From Psychrobacillus glaciei (GTDB lineage Bacteria; Bacillota; Bacilli; Bacillales_A; Planococcaceae), in contig NZ_CP031223.1 in NCBI RefSeq assembly GCF_008973485.1, positions 2,852,001 to 2,916,000 on the forward strand: a DNA stretch of 64,000 nt, written 5' to 3'. Below, in pieces: positions 1 to 64,000 of this stretch (within the stretch, counting starts at the first letter, position 1; each line of letters starts with the position of its first letter). The position numbers were made by a program, and so were the translations under genes. The notes beneath the pieces were generated by a model, which did no database searches, was not told where the DNA came from, and saw only the letters and a program-made list of their open reading frames with translations.

Positions 1-1026
1 GTCATGTGCAGGAACTGCCATAATTGCACCTGTACCGTAAGTTGATAATACATAATCTGCAGTCCAGATAGGCATTTTTTCGCCACTTACAGGATTGATA
101 GCATATGCTCCTGTAAAAACACCTGTTTTATGTTTCGCAAGGTCCGTACGCTCTAGATCACTTTTTAATTTTACTTGATCTTTATATGCTTGCACTGCTT
201 CCATCTGTTCAGTAGTGGTAATTACATCCACTAACTTATGTTCCGGTGCTAGAACTGCATAGGTTGCACCAAAAATTGTATCGGGGCGAGTTGTAAATGC
301 TCGGAATGATTCTTTCGTGCCATCAACTTCAAAAGTAAGTTCAGCACCTTCCGAACGACCAATCCAGTTACGTTGCATTTCTTTTAAACTTTCCGGCCAA
401 TCCAGTTCATCCAAATCTTCCAAAAGTCGATCTGCATAAGCAGTAATACGAAGAACCCATTGGCGCATTGGGCGACGTTCTACGGGATGCCCTCCACGTT
501 CTGACAATCCATCGATTACCTCTTCATTCGCAAGAACAGTTCCGAGTGCTGGACACCAGTTTACAGGTACTTCGTCTACGTAAGCCAACCCTTTTTTGTA
601 AAGTTGAATGAAAATCCATTGTGTCCATTTATAATAAGAAGGATCAGTTGTGTTAACTTCTCTATCCCAATCATATGAAAAACCAAGATCATTCATTTGG
701 CGTTTAAAAGTAGCAATATTTTTTGCCGTAAATTCAACTGGATCATTTCCCGTATCGATTGCATATTGTTCTGCAGGAAGACCAAAAGCATCCCATCCCA
801 TTGGATGAAGCACGTTATACCCTTGTTTACGTTTAAATGCGCTTAAAATGTCTGTAGCAATATATCCAAGTGGATGACCTACATGAAGTCCAACTCCTGA
901 AGGATACGGGAACATATCTAATGCATAAAACTTTGGTTTGGAAGGATCATCGACCATTTTATACGTTTTATTTTCTTTCCAATAATTTTGCCATTTTTTT
1001 TCGATTGCTTCATGATTAAAGCTCAT
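1..1026 (-). CDS. leuS: Leucyl-tRNA synthetase, N-terminal 342 residues (runs off the window)
   Basis: Class Ia aminoacyl-tRNA synthetase that charges tRNA-Leu in the cytoplasm. Translating the minus strand from ATG at 1026 gives [13 protein letters not shown]..., then the nucleotide-binding HIGH-type motif in the context [14 protein letters not shown]. The CP1 editing region follows ([12 protein letters not shown], with the threonine-rich TTRPDT signature). The frame is open to base 1, so more than half of the protein lies outside the window. A strong RBS (AAGGAGGAAT) precedes the ATG. Expression is set by the T-box leader at 1268-1512. Between the T-box terminator and the start codon lies about 240 bp, mostly a dispersed repeat, which is unusually long for a T-box gene. 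Confidence 0.97.
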
Positions 1027-1036
1027 TAAAATTCCT

Positions 1037-1263
1037 CCTTAAATTAAGAAAAGTGTAAGCGCCTATGTCTGCCCCGACAGGCAAATGGAGAAAGTGTAGG
1101 TCTGCAAAGTACGCCACATCCTGTGGCAAAGCAGACATGACCCGCATCGTGCTGGCCCAGGAGGCAGCTCCACAGCCACCACATACGCTCTTGTTTGCGA
1201 CGAGCTTGCTCAGGAGCAGCTTTTTCACATTTGACCCCGAGGGGCAAGGCGCTGAAACTAGAC
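1037..1263. repeat. Dispersed intergenic repeat (family A) inside the leuS leader
   Basis: About 225 bp of GC-richer DNA starting with the head AAAAGTGTAAGCGCCTA and ending with GGCGCTGAAACTAGAC. The ends are inversely related (AAGCGCC / GGCGCT). The interior stretch GACGAGCTTG-x4-AGGAGCAG recurs at 11515-11535 and partly at 29223-29242. Similar intergenic elements are, from memory, common in Bacillaceae; their function is not known to me. The element lies between the T-box terminator and the leuS RBS, so it is transcribed with leuS. ORFs crossing it look spurious. Confidence 0.7.
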
Positions 1264-1267
1264 AAAT

Positions 1268-1512
1268 AAAAAAAATCTCGTCCCTTAAAAAACTAAGGGA
1301 CGAGAGTATATACTCACGCGGTACCACCCAAATTAGTGAAAAATTCACTCAACTTGACTCCTTAACGCGGAAAACGGTATAAGCTACTATCAGTTCACTC
1401 ATACAGACTCAAAGGCGAGTTCAATAATTCGTCACGCTAACTTCCACCAACCGTTAGCTCTCTATATTAACGAGGGTTATTTACTAATCCTTTTCACAGT
1501 CAACTTCTATTA
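1268..1512 (-). promoter_or_regulatory. T-box leader of leuS
   Basis: The minus strand carries the T-box core TGGGTGGTACCGCG at 1330-1317. It is followed by a rho-independent terminator, CTCGTCCCTT/AAGGGACGAG at 1304-1277, with a U run. Upstream is a structured ~180-nt stem I region with an AGUA-type element (TTAGTAAATA). A CTC triplet at 1419-1417, in a GAA-CTC context typical of a specifier loop, is the likely leucine specifier. Uncharged tRNA-Leu would stabilise the antiterminator and let transcription continue into leuS. Confidence 0.92.
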
Positions 1513-1518
1513 AAACTA

Positions 1519-1547
1519 ATAATAATGGATTTCGGAATAAATTACAA
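1519..1547 (-). promoter_or_regulatory. Sigma-A promoter of leuS
   Basis: On the minus strand TTGTAA (1547-1542), a 17-bp spacer, then TATTAT (1524-1519). It sits directly upstream of the T-box leader, so transcription should start near 1512. Confidence 0.6.
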
Positions 1548-1695
1548 GCTGCTCTTATATCAAATAGGTCTCGACATATTTGAGCCTAGATTTTGCACTC
1601 GGCTCACCAGGTGGACTCCTTTACAAAATCTATGGCATCCGCCGGAAGCTTGATATAATTGTATTCGGTAGGTTTTTATGTACTACTGAATATAA

Positions 1696-2349
1696 TTATA
1701 TTGAAACATTTTCTTTTACGTCTTTAATAATAAGCGTAGCTTCCGTTGCATCAATAATATCTTGTACAGTATAACCCTCAAATACTTCTTTTAATTCAAG
1801 GCCATTTTCCGTTACTTCTATCATTGCCCGTTCTGTAATTATTTTATTCACAACAGCTTTCCCTGTTAAAGGTAATTCGCATTCTTTTTTAATTTTGGCA
1901 GAGCCATCTTTTGCACAATGATCCATGATGACGATAATTTTTTTCGCGCCATGCACTAAGTCCATCGCACCACCCATTCCTTTTATCATTTTCCCTGGAA
2001 TCATCCAGTTTGCAAGATCCCCATTTTCAGACACTTCCATCGCACCTAAAATCGCGACATCGACATGTCCTCCGCGAATCATTGCAAATGATTCCGCACT
2101 TGAAAAGAAAGAAGATCCAGGAATAGTCGTAACCGTTTCTTTTCCAGCATTAATAAGATCAGGATCTACTTCTTGTTCCGTAGGATAAGGCCCAATACCT
2201 AGCAAACCATTTTCTGATTGTAAAACAACTGTTTTATCAGGAGAGATGAAGTTAGCAACTAATGTTGGAATTCCTATGCCTAAATTAACGTAATTTCCAT
2301 TTTCTATCTCTTTTTCTGCTCTTCTTGCAATTTTTTCACGTGTATTCAA
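1696..2349 (-). CDS. scoB: 3-oxoacid CoA-transferase, subunit B
   Basis: Beta subunit of a class I CoA-transferase that moves CoA between succinyl-CoA and a 3-oxoacid such as acetoacetate. The 217-residue length fits the family. The motif SENGLLG at residues 45-51 contains the catalytic glutamate (E46) that forms the acyl-CoA thioester. Glycine-rich segments [11 protein letters not shown] and [14 protein letters not shown] are typical. The start is TTG at 2349, preceded by AAGGGGGAG. It lies 13 bp downstream of scoA, so the two subunits are co-transcribed and probably translationally linked. Related AtoA/PcaJ subunits cannot be excluded; substrate is inferred from similarity to ScoB. Confidence 0.88.
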
Positions 2350-2362
2350 TCGAATCTCCCCC

Positions 2363-3052
2363 TTATGAACGAGTTGTTAAACGTTCTATTCTTTTTTCTT
2401 GCGTTGCTTGGAATAGGCCTTGTACATAAATACTAGGTGTATGTATTTGTGCTGGATCTAAATCTCCTGTTTCTACAATTTCTTCTACTTCTGCAATCGT
2501 AAACTTTCCTGCTGCTGCCATCATCGGATTAAAGTTTTGTGCAGTTTTATTGTAAATTAAGTTCCCAAACTTATCCGCTTTTGCAGCGCGAACTAATGCA
2601 AAGTCAGCACGAAGCGATTCTTCTAATACATACTCTTTGCCATCATAAACTCGTATTTCTTTTCCTTCCGCAACCACCGTACCAACACCCGCTGGCGTAA
2701 AGAAAGCTGGAATTCCAGCGCCACCCGCACGAATTTTTTCAGCAAGTGTCCCTTGAGGCGTTAACTCTACTTCTATTTCGCCTGAAAGTACTTGACGTTC
2801 AAATTCTTTATTTTCCCCAACATAGGAACCTATCATTTTTTTAATTTGTTTATTTTTTAATAAAAGACCTAGACCCCACTCATCGACTCCACAATTATTC
2901 GAAATAACCGTTAAATCTTTTACCCCTTTTTCTACTAAAGCTAAAATAAGCTGTTCAGGAATACCAACTAGGCCAAAACCACCTACCATTAGTGTCATTC
3001 CGTCTTGAATGCCTGCAACAGCTTCGCTTGCAGAATTGTAAATCGGTTTCAT
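2363..3052 (-). CDS. scoA: 3-oxoacid CoA-transferase, subunit A
   Basis: Alpha subunit partner of the downstream ScoB. The start is placed at ATG 3052 ([12 protein letters not shown]), which has the RBS AAAGGGGAAT at proper distance. A longer reading frame to 3121 exists, but its 23 extra residues ([10 protein letters not shown]...) look unrelated to the family. From this start the protein has 229 residues. Typical segments are [15 protein letters not shown] near residue 27, [28 protein letters not shown] and a C-terminal [12 protein letters not shown]. The enzyme would act in ketone-body or short-chain acid use in the cytoplasm. Confidence 0.88.
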
Positions 3053-3227
3053 AATCCCATTCCCCTTTCTATCGTAAACACCCTTCTCTATAATATTCTC
3101 AAATATTGGACAATTAAGCAATTTAAATTCCTTGAACTATTAATATATTGCAAGAGTGTGGCAGGGAAACGAAGAGAAAGTTCCGATGTTCACACTCTGC
3201 ATTAGAAACCATTGATTAGGTGAGGAT

Positions 3228-3645
3228 AGACATAGTTTAGGGGCTTATAGATCAGCATTACGGGCGGATAAACACTTTTTAGGGGCATATAGCATCGGCT
3301 TAGGGGCTTATGAACTTTCTACGGGCTTATAGATCAGTCTTACGGGCGGATAAACACTTTTTAGGGGCATATAGCATCGACTTAGGGGCTTATGAACTTT
3401 CTACGGGCTTATAGATCAGTCTTACGGGCGGATAAACACTTTTTAGGGGCATATAGCATCGGTTTAGGGGCTTATGAACTTTCTACAGGCTTATAGATCA
3501 GTCTTACGGGCGGATAAACACTTTTTAGGGGCATAAAGCATCGACTTAGGGGCTTATAGCTCAGTCTTACGGGCGGATAAACACTTTTTAGGGGCATATA
3601 GCATCAGTTTAGGGGCTTATGAACTTTCTACGGGCTTATAGATTT
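3228..3645. repeat. Hierarchical tandem array: 82-bp unit made of four ~21-bp subunits
   Basis: A run of about five 82-bp units. The word GGGCTTAT recurs at 3241, 3323 and 3405, and as AGGCTTAT at 3487. The fourth unit has lost 19 bp, so the next word is at 3550, and a last one is at 3632. Each unit holds four versions of the word (A/C)GGGGC(T/A/G)TAT or CGGGCGGAT, spaced 21, 21, 21 and 19 bp, giving about 20 words. No ORF uses the array. It fills the space between scoA and the terminator of the next leftward gene. It is not a CRISPR array: there are no variable spacers of uniform length. Confidence 0.93.
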
Positions 3646-3655
3646 TCTTCCTTTC

Positions 3656-3710
3656 TAAATAAAAATAGACTGTAGGCAAACTCGATTTATACCGAATTTA
3701 CCTACAGTCT
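3656..3710 (-). terminator. Rho-independent terminator of the MFS gene
   Basis: Hairpin AGACTGTAGG...CCTACAGTCT (3667-3676 with 3701-3710), extended by inner pairs, followed on the minus strand by a T-rich run at 3665-3656. It lies just after the stop codon at 3728. Confidence 0.85.
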
Positions 3711-3727
3711 GACAATGATTAATTTAG

Positions 3728-4909
3728 TTAAACAGCGGTTTTACTAGCTGCTTTCTTAAGCGGAAGATCATAAAGTAAACTCGTAATAATCGCAAAAATC
3801 ATCAAACTTGTCAGGATTAATATCATCATTGGCGTTCCATATGCTTCTACAAGAATTCCTCCGACGAAAGGTCCAATCATTCTTCCGATTGTCGCCATAC
3901 TATTGACAATCCCTTGGTAAAATCCTTCTCTTCCTTTTGGAGCAAGCTTATCTGCAAGCGTTGGTACTGCAGGCCACACAAACATTTCTCCAATCGTTAA
4001 TATGACCATTGCCGTGATAAACATAGCATAGCTTTCTGCAAAAGCTACCACAACAAATGAACCCATAAAAATAACAATCCCAATAATAATCTGCGCTTTT
4101 ATTTTCTGTTCTAGTCGATTGATTATTGGCTTTATAAGAGGTTGTCCTACTACTATAAGTACTCCATTTAACGACCATAATAAACTATATTGCTTTAGAG
4201 ATATGCCCAAATCTGAAATATGTGTAGAAATTGTAGTAGTCCATTGAACATAAACAATCCAGGTGAGCATATACCCAAATGTTACAATTATCATTGCATA
4301 AAAAGGTGCTTTTTGTTTACCTTTCTTTTGTTCATTCGACACAACTGCATGTCTATTTGAAGTAACCGATAAATTACGGTAAAAGACTAATGCAACAACA
4401 AAAAACAAGACATATGTAAGTAAATTTGCTATAAAAATATTATTGATATTATTAGCCGCCACAAGTCCACCTATTGCAGGGCCAAGAGCAACCCCTACGT
4501 TTTGTGCTAAATAAATAGCATTAAAAGCTTTTCTGCCACCTTCTGGCCAAAGACTTCCGACCATTGCGTACATACTTGGAAAAATAATTCCACCGCTAAA
4601 CCCCAAAATAGCTACAAACCAAATATATTCCGGCCACCCATGCCAAAGAGTTAATAGTAACAATGCACCCAACGATAAAGAAATACCAATAATGATGGAT
4701 TTATACCCACCAATTCGGTCGAAAAGGTAACCTCCCAGTAAATTACCAATTACACCAGTTCCAGCATTTATCATCAATACAAATCCAGCCATAGTCAAGG
4801 ATTGCCCTAAATAATTATGCATATAAATCGTATGTAAAGGCCATAAAAAGGAATTTCCAGTTGTATTTATAAACATTCCTATGATTAAAAGCCACACAGC
4901 TTTGGGCAT
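3728..4909 (-). CDS. Major facilitator superfamily transporter
   Basis: Twelve-helix membrane exporter of 393 residues. The loop between helices 2 and 3 carries GGYLFDRIGGYKS, a variant of the MFS motif A. The helix-5 region AQNVGVALGPAIGGLVAAN resembles motif C of drug:H+ antiporters. The start is ATG 4909 (MPKAVWLLIIGMF), chosen because GGAGGT lies 7 bp upstream; an upstream in-frame ATG at 4924 precedes that RBS. The gene is transcribed alone towards the tandem array and divergently from ytqA. The substrate is unknown; a role as a multidrug-type exporter is only a family-level guess. Confidence 0.85.
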   Translation of the reverse strand: MPKAVWLLIIGMFINTTGNSFLWPLHTIYMHNYLGQSLTMAGFVLMINAGTGVIGNLLGGYLFDRIGGYKSIIIGISLSLGALLLLTLWHGWPEYIWFVAILGFSGGIIFPSMYAMVGSLWPEGGRKAFNAIYLAQNVGVALGPAIGGLVAANNINNIFIANLLTYVLFFVVALVFYRNLSVTSNRHAVVSNEQKKGKQKAPFYAMIIVTFGYMLTWIVYVQWTTTISTHISDLGISLKQYSLLWSLNGVLIVVGQPLIKPIINRLEQKIKAQIIIGIVIFMGSFVVVAFAESYAMFITAMVILTIGEMFVWPAVPTLADKLAPKGREGFYQGIVNSMATIGRMIGPFVGGILVEAYGTPMMILILTSLMIFAIITSLLYDLPLKKAASKTAV

Positions 4910-5032
4910 CACAAGCACCTCCATTTCCTTATGTGCTCAGACAATTGTATTCTTTTTTATATGTCACTTCAAGATGCTTGCACAAAAGATAATGGAGTCA
5001 TGCTAAAATATAATGCTAAGGAGTGAATATAA

Positions 5033-5992
5033 ATGAACGAAAATAACTTTCCTTTTCCGTCTGATGGAAAACGGTACTATACTTGGAATCGCTATTTACG
5101 AAATATGTTTGATCAAAAAATATTCAAAGTCGCATTAGATGCAGGATTTGATTGTCCTAATAGAGATGGCACAGTGGCATATGGCGGTTGCACTTTTTGT
5201 AGTGTGGCTGGGAGCGGGGACTTTGCTGGTGATAAAGTCGATTTAATACCGGTACAATTTGAAAAAATAAAAGCCAAAATGCATGAAAAGTGGAAAACAG
5301 GAAAATATATCGCTTATTTTCAAGCATATACAAATACACATGCACCTCTGCCTTTATTAAAAGAAAAATTTGAAGCAGCTCTTGCACTGGAGGGCGTCAT
5401 AGGAATATCTATCGCAACAAGACCAGATTGTTTACCAGATGATGTTGTGGAATATTTAGCTGAACTAAATAAAAGAACGTATTTGTGGATAGAACTAGGC
5501 CTACAAACTGTGCATGAGCGAACTGCGAATCTCGTGAATCGTGCACATGACTATCCTACTTATATAGAGGGTGTAAACAAATTACGAAAACATGATATTC
5601 AAATATGTACACATATTATTAATGGATTGCCTCTGGAAGATCGAGAAATGATGATGGAAACAGCAAGAGAAGTTGCCAAGCTCGATGTCCAAGGGATAAA
5701 AATCCATTTACTACATCTGCTTAAAGGAACACCTATGGTGAAGCAGTACGAAAAAGGAAAGCTTGAATTTATGGAAAAAGATGCTTATATCCAGCTCGTG
5801 GCGGATCAATTAGAAATTTTACCCCCGGAAATGGTTGTGCAACGTATTACTGGTGATGGACCGATTGACCTAATGATTGGTCCAATGTGGAGTGTAAACA
5901 AATGGGATGTCTTAAATGGAATTGACGCTGAGTTAGCTAAAAGAGAGAGCTACCAAGGAAAATTGTATCAAAAGTTCGGTGTCTTGAAATGA
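5033..5992 (+). CDS. ytqA: Radical SAM protein, YtqA/YhcC family
   Basis: 319-residue radical SAM enzyme of the TIGR01212 type. The cluster-binding cysteines are C41, C53 and C56 (DCPNRDG...GGCTFC), the expanded Cx11CxxC spacing of this family. The following segments GISIATRPDCLPDDVVEYL and IELGLQTVHERT belong to the barrel. The protein overlaps the next gene by 4 bp (ATGA), so it forms an operon with the tRNA methyltransferase MnmM. From this pairing a role in tRNA or RNA modification is plausible but not shown. An extended -10 (TGCTAAAAT) lies about 30 bp upstream. The gene diverges from the MFS exporter. Confidence 0.88.
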   Translation: MNENNFPFPSDGKRYYTWNRYLRNMFDQKIFKVALDAGFDCPNRDGTVAYGGCTFCSVAGSGDFAGDKVDLIPVQFEKIKAKMHEKWKTGKYIAYFQAYTNTHAPLPLLKEKFEAALALEGVIGISIATRPDCLPDDVVEYLAELNKRTYLWIELGLQTVHERTANLVNRAHDYPTYIEGVNKLRKHDIQICTHIINGLPLEDREMMMETAREVAKLDVQGIKIHLLHLLKGTPMVKQYEKGKLEFMEKDAYIQLVADQLEILPPEMVVQRITGDGPIDLMIGPMWSVNKWDVLNGIDAELAKRESYQGKLYQKFGVLK

Positions 5993-6561
5993 CATTAAAA
6001 AGAGTTTTACCATTTGCAAAAGAATTATTAACATCTGTTATAGAACCTGGGAATTTGGTTGTCGATGCAACTGCTGGAAATGGTCATGATACTTTATTTT
6101 TAGCAAAATTAGTTGGCGAAGCTGGGCATGTATACGCATTTGATGTTCAACCCGAAGCTATACAATCCACGGAAGAAAAGTTAGTAGAAGCAAATTTGCT
6201 TTCGAGGGCAACTCTAATTCTAGATGGACATGAAAATGTTTCGAAATACGTGGAAAAAGAAATTGCAGCAGCTATTTTTAATCTTGGATATTTACCTGGT
6301 AGTGATCTTCAAATTGTGACAAAAGGCAACTCTACTATTCAAGCTGTTACATCTCTTTTAGAGATGTTAAAAGTAGGCGGTTTAATTATTTTAGTTGTTT
6401 ATCATGGACATCCCGGTGGTAAAGAAGAAAAAGATGCTTTAATGGATTATGTAATGCAATTACCTTACTCCTATACACATGTACTTTGTTACCAATTTTT
6501 AAATCAACAAAATACACCCCCTTTTGTTATTGCGATTGAAAAAATGAAAGCAAATATCTAA
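5989..6561 (+). CDS. mnmM: tRNA 5-aminomethyl-2-thiouridine methyltransferase (YtqB)
   Basis: Class I SAM-dependent methyltransferase of 190 residues. The SAM-binding glycine motif is VVDATAGNGHDTLFLA, residues 21-36. FDVQPEAI is the acidic loop after strand 2, and AAIFNLGYLPGSD corresponds to the motif IV region. B. subtilis YtqB was identified as MnmM, which completes mnm5s2U at the wobble position of some tRNAs; I rely on memory for that. The start codon overlaps the ytqA stop (ATGA), so the genes are translationally coupled. Cytoplasmic. Confidence 0.88.
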   Translation: MTLKRVLPFAKELLTSVIEPGNLVVDATAGNGHDTLFLAKLVGEAGHVYAFDVQPEAIQSTEEKLVEANLLSRATLILDGHENVSKYVEKEIAAAIFNLGYLPGSDLQIVTKGNSTIQAVTSLLEMLKVGGLIILVVYHGHPGGKEEKDALMDYVMQLPYSYTHVLCYQFLNQQNTPPFVIAIEKMKANI

Positions 6562-6618
6562 ATTCGTTTGAATATAATTCAAATGCATGGAGATAATAAC
6601 TAAAAAAGGAGAATCTCC

Positions 6619-7701
6619 ATGCCAAAAATTGCTTCTATTAGTACATATAACCCTCCTTATGTATTAGATCAAACAAATATTGAACAGTTAACAAAAGAAC
6701 TCTTTAAAGATAAAATTGCACAATTAGATCGTTTATTACAAGTTTTTGAAAATGGAGATATTGAAACACGATATTTTTGTGTGCCATTAGAATGGCACCA
6801 AACGGAACATTCCTTTGAAGAACGAAATAATATTTATATAGATTTAGCAACAAAATATAGTGTAGAAGTAATACAAGCTTGCCTTCAAAATACCACATTT
6901 CTCCAAAAGGCACTTCCTTCAGAAGAAATTGATGCCATTATCTTTGTCAGCAGCACAGGCATATCTACCCCGAGCGTCGATGCTCGTGTGATGAACCATC
7001 TGCCTTTTTCGGATCGTATGAAACGGATTCCAATTTGGGGACTAGGTTGTGCTGGTGGAGCTGCTGGCATTAGTAGAGCTTTTGATTTTTGCAAAGCTCA
7101 TCCCGATGCGAAAGTTCTCGTTGTTTGTGTAGAGTTATGTAGTCTCACCTTCCAACCGAATGACTTTTCTAAAAGTAATCTAATAGGGGCTTCTCTTTTC
7201 GCCGACGGAGCTGCTTGTGCATTAGTTTGTGGAGATAATGTTGATCTTACAAACAATAAGCATGTTCCGCATATAGTAGATACAGCTTCTAAATGGATGC
7301 CCAACTCGGAAGACGTGATGGGATGGAATATTAAAAATAATGGATTACATGTCGTTTTCTCTAAGAGTATTCCTTCCATTATTTCAAGCTGGTTGGGACC
7401 ATTTGTAGATGAATTTTTGACAGAGCAGAATGTTTCAAAAGATCAACTCGTAAATTTTGTAGCACATCCCGGAGGAAAAAAAGTTCTACAAGCATATGAG
7501 GATACACTCCACCTAGAGGAACATCAAACGTCGATTTCTAGAAATGTATTAAAAAAACATGGGAATATGTCCTCTCCAACAGTACTTTATGTATTAGAAC
7601 AATTTATGTTGAAAGAAAACAACAAGGATGATTTAGGATTATTAGTGGCTCTAGGACCTGGTTTTTGCGGAGAAGCAGTTCTACTAAATTGGGGGGATTA
7701 G
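6619..7701 (+). CDS. bpsA: Type III polyketide synthase (alkylpyrone synthase)
   Basis: Chalcone-synthase-like homodimeric enzyme of 360 residues that condenses long-chain acyl-CoA with malonyl-CoA to alkylpyrones. The catalytic triad is visible: C144 in IPIWGLGCAGGAAG, H283 in NFVAHPGGKK, and N316 in KHGNMSSPTVL. The C-terminal GPGFCGE loop is also family-typical. The RBS AAAAAAGGAGAATCTCC is immediately before ATG. It is followed 1 bp later by a membrane methyltransferase gene, the same bpsA-bpsB pair as in B. subtilis, where the product is methylated to alkylpyrone methyl ethers. Also named bcsA. Confidence 0.93.
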   Translation: MPKIASISTYNPPYVLDQTNIEQLTKELFKDKIAQLDRLLQVFENGDIETRYFCVPLEWHQTEHSFEERNNIYIDLATKYSVEVIQACLQNTTFLQKALPSEEIDAIIFVSSTGISTPSVDARVMNHLPFSDRMKRIPIWGLGCAGGAAGISRAFDFCKAHPDAKVLVVCVELCSLTFQPNDFSKSNLIGASLFADGAACALVCGDNVDLTNNKHVPHIVDTASKWMPNSEDVMGWNIKNNGLHVVFSKSIPSIISSWLGPFVDEFLTEQNVSKDQLVNFVAHPGGKKVLQAYEDTLHLEEHQTSISRNVLKKHGNMSSPTVLYVLEQFMLKENNKDDLGLLVALGPGFCGEAVLLNWGD

Positions 7702-7702
7702 A

Positions 7703-8245
7703 ATGTTATTTTTCATTATTATCTTTCTGGTCATCATTCAAAGAATAACGGAAGTTTTTATAGCTAAGCAAAATGAAAAAAAGATGCTTGCACAAGGGGC
7801 TTATGAAGTAGGTGCATCTCATTATCCTTATATGGTGACTCTGCATGTGAGCTTTTTTATTTGTTTAATTGCAGAGGTTTTAGTATTTAACCGAGGTATT
7901 TCCCCACTATTTCCGTTATTTTTTCTAATTTTTTTAATTGTTCAAGCATTACGCATATGGTGTTTGAGATCGTTAGGATCTTTTTGGAATACAAAAATCA
8001 TTATTTTACCCGGTGCCCATGTAGTAACAAAAGGACCATATCTTTATCTAAAACACCCAAATTACGTGGTTGTCTGCATCGAAATAGCACTTTTACCGCT
8101 TATATTCCAAGCATATATTACGGCTATTTGCTTTACTCTTTTAAATCTCGCGATGCTCTCCGTGCGAATTCCACTCGAAGAGAGGGCTTTGATGGAAGTT
8201 ACCAATTATAATGAAGAATTTAAAAAGAAGATTTCGGCATCGTAA
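7703..8245 (+). CDS. bpsB: Isoprenylcysteine carboxyl methyltransferase family protein (alkylpyrone O-methyltransferase)
   Basis: 180-residue membrane methyltransferase of the ICMT/YpbQ type. It has four to five hydrophobic segments, including an N-terminal helix (MLFFIIIFLVIIQRI). The C-terminal half carries GPYLYLKHPNYVVVCIEIALLPL and the conserved RIPLEERAL, which form the SAM and lipid site. It starts 1 bp after bpsA, and in B. subtilis YpbQ (BpsB) methylates the alkylpyrones made by BpsA. The stop codon lies in the loop of the terminator shared with the convergent malic enzyme gene. Confidence 0.9.
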   Translation: MLFFIIIFLVIIQRITEVFIAKQNEKKMLAQGAYEVGASHYPYMVTLHVSFFICLIAEVLVFNRGISPLFPLFFLIFLIVQALRIWCLRSLGSFWNTKIIILPGAHVVTKGPYLYLKHPNYVVVCIEIALLPLIFQAYITAICFTLLNLAMLSVRIPLEERALMEVTNYNEEFKKKISAS

Positions 8246-8260
8246 CCGAAATCTTCTTTT
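8223..8260. terminator. Bidirectional terminator between bpsB and the malic enzyme gene
   Basis: Stem AAGAAGATTTCGG / CCGAAATCTTCTT with a short loop containing the bpsB stop codon. T runs are present on both sides. Confidence 0.85.
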
Positions 8261-8262
8261 CC

Positions 8263-9585
8263 TTATAAATTCATTTCTTTATTTGCTGCTTCTTCTACTG
8301 CTCTTGCCACTAAATGATGAACTGTCGGATCTAGTGGGTTCGGTATTAACTCGCCAGGTTTTGTATGTCCTACGATTGCTTGGGCAGCTGCTATTAGCAT
8401 GGAATACGTAATTTCCTTTGCTCCTGCATCTAATGCACCTTTGAATATTCCTGGGAATCCAATCACATTATTGACAGATCTTCCGTCAGCTGCGAAAGCT
8501 GCTCCAGCTGCAATTGCCTCATTTGGAAGAATTTCAGGGTTTGGATTGGATAATGCTAATATTATTTGTCCTTTTTTAATCATTTCAGGTTTGATTAACC
8601 CAGCTACTCCAGTAGTAGCAACAATTATATCACAAGTTTCCATCATTTCTTCTAATGTAGGAATCGTTTTTCCACCATAGTTTACCAATCGTTGTTTTGC
8701 TTCTTCTTGACGATCTAGACCATATACTTCATCTACACCATAAGCCATTAACATACGACAGATAGCTAATCCGGCAGCACCAAGTCCGATTTGACCAATT
8801 ACGGCATCTTTTACATCTACTCCAGTCGATTTACATGCAGATAATATCGCAGCAAGCGCTACTACCGCCGTTCCATGCTGGTCATCATGCATAACTGGAA
8901 TAGGAAGTTCTGCTTTTAAACGTTCTTCTATTTCAAAGCAGTGAGGAGATCCAATATCTTCTAATAAAATTGCTCCGAATCCTTGATGAATATGTTTGAC
9001 CGTTTCAACGATTTCATCTGGATCACTTGTATTTAATAAAATAGGAATACCACTTAAACCAACAAATTGATCTAATAGTACAGCTTTCCCTTCCATTACA
9101 GGCATCCCTGCAACAGATCCAATATTTCCTAAACCTAATATAGCTGTACCATCTGTTACGATAGCTACGGAACTGCCAATCGACGTAAAGTAATTTGCTT
9201 TTTCAGGATTATTAACAATTTCCATACAAACGCTAGCAACACCAGGCGTATAAATTCTTTGCAAATCTCCGAGTGAACGGACATCCAATCTGCTCTTCAT
9301 CGCAATTTTTCCGCCTTCATGCGCTTTTAACACATCATCTGTTACAGCATGGATCTTAACACCATTTCCAATGGCTTCAATATTCGCAATGACAGATTGG
9401 AATTGTGCTTCAGATTTACAAGTGATCGTAATATCACGGACTGTTGTTAATGCTCCACTTTTAAGTGTTGTAATGTCTCCAATATCCCCTTCAGCCATTC
9501 CGATAGCAGTTGCAACTTTAGCAAAGTTCCCTGGTTTTGAAGGTGTTTCTACTATAAAATTACGTATAAAATGTTGGTTTTGCAT
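8263..9585 (-). CDS. NAD(P)-dependent malic enzyme with N-terminal ACT domain
   Basis: Converts malate to pyruvate and CO2. 440 residues: an N-terminal ACT domain (about residues 8-85, [20 protein letters not shown]), then the malic N-domain with [13 protein letters not shown] and the catalytic/metal segment [11 protein letters not shown], then the NAD(P)-binding domain with [19 protein letters not shown] is also typical. The ACT domain suggests amino-acid control of activity (inference). It resembles B. subtilis YtsJ in the catalytic part, but YtsJ as I recall lacks the ACT domain. The RBS is weak (AAAGTGAAGTG), about 9 bp before ATG. Confidence 0.9.
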
Positions 9586-9732
9586 ATAAGTTACACTTCA
9601 CTTTCTTTATTTCAATTAATAGAATGTTTTTTCCGATTTAACCGAATAATTATACCACAAGTTATATTAAAACTCACATATTCCAAATAGAATATCATTC
9701 TCTAGTATAATCTTGTTTATCTACAACATTCC

Positions 9733-10524
9733 CTAAACAATATATCCTATAGATCTTAGAACATTATTTATAAAAGAATGGGAATATGCAAAAATCTCTT
9801 CTCGTTCAGGTTCCTGGAATAAATCATGGAAACAATTTTTCCATGATTTATATTGATATTCTGTTAGTTCTTGTTTTTTTAGCCATCCGGCTGCTGCAGT
9901 AGTATCTGTGATTTTATCACGCTCCGCCGTCATTAATAATACTGGGACATTCGGAATAGAAGTCGTTGTTTGACCAATACTTTTTAAGAGAAATTGCATT
10001 TCTTTATACCAAGCATTCGTTATCATTGTATGGTATGTCGGATCCTCCACATATTGTTTGTACACTTCATAGTTTCTCGTTAGTTCCTTCAGTTGAATAT
10101 CATGATGAATCTTCTGTTGAACAGATAATTTAGCTAATGCATTTGTCCATTTAGATGGGGACTTTTTTAGTTGTAGCCAAGGGGAAGTTAAAATGACTCC
10201 TGCATATTCTATTTGTAATTTATGCATTACTTTTATTAATAATGTTGCACCAAGTCCATGACCAAGTATAAATATTGGGAGATTATAAGTTACTGCAACT
10301 TGTAATGCTTGTGCTATGTAATCTTTGTACTGATCAAGAGGTTCATCATGTATTTTATTAGCATTTGTGTGTACACCATGTCCAGGTAAATCACCCATGA
10401 CAATATGACAATTTGAACTTCTAAATTTTTCAATTAACCAAGCATATCTTCTATGATGTTCATATGCACTATGAACAATTACGATTACTGCTTTTGGTCT
10501 TTCTTCTGCTTCCCATTTCCACAT
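9733..10524 (-). CDS. ytpA: YtpA-type alpha/beta hydrolase (lysophospholipase-like) lacking the serine nucleophile
   Basis: 263-residue alpha/beta hydrolase resembling B. subtilis YtpA (phospholipase linked to bacilysocin) along its length: MWKWEAEERPKAVIVIVH, HIVMGDLPGHG, and the C-terminal FHDLFQEPEREE. The start is ATG 10524 (MWKW), which matches the YtpA N-terminus and has AGAGGTG 6 bp upstream; longer starts to 10542 are unlikely. The nucleophile elbow reads GHGLG (residues 88-92) instead of GHSMG: codon 10257-10255 is GGA. The oxyanion-hole HG is HS (residues 18-19). The acid (AERDKITD) and histidine (CFHDLF) are kept. It may be inactive as an esterase. Confidence 0.85.
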   Translation of the reverse strand: MWKWEAEERPKAVIVIVHSAYEHHRRYAWLIEKFRSSNCHIVMGDLPGHGVHTNANKIHDEPLDQYKDYIAQALQVAVTYNLPIFILGHGLGATLLIKVMHKLQIEYAGVILTSPWLQLKKSPSKWTNALAKLSVQQKIHHDIQLKELTRNYEVYKQYVEDPTYHTMITNAWYKEMQFLLKSIGQTTTSIPNVPVLLMTAERDKITDTTAAAGWLKKQELTEYQYKSWKNCFHDLFQEPEREEIFAYSHSFINNVLRSIGYIV

Positions 10525-10629
10525 GAGCATCACCTCTTCCATTCGTTCCTATTCTGCTCAAATAGTTTTCATTATACTGTTCGTTTGATACGATTAATTA
10601 TATTCTATTTTTAGAGGAGTGTGTATAGA

Positions 10630-11139
10630 TTGATCTATCCATTTAAAGGAAAAACCCCGTCAATTGATGATTCTGCTTTCATCGCTGATTATGTCACAAT
10701 TACAGGGGATGTGACAATCGGACAAGAGTCTACTATTTGGTTTAATACGGTAATACGAGGGGACGTTGCACCTACTATTATTGGACAAAGAGTGAACATC
10801 CAAGATTTATGTTGTTTGCATCAAAGCCCGAACAATCCACTTATTTTAGAAGATGAAGTAACGATCGGGCACCAAGTAACATTACATAGCTGCATTGTTC
10901 GAAAAGGAGCATTAGTTGGAATGGGCTCTATTATTCTAGATGGTGCGGAAATTGGAGAAGGCGCATTTATCGGGGCAGGAAGTTTAGTTACTCCAGGAAA
11001 GAAAATTCCTCCAAACTCACTGGCAATGGGAAGTCCTGCAAAAGTTGTACGTGAGCTGACAGATGCAGATAAAGAAGATGTACAACGAATTATTCGGGAG
11101 TACGCTGAAAAAGGGCAGTATTATAAATCATTGCAATAA
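10630..11139 (+). CDS. ytoA: Gamma-carbonic-anhydrase-like protein YtoA
   Basis: Left-handed parallel beta-helix (hexapeptide repeat) protein of the gamma-carbonic anhydrase/PaaY family. The start is set at TTG 10630 ([10 protein letters not shown]) because GAGGAG lies 10 bp upstream and B. subtilis YtoA begins MIYP; a GTG at 10621 is only 1 bp from the RBS. 169 residues. Putative metal histidines occur in [21 protein letters not shown]. Repeats such as [20 protein letters not shown] run through the middle. Enzymatic activity is unproven for this group. A nested-hairpin repeat begins directly after the stop codon. Confidence 0.9.
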
Positions 11140-11140
11140 G

Positions 11141-11371
11141 AAAAATGCAATCGCCCATTAAGTGCATCTTGTCTTTACCGTTTCCAGAATGCTTTGGACG
11201 AAACATTGGCTACACTATTAACGTATAAATTTATGGAGTATATGGAAGTGAATGCGTCAGTCCCATATACTCTTTTTCGGCAATCTTGTGGTTAATGTTT
11301 GTCCGTCGCCATATTGAAATGTGTAAAGACAAGATGCAATAGTTTTAGATAATGAGAGGAACTAAATAAGA
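11141..11371 (+). repeat. Nested-hairpin repeat (family B), copy 1
   Basis: Begins 1 bp after the ytoA stop codon. The outer arms TGCATCTTGTCTTTAC (11163-11178) and GTAAAGACAAGATGCA (11323-11338) are a perfect 16-bp inverted repeat. A second nested pair is GGACGAAACATT / AATGTTTGTCC. The central hairpin GAGTATATGG (11236-11245) / CCATATACTC (11263-11272) is followed by TTTTT. Other copies start at 14942, 28490, 29548 and 46665. Confidence 0.9.
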
Positions 11372-11422
11372 TAGTCAAAAATAGAAAGCACTGTAGATTA
11401 GGTATAGCTTTCTTATATTTTA

Positions 11423-11583
11423 GAAAAGCGAAAGCACCCTATAAGTGCATGATGTACTAGTCATTTCCTAAGTGCCTTGGCCAAAGGATTTAGCCCTGCG
11501 GAAATTTTTGAGACGAGCTTGTGTAGGAGCAGCTATTTCAAATTTGATCCTGCTGGAAAAAGCTTTGGAGTCTAAACAAGTAT
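11423..11583. repeat. Dispersed repeat (family A), copy 2
   Basis: Related to the element at 1037-1263. It has the head AGAAAAGCGAAAGCACCCTA, the interior GACGAGCTTG-x5-GGAGCAGC, and the tail AGCTTTGGAGTCTAAAC. It is followed at about 11596 by a degenerate copy of the boundary motif TATACTTT that abuts the metK terminator. Confidence 0.65.
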
Positions 11584-11614
11584 TAAGTAAAAAAGTATAT
11601 ACTTTTATAAATAA

Positions 11615-11660
11615 AAGAGCAGTCCCAGTAGTCATACGTTGACTGTGGGAATGCTCTTTT
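11615..11660 (-). terminator. Terminator of metK
   Basis: Hairpin AAAGAGCA...TCCCA / TGGGA...TGCTCTTT followed by T residues on the minus strand, a few bases after the metK stop at 11666. Confidence 0.85.
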
Positions 11661-11665
11661 TTATC

Positions 11666-12862
11666 TTATAGTCCTGCTTTTTGTCTTAACTCTTCTGCTT
11701 TATCTGTTTTTTCCCAAGGTGCGTCGATGTCTGTACGGCCAAAATGTCCGTAAGCAGCAGTTTGTTTGTAGATTGGGCGACGAAGATCTAGCATTTTAAT
11801 AATACCAGCTGGGCGAAGATCGAATAATTCACGAATATGGGAAACTAATTGAACTTCTTCTACTTTTCCAGTTCCAAATGTCTCAACTGCGATAGATACT
11901 GGTTGTGCAACACCAATTGCATAAGCTAATTGAACTTCACAACGATCAGCAATTCCAGCTGCAACAATATTTTTTGCAACATAGCGAGCAGCATACGCAG
12001 CAGAACGGTCTACTTTTGTAGGATCTTTACCAGAGAATGCTCCTCCGCCATGACGAGCATATCCACCGTAAGTATCTACGATAATTTTACGTCCTGTTAA
12101 GCCCGCATCTCCTTGTGGTCCACCAATTACAAAGCGTCCAGTTGGGTTAATAAAGTATTTTGTATGCTCATCGATTAAATTAGTAGGAACAATTGGATTG
12201 ATCACTAACTCTTTTAAATCTTTTTGGATTTGTTCTAACGTTACTTCCGGATGATGTTGAGTTGAGATAACAATCGTATCGATATGGACAGGATTATTAT
12301 TTTCATCATACTCCACTGTAACTTGTGTTTTACCATCTGGACGTAAATAGTCTAGCGTTTCATCCTTACGAACTTCTGCTAAACGACGAGCCAATTTATG
12401 CGCTAAACTAATGGGAAGTGGCATAAGTTCTGGCGTTTCATTACAAGCGTAACCAAACATTAAACCTTGGTCCCCTGCTCCTATTGCTTCTATGTCAGAA
12501 TCAGTCATCGAACCTTCACGAGCTTCTAAAGCTTGGTCAACTCCCATTGCAATATCAGCAGACTGTTCGTCTATTGCAGTTAATACTGCTGAAGTTTCCG
12601 AGTCAAAGCCATATTTTGCACGAGTATAGCCTATTTCTTTGATAGTAGCACGAACTACTTTTGGAATGTCTACATAAGTAGAAGTAGTGATTTCTCCTGC
12701 AACTAAAACTAGTCCTGTTGTCACGGTTGTTTCACAAGCTACACGTGCATTTGGATCTTCTGTTAGAATTGCATCAAGAATTGCATCTGAAATTTGATCA
12801 CAAATTTTATCTGGATGTCCTTCTGTTACTGATTCCGATGTAAATAATCGACGTTGTGTCAT
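11666..12862 (-). CDS. metK: S-adenosylmethionine synthetase
   Basis: Makes SAM from methionine and ATP in the cytoplasm as a tetramer. 398 residues, standard length. Visible signatures: [20 protein letters not shown] at the N-terminus, [12 protein letters not shown] (signature 1) and [19 protein letters not shown] (signature 2, with the P-loop-like phosphate site). The RBS AGGAGGAAT is 7 bp before ATG. Upstream lies a SAM-I riboswitch with its own terminator, so expression should fall when SAM is plentiful. It is divergent from pckA, the same arrangement as B. subtilis. Confidence 0.98.
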
Positions 12863-12971
12863 AATAAATTCCTCCTATATCCTGCGAGATTTCTCTCAAG
12901 AATTGATACGGTACTCATTCCCATGTCAAGCTGTTTTGGACTTGGCACACAAGGATAAAGGGCGATGTCAT

Positions 12972-13013
12972 AAAAAAAACCTTCCACTCACGTATATTAC
13001 ACATGAGGAAAGG
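12972..13013 (-). terminator. Riboswitch-controlled terminator upstream of metK
   Basis: On the minus strand CCTTTCCTCATG / CGTGAG-bulge-GGAAGG forms a ~12-bp stem with one bulge, followed by eight T. The 5' arm (CCTTT) can instead pair with the AAAGG just upstream, which is the expected antiterminator switch. Confidence 0.85.
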
Positions 13014-13036
13014 CTATTAATTTCATAAGCACCTTT

Positions 13037-13157
13037 CACTCTTATCAATCAAGGGATTTCACCTTGTCTCAGGTTGGGCACCTTTGTAATAAAAAAAAAA
13101 TTACAGGTTGCCGGGTTTCATAGGGCCTGACCCCTCCACCAGCTCGGGATAAGAGTA
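13037..13157 (-). promoter_or_regulatory. SAM-I (S-box) riboswitch of metK
   Basis: The minus strand shows the S-box core: P1 arms ACTCTTATC (13156-13148) and GATAAGAGT (13046-13038), GAGCTGGTGGAGGG, the kink-turn/P2 region, ATGAAACCCGGCAACC, then GGTGC...CCTGAG. Binding of SAM should stabilise P1 and free the downstream terminator. All conserved blocks are in the right order. Confidence 0.96.
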
Positions 13158-13256
13158 TCCGTTCAATTTTTCATCATACGTAAGTTGGATTGATATGTCA
13201 ATATATTTTTGTTGACGATTTATTTATAAAAGATATAAATAATCACTTTATTAGTG

Positions 13257-13284
13257 TAGACTATTAAGGTAAATGTGTTATACT
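13257..13284 (+). promoter_or_regulatory. pckA promoter with candidate CcpN site
   Basis: TAGACT (13257-13262), a 16-bp spacer, then TATACT (13279-13284), with a TG one base before the -10. The 11-mer TGTGTTATACT (13274-13284) covers the -10 and matches the CcpN consensus TRTGHYATAYW as I remember it. CcpN represses pckA and gapB under glycolytic conditions in B. subtilis. Confidence 0.6.
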
Positions 13285-13351
13285 ATTTCACATATGAAAC
13301 TCATCTCCCTCTTTTATAAGGGAAAATAATTAAAAGGATGGTATATACAAT

Positions 13352-14938
13352 ATGAATTCAATCGATACTGTGAATGAACTGAACGAATTGTTATCTGGAG
13401 AAAATGTTAACATTCAATTATCAGTTGCGCAACTTGTAGAAAAAGCAACATCAAGAGGCGAAGCTGTTTTAACTTCTACGGGAGCCGTGAAAGCAGAAAC
13501 AGGTAAATATACAGGTCGTTCTCCACAAGATAAATACATCGTTGATGAGCCTATATCTAGAGACAAAATCGATTGGGGATCCGTAAACCAACCAATTTCT
13601 TCTGAAGTATTCGAATCACTATATAAAAAAGTTACTAGCTACCTCGCTGAGCAAAATGAATTATTCCTATTCAAAGGTTTCGCTGGTGCTGATAAAACCT
13701 CTCGCTTAAGTATTCAAGTTATCAATGAATATGCTTGGCATAACCTGTTTGCACAACAATTGTTTATCAATCCTACAGAGGAAGAACTTGCAAATCATAA
13801 AGCTGATTTCACAGTTGTAAGTGCCCCTAATTTCAAAGCGAATCCAGCAGTAGATGGAACAAAAACAGAAACGTTTATCATTGTTTCAATGGAAAAACGA
13901 ATCGTGTTAATCGGCGGAACGGAATATGCGGGAGAAATGAAAAAATCTATTTTCTCTATTATGAACTACTTATTGCCAGAACAAAATATTTTACCTATGC
14001 ACTGTTCAGCAAACGTTGGAGAAGAAGGCGACGTTGCATTATTCTTCGGTCTTTCTGGAACAGGAAAAACAACTCTTTCTGCAGACGCGGGACGTAAATT
14101 AATCGGTGACGACGAACATGGTTGGTCCGATAATGGCGTATTTAATATCGAAGGCGGATGTTACGCGAAATGTATCGATCTAACTCGCGAAAACGAACCA
14201 CAAATCTATGATGCAATCACATTTGGTACTGTTTTAGAAAACGTTGTTGTAGATGCGAAAACTCGTGTTGCAAACTATGCAGACAATTCATTAACAGAAA
14301 ATACACGTGCAGCTTACCAAATCCAAAACATCGAAAACATTGTGGATCCTTCTGTTGCTGGTCATCCAAATACCATCGTATTCTTAACTGCTGATGCATT
14401 TGGCGTATTACCTCCAATCAGCAAGCTAACAAAAGAACAAGCAATGTACCATTTCTTAAGTGGATTCACTTCTAAGCTTGCCGGAACAGAGCGTGGAATT
14501 ACATCACCTCAACCAGCATTCTCTACTTGCTTTGGTTCACCTTTCTTGCCATTACATGCGACTGTTTACGCTGAAATGCTTGGAAAGAAAATTGATGAGC
14601 ATGGTGCACAAGTATTCCTAGTAAACACTGGCTGGACTGGTGGAGAATACGGCGTTGGTAGTCGTATGAAGCTTTCTTACACTCGTACAATGGTTCGCGC
14701 AGCAATTGATGGAAAATTGAACAATGTAGAAACTGAAACAGATACAGTATTTGGTTTAGCTATTCCAAAACAAGTAGAAGGTGTACCTTCTGAAGTACTG
14801 ATTCCTCGTAATGCTTGGACCGACAAAGCAGCTTACGATAAAAAAGCGGCTGAACTTGCACAAGCTTTCCATGAGAATTTCAAAAAATTCGGTACAGTTT
14901 CAGAAGAAATTTCGCAAAAAGGCGGACCTTTAGCATAA
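13352..14938 (+). CDS. pckA: Phosphoenolpyruvate carboxykinase (ATP)
   Basis: Gluconeogenic enzyme turning oxaloacetate and ATP into PEP, CO2 and ADP. 528 residues, family length. Motifs: [11 protein letters not shown] near residue 53 (substrate arginine), the P-loop [11 protein letters not shown] around residues 232-242, LIGDDEHGW (metal aspartates) and NTGWTGG. A RBS (AAAGGATGG) precedes ATG. The promoter carries a probable CcpN site. Two stop codons in a row (TAATAA) end the gene and a nested-hairpin repeat begins directly behind them. Confidence 0.97.
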
Positions 14939-14941
14939 TAA

Positions 14942-15380
14942 GAAAAACGTAAACGTCCTTTAAGTGCATCTTGTCTTCTCTATTTCTAGAGTGCTTTGGA
15001 CGAAACATTGACTACATTATTACCATAGGAATTTCTGTGGATGGAGAAGTGACTGCGTCACTTCTCCATCCACTTTTTTCTGTAATCTTGGGGCGTCTGT
15101 TTGTCCGTCGCCTTCTTGAAATATGTAAAGACATAATGCATTTGTTTTGGTTAATGAGAGAATAAATCCATTCTTATTCTTTTAAAAGCGGACGAAGATA
15201 CAATTTCGTCCGCTCAGCACTTCTTTAATAATGGATGCTATCTATTTTTCTCTAGTACCACCTACTCTAATGATACACCCACTGATTCGTGTATACTGTG
15301 TACGGAAAACTAAAAAAAAACTAAAGATCTAACCCTTGAAATTATAGTATGATTCCTTACTAATACTGGATTCTTAGCGA
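14942..15380 (+). repeat. Nested-hairpin repeat (family B), copy 2, with downstream module
   Basis: Begins at the pckA stop codon. The central hairpin is a perfect 16-bp stem, GTGGATGGAGAAGTGA (15037-15052) / TCACTTCTCCATCCAC (15058-15073), with loop CTGCG and a following T6 run, which would also terminate transcription. The outer arms are partly decayed. A second module follows: the boundary motif, then the hairpin GCGGACGAA (15188-15196) / TTCGTCCGC (15205-15213) and about 150 bp that recur at 29770-29930 and 46875-47070. Confidence 0.88.
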
Positions 15381-15435
15381 TAGCTGGGCCAAATCTTCTT
15401 GTTAGGTACTACTCACTCCATGGATTGTAGGGAAA

Positions 15436-15600
15436 GGGGGCGACTCCAGACGGTGGCCAACAGGATGTTGGTCACGAAGGCGTTGCCACACAAGGTGGCG
15501 CTCTTAGCCTTCGTTCCACGGAGACAGATAAGACAACACAAGTGACGCGAATGCGGCGCTCCCGTGGAAAGCGTCCAACTGAAACGGAAATCCGCGGTAT
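15436..15600 (+). repeat. Dispersed repeat (family C), copy 1
   Basis: GC-rich 165 bp opening with GCGACTCCAGACGGTGGCC and ending around GTGGAAAGCG. It holds small hairpins (GGCCAACA/TGTTGGTC and CGAAGGC...GCCAC/GTGGC...GCCTTCG). Its first ~95 bp are nearly identical to 60134-60228. A shortened, inverted relative lies at 28805-28915. Confidence 0.8.
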
Positions 15601-15644
15601 TTATTTAATTCTTTTAAGTACTATGAAGACTGGTTTCGCAGGAG

Positions 15645-15740
15645 GAAAATCCATATACTTTCTTAATCTTTAAGAAACGTGCAAGCGCCTATGTCTGGAC
15701 AGTTACTTAGTAGAAATACATATACTTTCCTATCTTTTAA
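15645..15740. repeat. Truncated family A head flanked by two boundary motifs
   Basis: Contains CATATACTTTCTTAATCTTT (15650), then AAGAAACGTGCAAGCGCCTATGT (the family A head, cut off after a few bases), and a second boundary motif CATATACTTTCCTATCTTTT (15719) that abuts the terminator of the next leftward gene. Looks like an element reduced to its ends. Confidence 0.55.
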
Positions 15741-15744
15741 AGCA

Positions 15745-15783
15745 AAAGAGGATGTCCCATTTATATTGGTGACATCCTCTTTA
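15745..15783 (-). terminator. Terminator of the leftward gene ending at 15784
   Basis: AAGAGGATGTC / GACATCCTCTT hairpin (stem 11 bp) with a T-rich tail on the minus strand, directly after the stop codon. Confidence 0.8.
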
Positions 15784-16233
15784 TTAATCTGCATTTTCAT
15801 CATAATAATGTGTAGTAATGGATGAAGAAAAGATGGAAATAAACTGTTTCGCTATTTCTTCATCTGCTTTATATAAAATTATTTCTGAACCATAATGACT
15901 CACTTCTAATCGTTCGTCCCCATTTACATTAAAAAACATCGTGAACCATTTTAATCCACCGTTAGGATCTACGGAATGATTTCTAAGGAATACACGATTT
16001 TCCTCGTTCAAATTAATGTAAAAAATTTTTATGAGCCCTTCATTCGTAGTTGAAGCCGCTCTCGAACTTAATTCATTGATTGCATGCTCTTCTTCATTCC
16101 AACATTGGATAACAACTTCCTGAAATTCATTTGTATAGTTATCCAAAAGATTGGTCCAAAAGTTTACATCCGACGGAAATGAAGATTTTCCCTCTGTACT
16201 CATTGTTTCAATCTTAACAACTACATTACCCAT
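15784..16233 (-). CDS. Protein of unknown function
   Basis: 149 residues, acidic and soluble, without a signal peptide or membrane segment. I do not recognise the family. The start ATG 16233 (MGNVVVKIET) has AAAGGAG 9 bp upstream. It lies 3 bp after the ytmA stop codon, so it is probably the last gene of an operon with ytkD and ytmA. The C-terminal half (GGLKWFTMFFNVNGDERLEV, then ILYKADEEIAKQF) looks like a small alpha/beta fold. A terminator follows at once. Confidence 0.75.
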   Translation of the reverse strand: MGNVVVKIETMSTEGKSSFPSDVNFWTNLLDNYTNEFQEVVIQCWNEEEHAINELSSRAASTTNEGLIKIFYINLNEENRVFLRNHSVDPNGGLKWFTMFFNVNGDERLEVSHYGSEIILYKADEEIAKQFISIFSSSITTHYYDENAD

Positions 16234-16236
16234 CGA

Positions 16237-17022
16237 CTAAACTCCTTTCTGCCTTTTCATCCAATTACATGCATCCTTCACTACTTGCCGATTCACTTTA
16301 CTTGGAAAAAAGTGCGTATACCCTGGAAAATACCAAGCTTCCACTATTTTATTATTCCCTACTAGTGCTGTCTCTAAAACCTTTGCATGCTCAAAGGAAA
16401 CATTTGTGTCTAATATTCCATGAATGATGAGGGTTGCTGCTTTTATATCCTGTGTATGAGCAAGAACATTTCGGTCTTCATACGCTTTCGTATTATTGGA
16501 AGGTGTACCGCCAATGACTCTTTTCATCATTCTTCGCATATCTGTTCGTTCTTCAAATGTTAAATATATATCCGAAACCCCTGCCCATGTTACGATGGAT
16601 GTAATATCATTTCGTAAAATAGCTGTCCATAGAGCCATTATTCCCCCACGTGAAAAGGCAAATAAATGAACCTTTGCTTTAGAAAATTGCTTTAGTACAT
16701 CAACTGCATAAACTGCATCCCATCGATCTTCTCCAGCAAATTCATCTTTGCCTTCCCCACCCCGATTTCCGCGGTAATAAGGCGCGAATACTATAAAACC
16801 CTCTGAAGCAATTTGCGCAATACGAGCTGGTCTTACCATGCCAATACTTTGCATACCACCTCGGCAGTATAAAATACCTTCATATGTACCTTTCTCTCTA
16901 GGCTCAGCAAGTAATCCCTTCACACGATATCCGCATGACCAATAAGTTATTTCCGTTAACTTAATATGAGGATTTGGCGATGGATAAATTCTCGTCTTCT
17001 CAACCGTTCCATTTTCCTTCAA
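16237..17022 (-). CDS. ytmA: Prolyl-oligopeptidase-like alpha/beta hydrolase YtmA
   Basis: 261-residue cytoplasmic serine hydrolase closely resembling B. subtilis YtmA. FAPYYRGNRGGEG is the typical loop. The nucleophile elbow is FSRGG (near residue 120), the acid region HGILDTNVSFEHA, and the histidine GYTHFFP. The substrate is unknown; peptidase S9-like or esterase activity is assumed from the fold. TTG 17022 is taken as the start because AAGGTGAT lies 5-6 bp upstream and the following VEKTRIYPSP matches the YtmA N-terminus. It overlaps the end of ytkD by 23 bp, indicating coupled translation. Confidence 0.85.
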   Translation of the reverse strand: MKENGTVEKTRIYPSPNPHIKLTEITYWSCGYRVKGLLAEPREKGTYEGILYCRGGMQSIGMVRPARIAQIASEGFIVFAPYYRGNRGGEGKDEFAGEDRWDAVYAVDVLKQFSKAKVHLFAFSRGGIMALWTAILRNDITSIVTWAGVSDIYLTFEERTDMRRMMKRVIGGTPSNNTKAYEDRNVLAHTQDIKAATLIIHGILDTNVSFEHAKVLETALVGNNKIVEAWYFPGYTHFFPSKVNRQVVKDACNWMKRQKGV

Positions 17023-17473
17023 GTGTAATCACCTTCTCTAAAATTGCTTTCATACCAGTATCCTTCATATGAAAACTTAAATTGTTACTATGTAAAAATT
17101 CATCCGTAGTTAACCATACTGCACCTTCTGTTTCAAAACTTGGACCCTCCACATTAATATGGCCAACATTTGCGATATATACCGCCTTACAAAATGGAGT
17201 TTCATCATACACAAGATACTCTGCAATCCACTCTACATTTTTTATTGCGACATTTGTCTCTTCTAATGTTTCGCGCATTATAGCTTCTATAGGCGATTCG
17301 TTTTCCTCCACTTTTCCACCAGGAAACTCAATGCCTCGTTTTGGATGCTTCGTTAATAACCACTTATTTTGATGCTTTGCCAGCACTAAAACATGCATAG
17401 GCTCTAATGGCAACGATCCTTTTTCAAAAGCTAATTCCACACGTATTCCGTGTAAATCTCGGAAAGATAACAT
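17000..17473 (-). CDS. ytkD: Nucleoside triphosphatase YtkD (Nudix)
   Basis: Nudix hydrolase of 157 residues that removes oxidised nucleotides such as 8-oxo-dGTP in B. subtilis. The Nudix box reads GGKVEENESPIEAIMRETLE followed by ETNV: the G-x5-E-x7-RE-x2-EE core is complete, with N in place of the usual final glycine. The ATG at 17473 (MLSFRD) is chosen because AAAAGGAG lies 9 bp upstream and the length then equals YtkD; a TTG at 17497 lies upstream of that RBS. First gene of the ytkD-ytmA-unknown operon. Confidence 0.9.
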   Translation of the reverse strand: MLSFRDLHGIRVELAFEKGSLPLEPMHVLVLAKHQNKWLLTKHPKRGIEFPGGKVEENESPIEAIMRETLEETNVAIKNVEWIAEYLVYDETPFCKAVYIANVGHINVEGPSFETEGAVWLTTDEFLHSNNLSFHMKDTGMKAILEKVITLEGKWNG

Positions 17474-17522
17474 GACCGATGTCTCCTTTTTTACCAATAA
17501 AATTATTCAAGATGATAAGAAT

Positions 17523-18185
17523 TTATGAGGGAACAATTATATACCAATACACCAACATAATCCCAATATCCGCTAGACAATGACTAATAATTGGTGCAGT
17601 AATAGATTTCAGTTTATATCGAAAAATTGCCCACATAATCCCGGCAAGAAAAACAGGAACAACTGCCAATGCATTAAAAGGAAAACTGAAAGTCTCCATC
17701 ACAACAATCAAGTGGTATAAACTATAGAAAATAGATGTAATCATAATCGCTGTCACATTCCCTATTTTGGGTAATAGACGACTATACATAAATTCACGCC
17801 AATAAAATTCTTCTAATATAGGATTAATAAGAGCTAATACTAGTACAAGCAAAATAACCTTTTTACCACTAAAATCCCACTCTTCTAGTAATTGCTGCAA
17901 CTGGGGGATATCCAAAACAAAGGATTGAAAAATAAATACGAAGCTATAAATGGTGATCAAGCAAATCAATCCACTTACAGCACCAACGAGAAGCGACTTT
18001 TTGGATAAAGGAATTTGTATACGATTGCTGTTTCTGTTTTCCTTATTCCAATATACGATTATTAGTGGAATAAACAATAACCATCCATAAAAAAGGAAAA
18101 AGGTTATTAAAACATTATGTACTAAAGAAAGTCCAATAAATATCATAATAGTTGGTCCAATGAGTAAAATAATTTGTTTAAGCAT
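17523..18185 (-). CDS. CPBP-family intramembrane glutamic protease
   Basis: 220-residue polytopic membrane protein with about seven hydrophobic segments. It carries the three CPBP (Abi/Rce1-like) motifs: EEFYWREFMYS (EExxxR), FYSLYH (FxxxH type) and HCLAD (HxxxN/D type) near the C-terminus. Such proteins cleave within membranes or process CAAX-like and bacteriocin-related substrates; the substrate here is unknown. The start is ATG 18185 (MLKQIILLIG), with GGGAGG just upstream. It lies 26 bp downstream of the 18238-18262 terminator region and 49 bp before ytkD. Confidence 0.85.
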   Translation of the reverse strand: MLKQIILLIGPTIMIFIGLSLVHNVLITFFLFYGWLLFIPLIIVYWNKENRNSNRIQIPLSKKSLLVGAVSGLICLITIYSFVFIFQSFVLDIPQLQQLLEEWDFSGKKVILLVLVLALINPILEEFYWREFMYSRLLPKIGNVTAIMITSIFYSLYHLIVVMETFSFPFNALAVVPVFLAGIMWAIFRYKLKSITAPIISHCLADIGIMLVYWYIIVPS

Positions 18186-18232
18186 ATTTCCTCCCAATTC
18201 TTCGATTTATTTTCAATGGTAACATATGTATG

Positions 18233-18262
18233 AAAAAAAGACTTAGCAAGTAGCCAAGTCTC
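18233..18262 (-). terminator. Terminator after the two small unknown genes
   Basis: Minus-strand GACTTGGC-TACTT-GCTAAGTC hairpin (18260-18240) followed by seven T. Confidence 0.8.
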
Positions 18263-18268
18263 AACTAT

Positions 18269-18466
18269 TCATAATTCCTTTTTCTCTTGTGCGAAATTCT
18301 CTTCAGATAATGTTTTTTGTTCTAATTTGTAATTTTCATTTCCTTCTTCTCTGTTTTGCGCTATATTTTGTTTTGATTTTTGTTGTGGTGACTGGTTTAA
18401 TAGCGAACTGACATTACGATAAGATGAATCTGTCTCGTTGCCTTTACGATTAATTATTTTACTCAA
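18269..18466 (-). CDS. Small hydrophilic protein of unknown function
   Basis: 65 residues from TTG 18466 (MSKIINRKGNETD), chosen because AGGAGAG lies 7 bp upstream; this start overlaps the stop codon region of the preceding gene by 8 bp, which suggests coupling. The protein is rich in Q, K, E, N and S with no hydrophobic core (LNQSPQQKSKQNIAQNREEG), so it may be disordered. I do not recognise it. Longer readings back to 18508 are possible but run deep into the preceding gene. Confidence 0.5.
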   Translation of the reverse strand: MSKIINRKGNETDSSYRNVSSLLNQSPQQKSKQNIAQNREEGNENYKLEQKTLSEENFAQEKKEL

Positions 18467-18791
18467 CGAATACTCTCCTACTTTCATTAAAATATGGAAG
18501 CTTTTCAATTAGTGATCTTGATTCTTCATTGCTGAATTCATGAATCAGTGCATATAGCTTTTTCAATTTTGTGTCGTATTCATCGTTTTCTTCATCTAAA
18601 TGATAGTATCTTATTGGTATATGTGCCCTCCAAAAATTACTTGTTTCAGCACTACTTAATTGGTTAAAGAGCTTTTCAAATACAGGAATAATCTCTCTGT
18701 TTGCGTTTACCTCATATTCCCATGGTGATTCGTCTGGATAAATATACACTTTACGATGCACGATAGAAACGTACACTTTGTTTAAACTCAT
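18459..18791 (-). CDS. Conserved-looking protein of unknown function
   Basis: 110-residue soluble acidic protein beginning MSLNKVYVSIVHRKVYIYPD. ATG 18791 is preferred because AAGGATG lies 7-8 bp upstream; a GTG two codons earlier is too close to it. The N-terminal strand-rich part (VYVSIVHRKVYIYPDESPWE) followed by helical EENDEYDTKLKKLYALIHEF suggests a compact fold. Family not recognised. It overlaps the next small gene by 8 bp. Confidence 0.7.
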   Translation of the reverse strand: MSLNKVYVSIVHRKVYIYPDESPWEYEVNANREIIPVFEKLFNQLSSAETSNFWRAHIPIRYYHLDEENDEYDTKLKKLYALIHEFSNEESRSLIEKLPYFNESRRVFVE

Positions 18792-18827
18792 CTGCACACA
18801 TCCTTTTTAAAGAGTATGCCACCAAAA

Positions 18828-18862
18828 TTAAAAAACATGCACCACATGGGTACATGTTTTTC
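18828..18862 (-). terminator. Terminator of the YjfB-like gene
   Basis: Minus-strand stem AAAAACATG / CATGTTTTT with a 13-nt loop and a T-rich tail. Confidence 0.7.
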
Positions 18863-18899
18863 ACGATTCTTCTAGACTTTAACCATCTTCCATTCGTAC

Positions 18900-19079
18900 T
18901 TATGCTTGAACGTCCACAACTGATCCTTTATAAGGATGAGATGCAGATGCTTGAGGCATGTCCTCTAACATCCCAATTGCAGCTACCGTTCCCATATTCA
19001 TCGCATTTTTAAGAACGCTCATTTGAACAGCTTGTTGTAGCTCCATTAACTGAGAAGACATAATAGAATTGATATCCAT
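18900..19079 (-). CDS. YjfB-family putative motility protein
   Basis: 59-residue protein beginning MDINSIMSSQLMELQQAVQM, resembling the YjfB/putative motility family, which is sigma-D-linked in Bacillus. The helical segment MSVLKNAMNMGTVAAIGMLEDMPQA is typical. ATG 19079 is preferred over 19085 because AAGGAGGT is 6 bp upstream of it but directly abuts the earlier ATG. No direct function is known. No flagellar genes are nearby. Confidence 0.75.
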   Translation of the reverse strand: MDINSIMSSQLMELQQAVQMSVLKNAMNMGTVAAIGMLEDMPQASASHPYKGSVVDVQA

Positions 19080-19134
19080 AGTCATACCTCCTTTTAAGCT
19101 TATTATCGGTTACTTTAGAAAAAGTTGTATGAGA

Positions 19135-19584
19135 TTATTTGTTCGAGTCCCCTAAAAATGCATTGAGCATCCATTGGTGTTTTTCTGTTTTTTGATAAAT
19201 AGCATTAAGAATGTCCTCTGTCATATCATCTTCGTCTTTTGCTGCTTCATCCATTCCTTTTTTTAAAGAAATCATTATTTTATCAAAATCTTTTACAACA
19301 GTTTCAACCATCTGGTCTGCTGTTTCTTTATTGCTCGCTTCTTCCACATCCGATAGCTCTAAATGCTCTTTTAAAGTGCCGACTGGACTAGCCCCTAGTG
19401 TTAAAATACGTTCAGCTAACTCATCCATGTTTAAGGTAGCTTCGTTGTACAATTCCTCAAACTTTGCATGTAATGTAAAAAAAGATGGCCCTTTTACATA
19501 CCAATGATAATTGTGCAATTTTGCGTACATGACTGACCATGAAGCTACCTGCTTGTTTAGTTCTTTATTTAATTCTGCTGACAT
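19135..19584 (-). CDS. Dps-family ferritin-like DNA-protection protein
   Basis: 149-residue Dps/MrgA-type protein; forms dodecamers that oxidise Fe2+ with H2O2 and store iron. Ferroxidase residues are visible: H in KLHNYHWYVKGP, H in TLHAKFEELYNE and D/E in NMDELAERIL. In B. subtilis a dps gene (ytkB) sits near ytkD, so synteny agrees. The initiator is either TTG 19587 (9 bp from GAGGAG) or ATG 19584. Regulation by PerR or sigma-B is usual in the family, but I see no clear PerR box. Confidence 0.93.
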   Translation of the reverse strand: MSAELNKELNKQVASWSVMYAKLHNYHWYVKGPSFFTLHAKFEELYNEATLNMDELAERILTLGASPVGTLKEHLELSDVEEASNKETADQMVETVVKDFDKIMISLKKGMDEAAKDEDDMTEDILNAIYQKTEKHQWMLNAFLGDSNK

Positions 19585-19691
19585 CAATTTGTCACTCTCC
19601 TCAAAAGATTAGTTGTTATTACTTTTCATATACCACTTATTTTCATACAATAAACGTAAGCGAAAACTCAATGAAAGAAGCTGAATAACGT

Positions 19692-19925
19692 ATGAAATAT
19701 ATAATCTTATGGATATTTAAATTCTATCAAAAAATAATTTCCCCTTTAACACCGCCTAGTTGCCGTTTCTATCCAACTTGTTCGCATTACGGTGTAGAGG
19801 CAGTGCAAAAGCACGGTGCAATAAAAGGTGGATACTTAACAATAAGAAGAATATCTAAATGCCACCCTTTTCATGAAGGTGGACTTGACCCTGTTCCAGA
19901 AGAATGGCCTTTGAAGAAAAAATAG
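19692..19925 (+). CDS. yidD: Membrane protein insertion efficiency factor YidD
   Basis: 77-residue UPF0161 protein (B. subtilis YtjA). It has an amphipathic N-terminus ([18 protein letters not shown]) and the family signature [20 protein letters not shown]...[19 protein letters not shown] with three conserved cysteines. It helps YidC/Sec insertion of inner-membrane proteins. Single gene; its stop codon falls in the loop of the downstream terminator. Confidence 0.95.
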
Positions 19926-19942
19926 CTTCAAAGGTTTTTTTC
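19908..19942 (+). terminator. Terminator of yidD
   Basis: CCTTTGAAG / CTTCAAAGG stem followed by T7; the stem starts inside the last codons of yidD. Confidence 0.9.
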
Positions 19943-19989
19943 TTGCTTTTTTTTATAATGTCTTGTAAGCTTAAAAAGTTAAAAAAATT

Positions 19990-20010
19990 CAAAACGTAAT
20001 CATTACTATT
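19990..20010 (+). promoter_or_regulatory. Zur box upstream of the zinc-binding lipoprotein gene
   Basis: 21-bp near-palindrome with half-sites AAAACGTAAT and ATTACTATTT around one central C. It matches the B. subtilis Zur consensus AAATCGTAAT-n-ATTACGATTT, as remembered, at all but two positions. It lies just upstream of the RBS (AGGAGAT), so Zur with zinc would block transcription. Confidence 0.85.
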
Positions 20011-20024
20011 TAGGAGATGGCAAG

Positions 20025-20978
20025 ATGAAAAGAACACTTTTACTAGCTTTAGTAATTATACTTGCATTATTTACAGCCGCTTGTGGAGATAAAGAAACCA
20101 TAAATGTAGATAAACAAAAAAAAGACAATAAAATACAAATTTATACGACTGTATATCCGCTACAATACTTTGCAGAACGAATTGGTGGCGACGCGGTACA
20201 TGTATCCTCTATATATCCTGCGGGCTCAAACGAACACACATTTGAACCAACTCAAAGAGATATGATGAATCTCGCAGATGCTGACCTGTTTTTCTACATA
20301 GGACTAGGTTTAGAAGGTTTCGTTGAAAATGCGAAAAAAACATTAGAAAATGAACATGTGAAAATGGTTGCAACAGTTGATGCAGTTCCAAAAGACCAGT
20401 TAGAAGCTAACACACATGAGCATGAAGATGAAGGCGAAGAAGAGCACGACCATGGTAAAATAGATCCCCATGTGTGGATTTCTCCACAAATTAGTCAAAG
20501 TTTAGCTTTATCTATCAAAGATTCGCTTGTGAAAGCTGCTCCTGAACAAAAAGAGCAATTTGAAACAAATTATAATGAGTTAATTGCTCAATTAAAACAA
20601 TTAGATGCAAGCTACAAAGAAATGGCACAAAATGCTCCTAATAAAACATTTTTTGTTTCCCATGCAGCCTTTGGTTATTTAGCACATGCGTATGACTTAG
20701 AGCAAATCGCAGTTTCTGGTCTTAATTCGCAAGATGAACCTTCACAAAAAGAGCTAACGAAGATCATTGATTTAGCAAAAGAAAAAGATATTAAATACAT
20801 TTTGTTTGAACAAAACGTTTCTTCCAAACTAACGGAAGTCATTCAAAAAGAAGTCGGTGCTAAAAGCTTAGTATTACACAATTTAGGCGTTCTATCCAAA
20901 AACGATGTTGAATATAATGAAACTTATTTTACATTAATGAACAAAAATTTAGAAACATTAAAAACTGCACTGAATTGA
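20025..20978 (+). CDS. Zinc ABC transporter substrate-binding lipoprotein (ZnuA/AdcA type)
   Basis: 317-residue cluster A-I metal-binding protein anchored outside the membrane. The lipobox ends at C20 (LFTAAC). Zinc ligands are expected from SNEHTFEPTQ, KIDPHVWISP and FVSHAAFGYLA, and a His/Glu-rich loop THEHEDEGEEEHDHG sits before the second histidine, typical of zinc rather than manganese proteins. A Zur box overlaps its promoter region. No ATPase or permease genes are adjacent, so it must use a transporter encoded elsewhere. A bidirectional terminator follows. Confidence 0.9.
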   Translation: MKRTLLLALVIILALFTAACGDKETINVDKQKKDNKIQIYTTVYPLQYFAERIGGDAVHVSSIYPAGSNEHTFEPTQRDMMNLADADLFFYIGLGLEGFVENAKKTLENEHVKMVATVDAVPKDQLEANTHEHEDEGEEEHDHGKIDPHVWISPQISQSLALSIKDSLVKAAPEQKEQFETNYNELIAQLKQLDASYKEMAQNAPNKTFFVSHAAFGYLAHAYDLEQIAVSGLNSQDEPSQKELTKIIDLAKEKDIKYILFEQNVSSKLTEVIQKEVGAKSLVLHNLGVLSKNDVEYNETYFTLMNKNLETLKTALN

Positions 20979-20983
20979 ATAAG

Positions 20984-21020
20984 AAAACGCCACTTTTAAC
21001 TTTAAAAGGTGGCGTATTTC
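20984..21020. terminator. Bidirectional terminator after the zinc lipoprotein gene
   Basis: CGCCAC-t-TTTTAA / TTAAAA-GGTGGCG hairpin with A/T runs on both sides. Confidence 0.8.
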
Positions 21021-21040
21021 AATTAATATCTAATTTGTAT

Positions 21041-21134
21041 CATTTGGTCGCTTACATATTTGAATTGGTTGCTCTCAGTACGAAATTAGTTGCTTTCAAA
21101 TCCATTTGGTTGCTTTGACGCATTGTTTGGTCTC
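21041..21134. repeat. Short tandem word array (TTGGTTGCT, ~21-bp period)
   Basis: The word TTGGTTGCT or a close variant begins at 21044, 21065, 21086, 21106 and 21127, spacings 21, 21, 20 and 21 bp, with unrelated sequence between. It lies between the convergent zinc lipoprotein gene and menE. Confidence 0.8.
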
Positions 21135-21143
21135 CCTTAGGAT

Positions 21144-22577
21144 TTATTTCATTTCTTGCACATATTTAAATAACTCTCTGCGCATTAGCTTATTCGATGC
21201 ATTTCTTGGCAGTTGCTCCATAAAGTAATAGATAACTGGTTGTTTATAAGAAGCCATTTCCGTTTTCATAAATGCTTTTAACGCTTCTTCACTTACTTCT
21301 TCCTTTAACACAATAAATGCGACAGGAACTTGTCCCCATTTGTCGTCTTGCTTTCCAACAACACCCGCTTCTTTCACCGCTGAGTGCTTGACTAATGCTT
21401 GTTCTACTTCTGCAGGATAGATATTTTCACCACCGGAAATGATTAAATCAGAACGGCGATCTACTACAAATAAATACCCTTCTTCATCGATATATCCCAT
21501 ATCCCCCGTGTGGAGCCAACCGTCTACTAAAGGATTTTTCAACTCAGCTGCACCTACATACCCCATTGTCACATGTGGACCCTTAATACAAATCTCACCT
21601 ATTTTCTCTGCTCCATTAATCCGAACGTCTGCAAAGAAAAGGGGTTTACCCGCAGAGCCTAATTTTCGAATAGCATCTTCGCTCGATAAGGTCGTTGTCT
21701 GAGAAGCAGTTTCTGTCATTCCATATGTTTGTAGCACAGGAATATTTCGTTGAATTGCTCTTTCTAAATAATTTAACGGAACTGGTCCCCCACCTACTAG
21801 CATTGATTGAAACGTATTTGGAAAGGATATATTTCTTTCTTCTAGAACCGAAATCATTCTTTCTAGTGTAACTGCAACGACAGACATTCTAGTAACTGTT
21901 CCACTCATTATTTCTTCCACTGCTTTTTCCGCATCAAACTTTGTATGAAGATTCACTGTCATCCCATACAAAACAGAACGCATTAATATGGAAAAACCAC
22001 TAATATGAAACAACGGAACTGTACATAACCAGCAATCATTTGGTTGAACTCCTAAGTTAAGTGCAGAGCCAGTTGCATTCATCACATGATTTTCGAGTGA
22101 TTGCCGAACCCCTTTTGGATGTCCGGTCGTTCCGGATGTATACATAATCGTGATGGTTCGATTTTTTGGCCACTCTTTTTCTACTTCGAATGTAGTTCTT
22201 TCCACCAAGTTGAGCAATTCAAATGAAAGCCTATTAGGAAAAGTTAAACTTCTTTTTTCCACACTATCGACTAATAAATAATCGGCATTGCTGTCCAGTA
22301 ATTGATAACGCAACTCTTCCTCAGTTAAACGCTCATTTAACATAACTAACTCACAACCAAGCTGTATGCACCCGTGTATCGCAATGACTAATTGTGCATC
22401 AGATGAAGCTAAAATGGCAATTCTCATTCCAAATTTTATACCTTTTGTATATAGTTTTTCTGCAAATTCATCGACTTCATCAGACAGTTGTTCAAATGTC
22501 CATGCTTTCTCGTTAAACCTTAAAGCAATTCGATTTGGTGTTAGACTTACACGTTTTACTAATAAATTCGGATACAA
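21144..22577 (-). CDS. menE: o-Succinylbenzoate-CoA ligase
   Basis: ANL-superfamily adenylating enzyme of 477 residues that activates o-succinylbenzoate with ATP and CoA in menaquinone synthesis. Motifs: TIMYTSGTTGHPKGVRQS (P-loop-like A3, near residue 146), LQTYGMTETASQT, GWLHTGDMGYIDEEGYLFVVDRRSD (A7/A8) and the C-terminal lysine in ASNKLMRRELF. TTG 22577 is the start (AAGGAG 9 bp upstream). It is the last gene of the men cluster, separated from menB by a hairpin that could act as an attenuator. Confidence 0.95.
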   Translation of the reverse strand: MYPNLLVKRVSLTPNRIALRFNEKAWTFEQLSDEVDEFAEKLYTKGIKFGMRIAILASSDAQLVIAIHGCIQLGCELVMLNERLTEEELRYQLLDSNADYLLVDSVEKRSLTFPNRLSFELLNLVERTTFEVEKEWPKNRTITIMYTSGTTGHPKGVRQSLENHVMNATGSALNLGVQPNDCWLCTVPLFHISGFSILMRSVLYGMTVNLHTKFDAEKAVEEIMSGTVTRMSVVAVTLERMISVLEERNISFPNTFQSMLVGGGPVPLNYLERAIQRNIPVLQTYGMTETASQTTTLSSEDAIRKLGSAGKPLFFADVRINGAEKIGEICIKGPHVTMGYVGAAELKNPLVDGWLHTGDMGYIDEEGYLFVVDRRSDLIISGGENIYPAEVEQALVKHSAVKEAGVVGKQDDKWGQVPVAFIVLKEEVSEEALKAFMKTEMASYKQPVIYYFMEQLPRNASNKLMRRELFKYVQEMK

Positions 22578-22597
22578 AGTATTCGTCTCCTTTAGAT

Positions 22598-22627
22598 AAA
22601 AAAGCCGCCCTATAAAAGGACAGCTTT
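22598..22627 (-). terminator. Intercistronic terminator-like hairpin between menB and menE
   Basis: Minus-strand AAAGCTGTCC / GGGCGGCTTT, a 10-bp stem with two G-U pairs and a 7-nt loop, followed by TTTTTT. It may lower menE expression relative to menB or end the upstream operon. Confidence 0.75.
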
Positions 22628-22650
22628 CTCAAAATTCATTGATGCAATAA

Positions 22651-23469
22651 TCACGGAAAACGTGGGAATTGGCCGAAATCAGGCTTACGTTTTTCTTTGA
22701 ATGAATCGCGACCTTCTTTTGCTTCATCTGTTGTGTAATATAGAAGTGTTGCGTCTCCAGCCAATTGTTGAAGACCTGCTAAACCATCCGTATCTGCGTT
22801 CATAGCAGCTTTTAAGAAACGAAGTGCAGTTGGGCTCATTTCAAGCATTTCTTCACACCACTGTACCGTTTCGTCCTCTAATTGTGCATAAGGAACTACC
22901 GTATTGACTAAGCCCATATCAAGCGCTTGTTGAGAGTCGTATTGACGGCATAAATACCAAATTTCTCGCGCTTTTTTATGTCCGATAATACGCGCCAAAT
23001 AACCTGAACCATATCCAGCATCAAACGAACCAACTCTAGGACCTGTTTGACCAAATTTCGCGTTGTCTGCAGCAATTGTCAAGTCACAAACAACGTGAAG
23101 TACATGTCCCCCACCGATTGCATAACCGGCTACCATCGCTACAACTGGTTTTGGAATTACACGAATTAATCGTTGTAAATCTAGTACATTTAAACGAGGA
23201 ATTTCATCTTCTCCAACGTATCCACCATGTCCACGTACTTTTTGGTCTCCACCAGAACAGAATGCATGCTCCCCTTCACCAGTCAAGATGATGGTACCTA
23301 CATTTTTGTCATCACGCGCGCGTGAAAATGCATCAATCATTTCCATTACTGTTTTTGGGCGAAATGCATTTCGTACTTCCGGACGGTTAATCGTCACTTT
23401 TGCAATCCCATTATAAAACTCATACTTAATATCTTCATATGTATGTAAGGTTGTCCATTCACGAGTCAT
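22651..23469 (-). CDS. menB: 1,4-dihydroxy-2-naphthoyl-CoA synthase
   Basis: Crotonase-fold enzyme of 272 residues that closes the second ring of the naphthoquinone. Signatures: [34 protein letters not shown] (oxyanion hole and active-site loop), [20 protein letters not shown] and [16 protein letters not shown]. Ends with the typical [14 protein letters not shown] good RBS (AAAGGAGGAATAAGG) precedes ATG. It follows menH by 2 bp. Confidence 0.97.
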
Positions 23470-23471
23470 CC

Positions 23472-24293
23472 TTATTCCTCCTTTAAAATAATATCCTTTA
23501 CTATTGTAGCAAACAATTCGGGATTTTCCACATGAATTGCATGTCCCGCATTACTAACATGCACGTGCTTACCATCTGGAAGAAGTTTTTTCATTTCCAA
23601 AGCAATCTCATAAAATTTTCGATCTAACTCACCAGTAACTAAAGTAGTGGCAACTTTCATAACTTCTAGATTACCCCAGTAAGAAGGTTGTATTCCTGTA
23701 CTAAACCCTTTCAAGCTGTTAGATAGTCCCACTTCGGATCCTGCAAGTCTTTCCAACCGAATAGCCTGCTGTTTTTCGATTGATAAGCTTTTTTGCGAAT
23801 GAAATAAAGGTATGTCTTCCCAAAAATCGACGAAGGCAGAAATTCCTTCCTTTACTATTCTTTCTGCAAGCAATTCATCCGCCTGTTTTCTTTCTACACG
23901 AGCTTCTTCATTTGCTAAGCCAGGAGAACTACTCTCAAGAATTAACTTGTCTATGGGATATTTAGAAGCGTAAGCAAGTGCCAATCGCCCCCCCATAGAA
24001 TAACCGACGAGCGTAAAATGACTCCATCCCAATAATTGAAATAACTTATGCATGTCTTCTATTTGTTCTTCGACATAATAGTGAGTAAAATCGGTTGGCT
24101 TAGATGTATGCCCATGACCAATTAAATCTATTGTTAGTATCTCCACTGAGGATGGAAGAAATGTGATTACCTCGTCCCAAGTAGTACTGGAGCCAGTAAA
24201 CCCATGAAGGAATACAACTTTTTCTTCTGCTCCAATATTATATCTCTTTACATGCATAGTTATATTACGAACTTTTACATTTAAACTTTCCAA
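23472..24293 (-). CDS. menH: 2-succinyl-6-hydroxy-2,4-cyclohexadiene-1-carboxylate synthase
   Basis: Alpha/beta-fold lyase of the menaquinone pathway that removes pyruvate from SEPHCHC. Motifs: [17 protein letters not shown] (oxyanion region), [15 protein letters not shown] (nucleophile serine), [12 protein letters not shown] (substrate-binding) and [14 protein letters not shown] (histidine). The start is uncertain: TTG 24293 has GAGGAG 11 bp upstream and gives the usual N-terminus length (273 residues), while an ATG at 24257 lacks an RBS. It overlaps the end of menD by about 13 bp, so the two are coupled. Confidence 0.9.
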
Positions 24294-25993
24294 ATCAAGT
24301 CTAGCTCCTCTGAAATCGCTGTCCATAATTTTCGATGTGTTTCCGTATTCACTTGCCGATTCGTAAACACTTCAATAATACGAACATCTTTCATCTTCTG
24401 CTGATTCAATACACGAACGAATTGTTCTTTTGAATGAACTGTATCATATTGTGCATCGTACATAGCAGCTATATGTGAAAATTCTAAGCCCGTAGGTGTT
24501 CCAAATAGGTGCTCAAAGTAAGTTGTTTCACTCGATTGAGGTAAATAAGAAAAAATACCGCCACCATCATTGTTCATAATGACAATCGTTAAATCGGTTT
24601 GCTGAAATCTACTTACAATCAAACCATTTACATCATGTAAGAATGCTAAATCCCCAATGAGTAAATAACCAGGACGTTTAGTTGCTGCTTGAACACCAAG
24701 TGCAGTAGAAACAACACCGTCTATACCGTTCGTTCCTCTGTTGGCATATATTTGGATATCCTTCGTAGTTTTATTGTAAAATGTATCTACATCACGAATC
24801 GGCATACTACTACTTGCAAATAAATCCACACCATTTGATAGTGTTTCAAATAAAGTAGCTGCGAGTGCGCCTTCGTCCTCTTCCACTTCCATATAAGCTT
24901 GAACATGTTTTGTAGCGATATCGTTCGCTTTTGTCCAATTTTCTAAATAGCTGGATGATTGTTTTTCTTCGATTGGAATCCATAAAGAAGTAGCACCAAC
25001 TTGAATATGGTGGGTAACGATATGCAAAGAGTCACGGAAAATAGGACTTTCATCTACAGCGATAAAAACGGTCGGTTTACATGCTTTTAAAAATTGTGTG
25101 AGCGGTTTAGAAACAGGTTGTGCACCAAAACGAACGACAACATCTGGAACAACAAAGTCTTTAAATGCATTTTCTTTTAAAATCGCATCATACTGATCAA
25201 TACATAAAGGCAAACAATCTTCTGGAACTGAACAACGTAAATTAGACAAAGGATCTGCTAATATCGGCCATTGAACCTCTCTTGCAAACTCCCAAAAACC
25301 CGCCGTTGTTGGAAGTGAATCACCAACAATGATTAACCCTTTCTCATTCGTTTGCAATAAATCCTTGTACCAGCCAATAAACTCCACACTAGGCACAAGT
25401 TGCCCCATTTCCGTCTGACTTACCTGCACTACAGGATGTTGCTGCTCCATATTAATCAGAAGAGGCTCACGGAATGGTACATTAATATGAACCGGTCCCA
25501 TAGGCAAGGCTTTTGCTGTCGTAATGGCACGATGAATATGACGTTCGATAAAAGGTAAACTTTCATCATTATCCTCTGGGATAGGAAAATCTACAGACCA
25601 TTTCACATGCTTTCCAAACAAATGGACTTGATCAATCGCTTGAGGTGCGCCAACTTCCCGTAGTTCATGCGGACGATCTGCTGTAATAACAAGTAATGGA
25701 ACACGGGCATAATAAGCCTCTACAATAGCAGGGAAGAAATTCGCTGCAGCTGTCCCTGATGTACATAGTAAAACAACTGGCAATTTTTTTGCTTTCGCGA
25801 TTCCTAATGCAAAGAATGCCGCTGATCGCTCATCGATTTGACGATAAAAATGAAATCCTTCACTTTTTGCAAAAGCATACGCAAGTGGTGTTGATCTTGA
25901 TCCAGGGCAGATGACGACATCTTCCACACCAGCTTGCTTTACTGTTTCAACGAATTGATTGACATATGACGTCAAATAAGCGCTATTATTCAT
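24281..25993 (-). CDS. menD: SEPHCHC synthase (MenD)
   Basis: Thiamine-diphosphate enzyme of 570 residues that joins isochorismate and 2-oxoglutarate. Shows VEDVVICPGSRSTPLAYAF near residue 22, the catalytic-glutamate region FYRQIDERSAAFFALGIAKA (E near 56), CTSGTAAANFFPAIVEA and the ThDP/Mg site GDLAFLHDVNGL followed by NNDGGGIFSYLPQ. Start ATG 25993 overlaps the menF stop by 8 bp and uses GGAGGGAAT within the menF end. Belongs to menF-menD-menH-menB-menE. Confidence 0.97.
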   Translation of the reverse strand: MNNSAYLTSYVNQFVETVKQAGVEDVVICPGSRSTPLAYAFAKSEGFHFYRQIDERSAAFFALGIAKAKKLPVVLLCTSGTAAANFFPAIVEAYYARVPLLVITADRPHELREVGAPQAIDQVHLFGKHVKWSVDFPIPEDNDESLPFIERHIHRAITTAKALPMGPVHINVPFREPLLINMEQQHPVVQVSQTEMGQLVPSVEFIGWYKDLLQTNEKGLIIVGDSLPTTAGFWEFAREVQWPILADPLSNLRCSVPEDCLPLCIDQYDAILKENAFKDFVVPDVVVRFGAQPVSKPLTQFLKACKPTVFIAVDESPIFRDSLHIVTHHIQVGATSLWIPIEEKQSSSYLENWTKANDIATKHVQAYMEVEEDEGALAATLFETLSNGVDLFASSSMPIRDVDTFYNKTTKDIQIYANRGTNGIDGVVSTALGVQAATKRPGYLLIGDLAFLHDVNGLIVSRFQQTDLTIVIMNNDGGGIFSYLPQSSETTYFEHLFGTPTGLEFSHIAAMYDAQYDTVHSKEQFVRVLNQQKMKDVRIIEVFTNRQVNTETHRKLWTAISEELDLIWKV

Positions 25994-27347
25994 TCATATT
26001 CCCTCCAAGTGTCCGAAGCATTGGTCGAAACTTCACGCGTGTTTCTTCAAATTCTTCTAAAGAGGAGGACTCGGCAACGATTCCACCGCCCGCATATAAA
26101 TAAGCATGTTCATTTTCCAATAAAGCAGAGCGAATTCCAACCGCAAATTCTCCATCGCCCTCTGTATCTATCCAACCTATAGGTGCTGCATAATACCCAC
26201 GATTCATTTGCTCGGATTCTCTAATGATGGCAACCGCTTCTTCTCTTGGCTCACCACCCATTGCTGGAGTCGGATGTAAGGCTTCTACCAACTGAAAAAG
26301 TGATGCAGAATTTTTTAATTGACCTTGTATTGGCGTATGCAAATGCTGGATGTCTCTTATTTTAAGTAGTTTAGGTCTAGAGGGAACTTTCACTTCATCA
26401 CAATATTGCTCAAAGACTTTATTAATCATATCCACGACGTATTTATGCTCTGCTAAATTTTTCGGATCAGCTAATAAACTTTCACCAAGTTGTCTATCCT
26501 CAATTGACGTTTCACCGCGTTTAATAGAACCTGCAATTCCTGCCGAGAGTGCCTCTCCATGCTCAACCTTTACTAAGCGTTCAGGTGTGGCACCAAAAAA
26601 TAATTTATCGTCTCTCTCTAATCCAAATAAATAGCTTTCAGGTTGCTCTATGGAAGTATTATAAAGAACACTTGCAGAAGAAAAAACATCATCAAATGTA
26701 AGTTTTAAAGAACGTCCTATTACGACTTTTTTGACTTCATTTTCCTGAATTCTTTTCGTAACATCTTCTACTGCTTGTAAATATTTTTCTTTTAATCGAT
26801 CTTCTCTTTCAACTAATTTAGACTTAGCATGATTTTTTAATTCTTTTACTTGAGACGTGTGTATTAACGCATCTCTTTCGATTCGAAGTTGTTCAAACGT
26901 ATCCATACTATTTTCTTCATCCGTTATTAAATGAATACTGACAAACGCTTGTTCATTTCGAATAACTAATTGAAAAGTAGATAATGTAAAAAATGCAGAA
27001 GGGAATGTATCCCACTCTGAAGAGATTCTATTGAATGGATCAAAGGAAAACCCACCAAAAAGAATCGGTGATACATCCGCTTTTTCCTTTAAAGATAACT
27101 GACATAACTCTTTCCATTTTGAAGCAATATCCTGATATCTATTCTCTTCAAGCTCATTGGCAATTGTATGAGCATGTCCTAATCCAACTAATGTAAAAGT
27201 CTTCTCTTTATTTTGCCAGAAAAACCGTTTACCTTTATAGTTTTCATCTCCTGCCGCAAAAAAAGCATGAGCGGATAATCTCGATACCTCTATTGTTTCC
27301 GTATAAAAACGTAATGTTGACTTCTTTTGGCCGGTGGTGTTCGGCAT
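25986..27347 (-). CDS. menF: Isochorismate synthase, menaquinone-specific
   Basis: Chorismate-using enzyme of 453 residues that feeds the men pathway. The C-terminal two thirds carry the family motifs: KKVVIGRSLKL, FFGATPERLVKVEHGEALSAGIAGS, HLHTPIQGQLK, LHPTPAMGGEPREEA and APIGWIDTEGDGEFAVGIRSAL with the Mg-binding glutamates. It is first in the leftward men operon and divergent from menA. RBS GGAGGTAATATAT before ATG. A siderophore-type isochorismate synthase is unlikely given the neighbours. Confidence 0.96.
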   Translation of the reverse strand: MPNTTGQKKSTLRFYTETIEVSRLSAHAFFAAGDENYKGKRFFWQNKEKTFTLVGLGHAHTIANELEENRYQDIASKWKELCQLSLKEKADVSPILFGGFSFDPFNRISSEWDTFPSAFFTLSTFQLVIRNEQAFVSIHLITDEENSMDTFEQLRIERDALIHTSQVKELKNHAKSKLVEREDRLKEKYLQAVEDVTKRIQENEVKKVVIGRSLKLTFDDVFSSASVLYNTSIEQPESYLFGLERDDKLFFGATPERLVKVEHGEALSAGIAGSIKRGETSIEDRQLGESLLADPKNLAEHKYVVDMINKVFEQYCDEVKVPSRPKLLKIRDIQHLHTPIQGQLKNSASLFQLVEALHPTPAMGGEPREEAVAIIRESEQMNRGYYAAPIGWIDTEGDGEFAVGIRSALLENEHAYLYAGGGIVAESSSLEEFEETRVKFRPMLRTLGGNMNE

Positions 27348-27508
27348 ATATATTACCTCCGTATAAATAACCTTTAAAATAAATAATGTATCTTATCTCT
27401 AAAATACTCTACCTTTAATCATACATCTTTCTGCGATTTTCGGCACACATTTAGGAGCGAAACTATGCTAAAATTGATATTGATTCTTTTAAAGGAGAGA
27501 AAAAACCT

Positions 27509-28420
27509 ATGTCACATGAACTAAAAGCCGATACAGGCTGGCGTGTTTGGTGGAAATTAACAAGACCACATACATTGACTGCTTCATTTGCTCCAGTATT
27601 TTTAGGAACAATGATTGCTCTTTATTATGCAAATATTAACTGGCCACTATTTTTGGCTATGTTATTTGCTTGTCTTCTTATTCAAGCTGCAACGAATATG
27701 TTCAACGAGTATTATGATTTTGCCCGAGGACTTGATCATGAAGAATCGGTAGGAATTGGTGGTGCAATTGTTCGCAATGGTGTCAAGCCAAAAACAGTTA
27801 TGCAATTAGCATTACTACTTTATGCAATTGCTGCATTTCTAGGAATCTATATATGCTACGAAAGTTCTTGGTTGTTATTAATTGTGGGGGCACTCTCTAT
27901 GGCTGTAGGATACTTCTATACTGGCGGGCCATATCCTATTGCATATACACCATTTGGGGAATTGTTTAGCGGATTTTTTATGGGTATGTTAATTGTTTTA
28001 ATAGCTACTTACATTCAAGTTGGTACTGTACCCAACTTCGCAATTTTACTTTCTGTTCCAAGTGCTCTACTTGTAGCAGGGATTATGCTTTCTAATAATA
28101 CGAGAGATCTTGTAGAGGACAAAGCAGGCGGTAGAAAAACAATGGCAATACTAGTCGGTAGAAAAAACGCCATCTCTATTTTAGCAGCTTACTTTATCAT
28201 CTCCTACTTATGGATTGTTGCTTTGGTAATTATGCAAGTTGTTACCCCTTGGACACTTTTAGTATTACTAAGTATTAAAAAACCAATTCATGCGATCAAA
28301 TTATTTAGAGAAAAAGAAAACGCAATCGAAGTAGCACCGGCAATGAAGGATACAGCACTCACAAACACAATATTTGTTTTTCTTCTTGGCATTGGGTTAC
28401 TTTTAGGTTATTACATTTAA
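27509..28420 (+). CDS. menA: 1,4-dihydroxy-2-naphthoate polyprenyltransferase
   Basis: UbiA-family integral membrane prenyltransferase of 303 residues, attaching the isoprenoid tail to give demethylmenaquinone. Starts with TGWRVWWKLTRPHTLTASFAPV. The first aspartate-rich motif is NMFNEYYDFARGLD and the second is NNTRDLVEDKAGGRKT. Around eight hydrophobic helices. It is transcribed away from menF with an extended -10-like TGCTAAAAT about 35 bp before ATG. A strong terminator follows. Confidence 0.96.
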   Translation: MSHELKADTGWRVWWKLTRPHTLTASFAPVFLGTMIALYYANINWPLFLAMLFACLLIQAATNMFNEYYDFARGLDHEESVGIGGAIVRNGVKPKTVMQLALLLYAIAAFLGIYICYESSWLLLIVGALSMAVGYFYTGGPYPIAYTPFGELFSGFFMGMLIVLIATYIQVGTVPNFAILLSVPSALLVAGIMLSNNTRDLVEDKAGGRKTMAILVGRKNAISILAAYFIISYLWIVALVIMQVVTPWTLLVLLSIKKPIHAIKLFREKENAIEVAPAMKDTALTNTIFVFLLGIGLLLGYYI

Positions 28421-28430
28421 ATAGAACATA

Positions 28431-28465
28431 AAACAGCTAGGAAGTTATTCCTAGCTGTTTTTTAT
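28431..28465 (+). terminator. Terminator of menA
   Basis: AAACAGCTAGGAA / TTCCTAGCTGTTT perfect hairpin followed by a T run. Confidence 0.93.
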
Positions 28466-28489
28466 ATACTCGTTTCTTATCTTTTAGTT

Positions 28490-28675
28490 AAAACGCTCTT
28501 TAAGTGCATCTTGACTTCATCTTTTCCAGAATGCTTTGGACGAAACATCAACTAAACTATTAACGAAGATTCTCTCTTTTCGGTAATCCTGTGGCGGATG
28601 TTTGTCCGTCGCCATCTTGAAATACGTAAAGACATAATGCATTTGGTTTGGATAACGAGAGATTAGATACTTTCT
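28490..28675 (+). repeat. Nested-hairpin repeat (family B), copy 3, without the central hairpin
   Basis: Carries the head AACGCTCTTTAAGTGCATCT, GGACGAAACATC, and the right half GATGTTTGTCCGTCGCC. The central long hairpin is missing; only GATTCTCTCTTTTCGG remains where it would be. This natural deletion marks the central hairpin as a separate module. Confidence 0.8.
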
Positions 28676-29547
28676 ACTCCATTAAAAGCGGATGAAGTTT
28701 CAATTTCGGGCACAAAGCGTTTTTTTATTACGCGCAATATAGAACGGATTTTTTATATAGTACGCACTAAAGAGGCTCTATTATGTGAGCGCTAGGATTT
28801 TCGCTACAGGGCGGACGCTTTCCGCCGGGTGAGCGATGAGCCATCGCCGACGCTACGCGTTCGCCTGCGATTGCTCATCTGTCTCACTCATCCGGCTGGA
28901 GTCGCCGCCCTTTTGCTACAATCAACGTAGCTTGTTTGCTATTCTGTGTGTGCCGTCGCGAAAAGCTCAAAAAGGGACTCGTTACCATTGGATATCTACT
29001 TTCTATCATAAGACGATGCCACTTTTTGCTACTTGCAAGATAACTATCATTATGTGCAATTTAAGTAGTGGACATTTTATAAGTGTTATCCCATGCCAAG
29101 TAAAAGCTATATTAAGGGACCGCGGTCATATTCAAAGCATATTTTTTAGCTTATTCACTTATCGGTTTTTATTTTATAGAATACTACATAATGTGGATTT
29201 AGTGCGGCGGTAAATTGCATTTGCGACGAGCTTGCACAGGAGCATGAGACTCCTGCGGGAATAGCGTTAGCTGAAGAGACCCCCCGCCTGAAGCGCTTAA
29301 ATAGGAAGGAACGCTAATGACGCCTCCTCCTGAGGCAACGCCCGCGGAAAGCGAATACGAGAGCGCTAAATCCCGGTGTTTACTATATTAATTACTTGGT
29401 ACTCACTATATAAACAATGTGTTCTTTGCCCGCTTTAATAAGAGGGATGCTATTTTATATAGATGCTGCATAGATAAAATTAAGCGGTAATTTACTGGTC
29501 ATTTTTGGCTAATCAACAAACCTTATATACTTTCTTAACCTTTTGGA

Positions 29548-29940
29548 AAAACGAAAGTGTTCTTAAGTGCACCTAGTTATCACCAATTCCGAGTGCTTTG
29601 GACGAAACATCAGCTACACTATTAACGAGGGAATCTTTGTGGATGGAGAAGTGATTGCGTCACTTCTCCATCCACTTTTTTCGGTAATATCGTGGCGGGT
29701 GTTTGTCCGTCGCCCTCTTGAATTAGGTAGTGACATGTTGAATTAGGTTTGGTTAAGGAGAGAATAAATCCTTTCCTATTCTTTTAAAAGCGGACGAAGA
29801 TGCAATTTCGTCCGCTCAGCGCTTCTTTATCAATAGATACTAACTATTTTTCTCTAGTCAAACACCAACTGATTCATGTATCTGTGGACGGTAAAAATAA
29901 AAAACAATCAAGATCAAGATCAAGCCCTTGTAAGATTAGA
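29548..29940 (+). repeat. Nested-hairpin repeat (family B), copy 4, with downstream module
   Basis: Preceded by the boundary motif TTATATACTTTCTTAACC (29521). The central 16-bp hairpin GTGGATGGAGAAGTGA (29639-29654) is identical to copy 2, with loop TTGCG and a T6 run. Then the module with GCGGACGAA...TTCGTCCGC (29789-29815) and a 100-bp tail like copy 2. It is not attached to a gene. Confidence 0.85.
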
Positions 29941-30280
29941 AGCACAATTTATCAACACTAATCTAAGTCTCTCTACATCTAGAACTTACCTTTCATCTAC
30001 TTTTTTATCTTTTATGAAAACTATTTCTTCGACGAGACTCCGCACGAAGCGCTTAATAGGAAGGAAGGCTAAGGACGTCTCTTCTTGAGTAAACGCCTTC
30101 ATGACCAATATCGTGTTGGCTCGAGGCTTGTGGTTCTCCCCTCGAAAAGCGAATGCTAGAGCGCTAAGTCCGGGTAAGAATTTATCTATTAGGAGATTCT
30201 ACGTAAGTGACTCGCCATCCAATTCATTTTGAATGGATTCCTATTATCCAAAATTCATATACTTTTTAATTTCTAGAAAT

Positions 30281-30318
30281 AGAAAAAGAGTAATCATGTA
30301 AATGATTACTCTTTTTCT
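30281..30318 (-). terminator. Terminator of the rRNA-tRNA operon
   Basis: AAAAAGAGTAATCAT / ATGATTACTCTTTTT hairpin with 4-nt loop just downstream of tRNA-Glu on the minus strand. Confidence 0.93.
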
Positions 30319-30327
30319 TTAAAATTA

Positions 30328-30399
30328 TGACCCCTACGGGATTCGAACCCGTGTTACCGCCGTGAAAGGGCGGTGTCTTAACCGCTTGACCAAGGGGCC
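30328..30399 (-). tRNA. tRNA-Glu (TTC)
   Basis: Cloverleaf with acceptor GGCCCCT/AGGGGTC and anticodon loop CTTTCAC. CCA is not encoded. Last tRNA of the array. Confidence 0.97.
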
Positions 30400-30405
30400 T
30401 ATATA

Positions 30406-30496
30406 TGGCGGAGAAGGAGGGATTTGAACCCTCGCGCCGGTTACCCGACCTACACCCTTAGCAGGGGCGCCTCTTCAGCCACTTGAGTACTTCCCC
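30406..30496 (-). tRNA. tRNA-Ser (GCT)
   Basis: 91 nt with long variable arm, acceptor GGGGAAG/CTTCTCC, discriminator G and encoded CCA. Confidence 0.97.
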
Positions 30497-30503
30497 ATAT
30501 ATA

Positions 30504-30578
30504 TGGCTCCGAAGGTAGGACTCGAACCTACGACCAATCGATTAACAGTCGATTGCTCTACCACTGAGCTACTTCGGA
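30504..30578 (-). tRNA. tRNA-Asn (GTT)
   Basis: Acceptor TCCGAAG/CTTCGGA, anticodon GTT in CTGTTAA, discriminator G, CCA encoded. Confidence 0.97.
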
Positions 30579-30582
30579 ATAA

Positions 30583-30659
<77 letters not shown>

Positions 30660-30664
30660 ATTAT

Positions 30665-30738
30665 TGGAGCGGGTGAAGAGAATCGAACTCTCATCATCAG
30701 CTTGGAAGGCTGAGGTTTTACCACTAAACTACACCCGC
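30665..30738 (-). tRNA. tRNA-Gly (TCC)
   Basis: Acceptor GCGGGTG/CACCCGC, anticodon TCC, CCA encoded. Only 4 bp separate it from tRNA-Phe; in B. subtilis rrnB tRNA-His lies here. Confidence 0.97.
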
Positions 30739-30742
30739 ATTA

Positions 30743-30818
30743 TGGTGGCTCAGGACGGAATCGAACCGCCGACACAAGGATTTTCAGTCCTTTGCTCTAC
30801 CGACTGAGCTACTGAGCC
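30743..30818 (-). tRNA. tRNA-Phe (GAA)
   Basis: Acceptor GGCTCAG/CTGAGCC, anticodon GAA, CCA encoded. Confidence 0.97.
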
Positions 30819-30987
30819 TCTTTGATTTATGCTAAGCTACGCATCTCTTCGTCAGCTGCACTCGTTCAATCAGTCACGTACTTGAGTACATTCCATCTTT
30901 CACTCGATTGCTCTCTTGATTTGCTTGCTTATCCTAAATCTCAAATAAATATGTACTGTTTTATATCTACTAAAACTTATAAATAAA
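30819..30987 (-). other. 169-bp spacer splitting the tRNA array
   Basis: All other tRNA spacers are about 4-80 bp. This one holds no tRNA on either strand. On the minus strand it contains the near-palindrome GTACTCAAGTAC and a GC-richer stretch (AACGAGTGCAGCTGACGAAG), which hints at a small inserted element. Nothing else recognised. Confidence 0.6.
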
Positions 30988-31063
30988 TGGCGGTCCCGAC
31001 CGGGATCGAACCGGCGATCTCCTGCGTGACAGGCAGGCATGTTAACCGCTACACCACGGGACC
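30988..31063 (-). tRNA. tRNA-Asp (GTC)
   Basis: Acceptor GGTCCCG/CGGGACC, anticodon GTC, CCA encoded. Confidence 0.97.
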
Positions 31064-31066
31064 ATT

Positions 31067-31141
<75 letters not shown>

Positions 31142-31218
31142 ATAATAATATACTTGTTAATATTAACTTATCTTATATAGAATGATAATTCTTATTTCCA
31201 ACAACAATGTATTAAAAA

Positions 31219-31311
31219 TGGAGGAGGAAGAGGGATTCGAACCCCCGCGCGGTATGACCCGCCTGTCGGTTTTCAAGACCGATCCCTTCAGCCAGACTTG
31301 GGTATTCCTCC
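31219..31311 (-). tRNA. tRNA-Ser (TGA)
   Basis: 93 nt, long variable arm, acceptor GGAGGAA/TTCCTCC, anticodon TGA. With encoded CCA the discriminator is T73 instead of the usual G73 of serine tRNAs. Confidence 0.93.
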
Positions 31312-31321
31312 GAAATATTGT

Positions 31322-31398
31322 TGGTGGACCTTGCAGGACTCGAACCTGCGACCGGACGGTTATGAGCCGTCTGCTCTAACCAACTGAGCTAAAGGTCC
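31322..31398 (-). tRNA. tRNA with CAT anticodon, probably tRNA-Ile2 (lysidine-modified)
   Basis: Body GGACCTTTAGCTCAG and anticodon arm GACGGCTCATAACCGTC resemble the minor B. subtilis tRNA-Ile whose CAT is changed to LAT by TilS. A neighbouring CAT tRNA has the elongator-Met body, which supports this assignment. Confidence 0.75.
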
Positions 31399-31404
31399 TT
31401 AAGA

Positions 31405-31478
31405 TGGCGGCAGAGGGAGTCGAACCCACGACCTTTCGGGTATGAACCGAATGCTCTAGCCAGCTGAGCTACGCCGCC
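31405..31478 (-). tRNA. Elongator tRNA-Met (CAT)
   Basis: Acceptor GGCGGCG/TGCCGCC, anticodon arm TTCGGTTCATACCCGAA as in the Bacillus elongator. CCA not encoded. Confidence 0.88.
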
Positions 31479-31506
31479 AAGATCTTTAAGTGTTTCAAAA
31501 TTAAAA

Positions 31507-31582
31507 TGGTGGAGCCTAGCGGGATCGAACCGCTGACCTCCTGCGTGCAAGGCAGGCGCTCTCCCAGCTGAGCTAAGGCCCC
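31507..31582 (-). tRNA. tRNA-Ala (TGC)
   Basis: Acceptor GGGGCCT/AGGCTCC with the alanine G3-U70 pair, anticodon TGC, CCA encoded. Confidence 0.97.
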
Positions 31583-31593
31583 AAAATAATAAC

Positions 31594-31670
31594 TGGTCGG
31601 GAAGACAGGATTCGAACCTGCGACCCCTTGGTCCCAAACCAAGTGCTCTACCAAGCTGAGCTACTTCCCG
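31594..31670 (-). tRNA. tRNA-Pro (TGG)
   Basis: Acceptor CGGGAAG/CTTCCCG, anticodon TGG, CCA encoded. Confidence 0.97.
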
Positions 31671-31677
31671 TCATAAA

Positions 31678-31754
31678 TGGTGCGCTCGGCAGGACTTGAA
31701 CCTGCAACCTCTTGATTCGTAGTCAAGTGCTCTATCCAATTGAGCTACGAGCGC
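31678..31754 (-). tRNA. tRNA-Arg (ACG)
   Basis: Acceptor GCGCTCG/CGAGCGC, anticodon ACG (A34 expected to become inosine), CCA encoded. Confidence 0.97.
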
Positions 31755-31772
31755 ATATTTCTTTAATAAAAG

Positions 31773-31861
31773 TGGTGCCGAGGACCGGAATCGAACCGGT
31801 ACGGTAGTCACCTACCGCAGGATTTTAAGTCCTGTGCGTCTGCCAGTTCCGCCACCCCGGC
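31773..31861 (-). tRNA. tRNA-Leu (TAA)
   Basis: 89 nt with long variable arm, acceptor GCCGGGG/CCTCGGC, anticodon TAA, CCA encoded. Confidence 0.97.
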
Positions 31862-31876
31862 ACTTAAGTGAATCTT

Positions 31877-31951
31877 TGGAGCGGAAGACGAGGTTCGAAC
31901 TCGCGACCCCCACCTTGGCAAGGTGGTGTTCTACCACTGAACTACTTCCGC
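31877..31951 (-). tRNA. tRNA-Gly (GCC)
   Basis: Acceptor GCGGAAG/CTTCCGC, anticodon GCC, CCA encoded. Confidence 0.97.
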
Positions 31952-31967
31952 TCGGTTATGAAATTAA

Positions 31968-32052
31968 TGGTGCGGGTGAAGGGAGTCGAACCCCCACGCC
32001 TTGCGGCGCTAGATCCTAAGTCTAGTGCGTCTGCCAGTTCCGCCACACCCGC
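31968..32052 (-). tRNA. tRNA-Leu (TAG)
   Basis: 85 nt with long variable arm, acceptor GCGGGTG/CACCCGC, anticodon TAG, CCA encoded. Confidence 0.97.
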
Positions 32053-32076
32053 ATGCATAATTCACTTTAAAAGTGA

Positions 32077-32149
32077 TGAGCCATGTAGGATTCGAACCTA
32101 CGACCCTCTGATTAAAAGTCAGATGCTCTACCAACTGAGCTAATGGCTC
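32077..32149 (-). tRNA. tRNA-Lys (TTT)
   Basis: Acceptor GAGCCAT/ATGGCTC, anticodon TTT, CCA not encoded. Confidence 0.97.
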
Positions 32150-32155
32150 GGAAAA

Positions 32156-32231
<76 letters not shown>

Positions 32232-32244
32232 AATTGAAGAAAAA

Positions 32245-32320
32245 TGGTGGAGGATGACGGGCTCGAACCGCCGACCCTCTGCTTGTAAGGCAGATGCTCT
32301 CCCAGCTGAGCTAATCCTCC
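32245..32320 (-). tRNA. tRNA-Val (TAC)
   Basis: Acceptor GGAGGAT/ATCCTCC, anticodon TAC, CCA encoded. First tRNA after 5S rRNA, about 100 bp behind it. Confidence 0.97.
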
Positions 32321-32420
32321 TGGGTAATATTACAATAAGTAGAGAATTTTTTCATCAACTTCATTTGTTCTAAAAGTCAATTACTTTAATTTCCTTACTA
32401 CTTTTTATGTATTTATTGCA

Positions 32421-32537
<117 letters not shown>

Positions 32538-32661
32538 CTTGAATAATTATTGAAAGACAAGTTTTATTATAACAACTCTGTGTAAAATTACAAGAGTTTT
32601 TAAAAAAAAAATTATTCTTTCAAAACTGAATAAAAGACATTGATGTATACAAATTCATATT

Positions 32662-37385
<4,724 letters not shown>

Positions 37386-37559
37386 AAGCTCATTTTGTTT
37401 TGCTGGCATCATCATTAAATGATGTCCAAATTGTTTTACTATCAAACTAACCGAAGCTAGTCTTTCTAGTTATATTTCTTAACGTTTTGCATGTTCAGTT
37501 TTCAATGTTCACGTTGTGTATGTTGTGTATGTTGTCGTTTTGTTTTTGACGACTTTATT

Positions 37560-37588
37560 AGTATATCTTCTTTCATTAACGATGTCAA
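37560..37588 (-). promoter_or_regulatory. rrn promoter P2
   Basis: Minus strand TTGACA (37588-37583), 17-bp spacer, TATACT (37565-37560): near-consensus sigma-A promoter about 175 bp upstream of 16S. Confidence 0.93.
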
Positions 37589-37644
37589 CAACTTTTTTTA
37601 ACTTTTTCAAAAGTGTTTGTCTGTCGTTCTGAAGGACAAGTATT

Positions 37645-37673
37645 AGTATACCCATCATTGAAATGAAAATCAA
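37645..37673 (-). promoter_or_regulatory. rrn promoter P1
   Basis: Minus strand TTGATT (37673-37668), 17-bp spacer, TATACT (37650-37645). Tandem with P2, 85 bp apart, as in Bacillus rrn operons. Confidence 0.88.
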
Positions 37674-37679
37674 CACCTT

Positions 37680-38060
37680 TTTTAAAAAAATTATACTTTA
37701 TCAACTATTATTGTTCTATAGGAGTATACAAACCCTTATATAACACCATTTTAATACGAATATTAAAACTGCTTAACTCTTTAATTAGAGGAAAAAAAGG
37801 AACTATATCAATATAATCGTAATGCAGAGGTCTAGTAATAACTCGAATTAGTGGGGACAACATAAAACAAAACGTAATGAGAATTAGGCATCCCATTCCC
37901 CTTAATAAAAATAGTCTTCCTTGTTAGGAGTGCTATCATCACAATTAATCCAATTATGATTACATCAATATAAGTAAACTAAACGAAAGAAGTTCAATTG
38001 TTAATGACGTGAGTAGAAACATATCTTCTTTATAAGAGATAAATAAAGCGGGGGAATTTT
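37680..38060. other. Intergenic region upstream of rrn P1
   Basis: About 380 bp of AT-rich DNA between the rrn promoters and the MgtC-like gene. One 62-codon leftward frame (37708-37896) has no well-spaced RBS and is not accepted as a gene. No riboswitch or repeat recognised. Confidence 0.6.
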
Positions 38061-38062
38061 TG

Positions 38063-38776
38063 ATGGATTTCATATATACAGGAAATACAGAAATATTATT
38101 AAAATTATGTTTAGCTGCATTATTAAGTTTAATAATAGGTATAGAAAGGGAACTAAAGAAGAAACCAATTGGACTAAAAACAAGTATTGTTATCGCTACT
38201 TTTAGTTGTTTATTAACGTATATCTCCATTGAAACAGCATATACGGCAAGCCCGCGTGAAGGAATAAATATTACTATGGACCCCCTTCGCCTAGCAGCAC
38301 AAATTGTAAGTGGAATTGGTTTTTTAGGTGCAGGCGTCATTTTACGCAAAGGTAATGATAGCATTACAGGATTAACAACCGCTGCAATGATTTGGGGAGC
38401 TGGCGGAATAGGTATAGCAGTCGGTGCCGGATTTTATATTGAAGCGGCATTAACTGTTTGTATTGTGTTGATTGGTATAGAATTAATCCCCCCTCTCCTC
38501 ACTAAAATTGGACCAAAGCGTTTACGTTCAAAAGAATTATCGATGAAGGTGCTTGTTCCAAATGAGACTAGTATCAAGGATGTCTATCAGTATTTACTGG
38601 ACAACAACGTATATATAGAAAGTATACGAATTAAAGACGTCATTCTTGAGAATAATGAAATGAAACATGAAATGGAAATGCGATTATCTATTATAACTAA
38701 AAAAAATACAGTAGATTTTTATCTCATGATGAAACAAGAAAACTTCATTGAACGTATGGAGGTTGCATCGATTTAG
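38063..38776 (+). CDS. MgtC/SapB family membrane protein
   Basis: 237-residue MgtC-like protein. The N-terminal half has four to five helices with family motifs LIIGIERELKKKPIGLKTSIVIA, RLAAQIVSGIGFLGAGVILRKG and GLTTAAMIWGAGGIGIAVGAGFY. The C-terminal ~80 residues form a soluble, probably ACT-like domain. MgtC proteins affect Mg2+ adaptation by modulating ATP synthase or transporters; here that is inference. ATG 38063 (GGGGG upstream) is chosen over TTG 38060. It sits 16 bp before a CDF metal transporter gene, so both may share metal-linked regulation, but no Mg riboswitch is visible upstream. Confidence 0.88.
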   Translation: MDFIYTGNTEILLKLCLAALLSLIIGIERELKKKPIGLKTSIVIATFSCLLTYISIETAYTASPREGINITMDPLRLAAQIVSGIGFLGAGVILRKGNDSITGLTTAAMIWGAGGIGIAVGAGFYIEAALTVCIVLIGIELIPPLLTKIGPKRLRSKELSMKVLVPNETSIKDVYQYLLDNNVYIESIRIKDVILENNEMKHEMEMRLSIITKKNTVDFYLMMKQENFIERMEVASI

Positions 38777-38792
38777 TGAAAGGAGCAATTAA

Positions 38793-39782
38793 ATGAGTGA
38801 ATTTTTAAAATTATTAAAAGGTGGAAATAAATCCTCCTTAACGGCAGCAATCGTAAATACAATTATCGCTATAATTAAAACAGGTGCATTCTTCTTTACT
38901 GGCAATGTCGCAATGTTTGCAGAGATGATGCACTCTATAGGAGATGCAGCTAACCAATTTTTCGTGTATATAGGTTCAGCATTATCTAAAAAAGCCCCTA
39001 CACCAAGATTTCCAAATGGATTTGGAAGGCTTATAAATTTAGTATGTTTAGGAGCAGTATTAATTGTAGGAATTCTTTCATATGAAACTATTAAAGAAGG
39101 CTGGCATCAGATTCAACACCCTACTACTTCTACTGGTGTTGCAATAAGTCTTACTGTTTTAGGACTGGGAATTCTACTAGAATCCGCTGTTTTTTATAAA
39201 GCTGGGAAAGAAATCCTTCACGAAAACGGGATTAAGGGTTCATTTCTTGGACCAATTACAACAAGCTTTGCTTATATAAATCGTGCAAAACCAGCGACTA
39301 AGCTTGTATTTATGGAAGACTTAGTTGCTACTTCTGGTGGTATTTTAGCCTTTACGGCAATACTAATATCACATTACACTGGTTTCTTACAAGCAGAAGG
39401 AATTGCTTCTATTATCATTGGATTAATGATGTTCTATGTTGTTGGAAAAGTATTTCTTGATAATGCAAGAGGTGCTTTAGGAGAAACAGATGAACAAATG
39501 CTTGTTCACATTGCCCATATCGTGTCTGAAAACATTCATGTAAAAGATATTAAAGAATTAGAAGTCATAAAAGAAGGAGAATTTTTACATGTGAATTTAG
39601 TTGTAGAAATTGATCCAACACTATTATTTGCGGAAGTAGACGACATTCACGATGTTTTGAAAGAGCTTATTTTAAACCAACAAAGTGTTACAGATGTAAC
39701 AATTGCCTTCGATGAAGATGATGGCATAAAAAAATGGAAGCATCATAAAGATAAGAAAACGACATTAAAAACACCTGACTAA
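38793..39782 (+). CDS. Cation diffusion facilitator (CDF) family transporter
   Basis: 329-residue metal exporter. The transmembrane domain has six helices; the helix-2 site is H47-x3-D51 (MMHSIGDAANQ), with a second HxxxD-like site expected in helix 5 (MEDLVATSGGILAF has D). The C-terminal cytoplasmic part (after about residue 235) is the ferredoxin-like domain. The H rather than D at the first position favours zinc or a related divalent ion, by family knowledge. It follows the MgtC-like gene, and its stop is inside the shared terminator with the convergent alcohol dehydrogenase gene. Confidence 0.88.
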   Translation: MSEFLKLLKGGNKSSLTAAIVNTIIAIIKTGAFFFTGNVAMFAEMMHSIGDAANQFFVYIGSALSKKAPTPRFPNGFGRLINLVCLGAVLIVGILSYETIKEGWHQIQHPTTSTGVAISLTVLGLGILLESAVFYKAGKEILHENGIKGSFLGPITTSFAYINRAKPATKLVFMEDLVATSGGILAFTAILISHYTGFLQAEGIASIIIGLMMFYVVGKVFLDNARGALGETDEQMLVHIAHIVSENIHVKDIKELEVIKEGEFLHVNLVVEIDPTLLFAEVDDIHDVLKELILNQQSVTDVTIAFDEDDGIKKWKHHKDKKTTLKTPD

Positions 39783-39806
39783 GCATTTGCTCAGTCAGGT
39801 GTTTTA
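39769..39806. terminator. Bidirectional terminator between the CDF and alcohol dehydrogenase genes
   Basis: AACACCTGACT / AGTCAGGTGTT hairpin with T/A runs on each side. Confidence 0.88.
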
Positions 39807-40970
39807 TTAAAGGCATGCAGTAAGTATTGCTTTAGTATCGACTGCATTTAGTTTATTGAAATTACCATACTCCCCATTAACCATTGCTTTTTCAACCATA
39901 AGGTCAATTTTAGAATCATCAATGTTGTAATCTGATAAGTTAGTTGGGGCATCTAATGATGCCCAGAATGTTGCTAAACGATCGATACCCTCAAACGCAA
40001 CTTCTTCAGCAGTTTTTCCCGCTGGATCCACATTAAAAACTTTTGTTGCTATCTTTGCAAATCGTTCCGGATTTACATTTACATTATGACGCATCCATCT
40101 TGGGAAAATAATTGCTAAACCGCCGGCATGGGGAATATCATATACCGCTGATACCGCATGTTCGATATTGTGACTTGCCCAATCTCCATTATAGCCCATT
40201 TGTAAGAACCCGTTTAACCCTATTGTACCTGCAAATAAAATCGTTTCACGCAGTTCATAGTTTTCCAAGTCTTCTACAAGTTTTGGAGCTGTTTCAATAA
40301 CCGAACGAAGTACCCCTTCAATCATCTCGTCTTGGACAGGAGTATTCGTCGCATTATGATAATATTGTTCAAACATGTGTGACATCATGTCAACAATGCC
40401 ATAAACAGTCTGATTTAATGGTACAGTAAAAGTATTTTCAGGATCTAAAATAGAAAACTTAGGGAATACAAGCGGATTACCCCATCCATATTTTTCTTGT
40501 GTTTCTTCATTTGTAATAACAGAACCGGCATTCATCTCAGAACCGGTCGCAGCTAGTGTTAAAACAGTTCCAAAAGGCAGTGCATCTGCCGGAATGGCTT
40601 TTCGTGTCACTAAATCCCAAGGGTCTCCATCATATTTAGCAGCAGCAGCGATTAGTTTTGTACAATCAATTACAGAACCTCCGCCAACAGCTAATATAAC
40701 CTCGATTCCTTCTTGCTTACAAATATCTGCCCCATGTTTTGCGGTAGATAATCTTGGATTTGGTTCAACTCCAGCTAATTCAAATACTTCCATATTCGCA
40801 TCATTTAATACTGATATCACTTGATCATATAATCCGTTTTTCTTAATACTTCCTCCACCGTATACAACTAATACTTTTTTTCCGTATAGTGAAAGCTCTT
40901 CTGCTAACTGACTTAACTGTCCTTTACCGAAAATTAATTTTACTGGATTTTGAAAAGAAAAAGCATTCAT
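39807..40970 (-). CDS. Iron-containing alcohol dehydrogenase (YugJ/BdhA type)
   Basis: 387-residue group III alcohol dehydrogenase. Coenzyme-binding [19 protein letters not shown] and [20 protein letters not shown] are in the N-terminal domain. Metal ligands are expected in [34 protein letters not shown]. It resembles B. subtilis YugJ/YugK (NADH-dependent butanol dehydrogenase). Substrate unknown. RBS GGAGGATATGTAG before ATG. It lies downstream of glutamate dehydrogenase but is separated by a terminator, so it is probably its own unit. Confidence 0.9.
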
Positions 40971-41003
40971 CTACATATCCTCCTCTGAATTGTCTTTTAA
41001 TCA

Positions 41004-41034
41004 TAGAAAAACCGCTTGTAAAATACAAGCGGTT
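41004..41034 (-). terminator. Terminator of the glutamate dehydrogenase gene
   Basis: AACCGCTTGTA / TACAAGCGGTT hairpin with a T run on the minus strand. Confidence 0.9.
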
Positions 41035-41059
41035 CAACTTATTCTAAAAAGTGGTTATC

Positions 41060-42304
41060 TTATACCCAACCACGGAAGCGTGAAGCTTCAGCAGTTCTTC
41101 GTACACCAACCATGTATGCAGCTAAACGCATATCAATATTACGAGTTGTAGCTACTTCATAAATATTTTCAAATGCATCTACCATTTTCGAAATAAGTTT
41201 GTCGTTTACTTCATCTTCAGTCCAGTAGTAACCTTGGTTATTTTGAACCCATTCAAAGTATGACACTGTTACTCCACCAGCACTTGCTAAAACGTCAGGA
41301 ACTAATAAAATATCTCTATCGTAAAGAATTTTAGTAGCCTCTGTTGTAGTAGGACCATTCGCAGCCTCAACAACAATTTTAGCTTTAATATTGTGCGCAT
41401 TGTCAGCAGTGATTTGGTTTTCAATTGCAGCTGGAACTAGAATATCGCAATCCAATTCCAATAACTCTTGGTTAGAAATTGTATTTTCAAACAAAGTAGT
41501 AACAGTACCAAAACTATCACGACGATCCAATAAATAATCGATATCTAAACCGTTTGGATCGTGTAAAGCACCGTAAGCATCAGAAATAGCAATAACTTTT
41601 GCACCTTGATCGTTCAAGAATTTAGCAAGGAAACTTCCAGCATTACCAAAGCCTTGAATAACAACACGTGCACCTTGCATATCAATGTCACGTTTTTTCG
41701 CAGCTTCGTTAATAATAATTGTTACACCTTGTGCAGTTGCACGGTCTCTACCTTGTGAACCACCAAGTACAATTGGTTTACCTGTTATAAAGCCTGGTGA
41801 ATTGAATTGGTCCATACGACTATATTCATCCATCATCCATGCCATAATTTGTGCGTTAGTAAATACATCTGGTGCAGGGATATCTTTCGTTGGTCCAACT
41901 ATTTGTCCAACCGCTCTTACATATCCACGGCTTAAACGTTCAATTTCTCCCATAGACATTTCACGTGGGTCACAAACAACCCCACCTTTACCTCCGCCGT
42001 ATGGAAGATCAACAATCCCAGCTTTCAAAGTCATCCACATAGAAAGAGCCTTCATTTCATCAGGTGTTACACCTGGATGGAAACGAACTCCACCTTTAGT
42101 AGGACCAACAGCATCATTATGTTGTGCACGGTAACCAGTAAATACTTTTACTGTATTATCATCCATTTTAACTGGAATGCGTACTTCTAACATTCTAAGT
42201 GGTTCTTTTAGTAGTTCATACATTGCTTCATCATAACCTAATTTGTGCAGAGCCTCTTGAATGACAGCCTGGGTTGATGTGAACAGGTTTAAATTATCAG
42301 CCAT
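41060..42304 (-). CDS. NAD-dependent glutamate dehydrogenase (RocG/GudB type)
   Basis: 414-residue enzyme deaminating glutamate to 2-oxoglutarate. Signatures: VGPTKGGVRFHPGVTPDEMKAL, the catalytic-lysine segment LPYGGGKGGVVCDPR, and the NAD-binding VVIQGFGNAGSFLAKFL. The family also includes leucine dehydrogenase, but the PTKGGVRFHP and IPAPDVFTN blocks favour glutamate. It is the third gene of the rocA-rocD cluster, which suggests a catabolic role like RocG. I cannot tell RocG from GudB by sequence alone. Confidence 0.92.
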   Translation of the reverse strand: MADNLNLFTSTQAVIQEALHKLGYDEAMYELLKEPLRMLEVRIPVKMDDNTVKVFTGYRAQHNDAVGPTKGGVRFHPGVTPDEMKALSMWMTLKAGIVDLPYGGGKGGVVCDPREMSMGEIERLSRGYVRAVGQIVGPTKDIPAPDVFTNAQIMAWMMDEYSRMDQFNSPGFITGKPIVLGGSQGRDRATAQGVTIIINEAAKKRDIDMQGARVVIQGFGNAGSFLAKFLNDQGAKVIAISDAYGALHDPNGLDIDYLLDRRDSFGTVTTLFENTISNQELLELDCDILVPAAIENQITADNAHNIKAKIVVEAANGPTTTEATKILYDRDILLVPDVLASAGGVTVSYFEWVQNNQGYYWTEDEVNDKLISKMVDAFENIYEVATTRNIDMRLAAYMVGVRRTAEASRFRGWV

Positions 42305-42385
42305 TTGATTGTTTCGCCTCTTTATTCATAATGTTTTATTCGGAACAATTGTAACATATAGCAAAGGATATTTGTCTAACAAATA

Positions 42386-43579
42386 TTAATTATTGAATAC
42401 TTTTTTAATTTTTTCAATTGCCCAATCTAATTCTTCTTTTGAGATAACTAGAGGTGGAGCAAAACGAATTACTGTATCATGTGTTTCTTTACATAATAAT
42501 CCTAGTTCTTTTAAAGCTTCACAGTATGGACGTGCTTCTTCAGTTAACTCCATACCGATGAATAATCCACGACCACGAACTTCTTTTATAGAAGGATGTT
42601 GAATTTCTTTTAAAGCATCCATGAAATAATTTCCTAATTCAAGTGAACGTTCTGCTAACTTTTCATCTACCAAAACATCAAGAGCTGCTATAGAAACAGC
42701 ACAAGCCATAGGGTTACCACCAAATGTAGAGCCATGTGATCCTGGGTTAAACACGCTTAAAACATCATTGTTCGCAACGATACATGAAATTGGGAATACT
42801 CCACCACCAAGTGCTTTACCTAAAATGTACATATCTGGATTAACATCTTCCCATTCACATGCAAACATTTTACCAGTACGACCAAGTCCTGCTTGGATTT
42901 CGTCTGCAATAAACAACACATTGTTTTCACGACATAATTCAAGTGCAGCTTTTAAGAAACCAGCTGGAGGAATAACAATTCCCGCTTCCCCTTGAATAGG
43001 CTCAATGATAAAAGCAGCAGTATTCGGAGTAATTGCAGCTTTAAGTGCTTCTAAATCTCCATAAGGAATTAAGTTGATTCCTGGAAGCATTGGTCCAAAT
43101 CCACGTTTATATTCAGGATCAGATGACAAAGACACTGCTCCCATTGTACGACCATGGAAGTTTCCATTACATGCAATGATTTCTGCTTGATCTGCTCCTA
43201 CACCTTTAACATCATAAGCCCATCTACGAGCTGCTTTTAGTGCAGTTTCAACGGCTTCCGCACCAGTATTCATTGGTAATACCATTTCTTTACCTGTTAA
43301 TTTGCTAACTTTTTCATACCATGGACCTAATTGATCGTTATGGAATGCACGTGAAGTTAAAGTTACACGATCGGCTTGATCTTTTAGAGCTTGAATGATC
43401 TTTGAATGACGATGCCCTTGGTTTACTGCAGAATAAGCAGAAAGCATATCCATGTATTTGTTACCTTCTGGATCTTTTACCCAAACTCCTTCTGCTTCTG
43501 AAACAACGATTGGAAGTGGGTTATAGTTATTTGCACCAAATTTATTTGTTTGTTCAATAACTTGTTGTGAAATTGTCAT
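42386..43579 (-). CDS. rocD: Ornithine aminotransferase
   Basis: Class III PLP aminotransferase of 397 residues that turns ornithine and 2-oxoglutarate into glutamate semialdehyde/P5C and glutamate. Shows the [17 protein letters not shown] start typical of the family, [42 protein letters not shown] and the PLP lysine in [10 protein letters not shown]. It lies between rocA and glutamate dehydrogenase. In the 94 bp after rocA a hairpin GAGCAGG/CCTGCTC without a T run may moderate readthrough or stabilise mRNA. Confidence 0.95.
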
Positions 43580-43673
43580 GGATTCATACTCCTCTTTTTT
43601 TTATAGTTGGTAAACACATCGACATTTATAAATACCCATTTATGGAGCAGGCTGTGACACCTGCTCAATAAAA

Positions 43674-45218
43674 TTAAAGCATTTCTGAAGTTGTTTTTGC
43701 TTGCATATGAAGTTGAACATAATCAGGTCCGCCAGCTTTTGAATCTGTACCAGACATATTAAATCCACCAAATGGTTGGTATCCAACGATTGCACCCGTA
43801 CATCCACGGTTGAAGTAAAGGTTACCAACGTGGAATTCTTCACGTGCTTTTTCTAAGTTCATGCGGTTATTTGTAATAACTGCACCTGTTAAGCCGTATT
43901 CCGTGTTGTTTGCAATTTCAATTGCTTCGTTGAAATCTTTTGCTTTTGAAATACCTACAACTGGACCAAAGATTTCTTCTTGCATGATTCGAGAAGTTGG
44001 AGAAAGATCAGCGATTACAGTAGGTTGGATGAAGAATCCTTTTGAATCATCCCCAGTACCACCTGTAACAAGGCGACCTTCTCCTTTACCGATTTCGATA
44101 TAGCTCATAATTTTATTGAAAGAAGCTCCGTCGATAACTGGACCAACAAAATGCTCATCATTATCAGGAATACCAACTGTTAAAGCATTTGTTAATTCTT
44201 CTACACGGCTCACCACTTGATCGTATACATCTTCAACGATTACAGCACGTGAACATGCAGAACATTTTTGACCACTGAAACCGAATGCAGATTTTACGAT
44301 AGATTGAGCAGCTAATTCTAAATCAGCTTCTTTATCTACTACGATTGTATCTTTACCACCCATTTCAAGGATTGAGCGTTTAATCCAGATTTGTCCTGGA
44401 GATAATTTAGATGATTTTTCTACGATTCCTAAACCAACATCACGAGAACCTGTAAAGCTGATTAAACGAGTACGTGGATGTTCTACTAAGAAGTCACCAA
44501 TTTCAGCACCTGAACCTGGGATGAAGTTTACAACACCTGCCGGCATTCCAGCTTCTTCTAGTATCTCAACAAATTTATATGCAACAACTGGAGTAGTTGA
44601 AGCCGGTTTTAATAGAACTGTGTTACCTGCTACCATTGCTGCAACTGTAGTACCAGCCATAATTGCAAACGGGAAGTTCCATGGAGAAATAACTACAGCA
44701 ACTCCTAATGGAATATAGTCATAACGGTTATATTCACCTGGACGGCTTACAACTGGTGAGCCATCTTTTAAACGTAACATTTCGCGGCCATAATATTCTA
44801 AGAAGTCAATTGCTTCCGCTGCTTCTACGTCTGCTTCCACCCAAGTTTTCCCTGCTTCTTTTGATAATAATGCAGAGAATTCAGCTTTACGACGGCGCAT
44901 AATAGCTGCTGCTTTGAAAAGAACGTCAGCACGAACTGCTGGTTTTACTTTTTTCCATGTATTAAAAACTTCATCTGCAATATCCATTGCTTTAGATGCA
45001 ATATCTTTTGTTGCTTTAGAAACAGTACCTACTACTTGCTCTTTATTTGCTGGGTTATAAGAAGTGATTTTACCTTCAGTCGTAATTCTTTCACCGCCAA
45101 CGATTAACGGGTACTCTTCACCAAGGTATGCTTCAACTACTTTATATCCTTCTTTAATCGCTTTTTTGTTTTCTTCTTTAGAAAAATCTGTGAATGCTTC
45201 ATGTCTATAATCAATCAT
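43674..45218 (-). CDS. rocA: 1-pyrroline-5-carboxylate dehydrogenase
   Basis: Aldehyde dehydrogenase family member of 514 residues, oxidising P5C/glutamate semialdehyde to glutamate with NAD. Motifs: [35 protein letters not shown], catalytic glutamate in [12 protein letters not shown] and catalytic cysteine in [15 protein letters not shown], then [13 protein letters not shown] [12 protein letters not shown]. Ends with [32 protein letters not shown] before ATG 45218. Divergent from a RocR-like regulator, with two small palindromes between them that may be operators. Confidence 0.96.
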
Positions 45219-45241
45219 GTAAATCCTCCTTAAATTTTAGT

Positions 45242-45300
45242 GCAAAAATAATTTGCTCTTTTAATCCGTTTACATATATAATAATGCAAAAGATTGTTGC
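45242..45300. promoter_or_regulatory. Paired palindromes in the rocA / regulator intergenic region
   Basis: Two 15-mers of pattern GCAA-N7-TTGC: GCAAAAATAATTTGC (45242-45256) and GCAAAAGATTGTTGC (45286-45300), 44 bp apart, about four helical turns. The first overlaps a plausible -35 (TTGCTC, with TATAAT at 45277-45282) of the rightward regulator gene; the second lies in the spacer of a plausible leftward rocA promoter (TTGAAA-17-CATTAT). Possible operators of the RocR-like protein; no -12/-24 promoter seen. Confidence 0.5.
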
Positions 45301-45354
45301 GTTTTTCAAGTATTAAATTCTAAAATGTTGAAATTTTTTTTTGAGGTGAGCCAA

Positions 45355-46662
45355 ATGGACGTAAAATTAGTAAAACTTCTTCCTTTTTATAAATTTGCTA
45401 CGGAGCAAGTAGCCGTTGGAATTCACGCCGTGGATACAACAGGAAGAACAGTTATCTATAACGAAAAAATGAAAGAAATAGAAGGATTAAATTCTGTGGA
45501 CGTAGAGGATCGATCCATTTTAGAACTTTTTCAATTCGAACAACAAGATAGTACATTGTTAAAAGTTCTTCATAGTGGAGAACCCGTTTTACGCGTTAAA
45601 CAGACTTATTGGAATCGAAACGGGCAAGAGATAACTACTATTAATGATACATACCCTGTTTTGGAAGAGGGGAAACTGATTGGAGCAGTAGAATTTTCAA
45701 GAGATATTACTGCATTAGAAAGACTAATTTATCAACCATTAAAACGGTACAATGAACCAATCACCCTTTCTTCTATTACAGCTGTTTCCCTATCCATGCG
45801 AGAAATAGTGGAGAGATCTCTTAAAGCCGCTCACGTTCGAATGCCTGTATTATTAATTGGGGAAGCTGGCACTGGAAAAGATTTAATTGCTGAAGGAATT
45901 CACAATCAGCTATCTCCCGCAAACAATCAATTTATTTCCCTTTTTTGCCACAGTTCGGATAAACACTTAATTAATAAGTTTAAAATAGAGCTAGAACATA
46001 TCACAAACTGTACAATATTTTGTGAAAGAATCGATTTATTATCCCTTGAATTACAAAATCAGCTTTTGCAAATTTTAAATTCAAATAAAAATGGAGAAAA
46101 TTTATTTATCGCAAGTATTGGTCAAGATCCTGTTGATTTAATAGCTACAAATAAGTTAAGTAAAGAACTTTACTATTACTTTGCAACCGTCGCAATTACT
46201 TTACCACCTCTTCGTAATCGGACAGACGATATTCTACCTTTTACACACGATTATTTTAATCGATACCTCAATCGTTATGGTTCCACTATTAATGAAATAG
46301 AGGAAGAAGTTAGTCAAGCATTTTTAACATATGAATGGCCAGGGAATTTAAAAGAACTCGAACTACTATTAGATGAAATTAGCTCCATGATTACAACGGA
46401 GCAAGTGCTAAAATTCGATATGCTCCCTCTTCACTTTAAGTTAAAGGTTCAAGACTTCAATGAAACAACAAAAAAAGCAGAGGATTTTGTTGTCACTTCT
46501 GAAAAAGATATGTTGCCGTTAGATGAATATTTAAGAGAAGCGGAGACGTATTATTTACAAAAAGCATTGGATAAGTTTGATGGGAATATTACAAAGGCTG
46601 CAGAGGCATTAGGTATGAGTCGCCAAAATTTACAGTACCGACTTAGAAAAATGAAAAAATAA
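45355..46662 (+). CDS. RocR-like PAS/AAA+/Fis regulator without the sigma-54-contacting GAFTGA loop
   Basis: 435 residues from ATG 45355 (MDVKLVKLL; GAGGTGAG 4 bp upstream). Domains: PAS (about 15-120), AAA+ (about 140-375) with Walker A GEAGTGKD at 169-176 and LPPLRNRTDDI, and a C-terminal Fis-type HTH (FDGNITKAAEALGMSRQNL). Between Walker A and the Walker B region the sequence is shortened: the GAFTGA loop is absent, and TLFLDEI is replaced by TIFCERI. It should therefore not remodel sigma-54 polymerase; compare E. coli TyrR, which also lacks GAFTGA and works with sigma-70. Position next to rocA suggests control of the roc genes. Confidence 0.85.
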   Translation: MDVKLVKLLPFYKFATEQVAVGIHAVDTTGRTVIYNEKMKEIEGLNSVDVEDRSILELFQFEQQDSTLLKVLHSGEPVLRVKQTYWNRNGQEITTINDTYPVLEEGKLIGAVEFSRDITALERLIYQPLKRYNEPITLSSITAVSLSMREIVERSLKAAHVRMPVLLIGEAGTGKDLIAEGIHNQLSPANNQFISLFCHSSDKHLINKFKIELEHITNCTIFCERIDLLSLELQNQLLQILNSNKNGENLFIASIGQDPVDLIATNKLSKELYYYFATVAITLPPLRNRTDDILPFTHDYFNRYLNRYGSTINEIEEEVSQAFLTYEWPGNLKELELLLDEISSMITTEQVLKFDMLPLHFKLKVQDFNETTKKAEDFVVTSEKDMLPLDEYLREAETYYLQKALDKFDGNITKAAEALGMSRQNLQYRLRKMKK

Positions 46663-46664
46663 GA

Positions 46665-47090
46665 AGCGGCCTTGAAGCGCACCTGGTCTTTACTAGTTCC
46701 AGAGTGCATTGGACGAAACATCGACTACACCATTACCGTAGTAATTTAGCTCGAGAAGTAACTGCATCACTTCTCGAGCCATTTTTTTCAGTAATCTTGT
46801 GGTGGATGTTTGTCCGTCGCCCTCTTGGAATAGGTAGAGACAAGGTGCGTAAGGTTTGGTTAATGAGAGATTAGATACTTTCCTATTCTTTTAAAGGCGG
46901 ACGAAGATGCAATTTCGTCCGTTCAGCACTTCTTTATACTAGGATACTATCTATTTTTCTCTAGTACCGACTACTCTAATCATACACGCACTGAATCATG
47001 TACACTGTGGACGTTAATACTAAAAAAAAATCAAGATTAAACCCTTGAAATGATACTATGAATCTTTACTATTATTGGATTACTAGCATC
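46665..47090 (+). repeat. Nested-hairpin repeat (family B), copy 5, with downstream module
   Basis: Starts directly after the regulator's stop codon. The central hairpin is GCTCGAGAAGT (46749-46759) / ACTTCTCGAGC (46769-46779) followed by T7. The outer arms CGCACCTGGTCTTTAC and GTAGAGACAAGGTGCG show paired changes against copy 1. The downstream module has GCGGACGAA/TTCGTCCG and ~150 bp as in copies 2 and 4. The boundary motif CATATACTTTCATATCTTTT at 47098 adjoins the yugI terminator. Confidence 0.88.
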
Positions 47091-47116
47091 CAAGATTCAT
47101 ATACTTTCATATCTTT

Positions 47117-47172
47117 TAAAAAAGGAGGCTCTGAGTGTTGTCGTTTTTGTACAACACTCAGAGCCCCCTTTT
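47117..47172 (-). terminator. Terminator of yugI
   Basis: GGCTCTGAGTGTTGT / ACAACACTCAGAGCC, a 15-bp perfect stem, with a T run on the minus strand after TCC. Confidence 0.93.
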
Positions 47173-47178
47173 CATTTA

Positions 47179-47553
47179 TTAGCGGATCGATTGTTTAATC
47201 CAATCTGCTAGCTTTTCTTTTAAAGTGTTAAACCCTTCTTGATCATGCTCATCTACACGTGCTTGGAGGGTTTTCCTTGGTTTATCATCTTTTTTAGGAA
47301 CTGCAGGTTTTTCTTGTAGTTCACGGATGGACAAACTTATTTTTCCTGAATCATTATCTACTTCTAAGATTTTTACTTCGACTTCTTGCCCAACTGTTAG
47401 AAACTCACTGACTTCTTTCACATAGCCATATGTTATTTCAGAAATATGCACAAGCCCTTGTGTATCTTCATCTAAACTAACAAAAGCACCATAAGGTTGA
47501 ATGCCAGTAACTTTTCCCTTAACAACATCTCCTACCGTAAAATCTTTGTTCAT
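47179..47553 (-). CDS. yugI: S1-domain RNA-binding protein YugI (general stress protein 13)
   Basis: 124-residue protein with one S1 domain at about residues 3-77 (VGDVVKGKVTGIQPYGAFVSL, GLVHISEIT, VGQEVEVKILEVD, ISLSIRE) and a charged C-terminal tail. In B. subtilis YugI is a ribosome-associated general stress protein. ATG 47553 (MNKDFTVGD) is chosen as AGGGAG lies 8 bp upstream; a GTG three codons earlier lies between them. Single gene with its own terminator. Confidence 0.92.
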   Translation of the reverse strand: MNKDFTVGDVVKGKVTGIQPYGAFVSLDEDTQGLVHISEITYGYVKEVSEFLTVGQEVEVKILEVDNDSGKISLSIRELQEKPAVPKKDDKPRKTLQARVDEHDQEGFNTLKEKLADWIKQSIR

Positions 47554-47637
47554 CTCGTTCACTCCCTACATCTATGTTCGTATCTACCCTAACGGTCATG
47601 TTAAATTATAACATAGTAGAAAGAGAGCGAGCAAAAA

Positions 47638-48930
47638 TCACTTGGTTGGCATGAACTGCCCCAAATCACCATTTACAGCAAGGTGAAGAGCGACTTCAAT
47701 ATCTTCATAAGAGAAATCATCCCACTCTTCAGATTTTTTCCATCCATTTCCCTCAAATTCTTTCACTATAGGGATTAATAAATAAGGAGAAGGTGAGTTT
47801 TTATCAACCTCTGTCATCTGTCTCCACATCTTTCTATACTCTTCTTTTACAATTCCTTTCGCTGAAAAAACAGGATTTTCTCTCGTACCTTTTACTAGAA
47901 AGTAGAACACACTTGTATAATATGTCTCCATTCTTCCGAAGCCCCCAACGCTTTCATCCAGCAAAACATCTTCCATACTTAATAATGCCCCCATTGTTTC
48001 TTGCATCGGATGAAGTAGCTCCCATGCATACGTAAAAGGCTCAAAGCTCATGATCGCAAAGTAACCATCCGCAATTGTATCCAGTTTATATGCGATTTTT
48101 GATTGAACTAAATCCTGATTAAAACGAAACTCTATCTCCAGTCCATCCTCAATCGCTCCCAATTCTAATCCTTGTTTTTGTAATGACTGAATCAGGTTTT
48201 GGAGTTCTACTGGAAGATCTTCTTCATTTTCTAAAATGCTGTTCAAACTGTATAATCCATCTTCATTGTATACGGTTAGCTCATCGTTATAATCTTTCAG
48301 TTTTTCATTTGCATATAATTTTAAACTATTTATGCTTGAATAGTACTTTTTGAAAAACTCTATTGTTTCTGCTTTATCTAGTTGTTCTTGCTTTTCTATT
48401 TCTTCAACCATCTCTGAAGGAAGTATTAATTCGTTCAATAAATCAGTAACTCGAGAGTCAACATCGCCTATAACTATATTAGAGAAATATCGGTTACTTC
48501 TTGGATCAATAATAAATTCATAATTACTATCTGCTAATGAAATAAAATCAATCTTTGAAAACTCATCTTCCGAAAGATTCAACAGTTTTCTTCTTTTTTC
48601 TCGCTCTATGGGATATTGTTCTTTAAGTTTCTCAATATATTGCTCTGCTACAATTTGCGCCTGTTTATCTCCCCTATTTTCACCTTGTTGAACTTCACTT
48701 TGGAAAATATAGAAAGCACTCAAAAGTCCCATTACAAATATACTTGCAATACTGACCGTCAAAACGGAAAGAAGTCTCCATTTTGACTCTTTTTTGATTG
48801 GCTCCATTTTTAAAGAAACTTCTTTCTCTTCAATTTTATTTAATACTTCATCCACGTCGAAATTAGAAGGTACTCTTTCATAGGATGATTTCAATAAATC
48901 TATTCGTTCTTCTAGTTGTTTATCGTCCAT
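47638..48930 (-). CDS. Putative anti-sigma factor with large extracytoplasmic domain
   Basis: 430 residues from ATG 48930 (MDDKQLEER; GGAGGT 7 bp upstream). The N-terminal ~60 residues are charged and cytoplasmic, residues about 60-82 form one membrane helix (LLSVLTVSIASIFVMGLLSAFYIF), and about 350 residues lie outside. The gene overlaps the ECF sigma gene by 11 bp, the usual layout for a membrane anti-sigma factor. The outer domain begins with coiled-coil-like sequence and matches no family I recognise (it is not evidently RsiV- or RsiW-like). The signal it senses is unknown. Confidence 0.8.
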   Translation of the reverse strand: MDDKQLEERIDLLKSSYERVPSNFDVDEVLNKIEEKEVSLKMEPIKKESKWRLLSVLTVSIASIFVMGLLSAFYIFQSEVQQGENRGDKQAQIVAEQYIEKLKEQYPIEREKRRKLLNLSEDEFSKIDFISLADSNYEFIIDPRSNRYFSNIVIGDVDSRVTDLLNELILPSEMVEEIEKQEQLDKAETIEFFKKYYSSINSLKLYANEKLKDYNDELTVYNEDGLYSLNSILENEEDLPVELQNLIQSLQKQGLELGAIEDGLEIEFRFNQDLVQSKIAYKLDTIADGYFAIMSFEPFTYAWELLHPMQETMGALLSMEDVLLDESVGGFGRMETYYTSVFYFLVKGTRENPVFSAKGIVKEEYRKMWRQMTEVDKNSPSPYLLIPIVKEFEGNGWKKSEEWDDFSYEDIEVALHLAVNGDLGQFMPTK

Positions 48931-49477
48931 GTTTTGCACCTCCGTTCTTTGAAAGTATACTTTTTAGTTGTCCTTTTGCTCGGAGTAATCTAGTTTTGAT
49001 TGTAGTAAAGGGGACGTTTAAAATATCCCCGATTTGTTCGTATGATAATTCATGAAAATAGAACAGGATAATTGGGTGTCGGTACTTTTCATCGAGTGAC
49101 TGGATTGCATAATGCAGTTCTCTATCTTCCTCAAAGACAAGTACTTTATCTTCTGCTGATTTGGTTGAATATTTCATCCCAAATTCATTACTTATTTTTT
49201 CTTCCTTTTCCTTCTCTTTTGTTTCTTTTCGGTAATAGTCCCTCGTTGTATTTAATGTTATTTTGTATAACCATGTAGAAAACCGCTCACGCTCGAACTG
49301 ATGTAAAAAACGATATAACTTTACAAACACTTCTTGTGTGACATCAGGTATATCATTTACTTTCACGCCACATTGAAATGCAAACTTTTCAACCGTTCGA
49401 TGGTGGTTTTGAATGAGCTCTGTATAAGCAACTTTGTCTCCTTGCTGCGCTCGCTCGATAAGTTCATATTCTGACAT
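48920..49477 (-). CDS. ECF-type RNA polymerase sigma factor
   Basis: 185 residues with sigma region 2 (about 20-85, DIPDVTQEVFVKLYRFLHQFERERFSTWLYKITLNTTRDYYRK) and region 4 (about 115-170, LSYEQIGDILNVPFTTIKTRLLRAKGQL). Resembles SigX/SigV/SigW-group factors that respond to envelope stress; the exact group is uncertain. GGGGGAG lies just before ATG. A promoter of ECF type (TGAAAC-17-CGTATC) lies 31 bp upstream, suggesting it transcribes its own operon with the anti-sigma factor. Confidence 0.93.
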   Translation of the reverse strand: MSEYELIERAQQGDKVAYTELIQNHHRTVEKFAFQCGVKVNDIPDVTQEVFVKLYRFLHQFERERFSTWLYKITLNTTRDYYRKETKEKEKEEKISNEFGMKYSTKSAEDKVLVFEEDRELHYAIQSLDEKYRHPIILFYFHELSYEQIGDILNVPFTTIKTRLLRAKGQLKSILSKNGGAKHGR

Positions 49478-49507
49478 TGCTCCCCCTCGCTCTCTCTATG
49501 TATGGGT

Positions 49508-49536
49508 GATACGAAAGATCGTTCAATTATGTTTCA
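49508..49536 (-). promoter_or_regulatory. Probable ECF autoregulatory promoter
   Basis: Minus strand TGAAAC (49536-49531), 17-bp spacer, CGTATC (49513-49508). The AAC...CGT layout is the ECF promoter type used by SigW/X/M in Bacillus. Confidence 0.7.
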
Positions 49537-49604
49537 CATTTACGCATACATTTTCATAAAAACCTTGTGTACAATAAGACAGTCCTTCAAAAGGAGGAAT
49601 TACC

Positions 49605-50942
49605 ATGGAAGAAAGAGATCATTTTGGATCGAAGATAGGTTTTATATTAGCAGCTGCTGGAAGTGCAATCGGATTAGGCGCGATTTGGATGTTCCCTTAT
49701 ATGGCAGGAACAAACGGTGGTAGTGTGTTCGTAATACTATTTATCGTATGTACAATTTTAATTGGGTTACCTATTCTACTTGCAGAATTTATTATTGGAA
49801 GAAAAGGGCAAGCCGATCCTGTTAGTGGATTTAAGAAACTTGCTCCAGGGAAGCCCTGGTTTTTAATCGGATGGTCCGGATTTATCTTTTCATTTATCAT
49901 ACTATCTTTTTATAGTGTTGTTGGAGGTTGGATTTTATCTTATTTGATAAGAGCTATTACATTTAGCTTGAATGGAACGAGCGAAACGTTCTATGAAGAC
50001 CTTTTTAATACAGTTATCTCCAATCCTTTGGAAGTTTTAATAGGACAAGGTGTATTCATCTTTTTAACCATTTGGATAGTATCTGGCGGGATAAAAAGTG
50101 GGATTGAGAAGACTAGTAAATGGATGATGCCCCTACTTCTTATATTTTTTGTTGTATTAGCAATTCGTTCCTTAACACTAGAGGGGGCTATGGAAGGAAT
50201 TAAGTTCCTCTTTGTGCCTGATTGGTCCTACCTCAATTGGAAAACTGCATTAGTTGCCTTAGGTCAAACATTCTTTTCTTTAAGTGTCGGTGTTTCAGCA
50301 ATGATTACATACGCTTCCTACCTACCAAAAGAGACGAAATTAGGTAGTTCAGCGCTCAGTGTATCTTTACTCAATATTGGGATTTCGATTATGGCTGGTC
50401 TTGTTATTTTCCCTGCTGTATTTGCCCTTGGATTTTCTCCTGATTCGGGTCCTGGGTTAGTATTTATCATCTTACCAGCGGTATTTAAGCAAATCCTATT
50501 TGGGCAATTTTTCTTGATTTTATTTTTTATATTGTTACTACTTGCAACACTCACTTCTTCTATCAGTATGTTAGAAATTGTTGTATCCATTGGGATCAAG
50601 TCAAAATATGATCGTAGAAAACGTGCTGCATGGGTATATGGGATCTATATCTTTATAGTGGGTATTCCAAGTGCTTTATCTTTTGGTGTACTTTCTAATA
50701 TACACATTTTAAGCATGTCCATTTTTGATTTTGCAGACTTCATCACCAGCAGCTTTGGGTTACCACTTGGCGCATTGTTTATCTCCTTATTTGCTGGATA
50801 TGTACTATCAAAATCGGAACTTTCTAAAGAGTTAAAGCTAAATACGTTTCTTTTACATGCATGGCATATCATCGTTCGTTATGCTGCTCCAGTCGCAATT
50901 ATTATCGTATTTGTCCAAGGAATAATTAAAGTATTTTTCTAA
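49605..50942 (+). CDS. Sodium-dependent transporter, NSS/SNF family
   Basis: 445-residue LeuT-fold symporter with 11-12 helices. The N-terminus has FGSKIGFILAAAGSAIGLGAIWMFPYMAGTNGG, containing the unwound TM1 Na+/substrate site (AAAGSAIGLG...FPY) typical of the neurotransmitter:sodium symporters. QTFFSLSVGVSAMITYASYL is the TM6-type segment. It resembles B. subtilis YhdH/YocR; substrate (probably an amino acid) is unknown. RBS AAAAGGAGGAATTACC precedes ATG. Divergent from the ECF sigma operon. Confidence 0.92.
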   Translation: MEERDHFGSKIGFILAAAGSAIGLGAIWMFPYMAGTNGGSVFVILFIVCTILIGLPILLAEFIIGRKGQADPVSGFKKLAPGKPWFLIGWSGFIFSFIILSFYSVVGGWILSYLIRAITFSLNGTSETFYEDLFNTVISNPLEVLIGQGVFIFLTIWIVSGGIKSGIEKTSKWMMPLLLIFFVVLAIRSLTLEGAMEGIKFLFVPDWSYLNWKTALVALGQTFFSLSVGVSAMITYASYLPKETKLGSSALSVSLLNIGISIMAGLVIFPAVFALGFSPDSGPGLVFIILPAVFKQILFGQFFLILFFILLLLATLTSSISMLEIVVSIGIKSKYDRRKRAAWVYGIYIFIVGIPSALSFGVLSNIHILSMSIFDFADFITSSFGLPLGALFISLFAGYVLSKSELSKELKLNTFLLHAWHIIVRYAAPVAIIIVFVQGIIKVFF

Positions 50943-50987
50943 AAATTTCTACTCGTTTCTTCAATAAATGATGTTCTAAAAATTTTG

Positions 50988-50996
50988 TGCTATAAT
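50988..50996 (+). promoter_or_regulatory. Extended -10 of the small HTH gene
   Basis: TGCTATAAT at 50988-50996: TGn followed by the consensus TATAAT, 43 bp before the start codon. No clear -35, as is usual for extended -10 promoters. Confidence 0.65.
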
Positions 50997-51038
50997 ATAT
51001 TAATACATTAAGACTTCGTTGAAAGGATGGATGTAATA

Positions 51039-51251
51039 ATGAAAAGAGAACTACACTTACAATTACGTCAATTAAGAGAAGAACGCAATATTTCTTTAGA
51101 AACACTTGCACTAAAAACAAGAATCGGTACTGGAAAGCTTGAGGCTTACGAAGCTGGCAATGAAACCCCTTCCGTACAAACACTACTTAAATTGTCCAAT
51201 GCATTAGAAGTACCAGCTTCTAATCTATTAGACGGCCTACAAAACGCATAA
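51039..51251 (+). CDS. XRE-family helix-turn-helix protein
   Basis: 70-residue single-domain DNA-binding protein: LRQLREERNISLETLALKTRIGTGKLEAYEAGNETPSVQTLLKLSNALEVPASNLL is the complete HTH_3/XRE fold, leaving no effector domain. ATG 51039 (MKRELHLQ) is used because AAAGGATG lies 9 bp upstream; an earlier ATG at 51027 is inside the RBS region. Targets unknown. Terminator follows. Confidence 0.85.
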   Translation: MKRELHLQLRQLREERNISLETLALKTRIGTGKLEAYEAGNETPSVQTLLKLSNALEVPASNLLDGLQNA

Positions 51252-51287
51252 AAGCTTTCGGTTTTTACACCGAAAGCTTTTTCTTTT
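51251..51287. terminator. Terminator between the HTH gene and yugE
   Basis: AAAGCTTTCGGT / ACCGAAAGCTTT hairpin followed by TTC-T5; A run on the other side makes it probably bidirectional. Confidence 0.88.
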
Positions 51288-51547
51288 TAGATGATGGATT
51301 TCATCTCATACTTCAAAGCGATTAATTTGTACGAAATTTCCACACACTTTTCGAGTGGAATCCACTGTTCAAATGAATGTTCATAAATAGTTTGAATTCG
51401 TTTGGCTAGGTCAGAAGGGTGATCAATCATTTGTAAATCTGCAACGACATCTGCCGCTTCTGCATCATAACTATCGATACCTATTTCAAATGGGTCCCAT
51501 TCCTGTAATGTCCAAACAGCTTTTCGATTCATTTCAATTGAGTCCAT
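51287..51547 (-). CDS. yugE: DUF1871 family protein YugE
   Basis: 86-residue protein matching the B. subtilis YugE pattern: MNRKAVWTLQEWDPFEIGIDSYDAEAADVV...PSDLAKRIQTIYEHSFEQWIPLEKC. Function unknown; small helical fold. In B. subtilis yugE is next to patB (yugD), and here it lies just upstream of patB on the other strand. RBS AAGGTG 8 bp before ATG. Confidence 0.85.
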   Translation of the reverse strand: MDSIEMNRKAVWTLQEWDPFEIGIDSYDAEAADVVADLQMIDHPSDLAKRIQTIYEHSFEQWIPLEKCVEISYKLIALKYEMKSII

Positions 51548-51622
51548 AAATTTTCACCTTACTGTTTTTATTCGTTAGAGTTATAATAACATAATAATCT
51601 TAAATTGAAAGAGGTAATTAAT

Positions 51623-52792
51623 TTGTCTGATTTTACAACTGTTTACCAAAGACGTAATACCCATTCGGTAAAATGGGATTCAGTGGAAGAAATTTATTCA
51701 ATCCCAGATGCTTCCCAAGTACTTCCGATGTGGATTGCAGACATGGATTTTGCAATACCCTCTCCCATTATCGATGCATTGCACCAACGATTAGAGCACC
51801 CTGTTTTCGGATATTCTTTGGCACCCGAAGAAACAAAAGCAGCGCTTACTAACTGGTTACTAAAAAAGCATCAATTAAAAATAGAAAATAAATGGATTTT
51901 GTTTCAACAAGGTGTGATTCCTTCCATAGCAGCGGTTGTTGAAGCTTTTACAGAAGTAGGAGACAAAATCCTTATACATACACCCGTGTATCCCCCATTT
52001 ACTAGTATCCCTGAAAAACTTGGGAGAGTTGTAGAAACTTGCCGACTTGTCGAAAAAGATGGCTCATTAGAAATTGATTTTGATGCATTTGAAGCAAAAT
52101 TAAAATCAGGAGTAAAAGCATTTATCCTCTGTAGCCCACATAACCCCGGCGGAAAAGTGTGGAGTAAGGAAGACTTAACTAAAATAGCAACATTATGCCA
52201 AAGTAATAATGTTTTAGTTTTATCGGATGAAATTCACTCAGATTTAATTTTTAAACCAAACAAGCATATTCCAATATTATCGGTAGCGGAAAATCCTAAT
52301 AATGTTATTTCGTTCTTTGCTCCTACCAAAACGTTTAACTTAGCAGGTATTCAAGCAGCAACAATTATTGTTCCAGATGAACAGAAAAGAAAAGTACTAG
52401 AGGAACAAGCTTTGGCACGTGGACAAATGGAATTGAGTATTTTCTCATTGACTGCTTTCCAAGCAGCTTATGAACATGGGGAAGCTTGGCTGGAAGAACT
52501 TTTAGAAATTGTATCTTCTAATATGGATTTTGTGGTGGATCAATTAACGTCTAAAATAGATGGAATAAAAGTGAACAAACCGGATGCTACGTATTTATTA
52601 TGGATTGACTATCGTGACACCGGTTTATCTGAAAAAGAAATGATGGATCTTCTTTTATCAAAAGGGAAGCTGGCACTAGAACCTGGAACAAAATACGGGG
52701 AAGCTGGAAATGGCTTTTTACGTATGAACGTTGCATGTCCAAGATTGACAATAGAAGAAGGAGTCGCGAGATTTATAAAAGCTTTAACATAA
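51623..52792 (+). CDS. patB: PatB/MalY-type PLP-dependent C-S lyase/aminotransferase
   Basis: Fold-type I PLP enzyme, 389 residues from TTG 51623 (MSDFTTVYQRRNTHSVKWDS), chosen because AGAGGT lies 7 bp upstream and the N-terminus then fits PatB; the longer frame to 51605 begins before the RBS. Motifs: LPMWIADMDFAIPSP, CSPHNPGGKVWSKEDL, LSDEIHSDLIF and the PLP lysine in FAPTKTFNLAGIQ. PatB of B. subtilis is a cystathionine beta-lyase. Not coupled to neighbours. Confidence 0.92.
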   Translation: MSDFTTVYQRRNTHSVKWDSVEEIYSIPDASQVLPMWIADMDFAIPSPIIDALHQRLEHPVFGYSLAPEETKAALTNWLLKKHQLKIENKWILFQQGVIPSIAAVVEAFTEVGDKILIHTPVYPPFTSIPEKLGRVVETCRLVEKDGSLEIDFDAFEAKLKSGVKAFILCSPHNPGGKVWSKEDLTKIATLCQSNNVLVLSDEIHSDLIFKPNKHIPILSVAENPNNVISFFAPTKTFNLAGIQAATIIVPDEQKRKVLEEQALARGQMELSIFSLTAFQAAYEHGEAWLEELLEIVSSNMDFVVDQLTSKIDGIKVNKPDATYLLWIDYRDTGLSEKEMMDLLLSKGKLALEPGTKYGEAGNGFLRMNVACPRLTIEEGVARFIKALT

Positions 52793-52810
52793 GTAAAGCC
52801 TCATAATAAA

Positions 52811-52844
52811 AGGATTCAACTCAGCTTTGAGTTGAATCCTTTTC
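52811..52844. terminator. Terminator after patB
   Basis: AGGATTCAACTC / GAGTTGAATCCT hairpin followed by T4. The stop codon of the convergent small gene is in the hairpin, so it serves both directions. Confidence 0.88.
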
Positions 52845-53048
52845 CAATTGTTCTTTTTTCGCTTGCATTACTTTTGTTTCTATTTCTCTAGCTTTCTCTG
52901 CATCTTTATTAGACTTTTTTATTAACCATCTAAATAATAGGACGCAAACTCCTATGAGTGCTAGCAATTCAATCACTACAGGAATATATTCTGTTTTATC
53001 TTCTGGAAAGTACAGATATAAAAAGCCTAGCTGTAAAAAATGGAACAT
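52821..53048 (-). CDS. Small single-pass membrane protein, unknown
   Basis: 75 residues: one or two hydrophobic segments (FLQLGFLYLYF and IPVVIELLALIGVCVLLFRWLI, about 22-44) followed by a charged, coiled-coil-prone tail (KDAEKAREIETKVMQAKKEQLEK). I do not recognise a family. AGGGAAG lies 7 bp before ATG. It is 16 bp downstream of the cyclophilin lipoprotein gene, probably the same operon. Confidence 0.7.
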   Translation of the reverse strand: MFHFLQLGFLYLYFPEDKTEYIPVVIELLALIGVCVLLFRWLIKKSNKDAEKAREIETKVMQAKKEQLEKDSTQS

Positions 53049-53064
53049 CCCAACACTTCCCTAC

Positions 53065-53820
53065 TTATTTTTGCACGATTTCTATCGAATCAATCTTAAT
53101 ATCTTCTAATGGTTTGTCATGTGCATCTTTTTCCGCTGCTGCGATTTGGTCGACAACATCCATTCCATCAATAACTTGTCCAAATACAGTGTGCTTCTGA
53201 TCCAATTGTGGAGTTCCACCAATTTTTTCATATGCTTCCGCAATCTCATCCGGCCAACCTTTTGATTTCAATTGTTCTACAGTAGCAGGTGCCTCCGATG
53301 CTTGGACGATAAAAAATTGACTTCCGTTTGTATTGGGACCAGCATTAGCCATTGAAAGAGCCCCTCTAAAATTAAAAAGGTTCATAGAAAATTCATCTTC
53401 AAATTCATTGCCGTAAATACTTTCTCCACCCATTCCAGTTCCTGTTGGATCTCCACCTTGAATCATGAAATCCTCAATTACGCGATGGAAAATAATACCG
53501 TTGTAATAACCGTTTTCTGCATGTGTTAAAAAGTTTTCAACTGTTTTAGGTGCAAGTTCAGGAAATAACTTAATTTTTATTGCTCCCTTTGATGTGTTCA
53601 TAATAACTAATGCTTCGTTGGAAGCAACTTCTGTTGAAAGTTGTGGATACATTGCTTTCTCTCCTTCTTGTGCGTTTTTTTTGTCTTTTGTCTTTTCTAC
53701 ACTTGTTTCTGTTTCACTCTCTGTTGCCGGAGCATCTTTTTGCATTTCAGTAGTTTTTTTCCCGCACGCACTTAAGCTCAATACAGCAATTATTAAAAAT
53801 ACAAAAATAATTTTCTTCAT
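53065..53820 (-). CDS. Cyclophilin-type peptidyl-prolyl isomerase, lipoprotein
   Basis: 251 residues. The signal peptide [19 protein letters not shown] has a lipobox with C19, so the protein is anchored outside the membrane. A flexible acidic linker (about 25-60) leads to a cyclophilin domain from about residue 68: [39 protein letters not shown] with the catalytic arginine, and [20 protein letters not shown] 20-residue insertion around [21 protein letters not shown] is seen in Gram-positive members. Probably helps folding of exported proteins. Confidence 0.92.
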
Positions 53821-53958
53821 GAATCATTCACCCCAAATTAGTTTAACATAATGAAAAGTGTTTTTCAGTGAAAAAGTATCTAACTTTCTTAGCTTCACGA
53901 AATGTCCTATAATAAGGAGAACTAGAAAGTACGCATCAAATAGAAAGAAGGGATTTCG

Positions 53959-55203
53959 ATGAGCGTACAGAAAAGAAATTTTACGATTATGTTTTTTTCC
54001 AACTTTTTAGTATCTGGAACGATGACGATGATTATGCCGTTTTTATCTTTATATATTAAAACAATGGGTGACTTTTCGGATGCATATACCCAAAAATGGG
54101 CAGGTTTAATATTTGGGGCTACTTTTGTTTCGGCATTCATTATGTCTCCTATATGGGGAAGAGTGGCGGACAAATATGGGTACAAGCCTATTCTCATTAT
54201 AAATGGTTTCGGCATAGCCATCAGCGTACTTTTAATGGGATTCGTTCACTCCGTGGAAGCTTTTTTTGTGCTTCGCTTATTTATGGGTATTGTTACTGGA
54301 TTTATCCCTACTTCACTCGCATTTATTAGTTCACAAACTCCTAAAAATATTGCCGGAAAAACAATGGGAACTCTTCAAATGGGTAGTGTCTCTGGAACTT
54401 TATTTGGTCCAGTAATTGGTGGTTTCTTAGCAGATACGTTTGGATTTCAATATACGTTTATCATTACATCAAGTGCTGTAACAGCAGCAGCAATACTTGT
54501 TATTTTCGGTGTGAAAGAATTGAGAAGAGAGAAGAAAAAAGGGGATCACGAATACTCACGAAGAACGGTTATTTCGGGTATTTTTCATCACCGTTTAATA
54601 TTAAATGTGTTAATGATCACTACCCTTATACAAATCGGTTTATTTAGTATTCAACCACTCTTATCTTTGTACGTTTCTCATTTAACAAATTCCAATGAAG
54701 TCGCTTTCCTCGCGGGAATAACTTTTAGTGCAACAGGAGTAGGAAGCTTATTATTTGCAAGAGTTTGGGGAAAACTAGGCGATTCAATTGGATACGAAAA
54801 AGTGTTATCTGCACTTCTTATAATTGCTTTCGTTTTCATTGTTCCAATGGCTTTTGTAACTGATTTATGGCAACTAATTGGTCTCCGACTTCTATTTGGT
54901 ATTGCTTCGGGTGGACTAATTCCTATTACAACTGCACTTATTAGAAGAGAAGCACCTATCGAAGTACAAGGTGAATTAATGGGCTATAATACAAGTTTTC
55001 GGTTTTTAGGAAATATTATTGGACCTATGTTCGGTGGATTCATCAGTGGATATATCGGAATTTCTTCCGTTTTCTATGTAACTGGCGCTTTATTTCTAAT
55101 TGCATTTTTTATCATTTATTTTGCAAGAAAAAAACCCACCCAAGATTTTGAAGAGGTATTATTAGAAGAAGAAGAACTGCACGAAAAAACAACTAGTTCA
55201 TAA
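53959..55203 (+). CDS. MFS multidrug-type exporter
   Basis: 414-residue, 12-helix exporter of the DHA1 group. Motif A-like GRVADKYGYKPILI after helix 2, motif C-like GSVSGTLFGPVIGGFLAD in helix 5, and a second A-like GKLGDSIGYEKVL after helix 8. Resembles B. subtilis YttB. The tail is acidic (FEEVLLEEEELHE). It ends 18 bp before pbpD on the same strand, and may be co-transcribed with it. Substrate unknown. Confidence 0.88.
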   Translation: MSVQKRNFTIMFFSNFLVSGTMTMIMPFLSLYIKTMGDFSDAYTQKWAGLIFGATFVSAFIMSPIWGRVADKYGYKPILIINGFGIAISVLLMGFVHSVEAFFVLRLFMGIVTGFIPTSLAFISSQTPKNIAGKTMGTLQMGSVSGTLFGPVIGGFLADTFGFQYTFIITSSAVTAAAILVIFGVKELRREKKKGDHEYSRRTVISGIFHHRLILNVLMITTLIQIGLFSIQPLLSLYVSHLTNSNEVAFLAGITFSATGVGSLLFARVWGKLGDSIGYEKVLSALLIIAFVFIVPMAFVTDLWQLIGLRLLFGIASGGLIPITTALIRREAPIEVQGELMGYNTSFRFLGNIIGPMFGGFISGYIGISSVFYVTGALFLIAFFIIYFARKKPTQDFEEVLLEEEELHEKTTSS

Positions 55204-55221
55204 GGAATTGGAGTCAAAAAA

Positions 55222-57081
55222 ATGCGCCAAGTAATAGGGTTTTTACTCGTCATTATATGCTTACCGATGATATGGATATTGTACTCCTTCATCCATTCTG
55301 AATTGTTGTCGGCATCTTCCTTTCAAGATGATTTAGCTCAGTCCATTCAACTCTCTAGTCCTACTTTATCTTCTCCTGTTATTTTATTAGATGAAAATGA
55401 CCATATTTTTTCGGAGGATTATGTGGAATGGAGAAATCCACTTCCACTTCAGTCCATCCCTTTGTTTGTACAAGAGTTGTTCATTCAAAGTGAGGATGTT
55501 GAATTTTACAACCATGTTGGATTTAATTTTAGTGCGATTTTTCGCGCCTTATTTGCCAATGCTACCGCCAACGCAAAAGATCAAGGAGCGAGTACGATTA
55601 CCCAACAATTAGTAAGGCTTCGATATTTATCGACCGAAAAGACATATGAAAGAAAAGTAATCGAACTTGTCTATGCTTATGAATTGGAAAAGCAAGCTAC
55701 AAAAGAAGAAATATTAACAAACTATTTAAATGAAATATATTTTAGTAACCAAGTATACGGAATCGGTGCAGCTGCAACGTATTATTTTGGCAAACCATTA
55801 AACAAGTTATCTGAAGCAGAGCTTGCCTTTGTGAGTGCAATTCCAAACAACCCAACAATTTATAATCCTCTAGAACATTTTGAAGCTACAAAAAAACGGC
55901 AAGAATTGCTCATAGATGTATTAGTGAAGAATGAAAAAATACCTAAAAAGCATGGAGAAGCATTAAAAGCCGAGCCCATTGTTCTACATACAAAATCAAA
56001 AAAACAATTGTTCCCTGCTTATAGCACGTATGTGTTAGAAGAATTAAAAAATCTTATCTCCAATAATGAAGACTACACTGAAAAAATGAGCACAGCCCAA
56101 AATGAGCAGCAAAAACTTATTTTTGAAAATGAACTGCAATCGAAAGTAAACGAAATTATTGCACAAGGAGTTACAATTCACACGGCTCTGAACCCAGTTA
56201 AACAACAAAACGATGAAAAGTATATAAACCAATTACTATCTAAAACACCTGACTTGCAAGCTGCATCGGTTGTCATTAACAATGATACGCGCGAAATTAT
56301 TAGCCTATTTGGTGGAAAAGATTATAAAAAGTTCGATTTCCATCGTGCTTATCAAGCAGTTCGACAACCAGGATCAGCACTTAAACCATTACTGGTTTAT
56401 GCACCCGTGTTTGAAACAACAACACTTACTCCAAACAATACGATTAATGGTGGAAAACTATGTATAGGTAATTATTGTCCAAAAAACTATGGTGGAGCAG
56501 TATATGGATATGTAACCATTAAGCAAGCATTCCGTTTAAGCCATAACACCCCAGCTGTTCGATTGTTAGAAACTGTAGGAATTGACAATGCTTTTGCTAA
56601 ACTAAGTCAGTTTCAATTTGACCATATAACAAAAGAAGACCATTCGTATGCTGCTGCATTAGGTGGATTAACAAATGGCGTTACTGTATTAGAAATGGCG
56701 GATGGCTACACTAGTTTTATAAACGGCATGTATAAACCTGCTCATGCAATTCGCAAAGTAACCGATACAAGTGGGAAAGTTTTATATGAATGGAATGAAG
56801 AAAAAACAGAAGTTTGGTCTCCTAAAACGGTCCAAACAATGAGAGGATTACTTGCTGATGTTGTACAAAATGGGACAGGCAAAGGGATAACTATTTCCTC
56901 TCCTTATGTAGGTGCCAAAACTGGAACTACAAATGATTTTCATGACTACTGGATCGCGGGACTTTCAGGTAGGTATACATCTGCTGTATGGATAGGTTAT
57001 GATATGCCTCAGAATATGAAGCCAATTGAATCGAAAAAGATTCATCATGCAATCTTCAATGAAATTATGACGAACGAATAA
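55222..57081 (+). CDS. pbpD: Class A penicillin-binding protein (PBP4-like)
   Basis: 619-residue bifunctional cell-wall synthase. One N-terminal membrane helix (about 4-24); glycosyltransferase GT51 domain about 65-250 with catalytic glutamate E91 (QSEDVEFYNHVGF) and DQGASTITQQLVRLRYL; transpeptidase domain from about 340 with SxxK as GSALKP (S385), SxN as SHN (S440) and KTG as GAKTGTTND (K568). Length matches B. subtilis PbpD (624). It polymerises and crosslinks peptidoglycan on the outer face of the membrane. B. subtilis pbpD is in the same yug region. Confidence 0.93.
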   Translation: MRQVIGFLLVIICLPMIWILYSFIHSELLSASSFQDDLAQSIQLSSPTLSSPVILLDENDHIFSEDYVEWRNPLPLQSIPLFVQELFIQSEDVEFYNHVGFNFSAIFRALFANATANAKDQGASTITQQLVRLRYLSTEKTYERKVIELVYAYELEKQATKEEILTNYLNEIYFSNQVYGIGAAATYYFGKPLNKLSEAELAFVSAIPNNPTIYNPLEHFEATKKRQELLIDVLVKNEKIPKKHGEALKAEPIVLHTKSKKQLFPAYSTYVLEELKNLISNNEDYTEKMSTAQNEQQKLIFENELQSKVNEIIAQGVTIHTALNPVKQQNDEKYINQLLSKTPDLQAASVVINNDTREIISLFGGKDYKKFDFHRAYQAVRQPGSALKPLLVYAPVFETTTLTPNNTINGGKLCIGNYCPKNYGGAVYGYVTIKQAFRLSHNTPAVRLLETVGIDNAFAKLSQFQFDHITKEDHSYAAALGGLTNGVTVLEMADGYTSFINGMYKPAHAIRKVTDTSGKVLYEWNEEKTEVWSPKTVQTMRGLLADVVQNGTGKGITISSPYVGAKTGTTNDFHDYWIAGLSGRYTSAVWIGYDMPQNMKPIESKKIHHAIFNEIMTNE

Positions 57082-57112
57082 AAGAAGCTACGAATCCGTA
57101 GCTTCTTTTATT
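57081..57112 (+). terminator. Terminator of pbpD
   Basis: AAGAAGCTACG / CGTAGCTTCTT hairpin then TTTATTTT; starts at the stop codon. Confidence 0.9.
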
Positions 57113-57188
57113 TTAGATATAATCACTACTTGCTAAAAAGTAGGCAGGTAAAATTTAGCTACACATACCTTTATGGGAAGCATACATT

Positions 57189-58682
57189 TTAGTGCCCCAT
57201 CATCATAGTTGCATCCGGTTTCTCTTCATCATTATCCTCTTCCTGATCGTCCTTCAAACGCGGTTTGCGCAGGGTTAGACTCATGAGTATACCAAATGCA
57301 GCTATACAAGAGGTAAGAAAGAAAATATCGCCGAACGCAGATGCGGAACTTTGGGCCAAGTTAGCGTTAGCTCCTGCTTCAACCATATGGTGAGTTGTTC
57401 TAGAAGTTAAGAAACCTGTTAATCCAGCAATTGCGAAAGACATCACGACTTGCTGAGTAGCTGTTGTAAGCGGTGTTATCCGACTAACAAGTTTACGAGG
57501 AGCGGAATTTAATACATGTGTATTAAGTGCCATCATCGATAATCCCATACCGGATCCCATCATAGCTAGCGGCAGCATCAATGTAGTCCTAGTGCTGTCA
57601 AGGTCGATTTTAGATAATAAGAATAAAGCAGTTGTTATAATAATTAATCCAACAAAAGCTAACGGACGAGCCCCTACTTTATCAAATAGCTTCCCTCCAA
57701 TTGGCATAAATACAACAGAAGCAAGTGCCATCGGAAGAGTTGTTAATCCGCTTTCCAATGGTGTATAACCTAGCAGATTTTGCAAGAACAAAGGAACCAT
57801 CAGAATGGAGCCCATTAGCGCAACTTGAGAAATCCAAGTTAAGATTACACCTCTTGTGAAATCAGTTGAACCAAATGCACGAAGCTCAAGAAGTGGTTGT
57901 TTCTGACGAAGTTCCACGAAAATAAACAAAGCAAGTGCGACACCACCAACGATTAATCCGGTTAATGTTCTTGTAGAAGTCCAATCCGAACCACCTTCAC
58001 TCATACCGAACGCAAGCATGGAGAAGGCAATCGGTGCCAATATCATCCCCCAAACATCAAGAGCTGGGGTTTTATGTCGCTCAATAGTTGGCAAATACTT
58101 CAAACCAACTAATAATGCTGCAATTCCGATTGGCAGGTTAATAAGGAATATCCAGTGCCATGATGCAATACCAATAAGCCAGCCTGACAAAATTGGGCCC
58201 GTTGCAGGTGCAAGAAGCATAGGAACTCCAAGCATAGCCATTACAGATCCCCTCTTATCAGGAGGAGAAAGTTTAAAGATCATAGCCATTCCTATAGGTG
58301 AAACCATTCCGCCGCCAAGTCCTTGAATAACACGGAAAAGAACGAGCTGTTCCGATGTCTGAGCGAGAGAACAAAGAACCGAGCCAACTGTGAATAAAGC
58401 AATTGTCGTTAGAAAAACTTGCTTTGCCCCGAACTTATCAGTTAACCAGCCAGCAAGCGGAATAACTGCCGCAAGGGATAGCGTATAACCAGTTATTGTC
58501 CATTGGATCGTTTTAAGCGAAGTATCGAAGTATGCCTGCAGATTGGGAATTGCGACATTAACGACCGTGCTATCCAGAATAACCATAATCATCCCTATAA
58601 TTACGGCCATAAGAGGCAGAATAAGTGCCTTTACTGAAAACTCCGGCTGTGGTGCTTCCGAAGCAGTATTTTGTGTTGACAT
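57189..58682 (-). CDS. DHA2-family drug efflux MFS transporter (EmrB/QacA type)
   Basis: 497-residue, 14-helix exporter: LDSTVVNVAIPNLQAYF in helix 1 (the D1 motif), LAGWLTDKFGAKQVFLTT (motif A), RVIQGLGGGMVSPIGMAMIF (motif B), MLGVPMLLAPATGPILSGWLI (motif C). The tail is acidic. It is divergent from a TetR-type repressor gene, and a palindrome at 58727-58762 lies between them, a layout that predicts drug-inducible expression. Confidence 0.94.
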   Translation of the reverse strand: MSTQNTASEAPQPEFSVKALILPLMAVIIGMIMVILDSTVVNVAIPNLQAYFDTSLKTIQWTITGYTLSLAAVIPLAGWLTDKFGAKQVFLTTIALFTVGSVLCSLAQTSEQLVLFRVIQGLGGGMVSPIGMAMIFKLSPPDKRGSVMAMLGVPMLLAPATGPILSGWLIGIASWHWIFLINLPIGIAALLVGLKYLPTIERHKTPALDVWGMILAPIAFSMLAFGMSEGGSDWTSTRTLTGLIVGGVALALFIFVELRQKQPLLELRAFGSTDFTRGVILTWISQVALMGSILMVPLFLQNLLGYTPLESGLTTLPMALASVVFMPIGGKLFDKVGARPLAFVGLIIITTALFLLSKIDLDSTRTTLMLPLAMMGSGMGLSMMALNTHVLNSAPRKLVSRITPLTTATQQVVMSFAIAGLTGFLTSRTTHHMVEAGANANLAQSSASAFGDIFFLTSCIAAFGILMSLTLRKPRLKDDQEEDNDEEKPDATMMMGH

Positions 58683-58726
58683 AAGTTAATTCCTTTCCTT
58701 GACCAGATGTGATGAACGTTTTACTA

Positions 58727-58762
58727 TTGACCTATAGTTTTTTTATAAAACTACAGAGTCAA
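58727..58762. promoter_or_regulatory. Candidate operator of the TetR-type regulator
   Basis: Imperfect 36-bp palindrome: arms TTGACCTATAGTTTT and AAAACTACAGAGTCAA (inverse TTGACTCTGTAGTTTT). It sits midway between the divergent exporter and regulator genes; its TTGAC ends may also be -35 elements. Outer AACGT/ACGTT half-sites extend the symmetry. Confidence 0.75.
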
Positions 58763-58827
58763 ACGTTACTTTTATATTCTACTTTTTTTCACTTCAATGT
58801 CAAATATTTTTTAAAAGGAGAAAAACC

Positions 58828-59700
58828 TTGAGCATTATCAGACAAAATATTATAGAATCTGCTACACGACATTTTTCAGAGAATGGCTTTGCAGCTACTT
58901 CCATTCAAGAAATTGCGGATGACTGTGGAATTGCCAAAGGGTCCTTATATAAATTTTTCCAATCTAAAGAAGATTTATATATAGCTTTTCACGATTCGCA
59001 ACAGATGGCTATGTACACCAAAATCGAAAACATTCGAGCTGATGCAACTCTAAACTCGCGGGAGGTATTTATTCTCGAAACCGAATGTCATTTCGAATTT
59101 TTCCTAAATAATAAATTTATTATGCATGATATTAAAAAAATGAACACCTCAAAAGGACATTTTGCCCCGTACTTTCTTCGTTTAAGAGCAAATCACCTAA
59201 AATATAGTAAGGAGAGCTTGACTCGATTTTTGGGAGAAATAGTGCACCCTAATATTTGGGATTTAGTTGTCATGTATAACGGGATCGCAAGGGAATTTAT
59301 TTTCCTTGTACTATACGAAAACAAACCGCTGAATAGCAGAAATATTGCGGTTTATATCGCTGATCGAATCGAAGAACTAGCCGAATGTATCGTACAGAAG
59401 AAAACAAAGCCGATCTTGCAAAATTCTTTAATGGACAACTATATGAAATATGAGATAGCAGAAAAATCAATTCCAGTCGAAGAATATCGAACAAGTTTGC
59501 TTGGAAACTTATTATCCACCGTTAAAGAGCTTCCTATAACAAATTTCCGAAAAGTGGAGCTAAGCGATGCGATAGCTTTGCTTCAGGAGGAACTTAAAAA
59601 AGAGGCACCTAAGTCCATTCTTATTCATGCTTTGCTGGACTTTATTGGAAAAGAGCATGAACTGAATAATATCGTTAGTCAATTAAAAAGATACGTCTAA
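58828..59700 (+). CDS. TetR/AcrR-family transcriptional regulator
   Basis: 290 residues, longer than most TetR proteins (about 190-220). N-terminal HTH at about 10-55: IIESATRHFSENGFAATSIQEIADDCGIAKGSLYKFFQSKEDLY. The remaining 235 residues are the ligand/dimer domain with an extra C-terminal helical part (about 215-290) of unknown role. The start is TTG 58828 with AAAGGAG 7 bp upstream. It probably represses the divergent DHA2 exporter through the palindrome between them. Confidence 0.92.
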   Translation: MSIIRQNIIESATRHFSENGFAATSIQEIADDCGIAKGSLYKFFQSKEDLYIAFHDSQQMAMYTKIENIRADATLNSREVFILETECHFEFFLNNKFIMHDIKKMNTSKGHFAPYFLRLRANHLKYSKESLTRFLGEIVHPNIWDLVVMYNGIAREFIFLVLYENKPLNSRNIAVYIADRIEELAECIVQKKTKPILQNSLMDNYMKYEIAEKSIPVEEYRTSLLGNLLSTVKELPITNFRKVELSDAIALLQEELKKEAPKSILIHALLDFIGKEHELNNIVSQLKRYV

Positions 59701-59921
59701 TGATTAGCTAATTATTCCTAATAACATATGTGAACTAACTAAAGTTAACCAACAAATTATATTTTAGAAATAGTGCGCAGTATGCCTCTGCGCTTGAAGC
59801 ACCTTACATGAGCCAACTCGTGCTATGCCCGAGTGGGTCTCATCCTTCGGCTCATGCGGCCAGGCGCGCTCCGGCACTAAGTATCCTCATTTTCTAAAAA
59901 AATCCAATAAATGAATGAATG

Positions 59922-60000
59922 AATGAGACAAAACAGGTGATGAACGCGATATACTACCCTTTGAAAGCGACAAAACCTATTCCGAGCGCGACAAACATCT
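59922..60000. repeat. Short tandem word array (GCGACAAA, 21-bp period)
   Basis: The words GAGACAAA, GCGATATA, GCGACAAA and GCGACAAA have their central G at 59927, 59948, 59969 and 59990: exactly 21 bp each, with unrelated sequence between. Confidence 0.75.
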
Positions 60001-60133
60001 CTTGATAAATCCTTTACTTGACATGAGATGCGCCTATTAATAGTGCACTATTTCAAAGTTGAGCATATGCCTTAATATTGTAGGATAATCGCACTGATTA
60101 GTTAGCAAACTTCTTAATATTGGAGCGGCAGGT

Positions 60134-60300
60134 GGCGACTCCAGACAGAGGCCAACAGGATGTTGGTCACGAAGGCGTTGCCACACGATGTGGCGCTCTT
60201 AGCCTTCGTTCCTCGGAGATAGATGAGCCATCACAAGCGGCGCTAATGCGACGGTGCTGGCTCATCGCTCCCCCACGGAAAGCGGAAATCCTAGCGGTTA
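60134..60300 (+). repeat. Dispersed repeat (family C), copy 2
   Basis: Starts GCGACTCCAGACAGAGGCC and stays nearly identical to 15441-15535 for ~95 bp, including the AGGCC...TGTTGGTC and CGAAGGC...GCCTTCG hairpins. It then carries a hairpin ATGAGCCA/TGGCTCAT that copy 1 lacks, and ends with CCACGGAAAGCG. Confidence 0.85.
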
Positions 60301-60327
60301 ATAAGTCGCTTATCCGTCTATGTCTTG

Positions 60328-60888
60328 TTACAGAAATGGTAAGCTTGCCATGACCCCATTATATAGTTTAATAATTACATAGATTACTAATGCTAAAAAA
60401 AGGCTCCAAACTAGTATCTCGAACATGATTAAACCAACTGTCCCTAGCATACTCATCGAACTGCTCAACTTAAAGACGACATAAACGAAATAGATGAAAG
60501 CTGTCGATAGAAAGACTAGAAGCAATATTGGAAGGGATTGAAATCCAATAGCCGAAATAACCGATCCTACGAAAAAAATGACATAACCGCCTCGTGCTTG
60601 GGAAATGGTTTTTCCCTCTAAATCTTTCGAGAAGAATAACATTCCCAGCTCATGAATTGTTTCAGCAATTAGTTTTAATGCAGAAAAAAGCATAAAATAA
60701 ATGAGTGCAAAAATAATGAGTAAGAATAATTTTAACTCTAGTTCTGAAAGAAATTCTCTCATTCCGCTATATACACCAATAACTTTGAAGAGATCTAATG
60801 CTTTATTCATTGTCAAAATAGAAATAGATAAACTGAATAATAATATGGTAATTAAGGGTAAAAATCCAAACACATATGGGTTTTTCAT
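60328..60888 (-). CDS. DUF5366-type membrane protein (YufK-like)
   Basis: 186-residue protein with five hydrophobic helices (for example FGFLPLITILLFSLSISIL, LFLLIIFALIYFMLFSALKLI, LPILLLVFLSTAFIYFVYVVF). Resembles B. subtilis YufK, which is also encoded in the yuf/mrp region; the match is by memory and moderate. Function unknown. It is divergent from mrpA. Confidence 0.75.
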   Translation of the reverse strand: MKNPYVFGFLPLITILLFSLSISILTMNKALDLFKVIGVYSGMREFLSELELKLFLLIIFALIYFMLFSALKLIAETIHELGMLFFSKDLEGKTISQARGGYVIFFVGSVISAIGFQSLPILLLVFLSTAFIYFVYVVFKLSSSMSMLGTVGLIMFEILVWSLFLALVIYVIIKLYNGVMASLPFL

Positions 60889-61066
60889 AGCCGCTCCTCT
60901 AACTCTATTCTTTCTTATTTAATAGTTAAGAAAGCTTTTCTTTATCATATCGGAGAAAAGGGGCATTCTGCAAGTAGCGTTCAACCTTTCGCCATGCAAT
61001 TACTCCATTTTTACGTTATAATTTTAGAGATGCATTTAAATACATACTTTTGAAAGGAGGATTCAA

Positions 61067-63499
61067 TTGCCCTTAGTTTTCGCAATATTCATGCCTATTG
61101 TTGTTGCACTGGTGATTCCTTTTCTATTTAAGAAAATTTCAAGCATTCATACAGGATGGTTTGTCTTAATCGTTCCTGTAATCCTCGTTTGTTTTTATGC
61201 GACGTACATACCTTCTATTATGGGTGGAACCACTCATATGGACGTCCTTCCTTGGATTCCATCCCTTGGAATCTCATTTGTTTCATACATAGACGGATTG
61301 AGTTTACTCTTTTCCTTACTAATTACGGGTATTGGAGCATTAGTTGTGCTTTACTCGATTTTTTATTTGGATAAGAAAAAAGAAAAGCTTGGTAACTTCT
61401 ACGTATACTTATTAATTTTTATGAGTGCAATGCTAGGAGTCGTTCAATCGGACAATTTAATCAGCTTGTACTTCTTTTGGGAATTAACGTCCATATCCTC
61501 TTTTCTTCTAATTGGCTATTGGTATACGAGAGATCGCTCTCGTTTTGGGGCCTTAAAATCAATGATGATCACGGTATTTGGTGGCCTTATGATGCTGGGA
61601 GGTTTTTTAATTCTTGGAATCATTGGAGACACTTTTTCTATTCGTGAACTGATTGCACAAGCGCCAACCCTTGCTGGACGAGATCTTTTTGTATTGGCAC
61701 TTGTACTAGTGTTACTTGGAGCTTTTACAAAATCTGCACAGTTCCCATTTTACATTTGGTTGCCTGATGCCATGGAAGCTCCTACTCCCGTTAGCGCATA
61801 TTTACACTCCGCAACAATGGTCAAAGCAGGATTGTATTTAGTCGCACGTTTTACTCCTATTTTCGCATTTTCTGAAGTTTGGGTTTGGCTTGTAACTGGA
61901 GTTGGTATTCTCACACTATTTTGGGGTTCTTTCTTTGCAATCAAACAAACAGATTTAAAAGCGATACTTGCTTTTTCTACAGTTAGTCAGCTTGGTTTAA
62001 TCATGTCCCTACTAGGAATTGGCTCAGTTGCTTATCATGTTACTGGTGATTTAGTAACTACATTTACATTTGCAACGTTTGCAGCAATTTTTCATCTTAT
62101 CAATCATGCAACTTTTAAAGGGAGTTTGTTCATGATTGCGGGGATAGTGGATCATGAAACCGGTACAAGAGATATCCGAAAACTTGGCGGTCTTATGAGT
62201 TTAATGCCTATCAGCTTTACGATTGCATTAATCGGAAGCTTGTCAATGGCAGGAGTTCCACCGTTTAACGGATTTTTGAGTAAAGAAATGTTTTTAGATG
62301 CTGTTCTCAATTTACAACATTTTGATCTTTCCGCAATGGAATCTTGGGGTATTTTGTTCCCTATAGTTGCGTGGATTGCAAGCGTATTTACATTTGTTTA
62401 TAGCTTGTATTTTGTTCTCCATACATTCCGTGGAAAACATAAACCGGAGCAGTTACCAAAAGCTGCCCACGAAGCACCAATAGGAATGCTTATATCTCCT
62501 GGAATATTAGCTACACTTGTCGTAGTTATATTCTTTGTCCCAAATTTTGTTGGACGTACATTTATTAAACCGGCAGTAGCAGCCATTCAACCTTTAGCTT
62601 ACCAAGTTCCAGCAGATGTTGGATTTACGATTAAAGCTTGGCACGGGTTTCACTCCACTGCATTATATATGACGCTTGGAATATTTTTAGTTGGTTTTAT
62701 ATTATTTAAAACGATTCCAAAATGGTCTCCAGTTTATGAAAAGCTTCCATCTAAATTTACGTTAAATAATATGTATGAGGGATTGACCCGACTTACAGAA
62801 GGAGGAGCTAATCGTTTCTCATCTATTTATATGACAGGCTCTATTCGCTCCTACTTTGTATACATGTTCACTGCAATCATTGTATTGCTTGGTGGAACGA
62901 TGTGGCTAAAAGATGCATTCACTATTAGTTTGGACAACCTAGCACCTATTCGTTTCTTTGAAATACTAATTTCCATCATTTTAATCGTTAGTACTGTAAC
63001 TATTTTGGTTACTAAGTCAAGATTAACTGCGATAATCGCACTTGGAGCAGTAGGCTACACAGTTGCCTTGTTCTATATACTATTTAAAGCCCCTGATCTA
63101 GCTTTAACACAATTAGTAATAGAAACAGTTTCTGTCGCTTTATTTTTAGGTGCATTTTATCATTTACCGAAAATGAATACACATGAAAAAGGAATAGAAG
63201 ATCGTGGTTTCCGTTTAGGTAACTTTCTTATCGCTCTTGGAGTAGGTGTGATGGTTACATTAATCGCTATTTCATCGCACTCTCAAAAACTTATTCCTTC
63301 CATCTCTCAGTATTATAAAGATACTGTTTATACAGAGGCTGGTGGTAAAAATATCGTCAACGTCATTTTAGTAGATTATCGTGGATTTGATACATTGTTC
63401 GAAATAAGTGTATTGACGATTGCATCACTTGGAATTATTGGAATGATTACTCTGAGGCTTGCAAAAAAGAAAGGAGATAGAAAAGTTGAAAACAAATGA
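61067..63499 (+). CDS. mrpA: Na+/H+ antiporter subunit A (Mrp/Mnh)
   Basis: 810-residue membrane subunit of the Mrp cation/proton antiporter, related to respiratory complex I NuoL. About 20 helices. Proton-antiporter core motifs include YFFWELTSISSFLLIGYW (conserved E), AFTKSAQFPFYIWLPDAMEAPTPVSAYLHSATMVKAG (conserved K/H) and FHLINHATFKGSLFMIAGIVDHETGTRD. The C-terminal part (from about 650) holds the MbhD/MbhE-like helices. The start is TTG 61067, with AAAGGAGG 6 bp upstream. First gene of the mrp operon; used for Na+ resistance and pH homeostasis. Confidence 0.96.
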   Translation: MPLVFAIFMPIVVALVIPFLFKKISSIHTGWFVLIVPVILVCFYATYIPSIMGGTTHMDVLPWIPSLGISFVSYIDGLSLLFSLLITGIGALVVLYSIFYLDKKKEKLGNFYVYLLIFMSAMLGVVQSDNLISLYFFWELTSISSFLLIGYWYTRDRSRFGALKSMMITVFGGLMMLGGFLILGIIGDTFSIRELIAQAPTLAGRDLFVLALVLVLLGAFTKSAQFPFYIWLPDAMEAPTPVSAYLHSATMVKAGLYLVARFTPIFAFSEVWVWLVTGVGILTLFWGSFFAIKQTDLKAILAFSTVSQLGLIMSLLGIGSVAYHVTGDLVTTFTFATFAAIFHLINHATFKGSLFMIAGIVDHETGTRDIRKLGGLMSLMPISFTIALIGSLSMAGVPPFNGFLSKEMFLDAVLNLQHFDLSAMESWGILFPIVAWIASVFTFVYSLYFVLHTFRGKHKPEQLPKAAHEAPIGMLISPGILATLVVVIFFVPNFVGRTFIKPAVAAIQPLAYQVPADVGFTIKAWHGFHSTALYMTLGIFLVGFILFKTIPKWSPVYEKLPSKFTLNNMYEGLTRLTEGGANRFSSIYMTGSIRSYFVYMFTAIIVLLGGTMWLKDAFTISLDNLAPIRFFEILISIILIVSTVTILVTKSRLTAIIALGAVGYTVALFYILFKAPDLALTQLVIETVSVALFLGAFYHLPKMNTHEKGIEDRGFRLGNFLIALGVGVMVTLIAISSHSQKLIPSISQYYKDTVYTEAGGKNIVNVILVDYRGFDTLFEISVLTIASLGIIGMITLRLAKKKGDRKVENK

Positions 63500-63908
63500 T
63501 TTAATTATTCAAACGACTACCAAAGTAGTTTTTTTCATTATTTTTCTATTCTCCATTCATATCTTTTTTGCAGGGCACTATGCACCAGGCGGAGGATTTG
63601 TTGGGGGATTATTAATGTCAAGTGCCATCATTTTATTACTACTTGCATTTGACTTAAAAACGGTGAAAGAAATGCTGCCAGTGAACTACACAGTCGTGAC
63701 CGCAATTGGATTGTTAACCTCCCTCGCAACGGCAGCTGGTTCTATTTTCTTTAATGTTCCTTTCTTTACGCATGTATATAGCGATTTCAACTTACCGCTT
63801 CTTGGGGTAACGTCGATTCATACGGCAATGTTTTTTGATACGGGTGTTTACTTAGTTGTTGTCGGAGTCACAATGACCATTATTCAAATGATCGGAGGAG
63901 ATGAATAA
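63486..63908 (+). CDS. mrpB: Na+/H+ antiporter subunit B (Mrp/Mnh)
   Basis: 140-residue MnhB-like subunit with four helices and the family block GHYAPGGGFVGGLLMSSAIILLLLAFD. TTG 63486 (MKTNDLIIQTTTK) is the preferred start: AAAGGAG lies 9 bp upstream and it matches MrpB of B. subtilis; it overlaps mrpA by 14 bp. An in-frame start at 63459 would be inside mrpA without an RBS. Its stop overlaps the mrpC start (TAATG). Confidence 0.93.
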   Translation: MKTNDLIIQTTTKVVFFIIFLFSIHIFFAGHYAPGGGFVGGLLMSSAIILLLLAFDLKTVKEMLPVNYTVVTAIGLLTSLATAAGSIFFNVPFFTHVYSDFNLPLLGVTSIHTAMFFDTGVYLVVVGVTMTIIQMIGGDE

Positions 63909-64000
63909 TGGAAATATTAATGTCCATTTTAATCGGCTTTCTTTTCATGGCTGCCGTTTATTTAATCCTTTCCAGAAGCTTGCTTCGCATTATTATCGGC
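63908..64000 (+). CDS. mrpC: Na+/H+ antiporter subunit C (Mrp/Mnh), N-terminal 31 residues
   Basis: Begins at ATG 63908 overlapping the mrpB stop by 1 bp; GGAGGAGATGAA upstream serves as RBS. The visible MEILMSILIGFLFMAAVYLI then LSRSLLRIIIG is the first NuoK-like helix. It is cut by the window end. Confidence 0.9.
   Translation, partial: MEILMSILIGFLFMAAVYLILSRSLLRIIIG

What the first reader, a model, noticed from the sequence alone, without database searches (positions are those of the whole stretch)
11141..46870. A family of nested-hairpin elements whose stems co-vary between copies
Five copies (start 11141, 14942, 28490, 29548, 46665). Each has outer arms, a middle pair (GGACGAAACAT/ATGTTTGTCC) and, in four, a central hairpin followed by T5-7. 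The central stem differs in sequence yet stays paired: GAGTATATGG/CCATATACTC (copy 1), GTGGATGGAGAAGTGA/TCACTTCTCCATCCAC (copies 2 and 4), GCTCGAGAAGT/ACTTCTCGAGC (copy 5). The loop keeps a TGCGTCA/TGCATCA-like core in all four. In the outer arms copy 1 has TGCATC/GATGCA and copy 5 CGCACC/GGTGCG, again paired changes. This points to selection on RNA (or cruciform) structure. I know no named family that fits; it could be a structured 3'-UTR/terminator RNA, a small RNA or a MITE with RNA function.
Basis: partly seen in the sequence, partly recalled or inferred. Interest (0 to 1): 0.8.

Follow-up and report, generated by a model that had tools for sequence, protein, structure and literature searches.

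The report
Rolling-circle mini-transposons targeting transcription terminators
The five nested hairpins are inner parts of short mobile DNA elements, at least 150 copies in this genome, that share both ends with complete IS91-type jumping genes, sit directly behind terminator-like sequences and nearly all point the same way relative to DNA replication; they are likely copied by an IS91-type enzyme, predicted to act on single-stranded DNA at the replication fork.

Summary
A covariance model of the palindrome gives 150 scored hits here (a cap), hits in all 18 other genomes of the genus searched and in a second genus of the family. No Rfam family matches the palindrome, but it is not a free-standing RNA gene: it is the inner part of a mobile element of about 0.46 kb (longer where units are joined) whose sense strand is the window's minus strand. 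Its ends (5' AAGATAAGAAAGTATATG; 3' small hairpin + T-run + CTTA) are those of complete IS91-family (HUH, YxxxY) transposons, four in this genome, others across Bacillota. Both kinds lie directly behind terminator-like hairpins (21 of 23 IS91 flanks, 28 of 30 own flanks, 4.6% of random positions) and point with replication (275 of 293 model hits in four species; 9 of 9 complete IS91 copies found in two). At pckA relatives lack the element. Covariation is strong in the central hairpin, which on the plus strand resembles a terminator for the neighbouring gene, and weaker in the outer arms. 'MITE/terminator' was partly right; 'new RNA family' is not supported. Main gap: most genomes with the element have no IS91 transposase today.

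The parts
46660..47119 (-). Copy 5, the cleanest complete unit (460 bp): minus-strand 5' end at 47098-47119, 3' end at 46660 (plus-strand TAAG, whose TAA is the stop codon of the ORF 45325-46662)
46671..46854 (-). Palindrome of copy 5 (covariance-model hit, called on the plus strand)
46749..46788 (+). Central hairpin + T-run of copy 5 (terminator-like on the plus strand)
46897..46922 (-). B hairpin of copy 5 (followed by a short T-run on the minus strand)
47120..47172 (.). Terminator-like hairpin with A- and T-runs directly outside the 5' end of copy 5
   Evidence: flank L122 positive
14939..15740 (-). Copy 2 with its joined units (802 bp, two further 5'-end motifs at 15652-15673 and 15719-15740) between the pckA-type stop codon (14936-14938) and its old terminator
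14958..15145 (-). Palindrome of copy 2
15037..15079 (+). Central hairpin + T-run of copy 2
15188..15213 (-). B hairpin of copy 2
15457..15523 (-). Bacillaceae-1 RNA match (RF01690) inside the joined stretch of copy 2
15745..15783 (.). Old terminator hairpin of the pckA-type gene, now outside the insertion
11137..11426 (-). Copy 1 (palindrome 11156-11343, central hairpin 11236-11277; no B hairpin found; outer boundary degenerate and read by eye). The TAA at 11137-11139 is the stop codon of the ORF 10621-11139
28498..28646 (-). Copy 3, palindrome without the central hairpin
29548..30015 (-). Copy 4 (palindrome 29561-29747, central hairpin 29639-29681, B hairpin 29790-29815, degenerate 5'-end motif 29994-30015)

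Best explanation
The nested hairpins are inner parts of non-autonomous transposable elements that carry the same two ends as complete IS91-family transposons in this genome, and they are likely copied in trans by an IS91-type HUH transposase, which is predicted to insert them behind intrinsic terminators exposed as single strands on the lagging-strand template. Shown: the shared ends; the terminator-like flank; the orientation with replication; absence of the element at the orthologous pckA site of relatives; kept pairing of the central hairpin. Inferred: the 3' end (small hairpin + T-run + CTTA) is the rolling-circle origin; because it looks like a terminator, the enzyme also accepts host terminators, and the ends of earlier copies, as targets, which gives head-to-tail arrays. 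At sites like pckA the insertion separates a convergent gene's stop codon from its old terminator; the plus-strand central hairpin + T-run, and in some copies the element's terminal stop codon, would replace those signals, which would explain why that stem is kept paired.
For: Complete elements: intact 428-codon genes, IS91 family transposase by NCBIfam NF033538 (303 bits, cut-off 125) and Y2_Tnp + Zn_Tnp_IS91; four in G000, all four with 5' AAGATAAGAAAGTATATG, 3' end read in one of them. Own non-autonomous units: 48 places within 3 mismatches of the 23-mer around that 5' end, control 0; 3' T-run in 125 of 150 copies, followed by CTTA in 67, CTTG in 7, CTCA in 5. In relatives lacking IS91, 4 of 19 printed copies (three of G004, one of G007) match the complete IS91 3' end at 27-29 of 31 positions; three more at 20-24. 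IS91 relatives in other genera have the same ends: all 27 printed of 60 loci end in hairpin + T-run + CTTA or CTCA. Terminator-like 5' flank: 21 of 23 IS91 relatives, 28 of 30 own 5' ends (three of these 30 are complete IS91 copies; by eye 16 are 3' ends of other elements), random 910 of 20000. Replication orientation: 143 of 150, 59 of 64, 60 of 65, 13 of 14 model hits in G000, G015, G008, G003; complete IS91 4 of 4 in G000, 5 of 5 found in Rossellomorea marisflavi. pckA. Covariation. Known biology: IS91 moves through a single-stranded circle from ori91 (passages of PMC5714925); IS801 forms miniature derivatives and is active in trans (passages of PMC3189936).
Against: IS91 transposase is scarce where the elements are common: 1 of 19 genus genomes; in the family draw 6 of 121 genomes, two of these with fragments only, against 19 of 121 with the palindrome. 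So the supplier must be transient, lost or different. A readable 5'-end motif lies within 1 kb of only 55 of 150 palindromes and 25 of 150 lack a readable 3' T-run, so many copies are decayed or jointly organised in ways I did not resolve. The terminator test is my own and lax. Published IS801 targets are GAAC-like tetranucleotides (passages of PMC3189936), unlike this. A large survey found IS91-family insertions under-represented between convergent genes (passages of PMC9208149), whereas 19 of 28 own copies with a readable right neighbour have a convergent one. No movement was observed. The need for the whole 190-bp palindrome with its conserved internal loop is not explained.
Confidence: 0.82

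Rival explanations
1. A structured RNA (small RNA or 3'-UTR terminator RNA) with a function of its own, kept and spread by selection behind head-on genes.
For: Conserved structure with paired changes in the central hairpin; central hairpin + T-run on the plus strand in 109 of 150 copies; 12 of 30 copies start within 10 nt of the stop codon of a same-strand ORF.
Against: The element carries transposon ends and is absent from the orthologous pckA site. Orientation follows the replication fork in 275 of 293 hits, not only the neighbouring gene: the left neighbour is on the same strand in 19 of 30. Transcription was not tested.
Confidence: 0.1
2. Mobilisation by the resident REP-associated (Y1) tyrosine transposase, as for REP/REPIN elements.
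For: A Y1_Tnp gene is present in 18 of 19 genus genomes; IS200/IS605-type Y1 elements also target the lagging-strand template (abstract of PMC6006769 in a search listing).
Against: No palindrome hit in 20 Y1 loci. The Y1 gene of G000 has another palindrome upstream, GTTACTGGTGCCAGGCACCAGTAAC. G002 has no Y1 match but 33 palindrome hits. The element ends are those of IS91. The G000 protein scores 74.9 bits against the REP-associated transposase model, just under its cut-off of 80.
Confidence: 0.05
3. Retro-element: a group IIC-like or reverse-transcribed RNA that inserts behind terminators.
For: 18 RVT_1 matches in G000, 17 of them pointing with replication; group IIC introns are known to insert behind terminators (recalled).
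Against: 3 of 19 genus genomes have no RVT_1 match and G002 only a sub-threshold, stop-filled one, yet all have palindrome hits. No intron family in the Rfam scan of the window. The ends are those of an IS91-type DNA element.
Confidence: 0.03

Closest known systems
IS91 family (IS91, IS801, ISCR) and miniature one-ended derivatives of IS801
   Same: Transposase family and HUH/YxxxY motifs of the complete copies, unlike ends without terminal inverted repeats, hairpin at the 3' end, no target duplication seen by eye; IS801 makes short derivatives that keep the right end and is active in trans (passages of PMC3189936).
   Different: Target is a terminator-like hairpin + T-run instead of GAAC-type tetranucleotides; non-autonomous copies keep both ends around unrelated structured cargo and reach at least 150 copies; strong replication-strand bias.
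IS200/IS605 elements (IS608, ISDra2) and REP/REPIN
   Same: Single-strand logic: lagging-strand-template targeting (abstract of PMC6006769), hairpin-marked ends, insertion next to a short motif.
   Different: Transposase is of the Y2/IS91 kind; Y1 loci carry other palindromes.
Group IIC introns
   Same: Insertion behind terminators (recalled) and orientation with replication (17 of 18 RVT_1 matches in G000).
   Different: No intron match in the window; reverse transcriptase not present in all genomes with the element.
Bacillaceae-1 RNA (RF01690)
   Same: Found in 12 of 20 loci of own copies, in all 12 on the sense strand of the neighbouring element.
   Different: Another sequence module, not the palindrome. 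Of the four window matches two are on the minus and two on the plus strand, so the link is frequent, not strict.
Classical MITEs
   Same: Short, non-autonomous, many copies.
   Different: No terminal inverted repeats; no target duplication seen.

Membership tests
IS91 family (complete copies) | IS91-type transposase with zinc-binding N-terminus, HUH and YxxxY motifs | tested here: met
   NF033538 303 bits (cut-off 125), PF04986, PF14319; HVH and YIGRY read in the sequence
IS91 family (complete copies) | No terminal inverted repeats, hairpin at the 3' (origin) end | tested here: met
   one G000 copy; 27 of 27 printed relatives
IS91 family (complete copies) | GAAC/CAAG-type target tetranucleotide, as published for IS801 | tested here: inconclusive
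   5' flank is hairpin + T-run, 3' boundary CTTA/CTCA; whether CTTA is target or element end is not settled. Specific to IS91/IS801 rather than family-defining, to my knowledge
Non-autonomous IS91 derivative (the palindrome elements) | Both ends shared with a complete IS91-type element | tested here: met
   clear in young copies, decayed in many (5' motif in 55 of 150)
Non-autonomous IS91 derivative (the palindrome elements) | Moved in trans by the IS91-type transposase | not testable with these tools
   needs a transposition assay
MITE | Terminal inverted repeats and target-site duplication | tested here: not met
   ends unlike each other; pckA site shows no duplication by eye
REP/REPIN (Y1) | Same palindrome flanking the Y1 gene | tested here: not met
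   0 model hits in 20 Y1 loci; other palindrome
Group II intron | Intron ribozyme core recognised by Rfam | tested here: not met
   no match in the window at gathering score
Known Rfam family | Match at gathering score over the palindrome | tested here: not met
   only the separate module RF01690 matches

The most novel reading that the evidence does not exclude
A Bacillota clade of IS91-type rolling-circle transposons uses host intrinsic terminators, folded on the lagging-strand template, as mimics of its own replication origin; because each insertion ends in a new terminator mimic it breeds head-to-tail arrays, and its non-autonomous passengers have become self-insulating terminator cassettes that account for many of the structured repeats of these genomes, Bacillaceae-1 RNA among them.
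Probability: 0.5. Interest if true: 0.75.

Novelty: new variant of a known kind. Interest (0 to 1): 0.62.

Why it matters
If right, one rule (the origin looks like a terminator, so terminators are the target) explains a large set of unexplained structured repeats, their place behind genes, their arrays and their replication-strand bias, and it ties an Rfam 'RNA' to mobile elements. It would extend lagging-strand-template targeting from Y1 (IS200/IS605) to Y2 (IS91-type) transposons, the group that includes ISCR elements. It also warns that covariation within repeats can reflect selection on mobile DNA and on insulation rather than a new RNA gene.

Tried and rejected
Rfam family for the palindrome: none at gathering score. 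REP/RAYT origin: rejected. Group II intron origin: rejected. Exact-pattern scan of genome contigs for the palindrome core: 0 matches (the tool says that records near the window's own genome may be left out). 'CTTA as host target' against 'CTTA as element end': not settled; the pckA site fits the second by eye. More terminators on one strand as the cause of the bias: 248 against 259 terminator-like sites on the two window strands with a lax test, so not by that measure. Gene strand as the cause: 24 of 41 window ORFs of at least 150 aa are on the leading strand; against that share one-sided p = 4e-25, 2e-9, 1e-9 and 0.006 for G000, G015, G008 and G003.

Literature: searches pairing IS91 with non-autonomous/oriIS, lagging strand, rho-independent terminator, leading strand + orientation bias, intrinsic terminator, and transcription terminator listed no paper whose title or abstract start describes terminator targeting or replication bias for IS91. 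Of the papers in those listings I read passages of PMC5714925, PMC3189936 and PMC9208149 only, so this is no proof of absence from print. PMC2864571 (Bacillaceae-1): passages; there it is only a table entry. PMC6006769: abstract start in a listing.

Rows dropped before counts: 3 weaker opposite-strand hits of the same palindromes in G015 (67 to 64), 25 of 150 copies without a T-run, IS91 loci without a readable 5' end or with a repeated flank (60 to 23), and 18 of 48 own 5' ends for which no locus was delivered; one search printed 27 of 60 loci; one search printed 19 of the 20 relatives' stretches fetched (one copy lay too near the end); one search covered 100 sources with a strict threshold and aligned 116 hits. 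Counts of element-like flanks (16 of 30) and of neighbour strands were made by eye from the outputs; a rule-based recount of the flanks gave 15, with two misses and one false inclusion.
Full report
WHAT WAS CHECKED. Copies 1 and 5 fold at -75.9 and -91.5 kcal/mol, z -7.0 and -8.5. Rfam finds no family on the palindrome; it finds Bacillaceae-1 RNA (RF01690) at four other places in the window.

COPY NUMBER AND SPREAD. A DNA search of the own genome gave 47 matches with 40 of 200 candidates scored. A covariance model from 33 own copies (R1) gave 150 hits with 150 of 2107 candidates scored, so 150 is a floor. Among 41 genomes 19 have hits: the own genome and all 18 others of the genus searched; 0 of 22 from other genera. 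In a draw of 121 family genomes 19 have hits, in 2 of 19 genera.

STRAND AND REPLICATION. The first gene of contig 1 of G000 is dnaA, and the hits change strand near 2.07-2.11 Mb. Gene strand does not explain this (24 of 41 window ORFs on the leading strand). From here on the minus strand of the window is the sense strand.

ENDS. On the sense strand the 5' end is AAGATAAGAAAGTATATG: 48 own places within 3 mismatches of the surrounding 23-mer, 0 for the reversed control. The sequence before it is a terminator-like hairpin or the 3' end of another element. The 3' end is a small hairpin, a T-run (readable in 125 of 150 copies) and CTTA (67; CTTG 7, CTCA 5). Copy 5 is the clean case: 46660-47119, with a strong hairpin between A- and T-runs directly outside it.

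THE COMPLETE ELEMENT. Loci found with the 5' end held an intact 428-codon gene of the IS91 family (NF033538, 303 bits; Y2_Tnp and Zn_Tnp_IS91). G000 has four, all pointing with replication; none was found in the 18 other genus genomes. All four have the 18-nt 5' end; the 3' end, read in one copy, is GGACCGGGCGTCTTTTTGCCCGGTTTTTCTTA. Three of the four sit directly on the 3' end of a palindrome element. Of 19 printed copies from relatives that lack IS91, three from G004 and one from G007 match this 3' end at 27-29 of 31 positions, and three more at 20-24.

THE RULE IN OTHER BACILLOTA. A named-genome scan gave 60 loci that encode relatives (Chryseomicrobium, Tetzosporium, Rossellomorea, Neobacillus, Paenibacillus, Desulfosporosinus and others). 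The 27 that I printed all have hairpin + T-run + CTTA (26) or CTCA (1) at the 3' end. Of 23 with a readable AAGATAAG-type 5' end and a distinct flank, 21 are preceded by a terminator-like hairpin + T-run; own 5' ends 28 of 30; random window positions 910 of 20000. The five copies found in Rossellomorea marisflavi CP033051 all point with replication.

EMPTY SITE. The pckA-type gene (PEPCK_ATP) ends TAATAA in G000, followed by 802 bp of element sequence (more than one unit) and then by a terminator hairpin. In G006, G010, G011 and G016 the corresponding hairpin follows the stop codon within about 12 nt, in G003 within about 50; none of the 18 relatives shows the palindrome in the stretch printed behind the gene, though some carry other repeats there. 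By eye the joined site in G000 has the same length as in G016, with three differing bases and no duplication, if CTTA belongs to the element.

ANATOMY AND COVARIATION. On the sense strand: 5' end, variable modules (Bacillaceae-1 RNA lies in 12 of 20 copy loci, all 12 on the sense strand; whether it belongs to the same unit or to a joined neighbour differs between loci), a B hairpin (GCGGACGAA..TTCGTCCGC in G000; GCGTCCGAA..TTCGGACGC in G015 and G017, GCGCCCGAA..TTCGGGCGC in G017), the palindrome, the 3' hairpin. On 115 distinct own rows the central helix pairs in 96.8% of cells and 12 of 14 pairs have double changes; the outer helix pairs in 85.4%. Only the central hairpin is taken as clear. 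It is followed by a T-run on the plus strand in 109 of 150 copies.

MECHANISM. Shown: shared ends, terminator-like flank, orientation, absence at an orthologous site. Inferred: IS91-type rolling-circle transposition in trans, with a single-stranded circle as described for IS91 (passages of PMC5714925), integrating at a terminator exposed on the lagging-strand template, as described for IS608 and ISDra2 (abstract of PMC6006769). IS801 of this family forms miniature derivatives and is active in trans (passages of PMC3189936). The insertion can fall between a convergent gene's stop codon and its terminator: 12 of 30 copies begin within 10 nt of such a stop. Of 101 copies with a readable terminus, in 19 the element's own terminal stop closes an open frame of at least 100 codons, and in 11 such a frame stops within 12 nt before it. 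The plus-strand hairpin would then replace the displaced terminator; that function is predicted, not shown.

AGAINST. IS91 transposase is scarce today (1 of 19 genus genomes, 6 of 121 in the family draw with two of these fragments) while the elements are common, so the supplier must be transient, lost or different. A 5' motif was readable within 1 kb for only 55 of 150 palindromes. My terminator test is lax. Published IS801 targets differ, and a survey found IS91-family insertions under-represented between convergent genes (passages of PMC9208149). Two of the four RF01690 matches in the window lie on the plus strand. The conserved internal loop of the 190-bp palindrome is not explained.

Noticed in passing
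window 1046-1300: Another repeat begins on the plus strand with TTAAGAAAAGTGTAAGCGCC, i.e. the same type of sense-strand 3' end as the palindrome elements, but with other cargo and with an RF01690 match on the plus strand (1089-1155): several cargo families seem to share these ends.
   Followed up: partly
L244-L263 (e.g. L244, L248, L249): The B hairpin keeps a CGAAATTGYATCTTCG-like core while its outer stem changes by paired changes between species: a further covarying hairpin.
   Followed up: partly
L057:1264-1869 and upstream: Single REP-associated-type Y1 transposase gene with the palindrome GTTACTGGTGCCAGGCACCAGTAAC upstream; Y1 genes, one to three matches each, in 18 of 19 genus genomes.
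   Followed up: partly
G000: 18 RVT_1 matches (some of them two pieces near one place), 17 pointing with replication: many reverse-transcriptase genes, probably group II introns.
   Followed up: no
window 3226-3642: Tandem array with an 82-bp period (about 4 copies, 96% matches) between ORFs; nature unknown.
   Followed up: no
window 59690-60340: Complex intergenic repeat on the minus strand with an RF01690 match (60152-60218) but no palindrome hit nearby.
   Followed up: no
palindrome columns around AGTGCTTTGGAC / GTCCGTCGCC (A2): The two sides of an internal loop are among the best conserved parts across species although they do not pair fully; a protein site or an RNA motif is possible.
   Followed up: no
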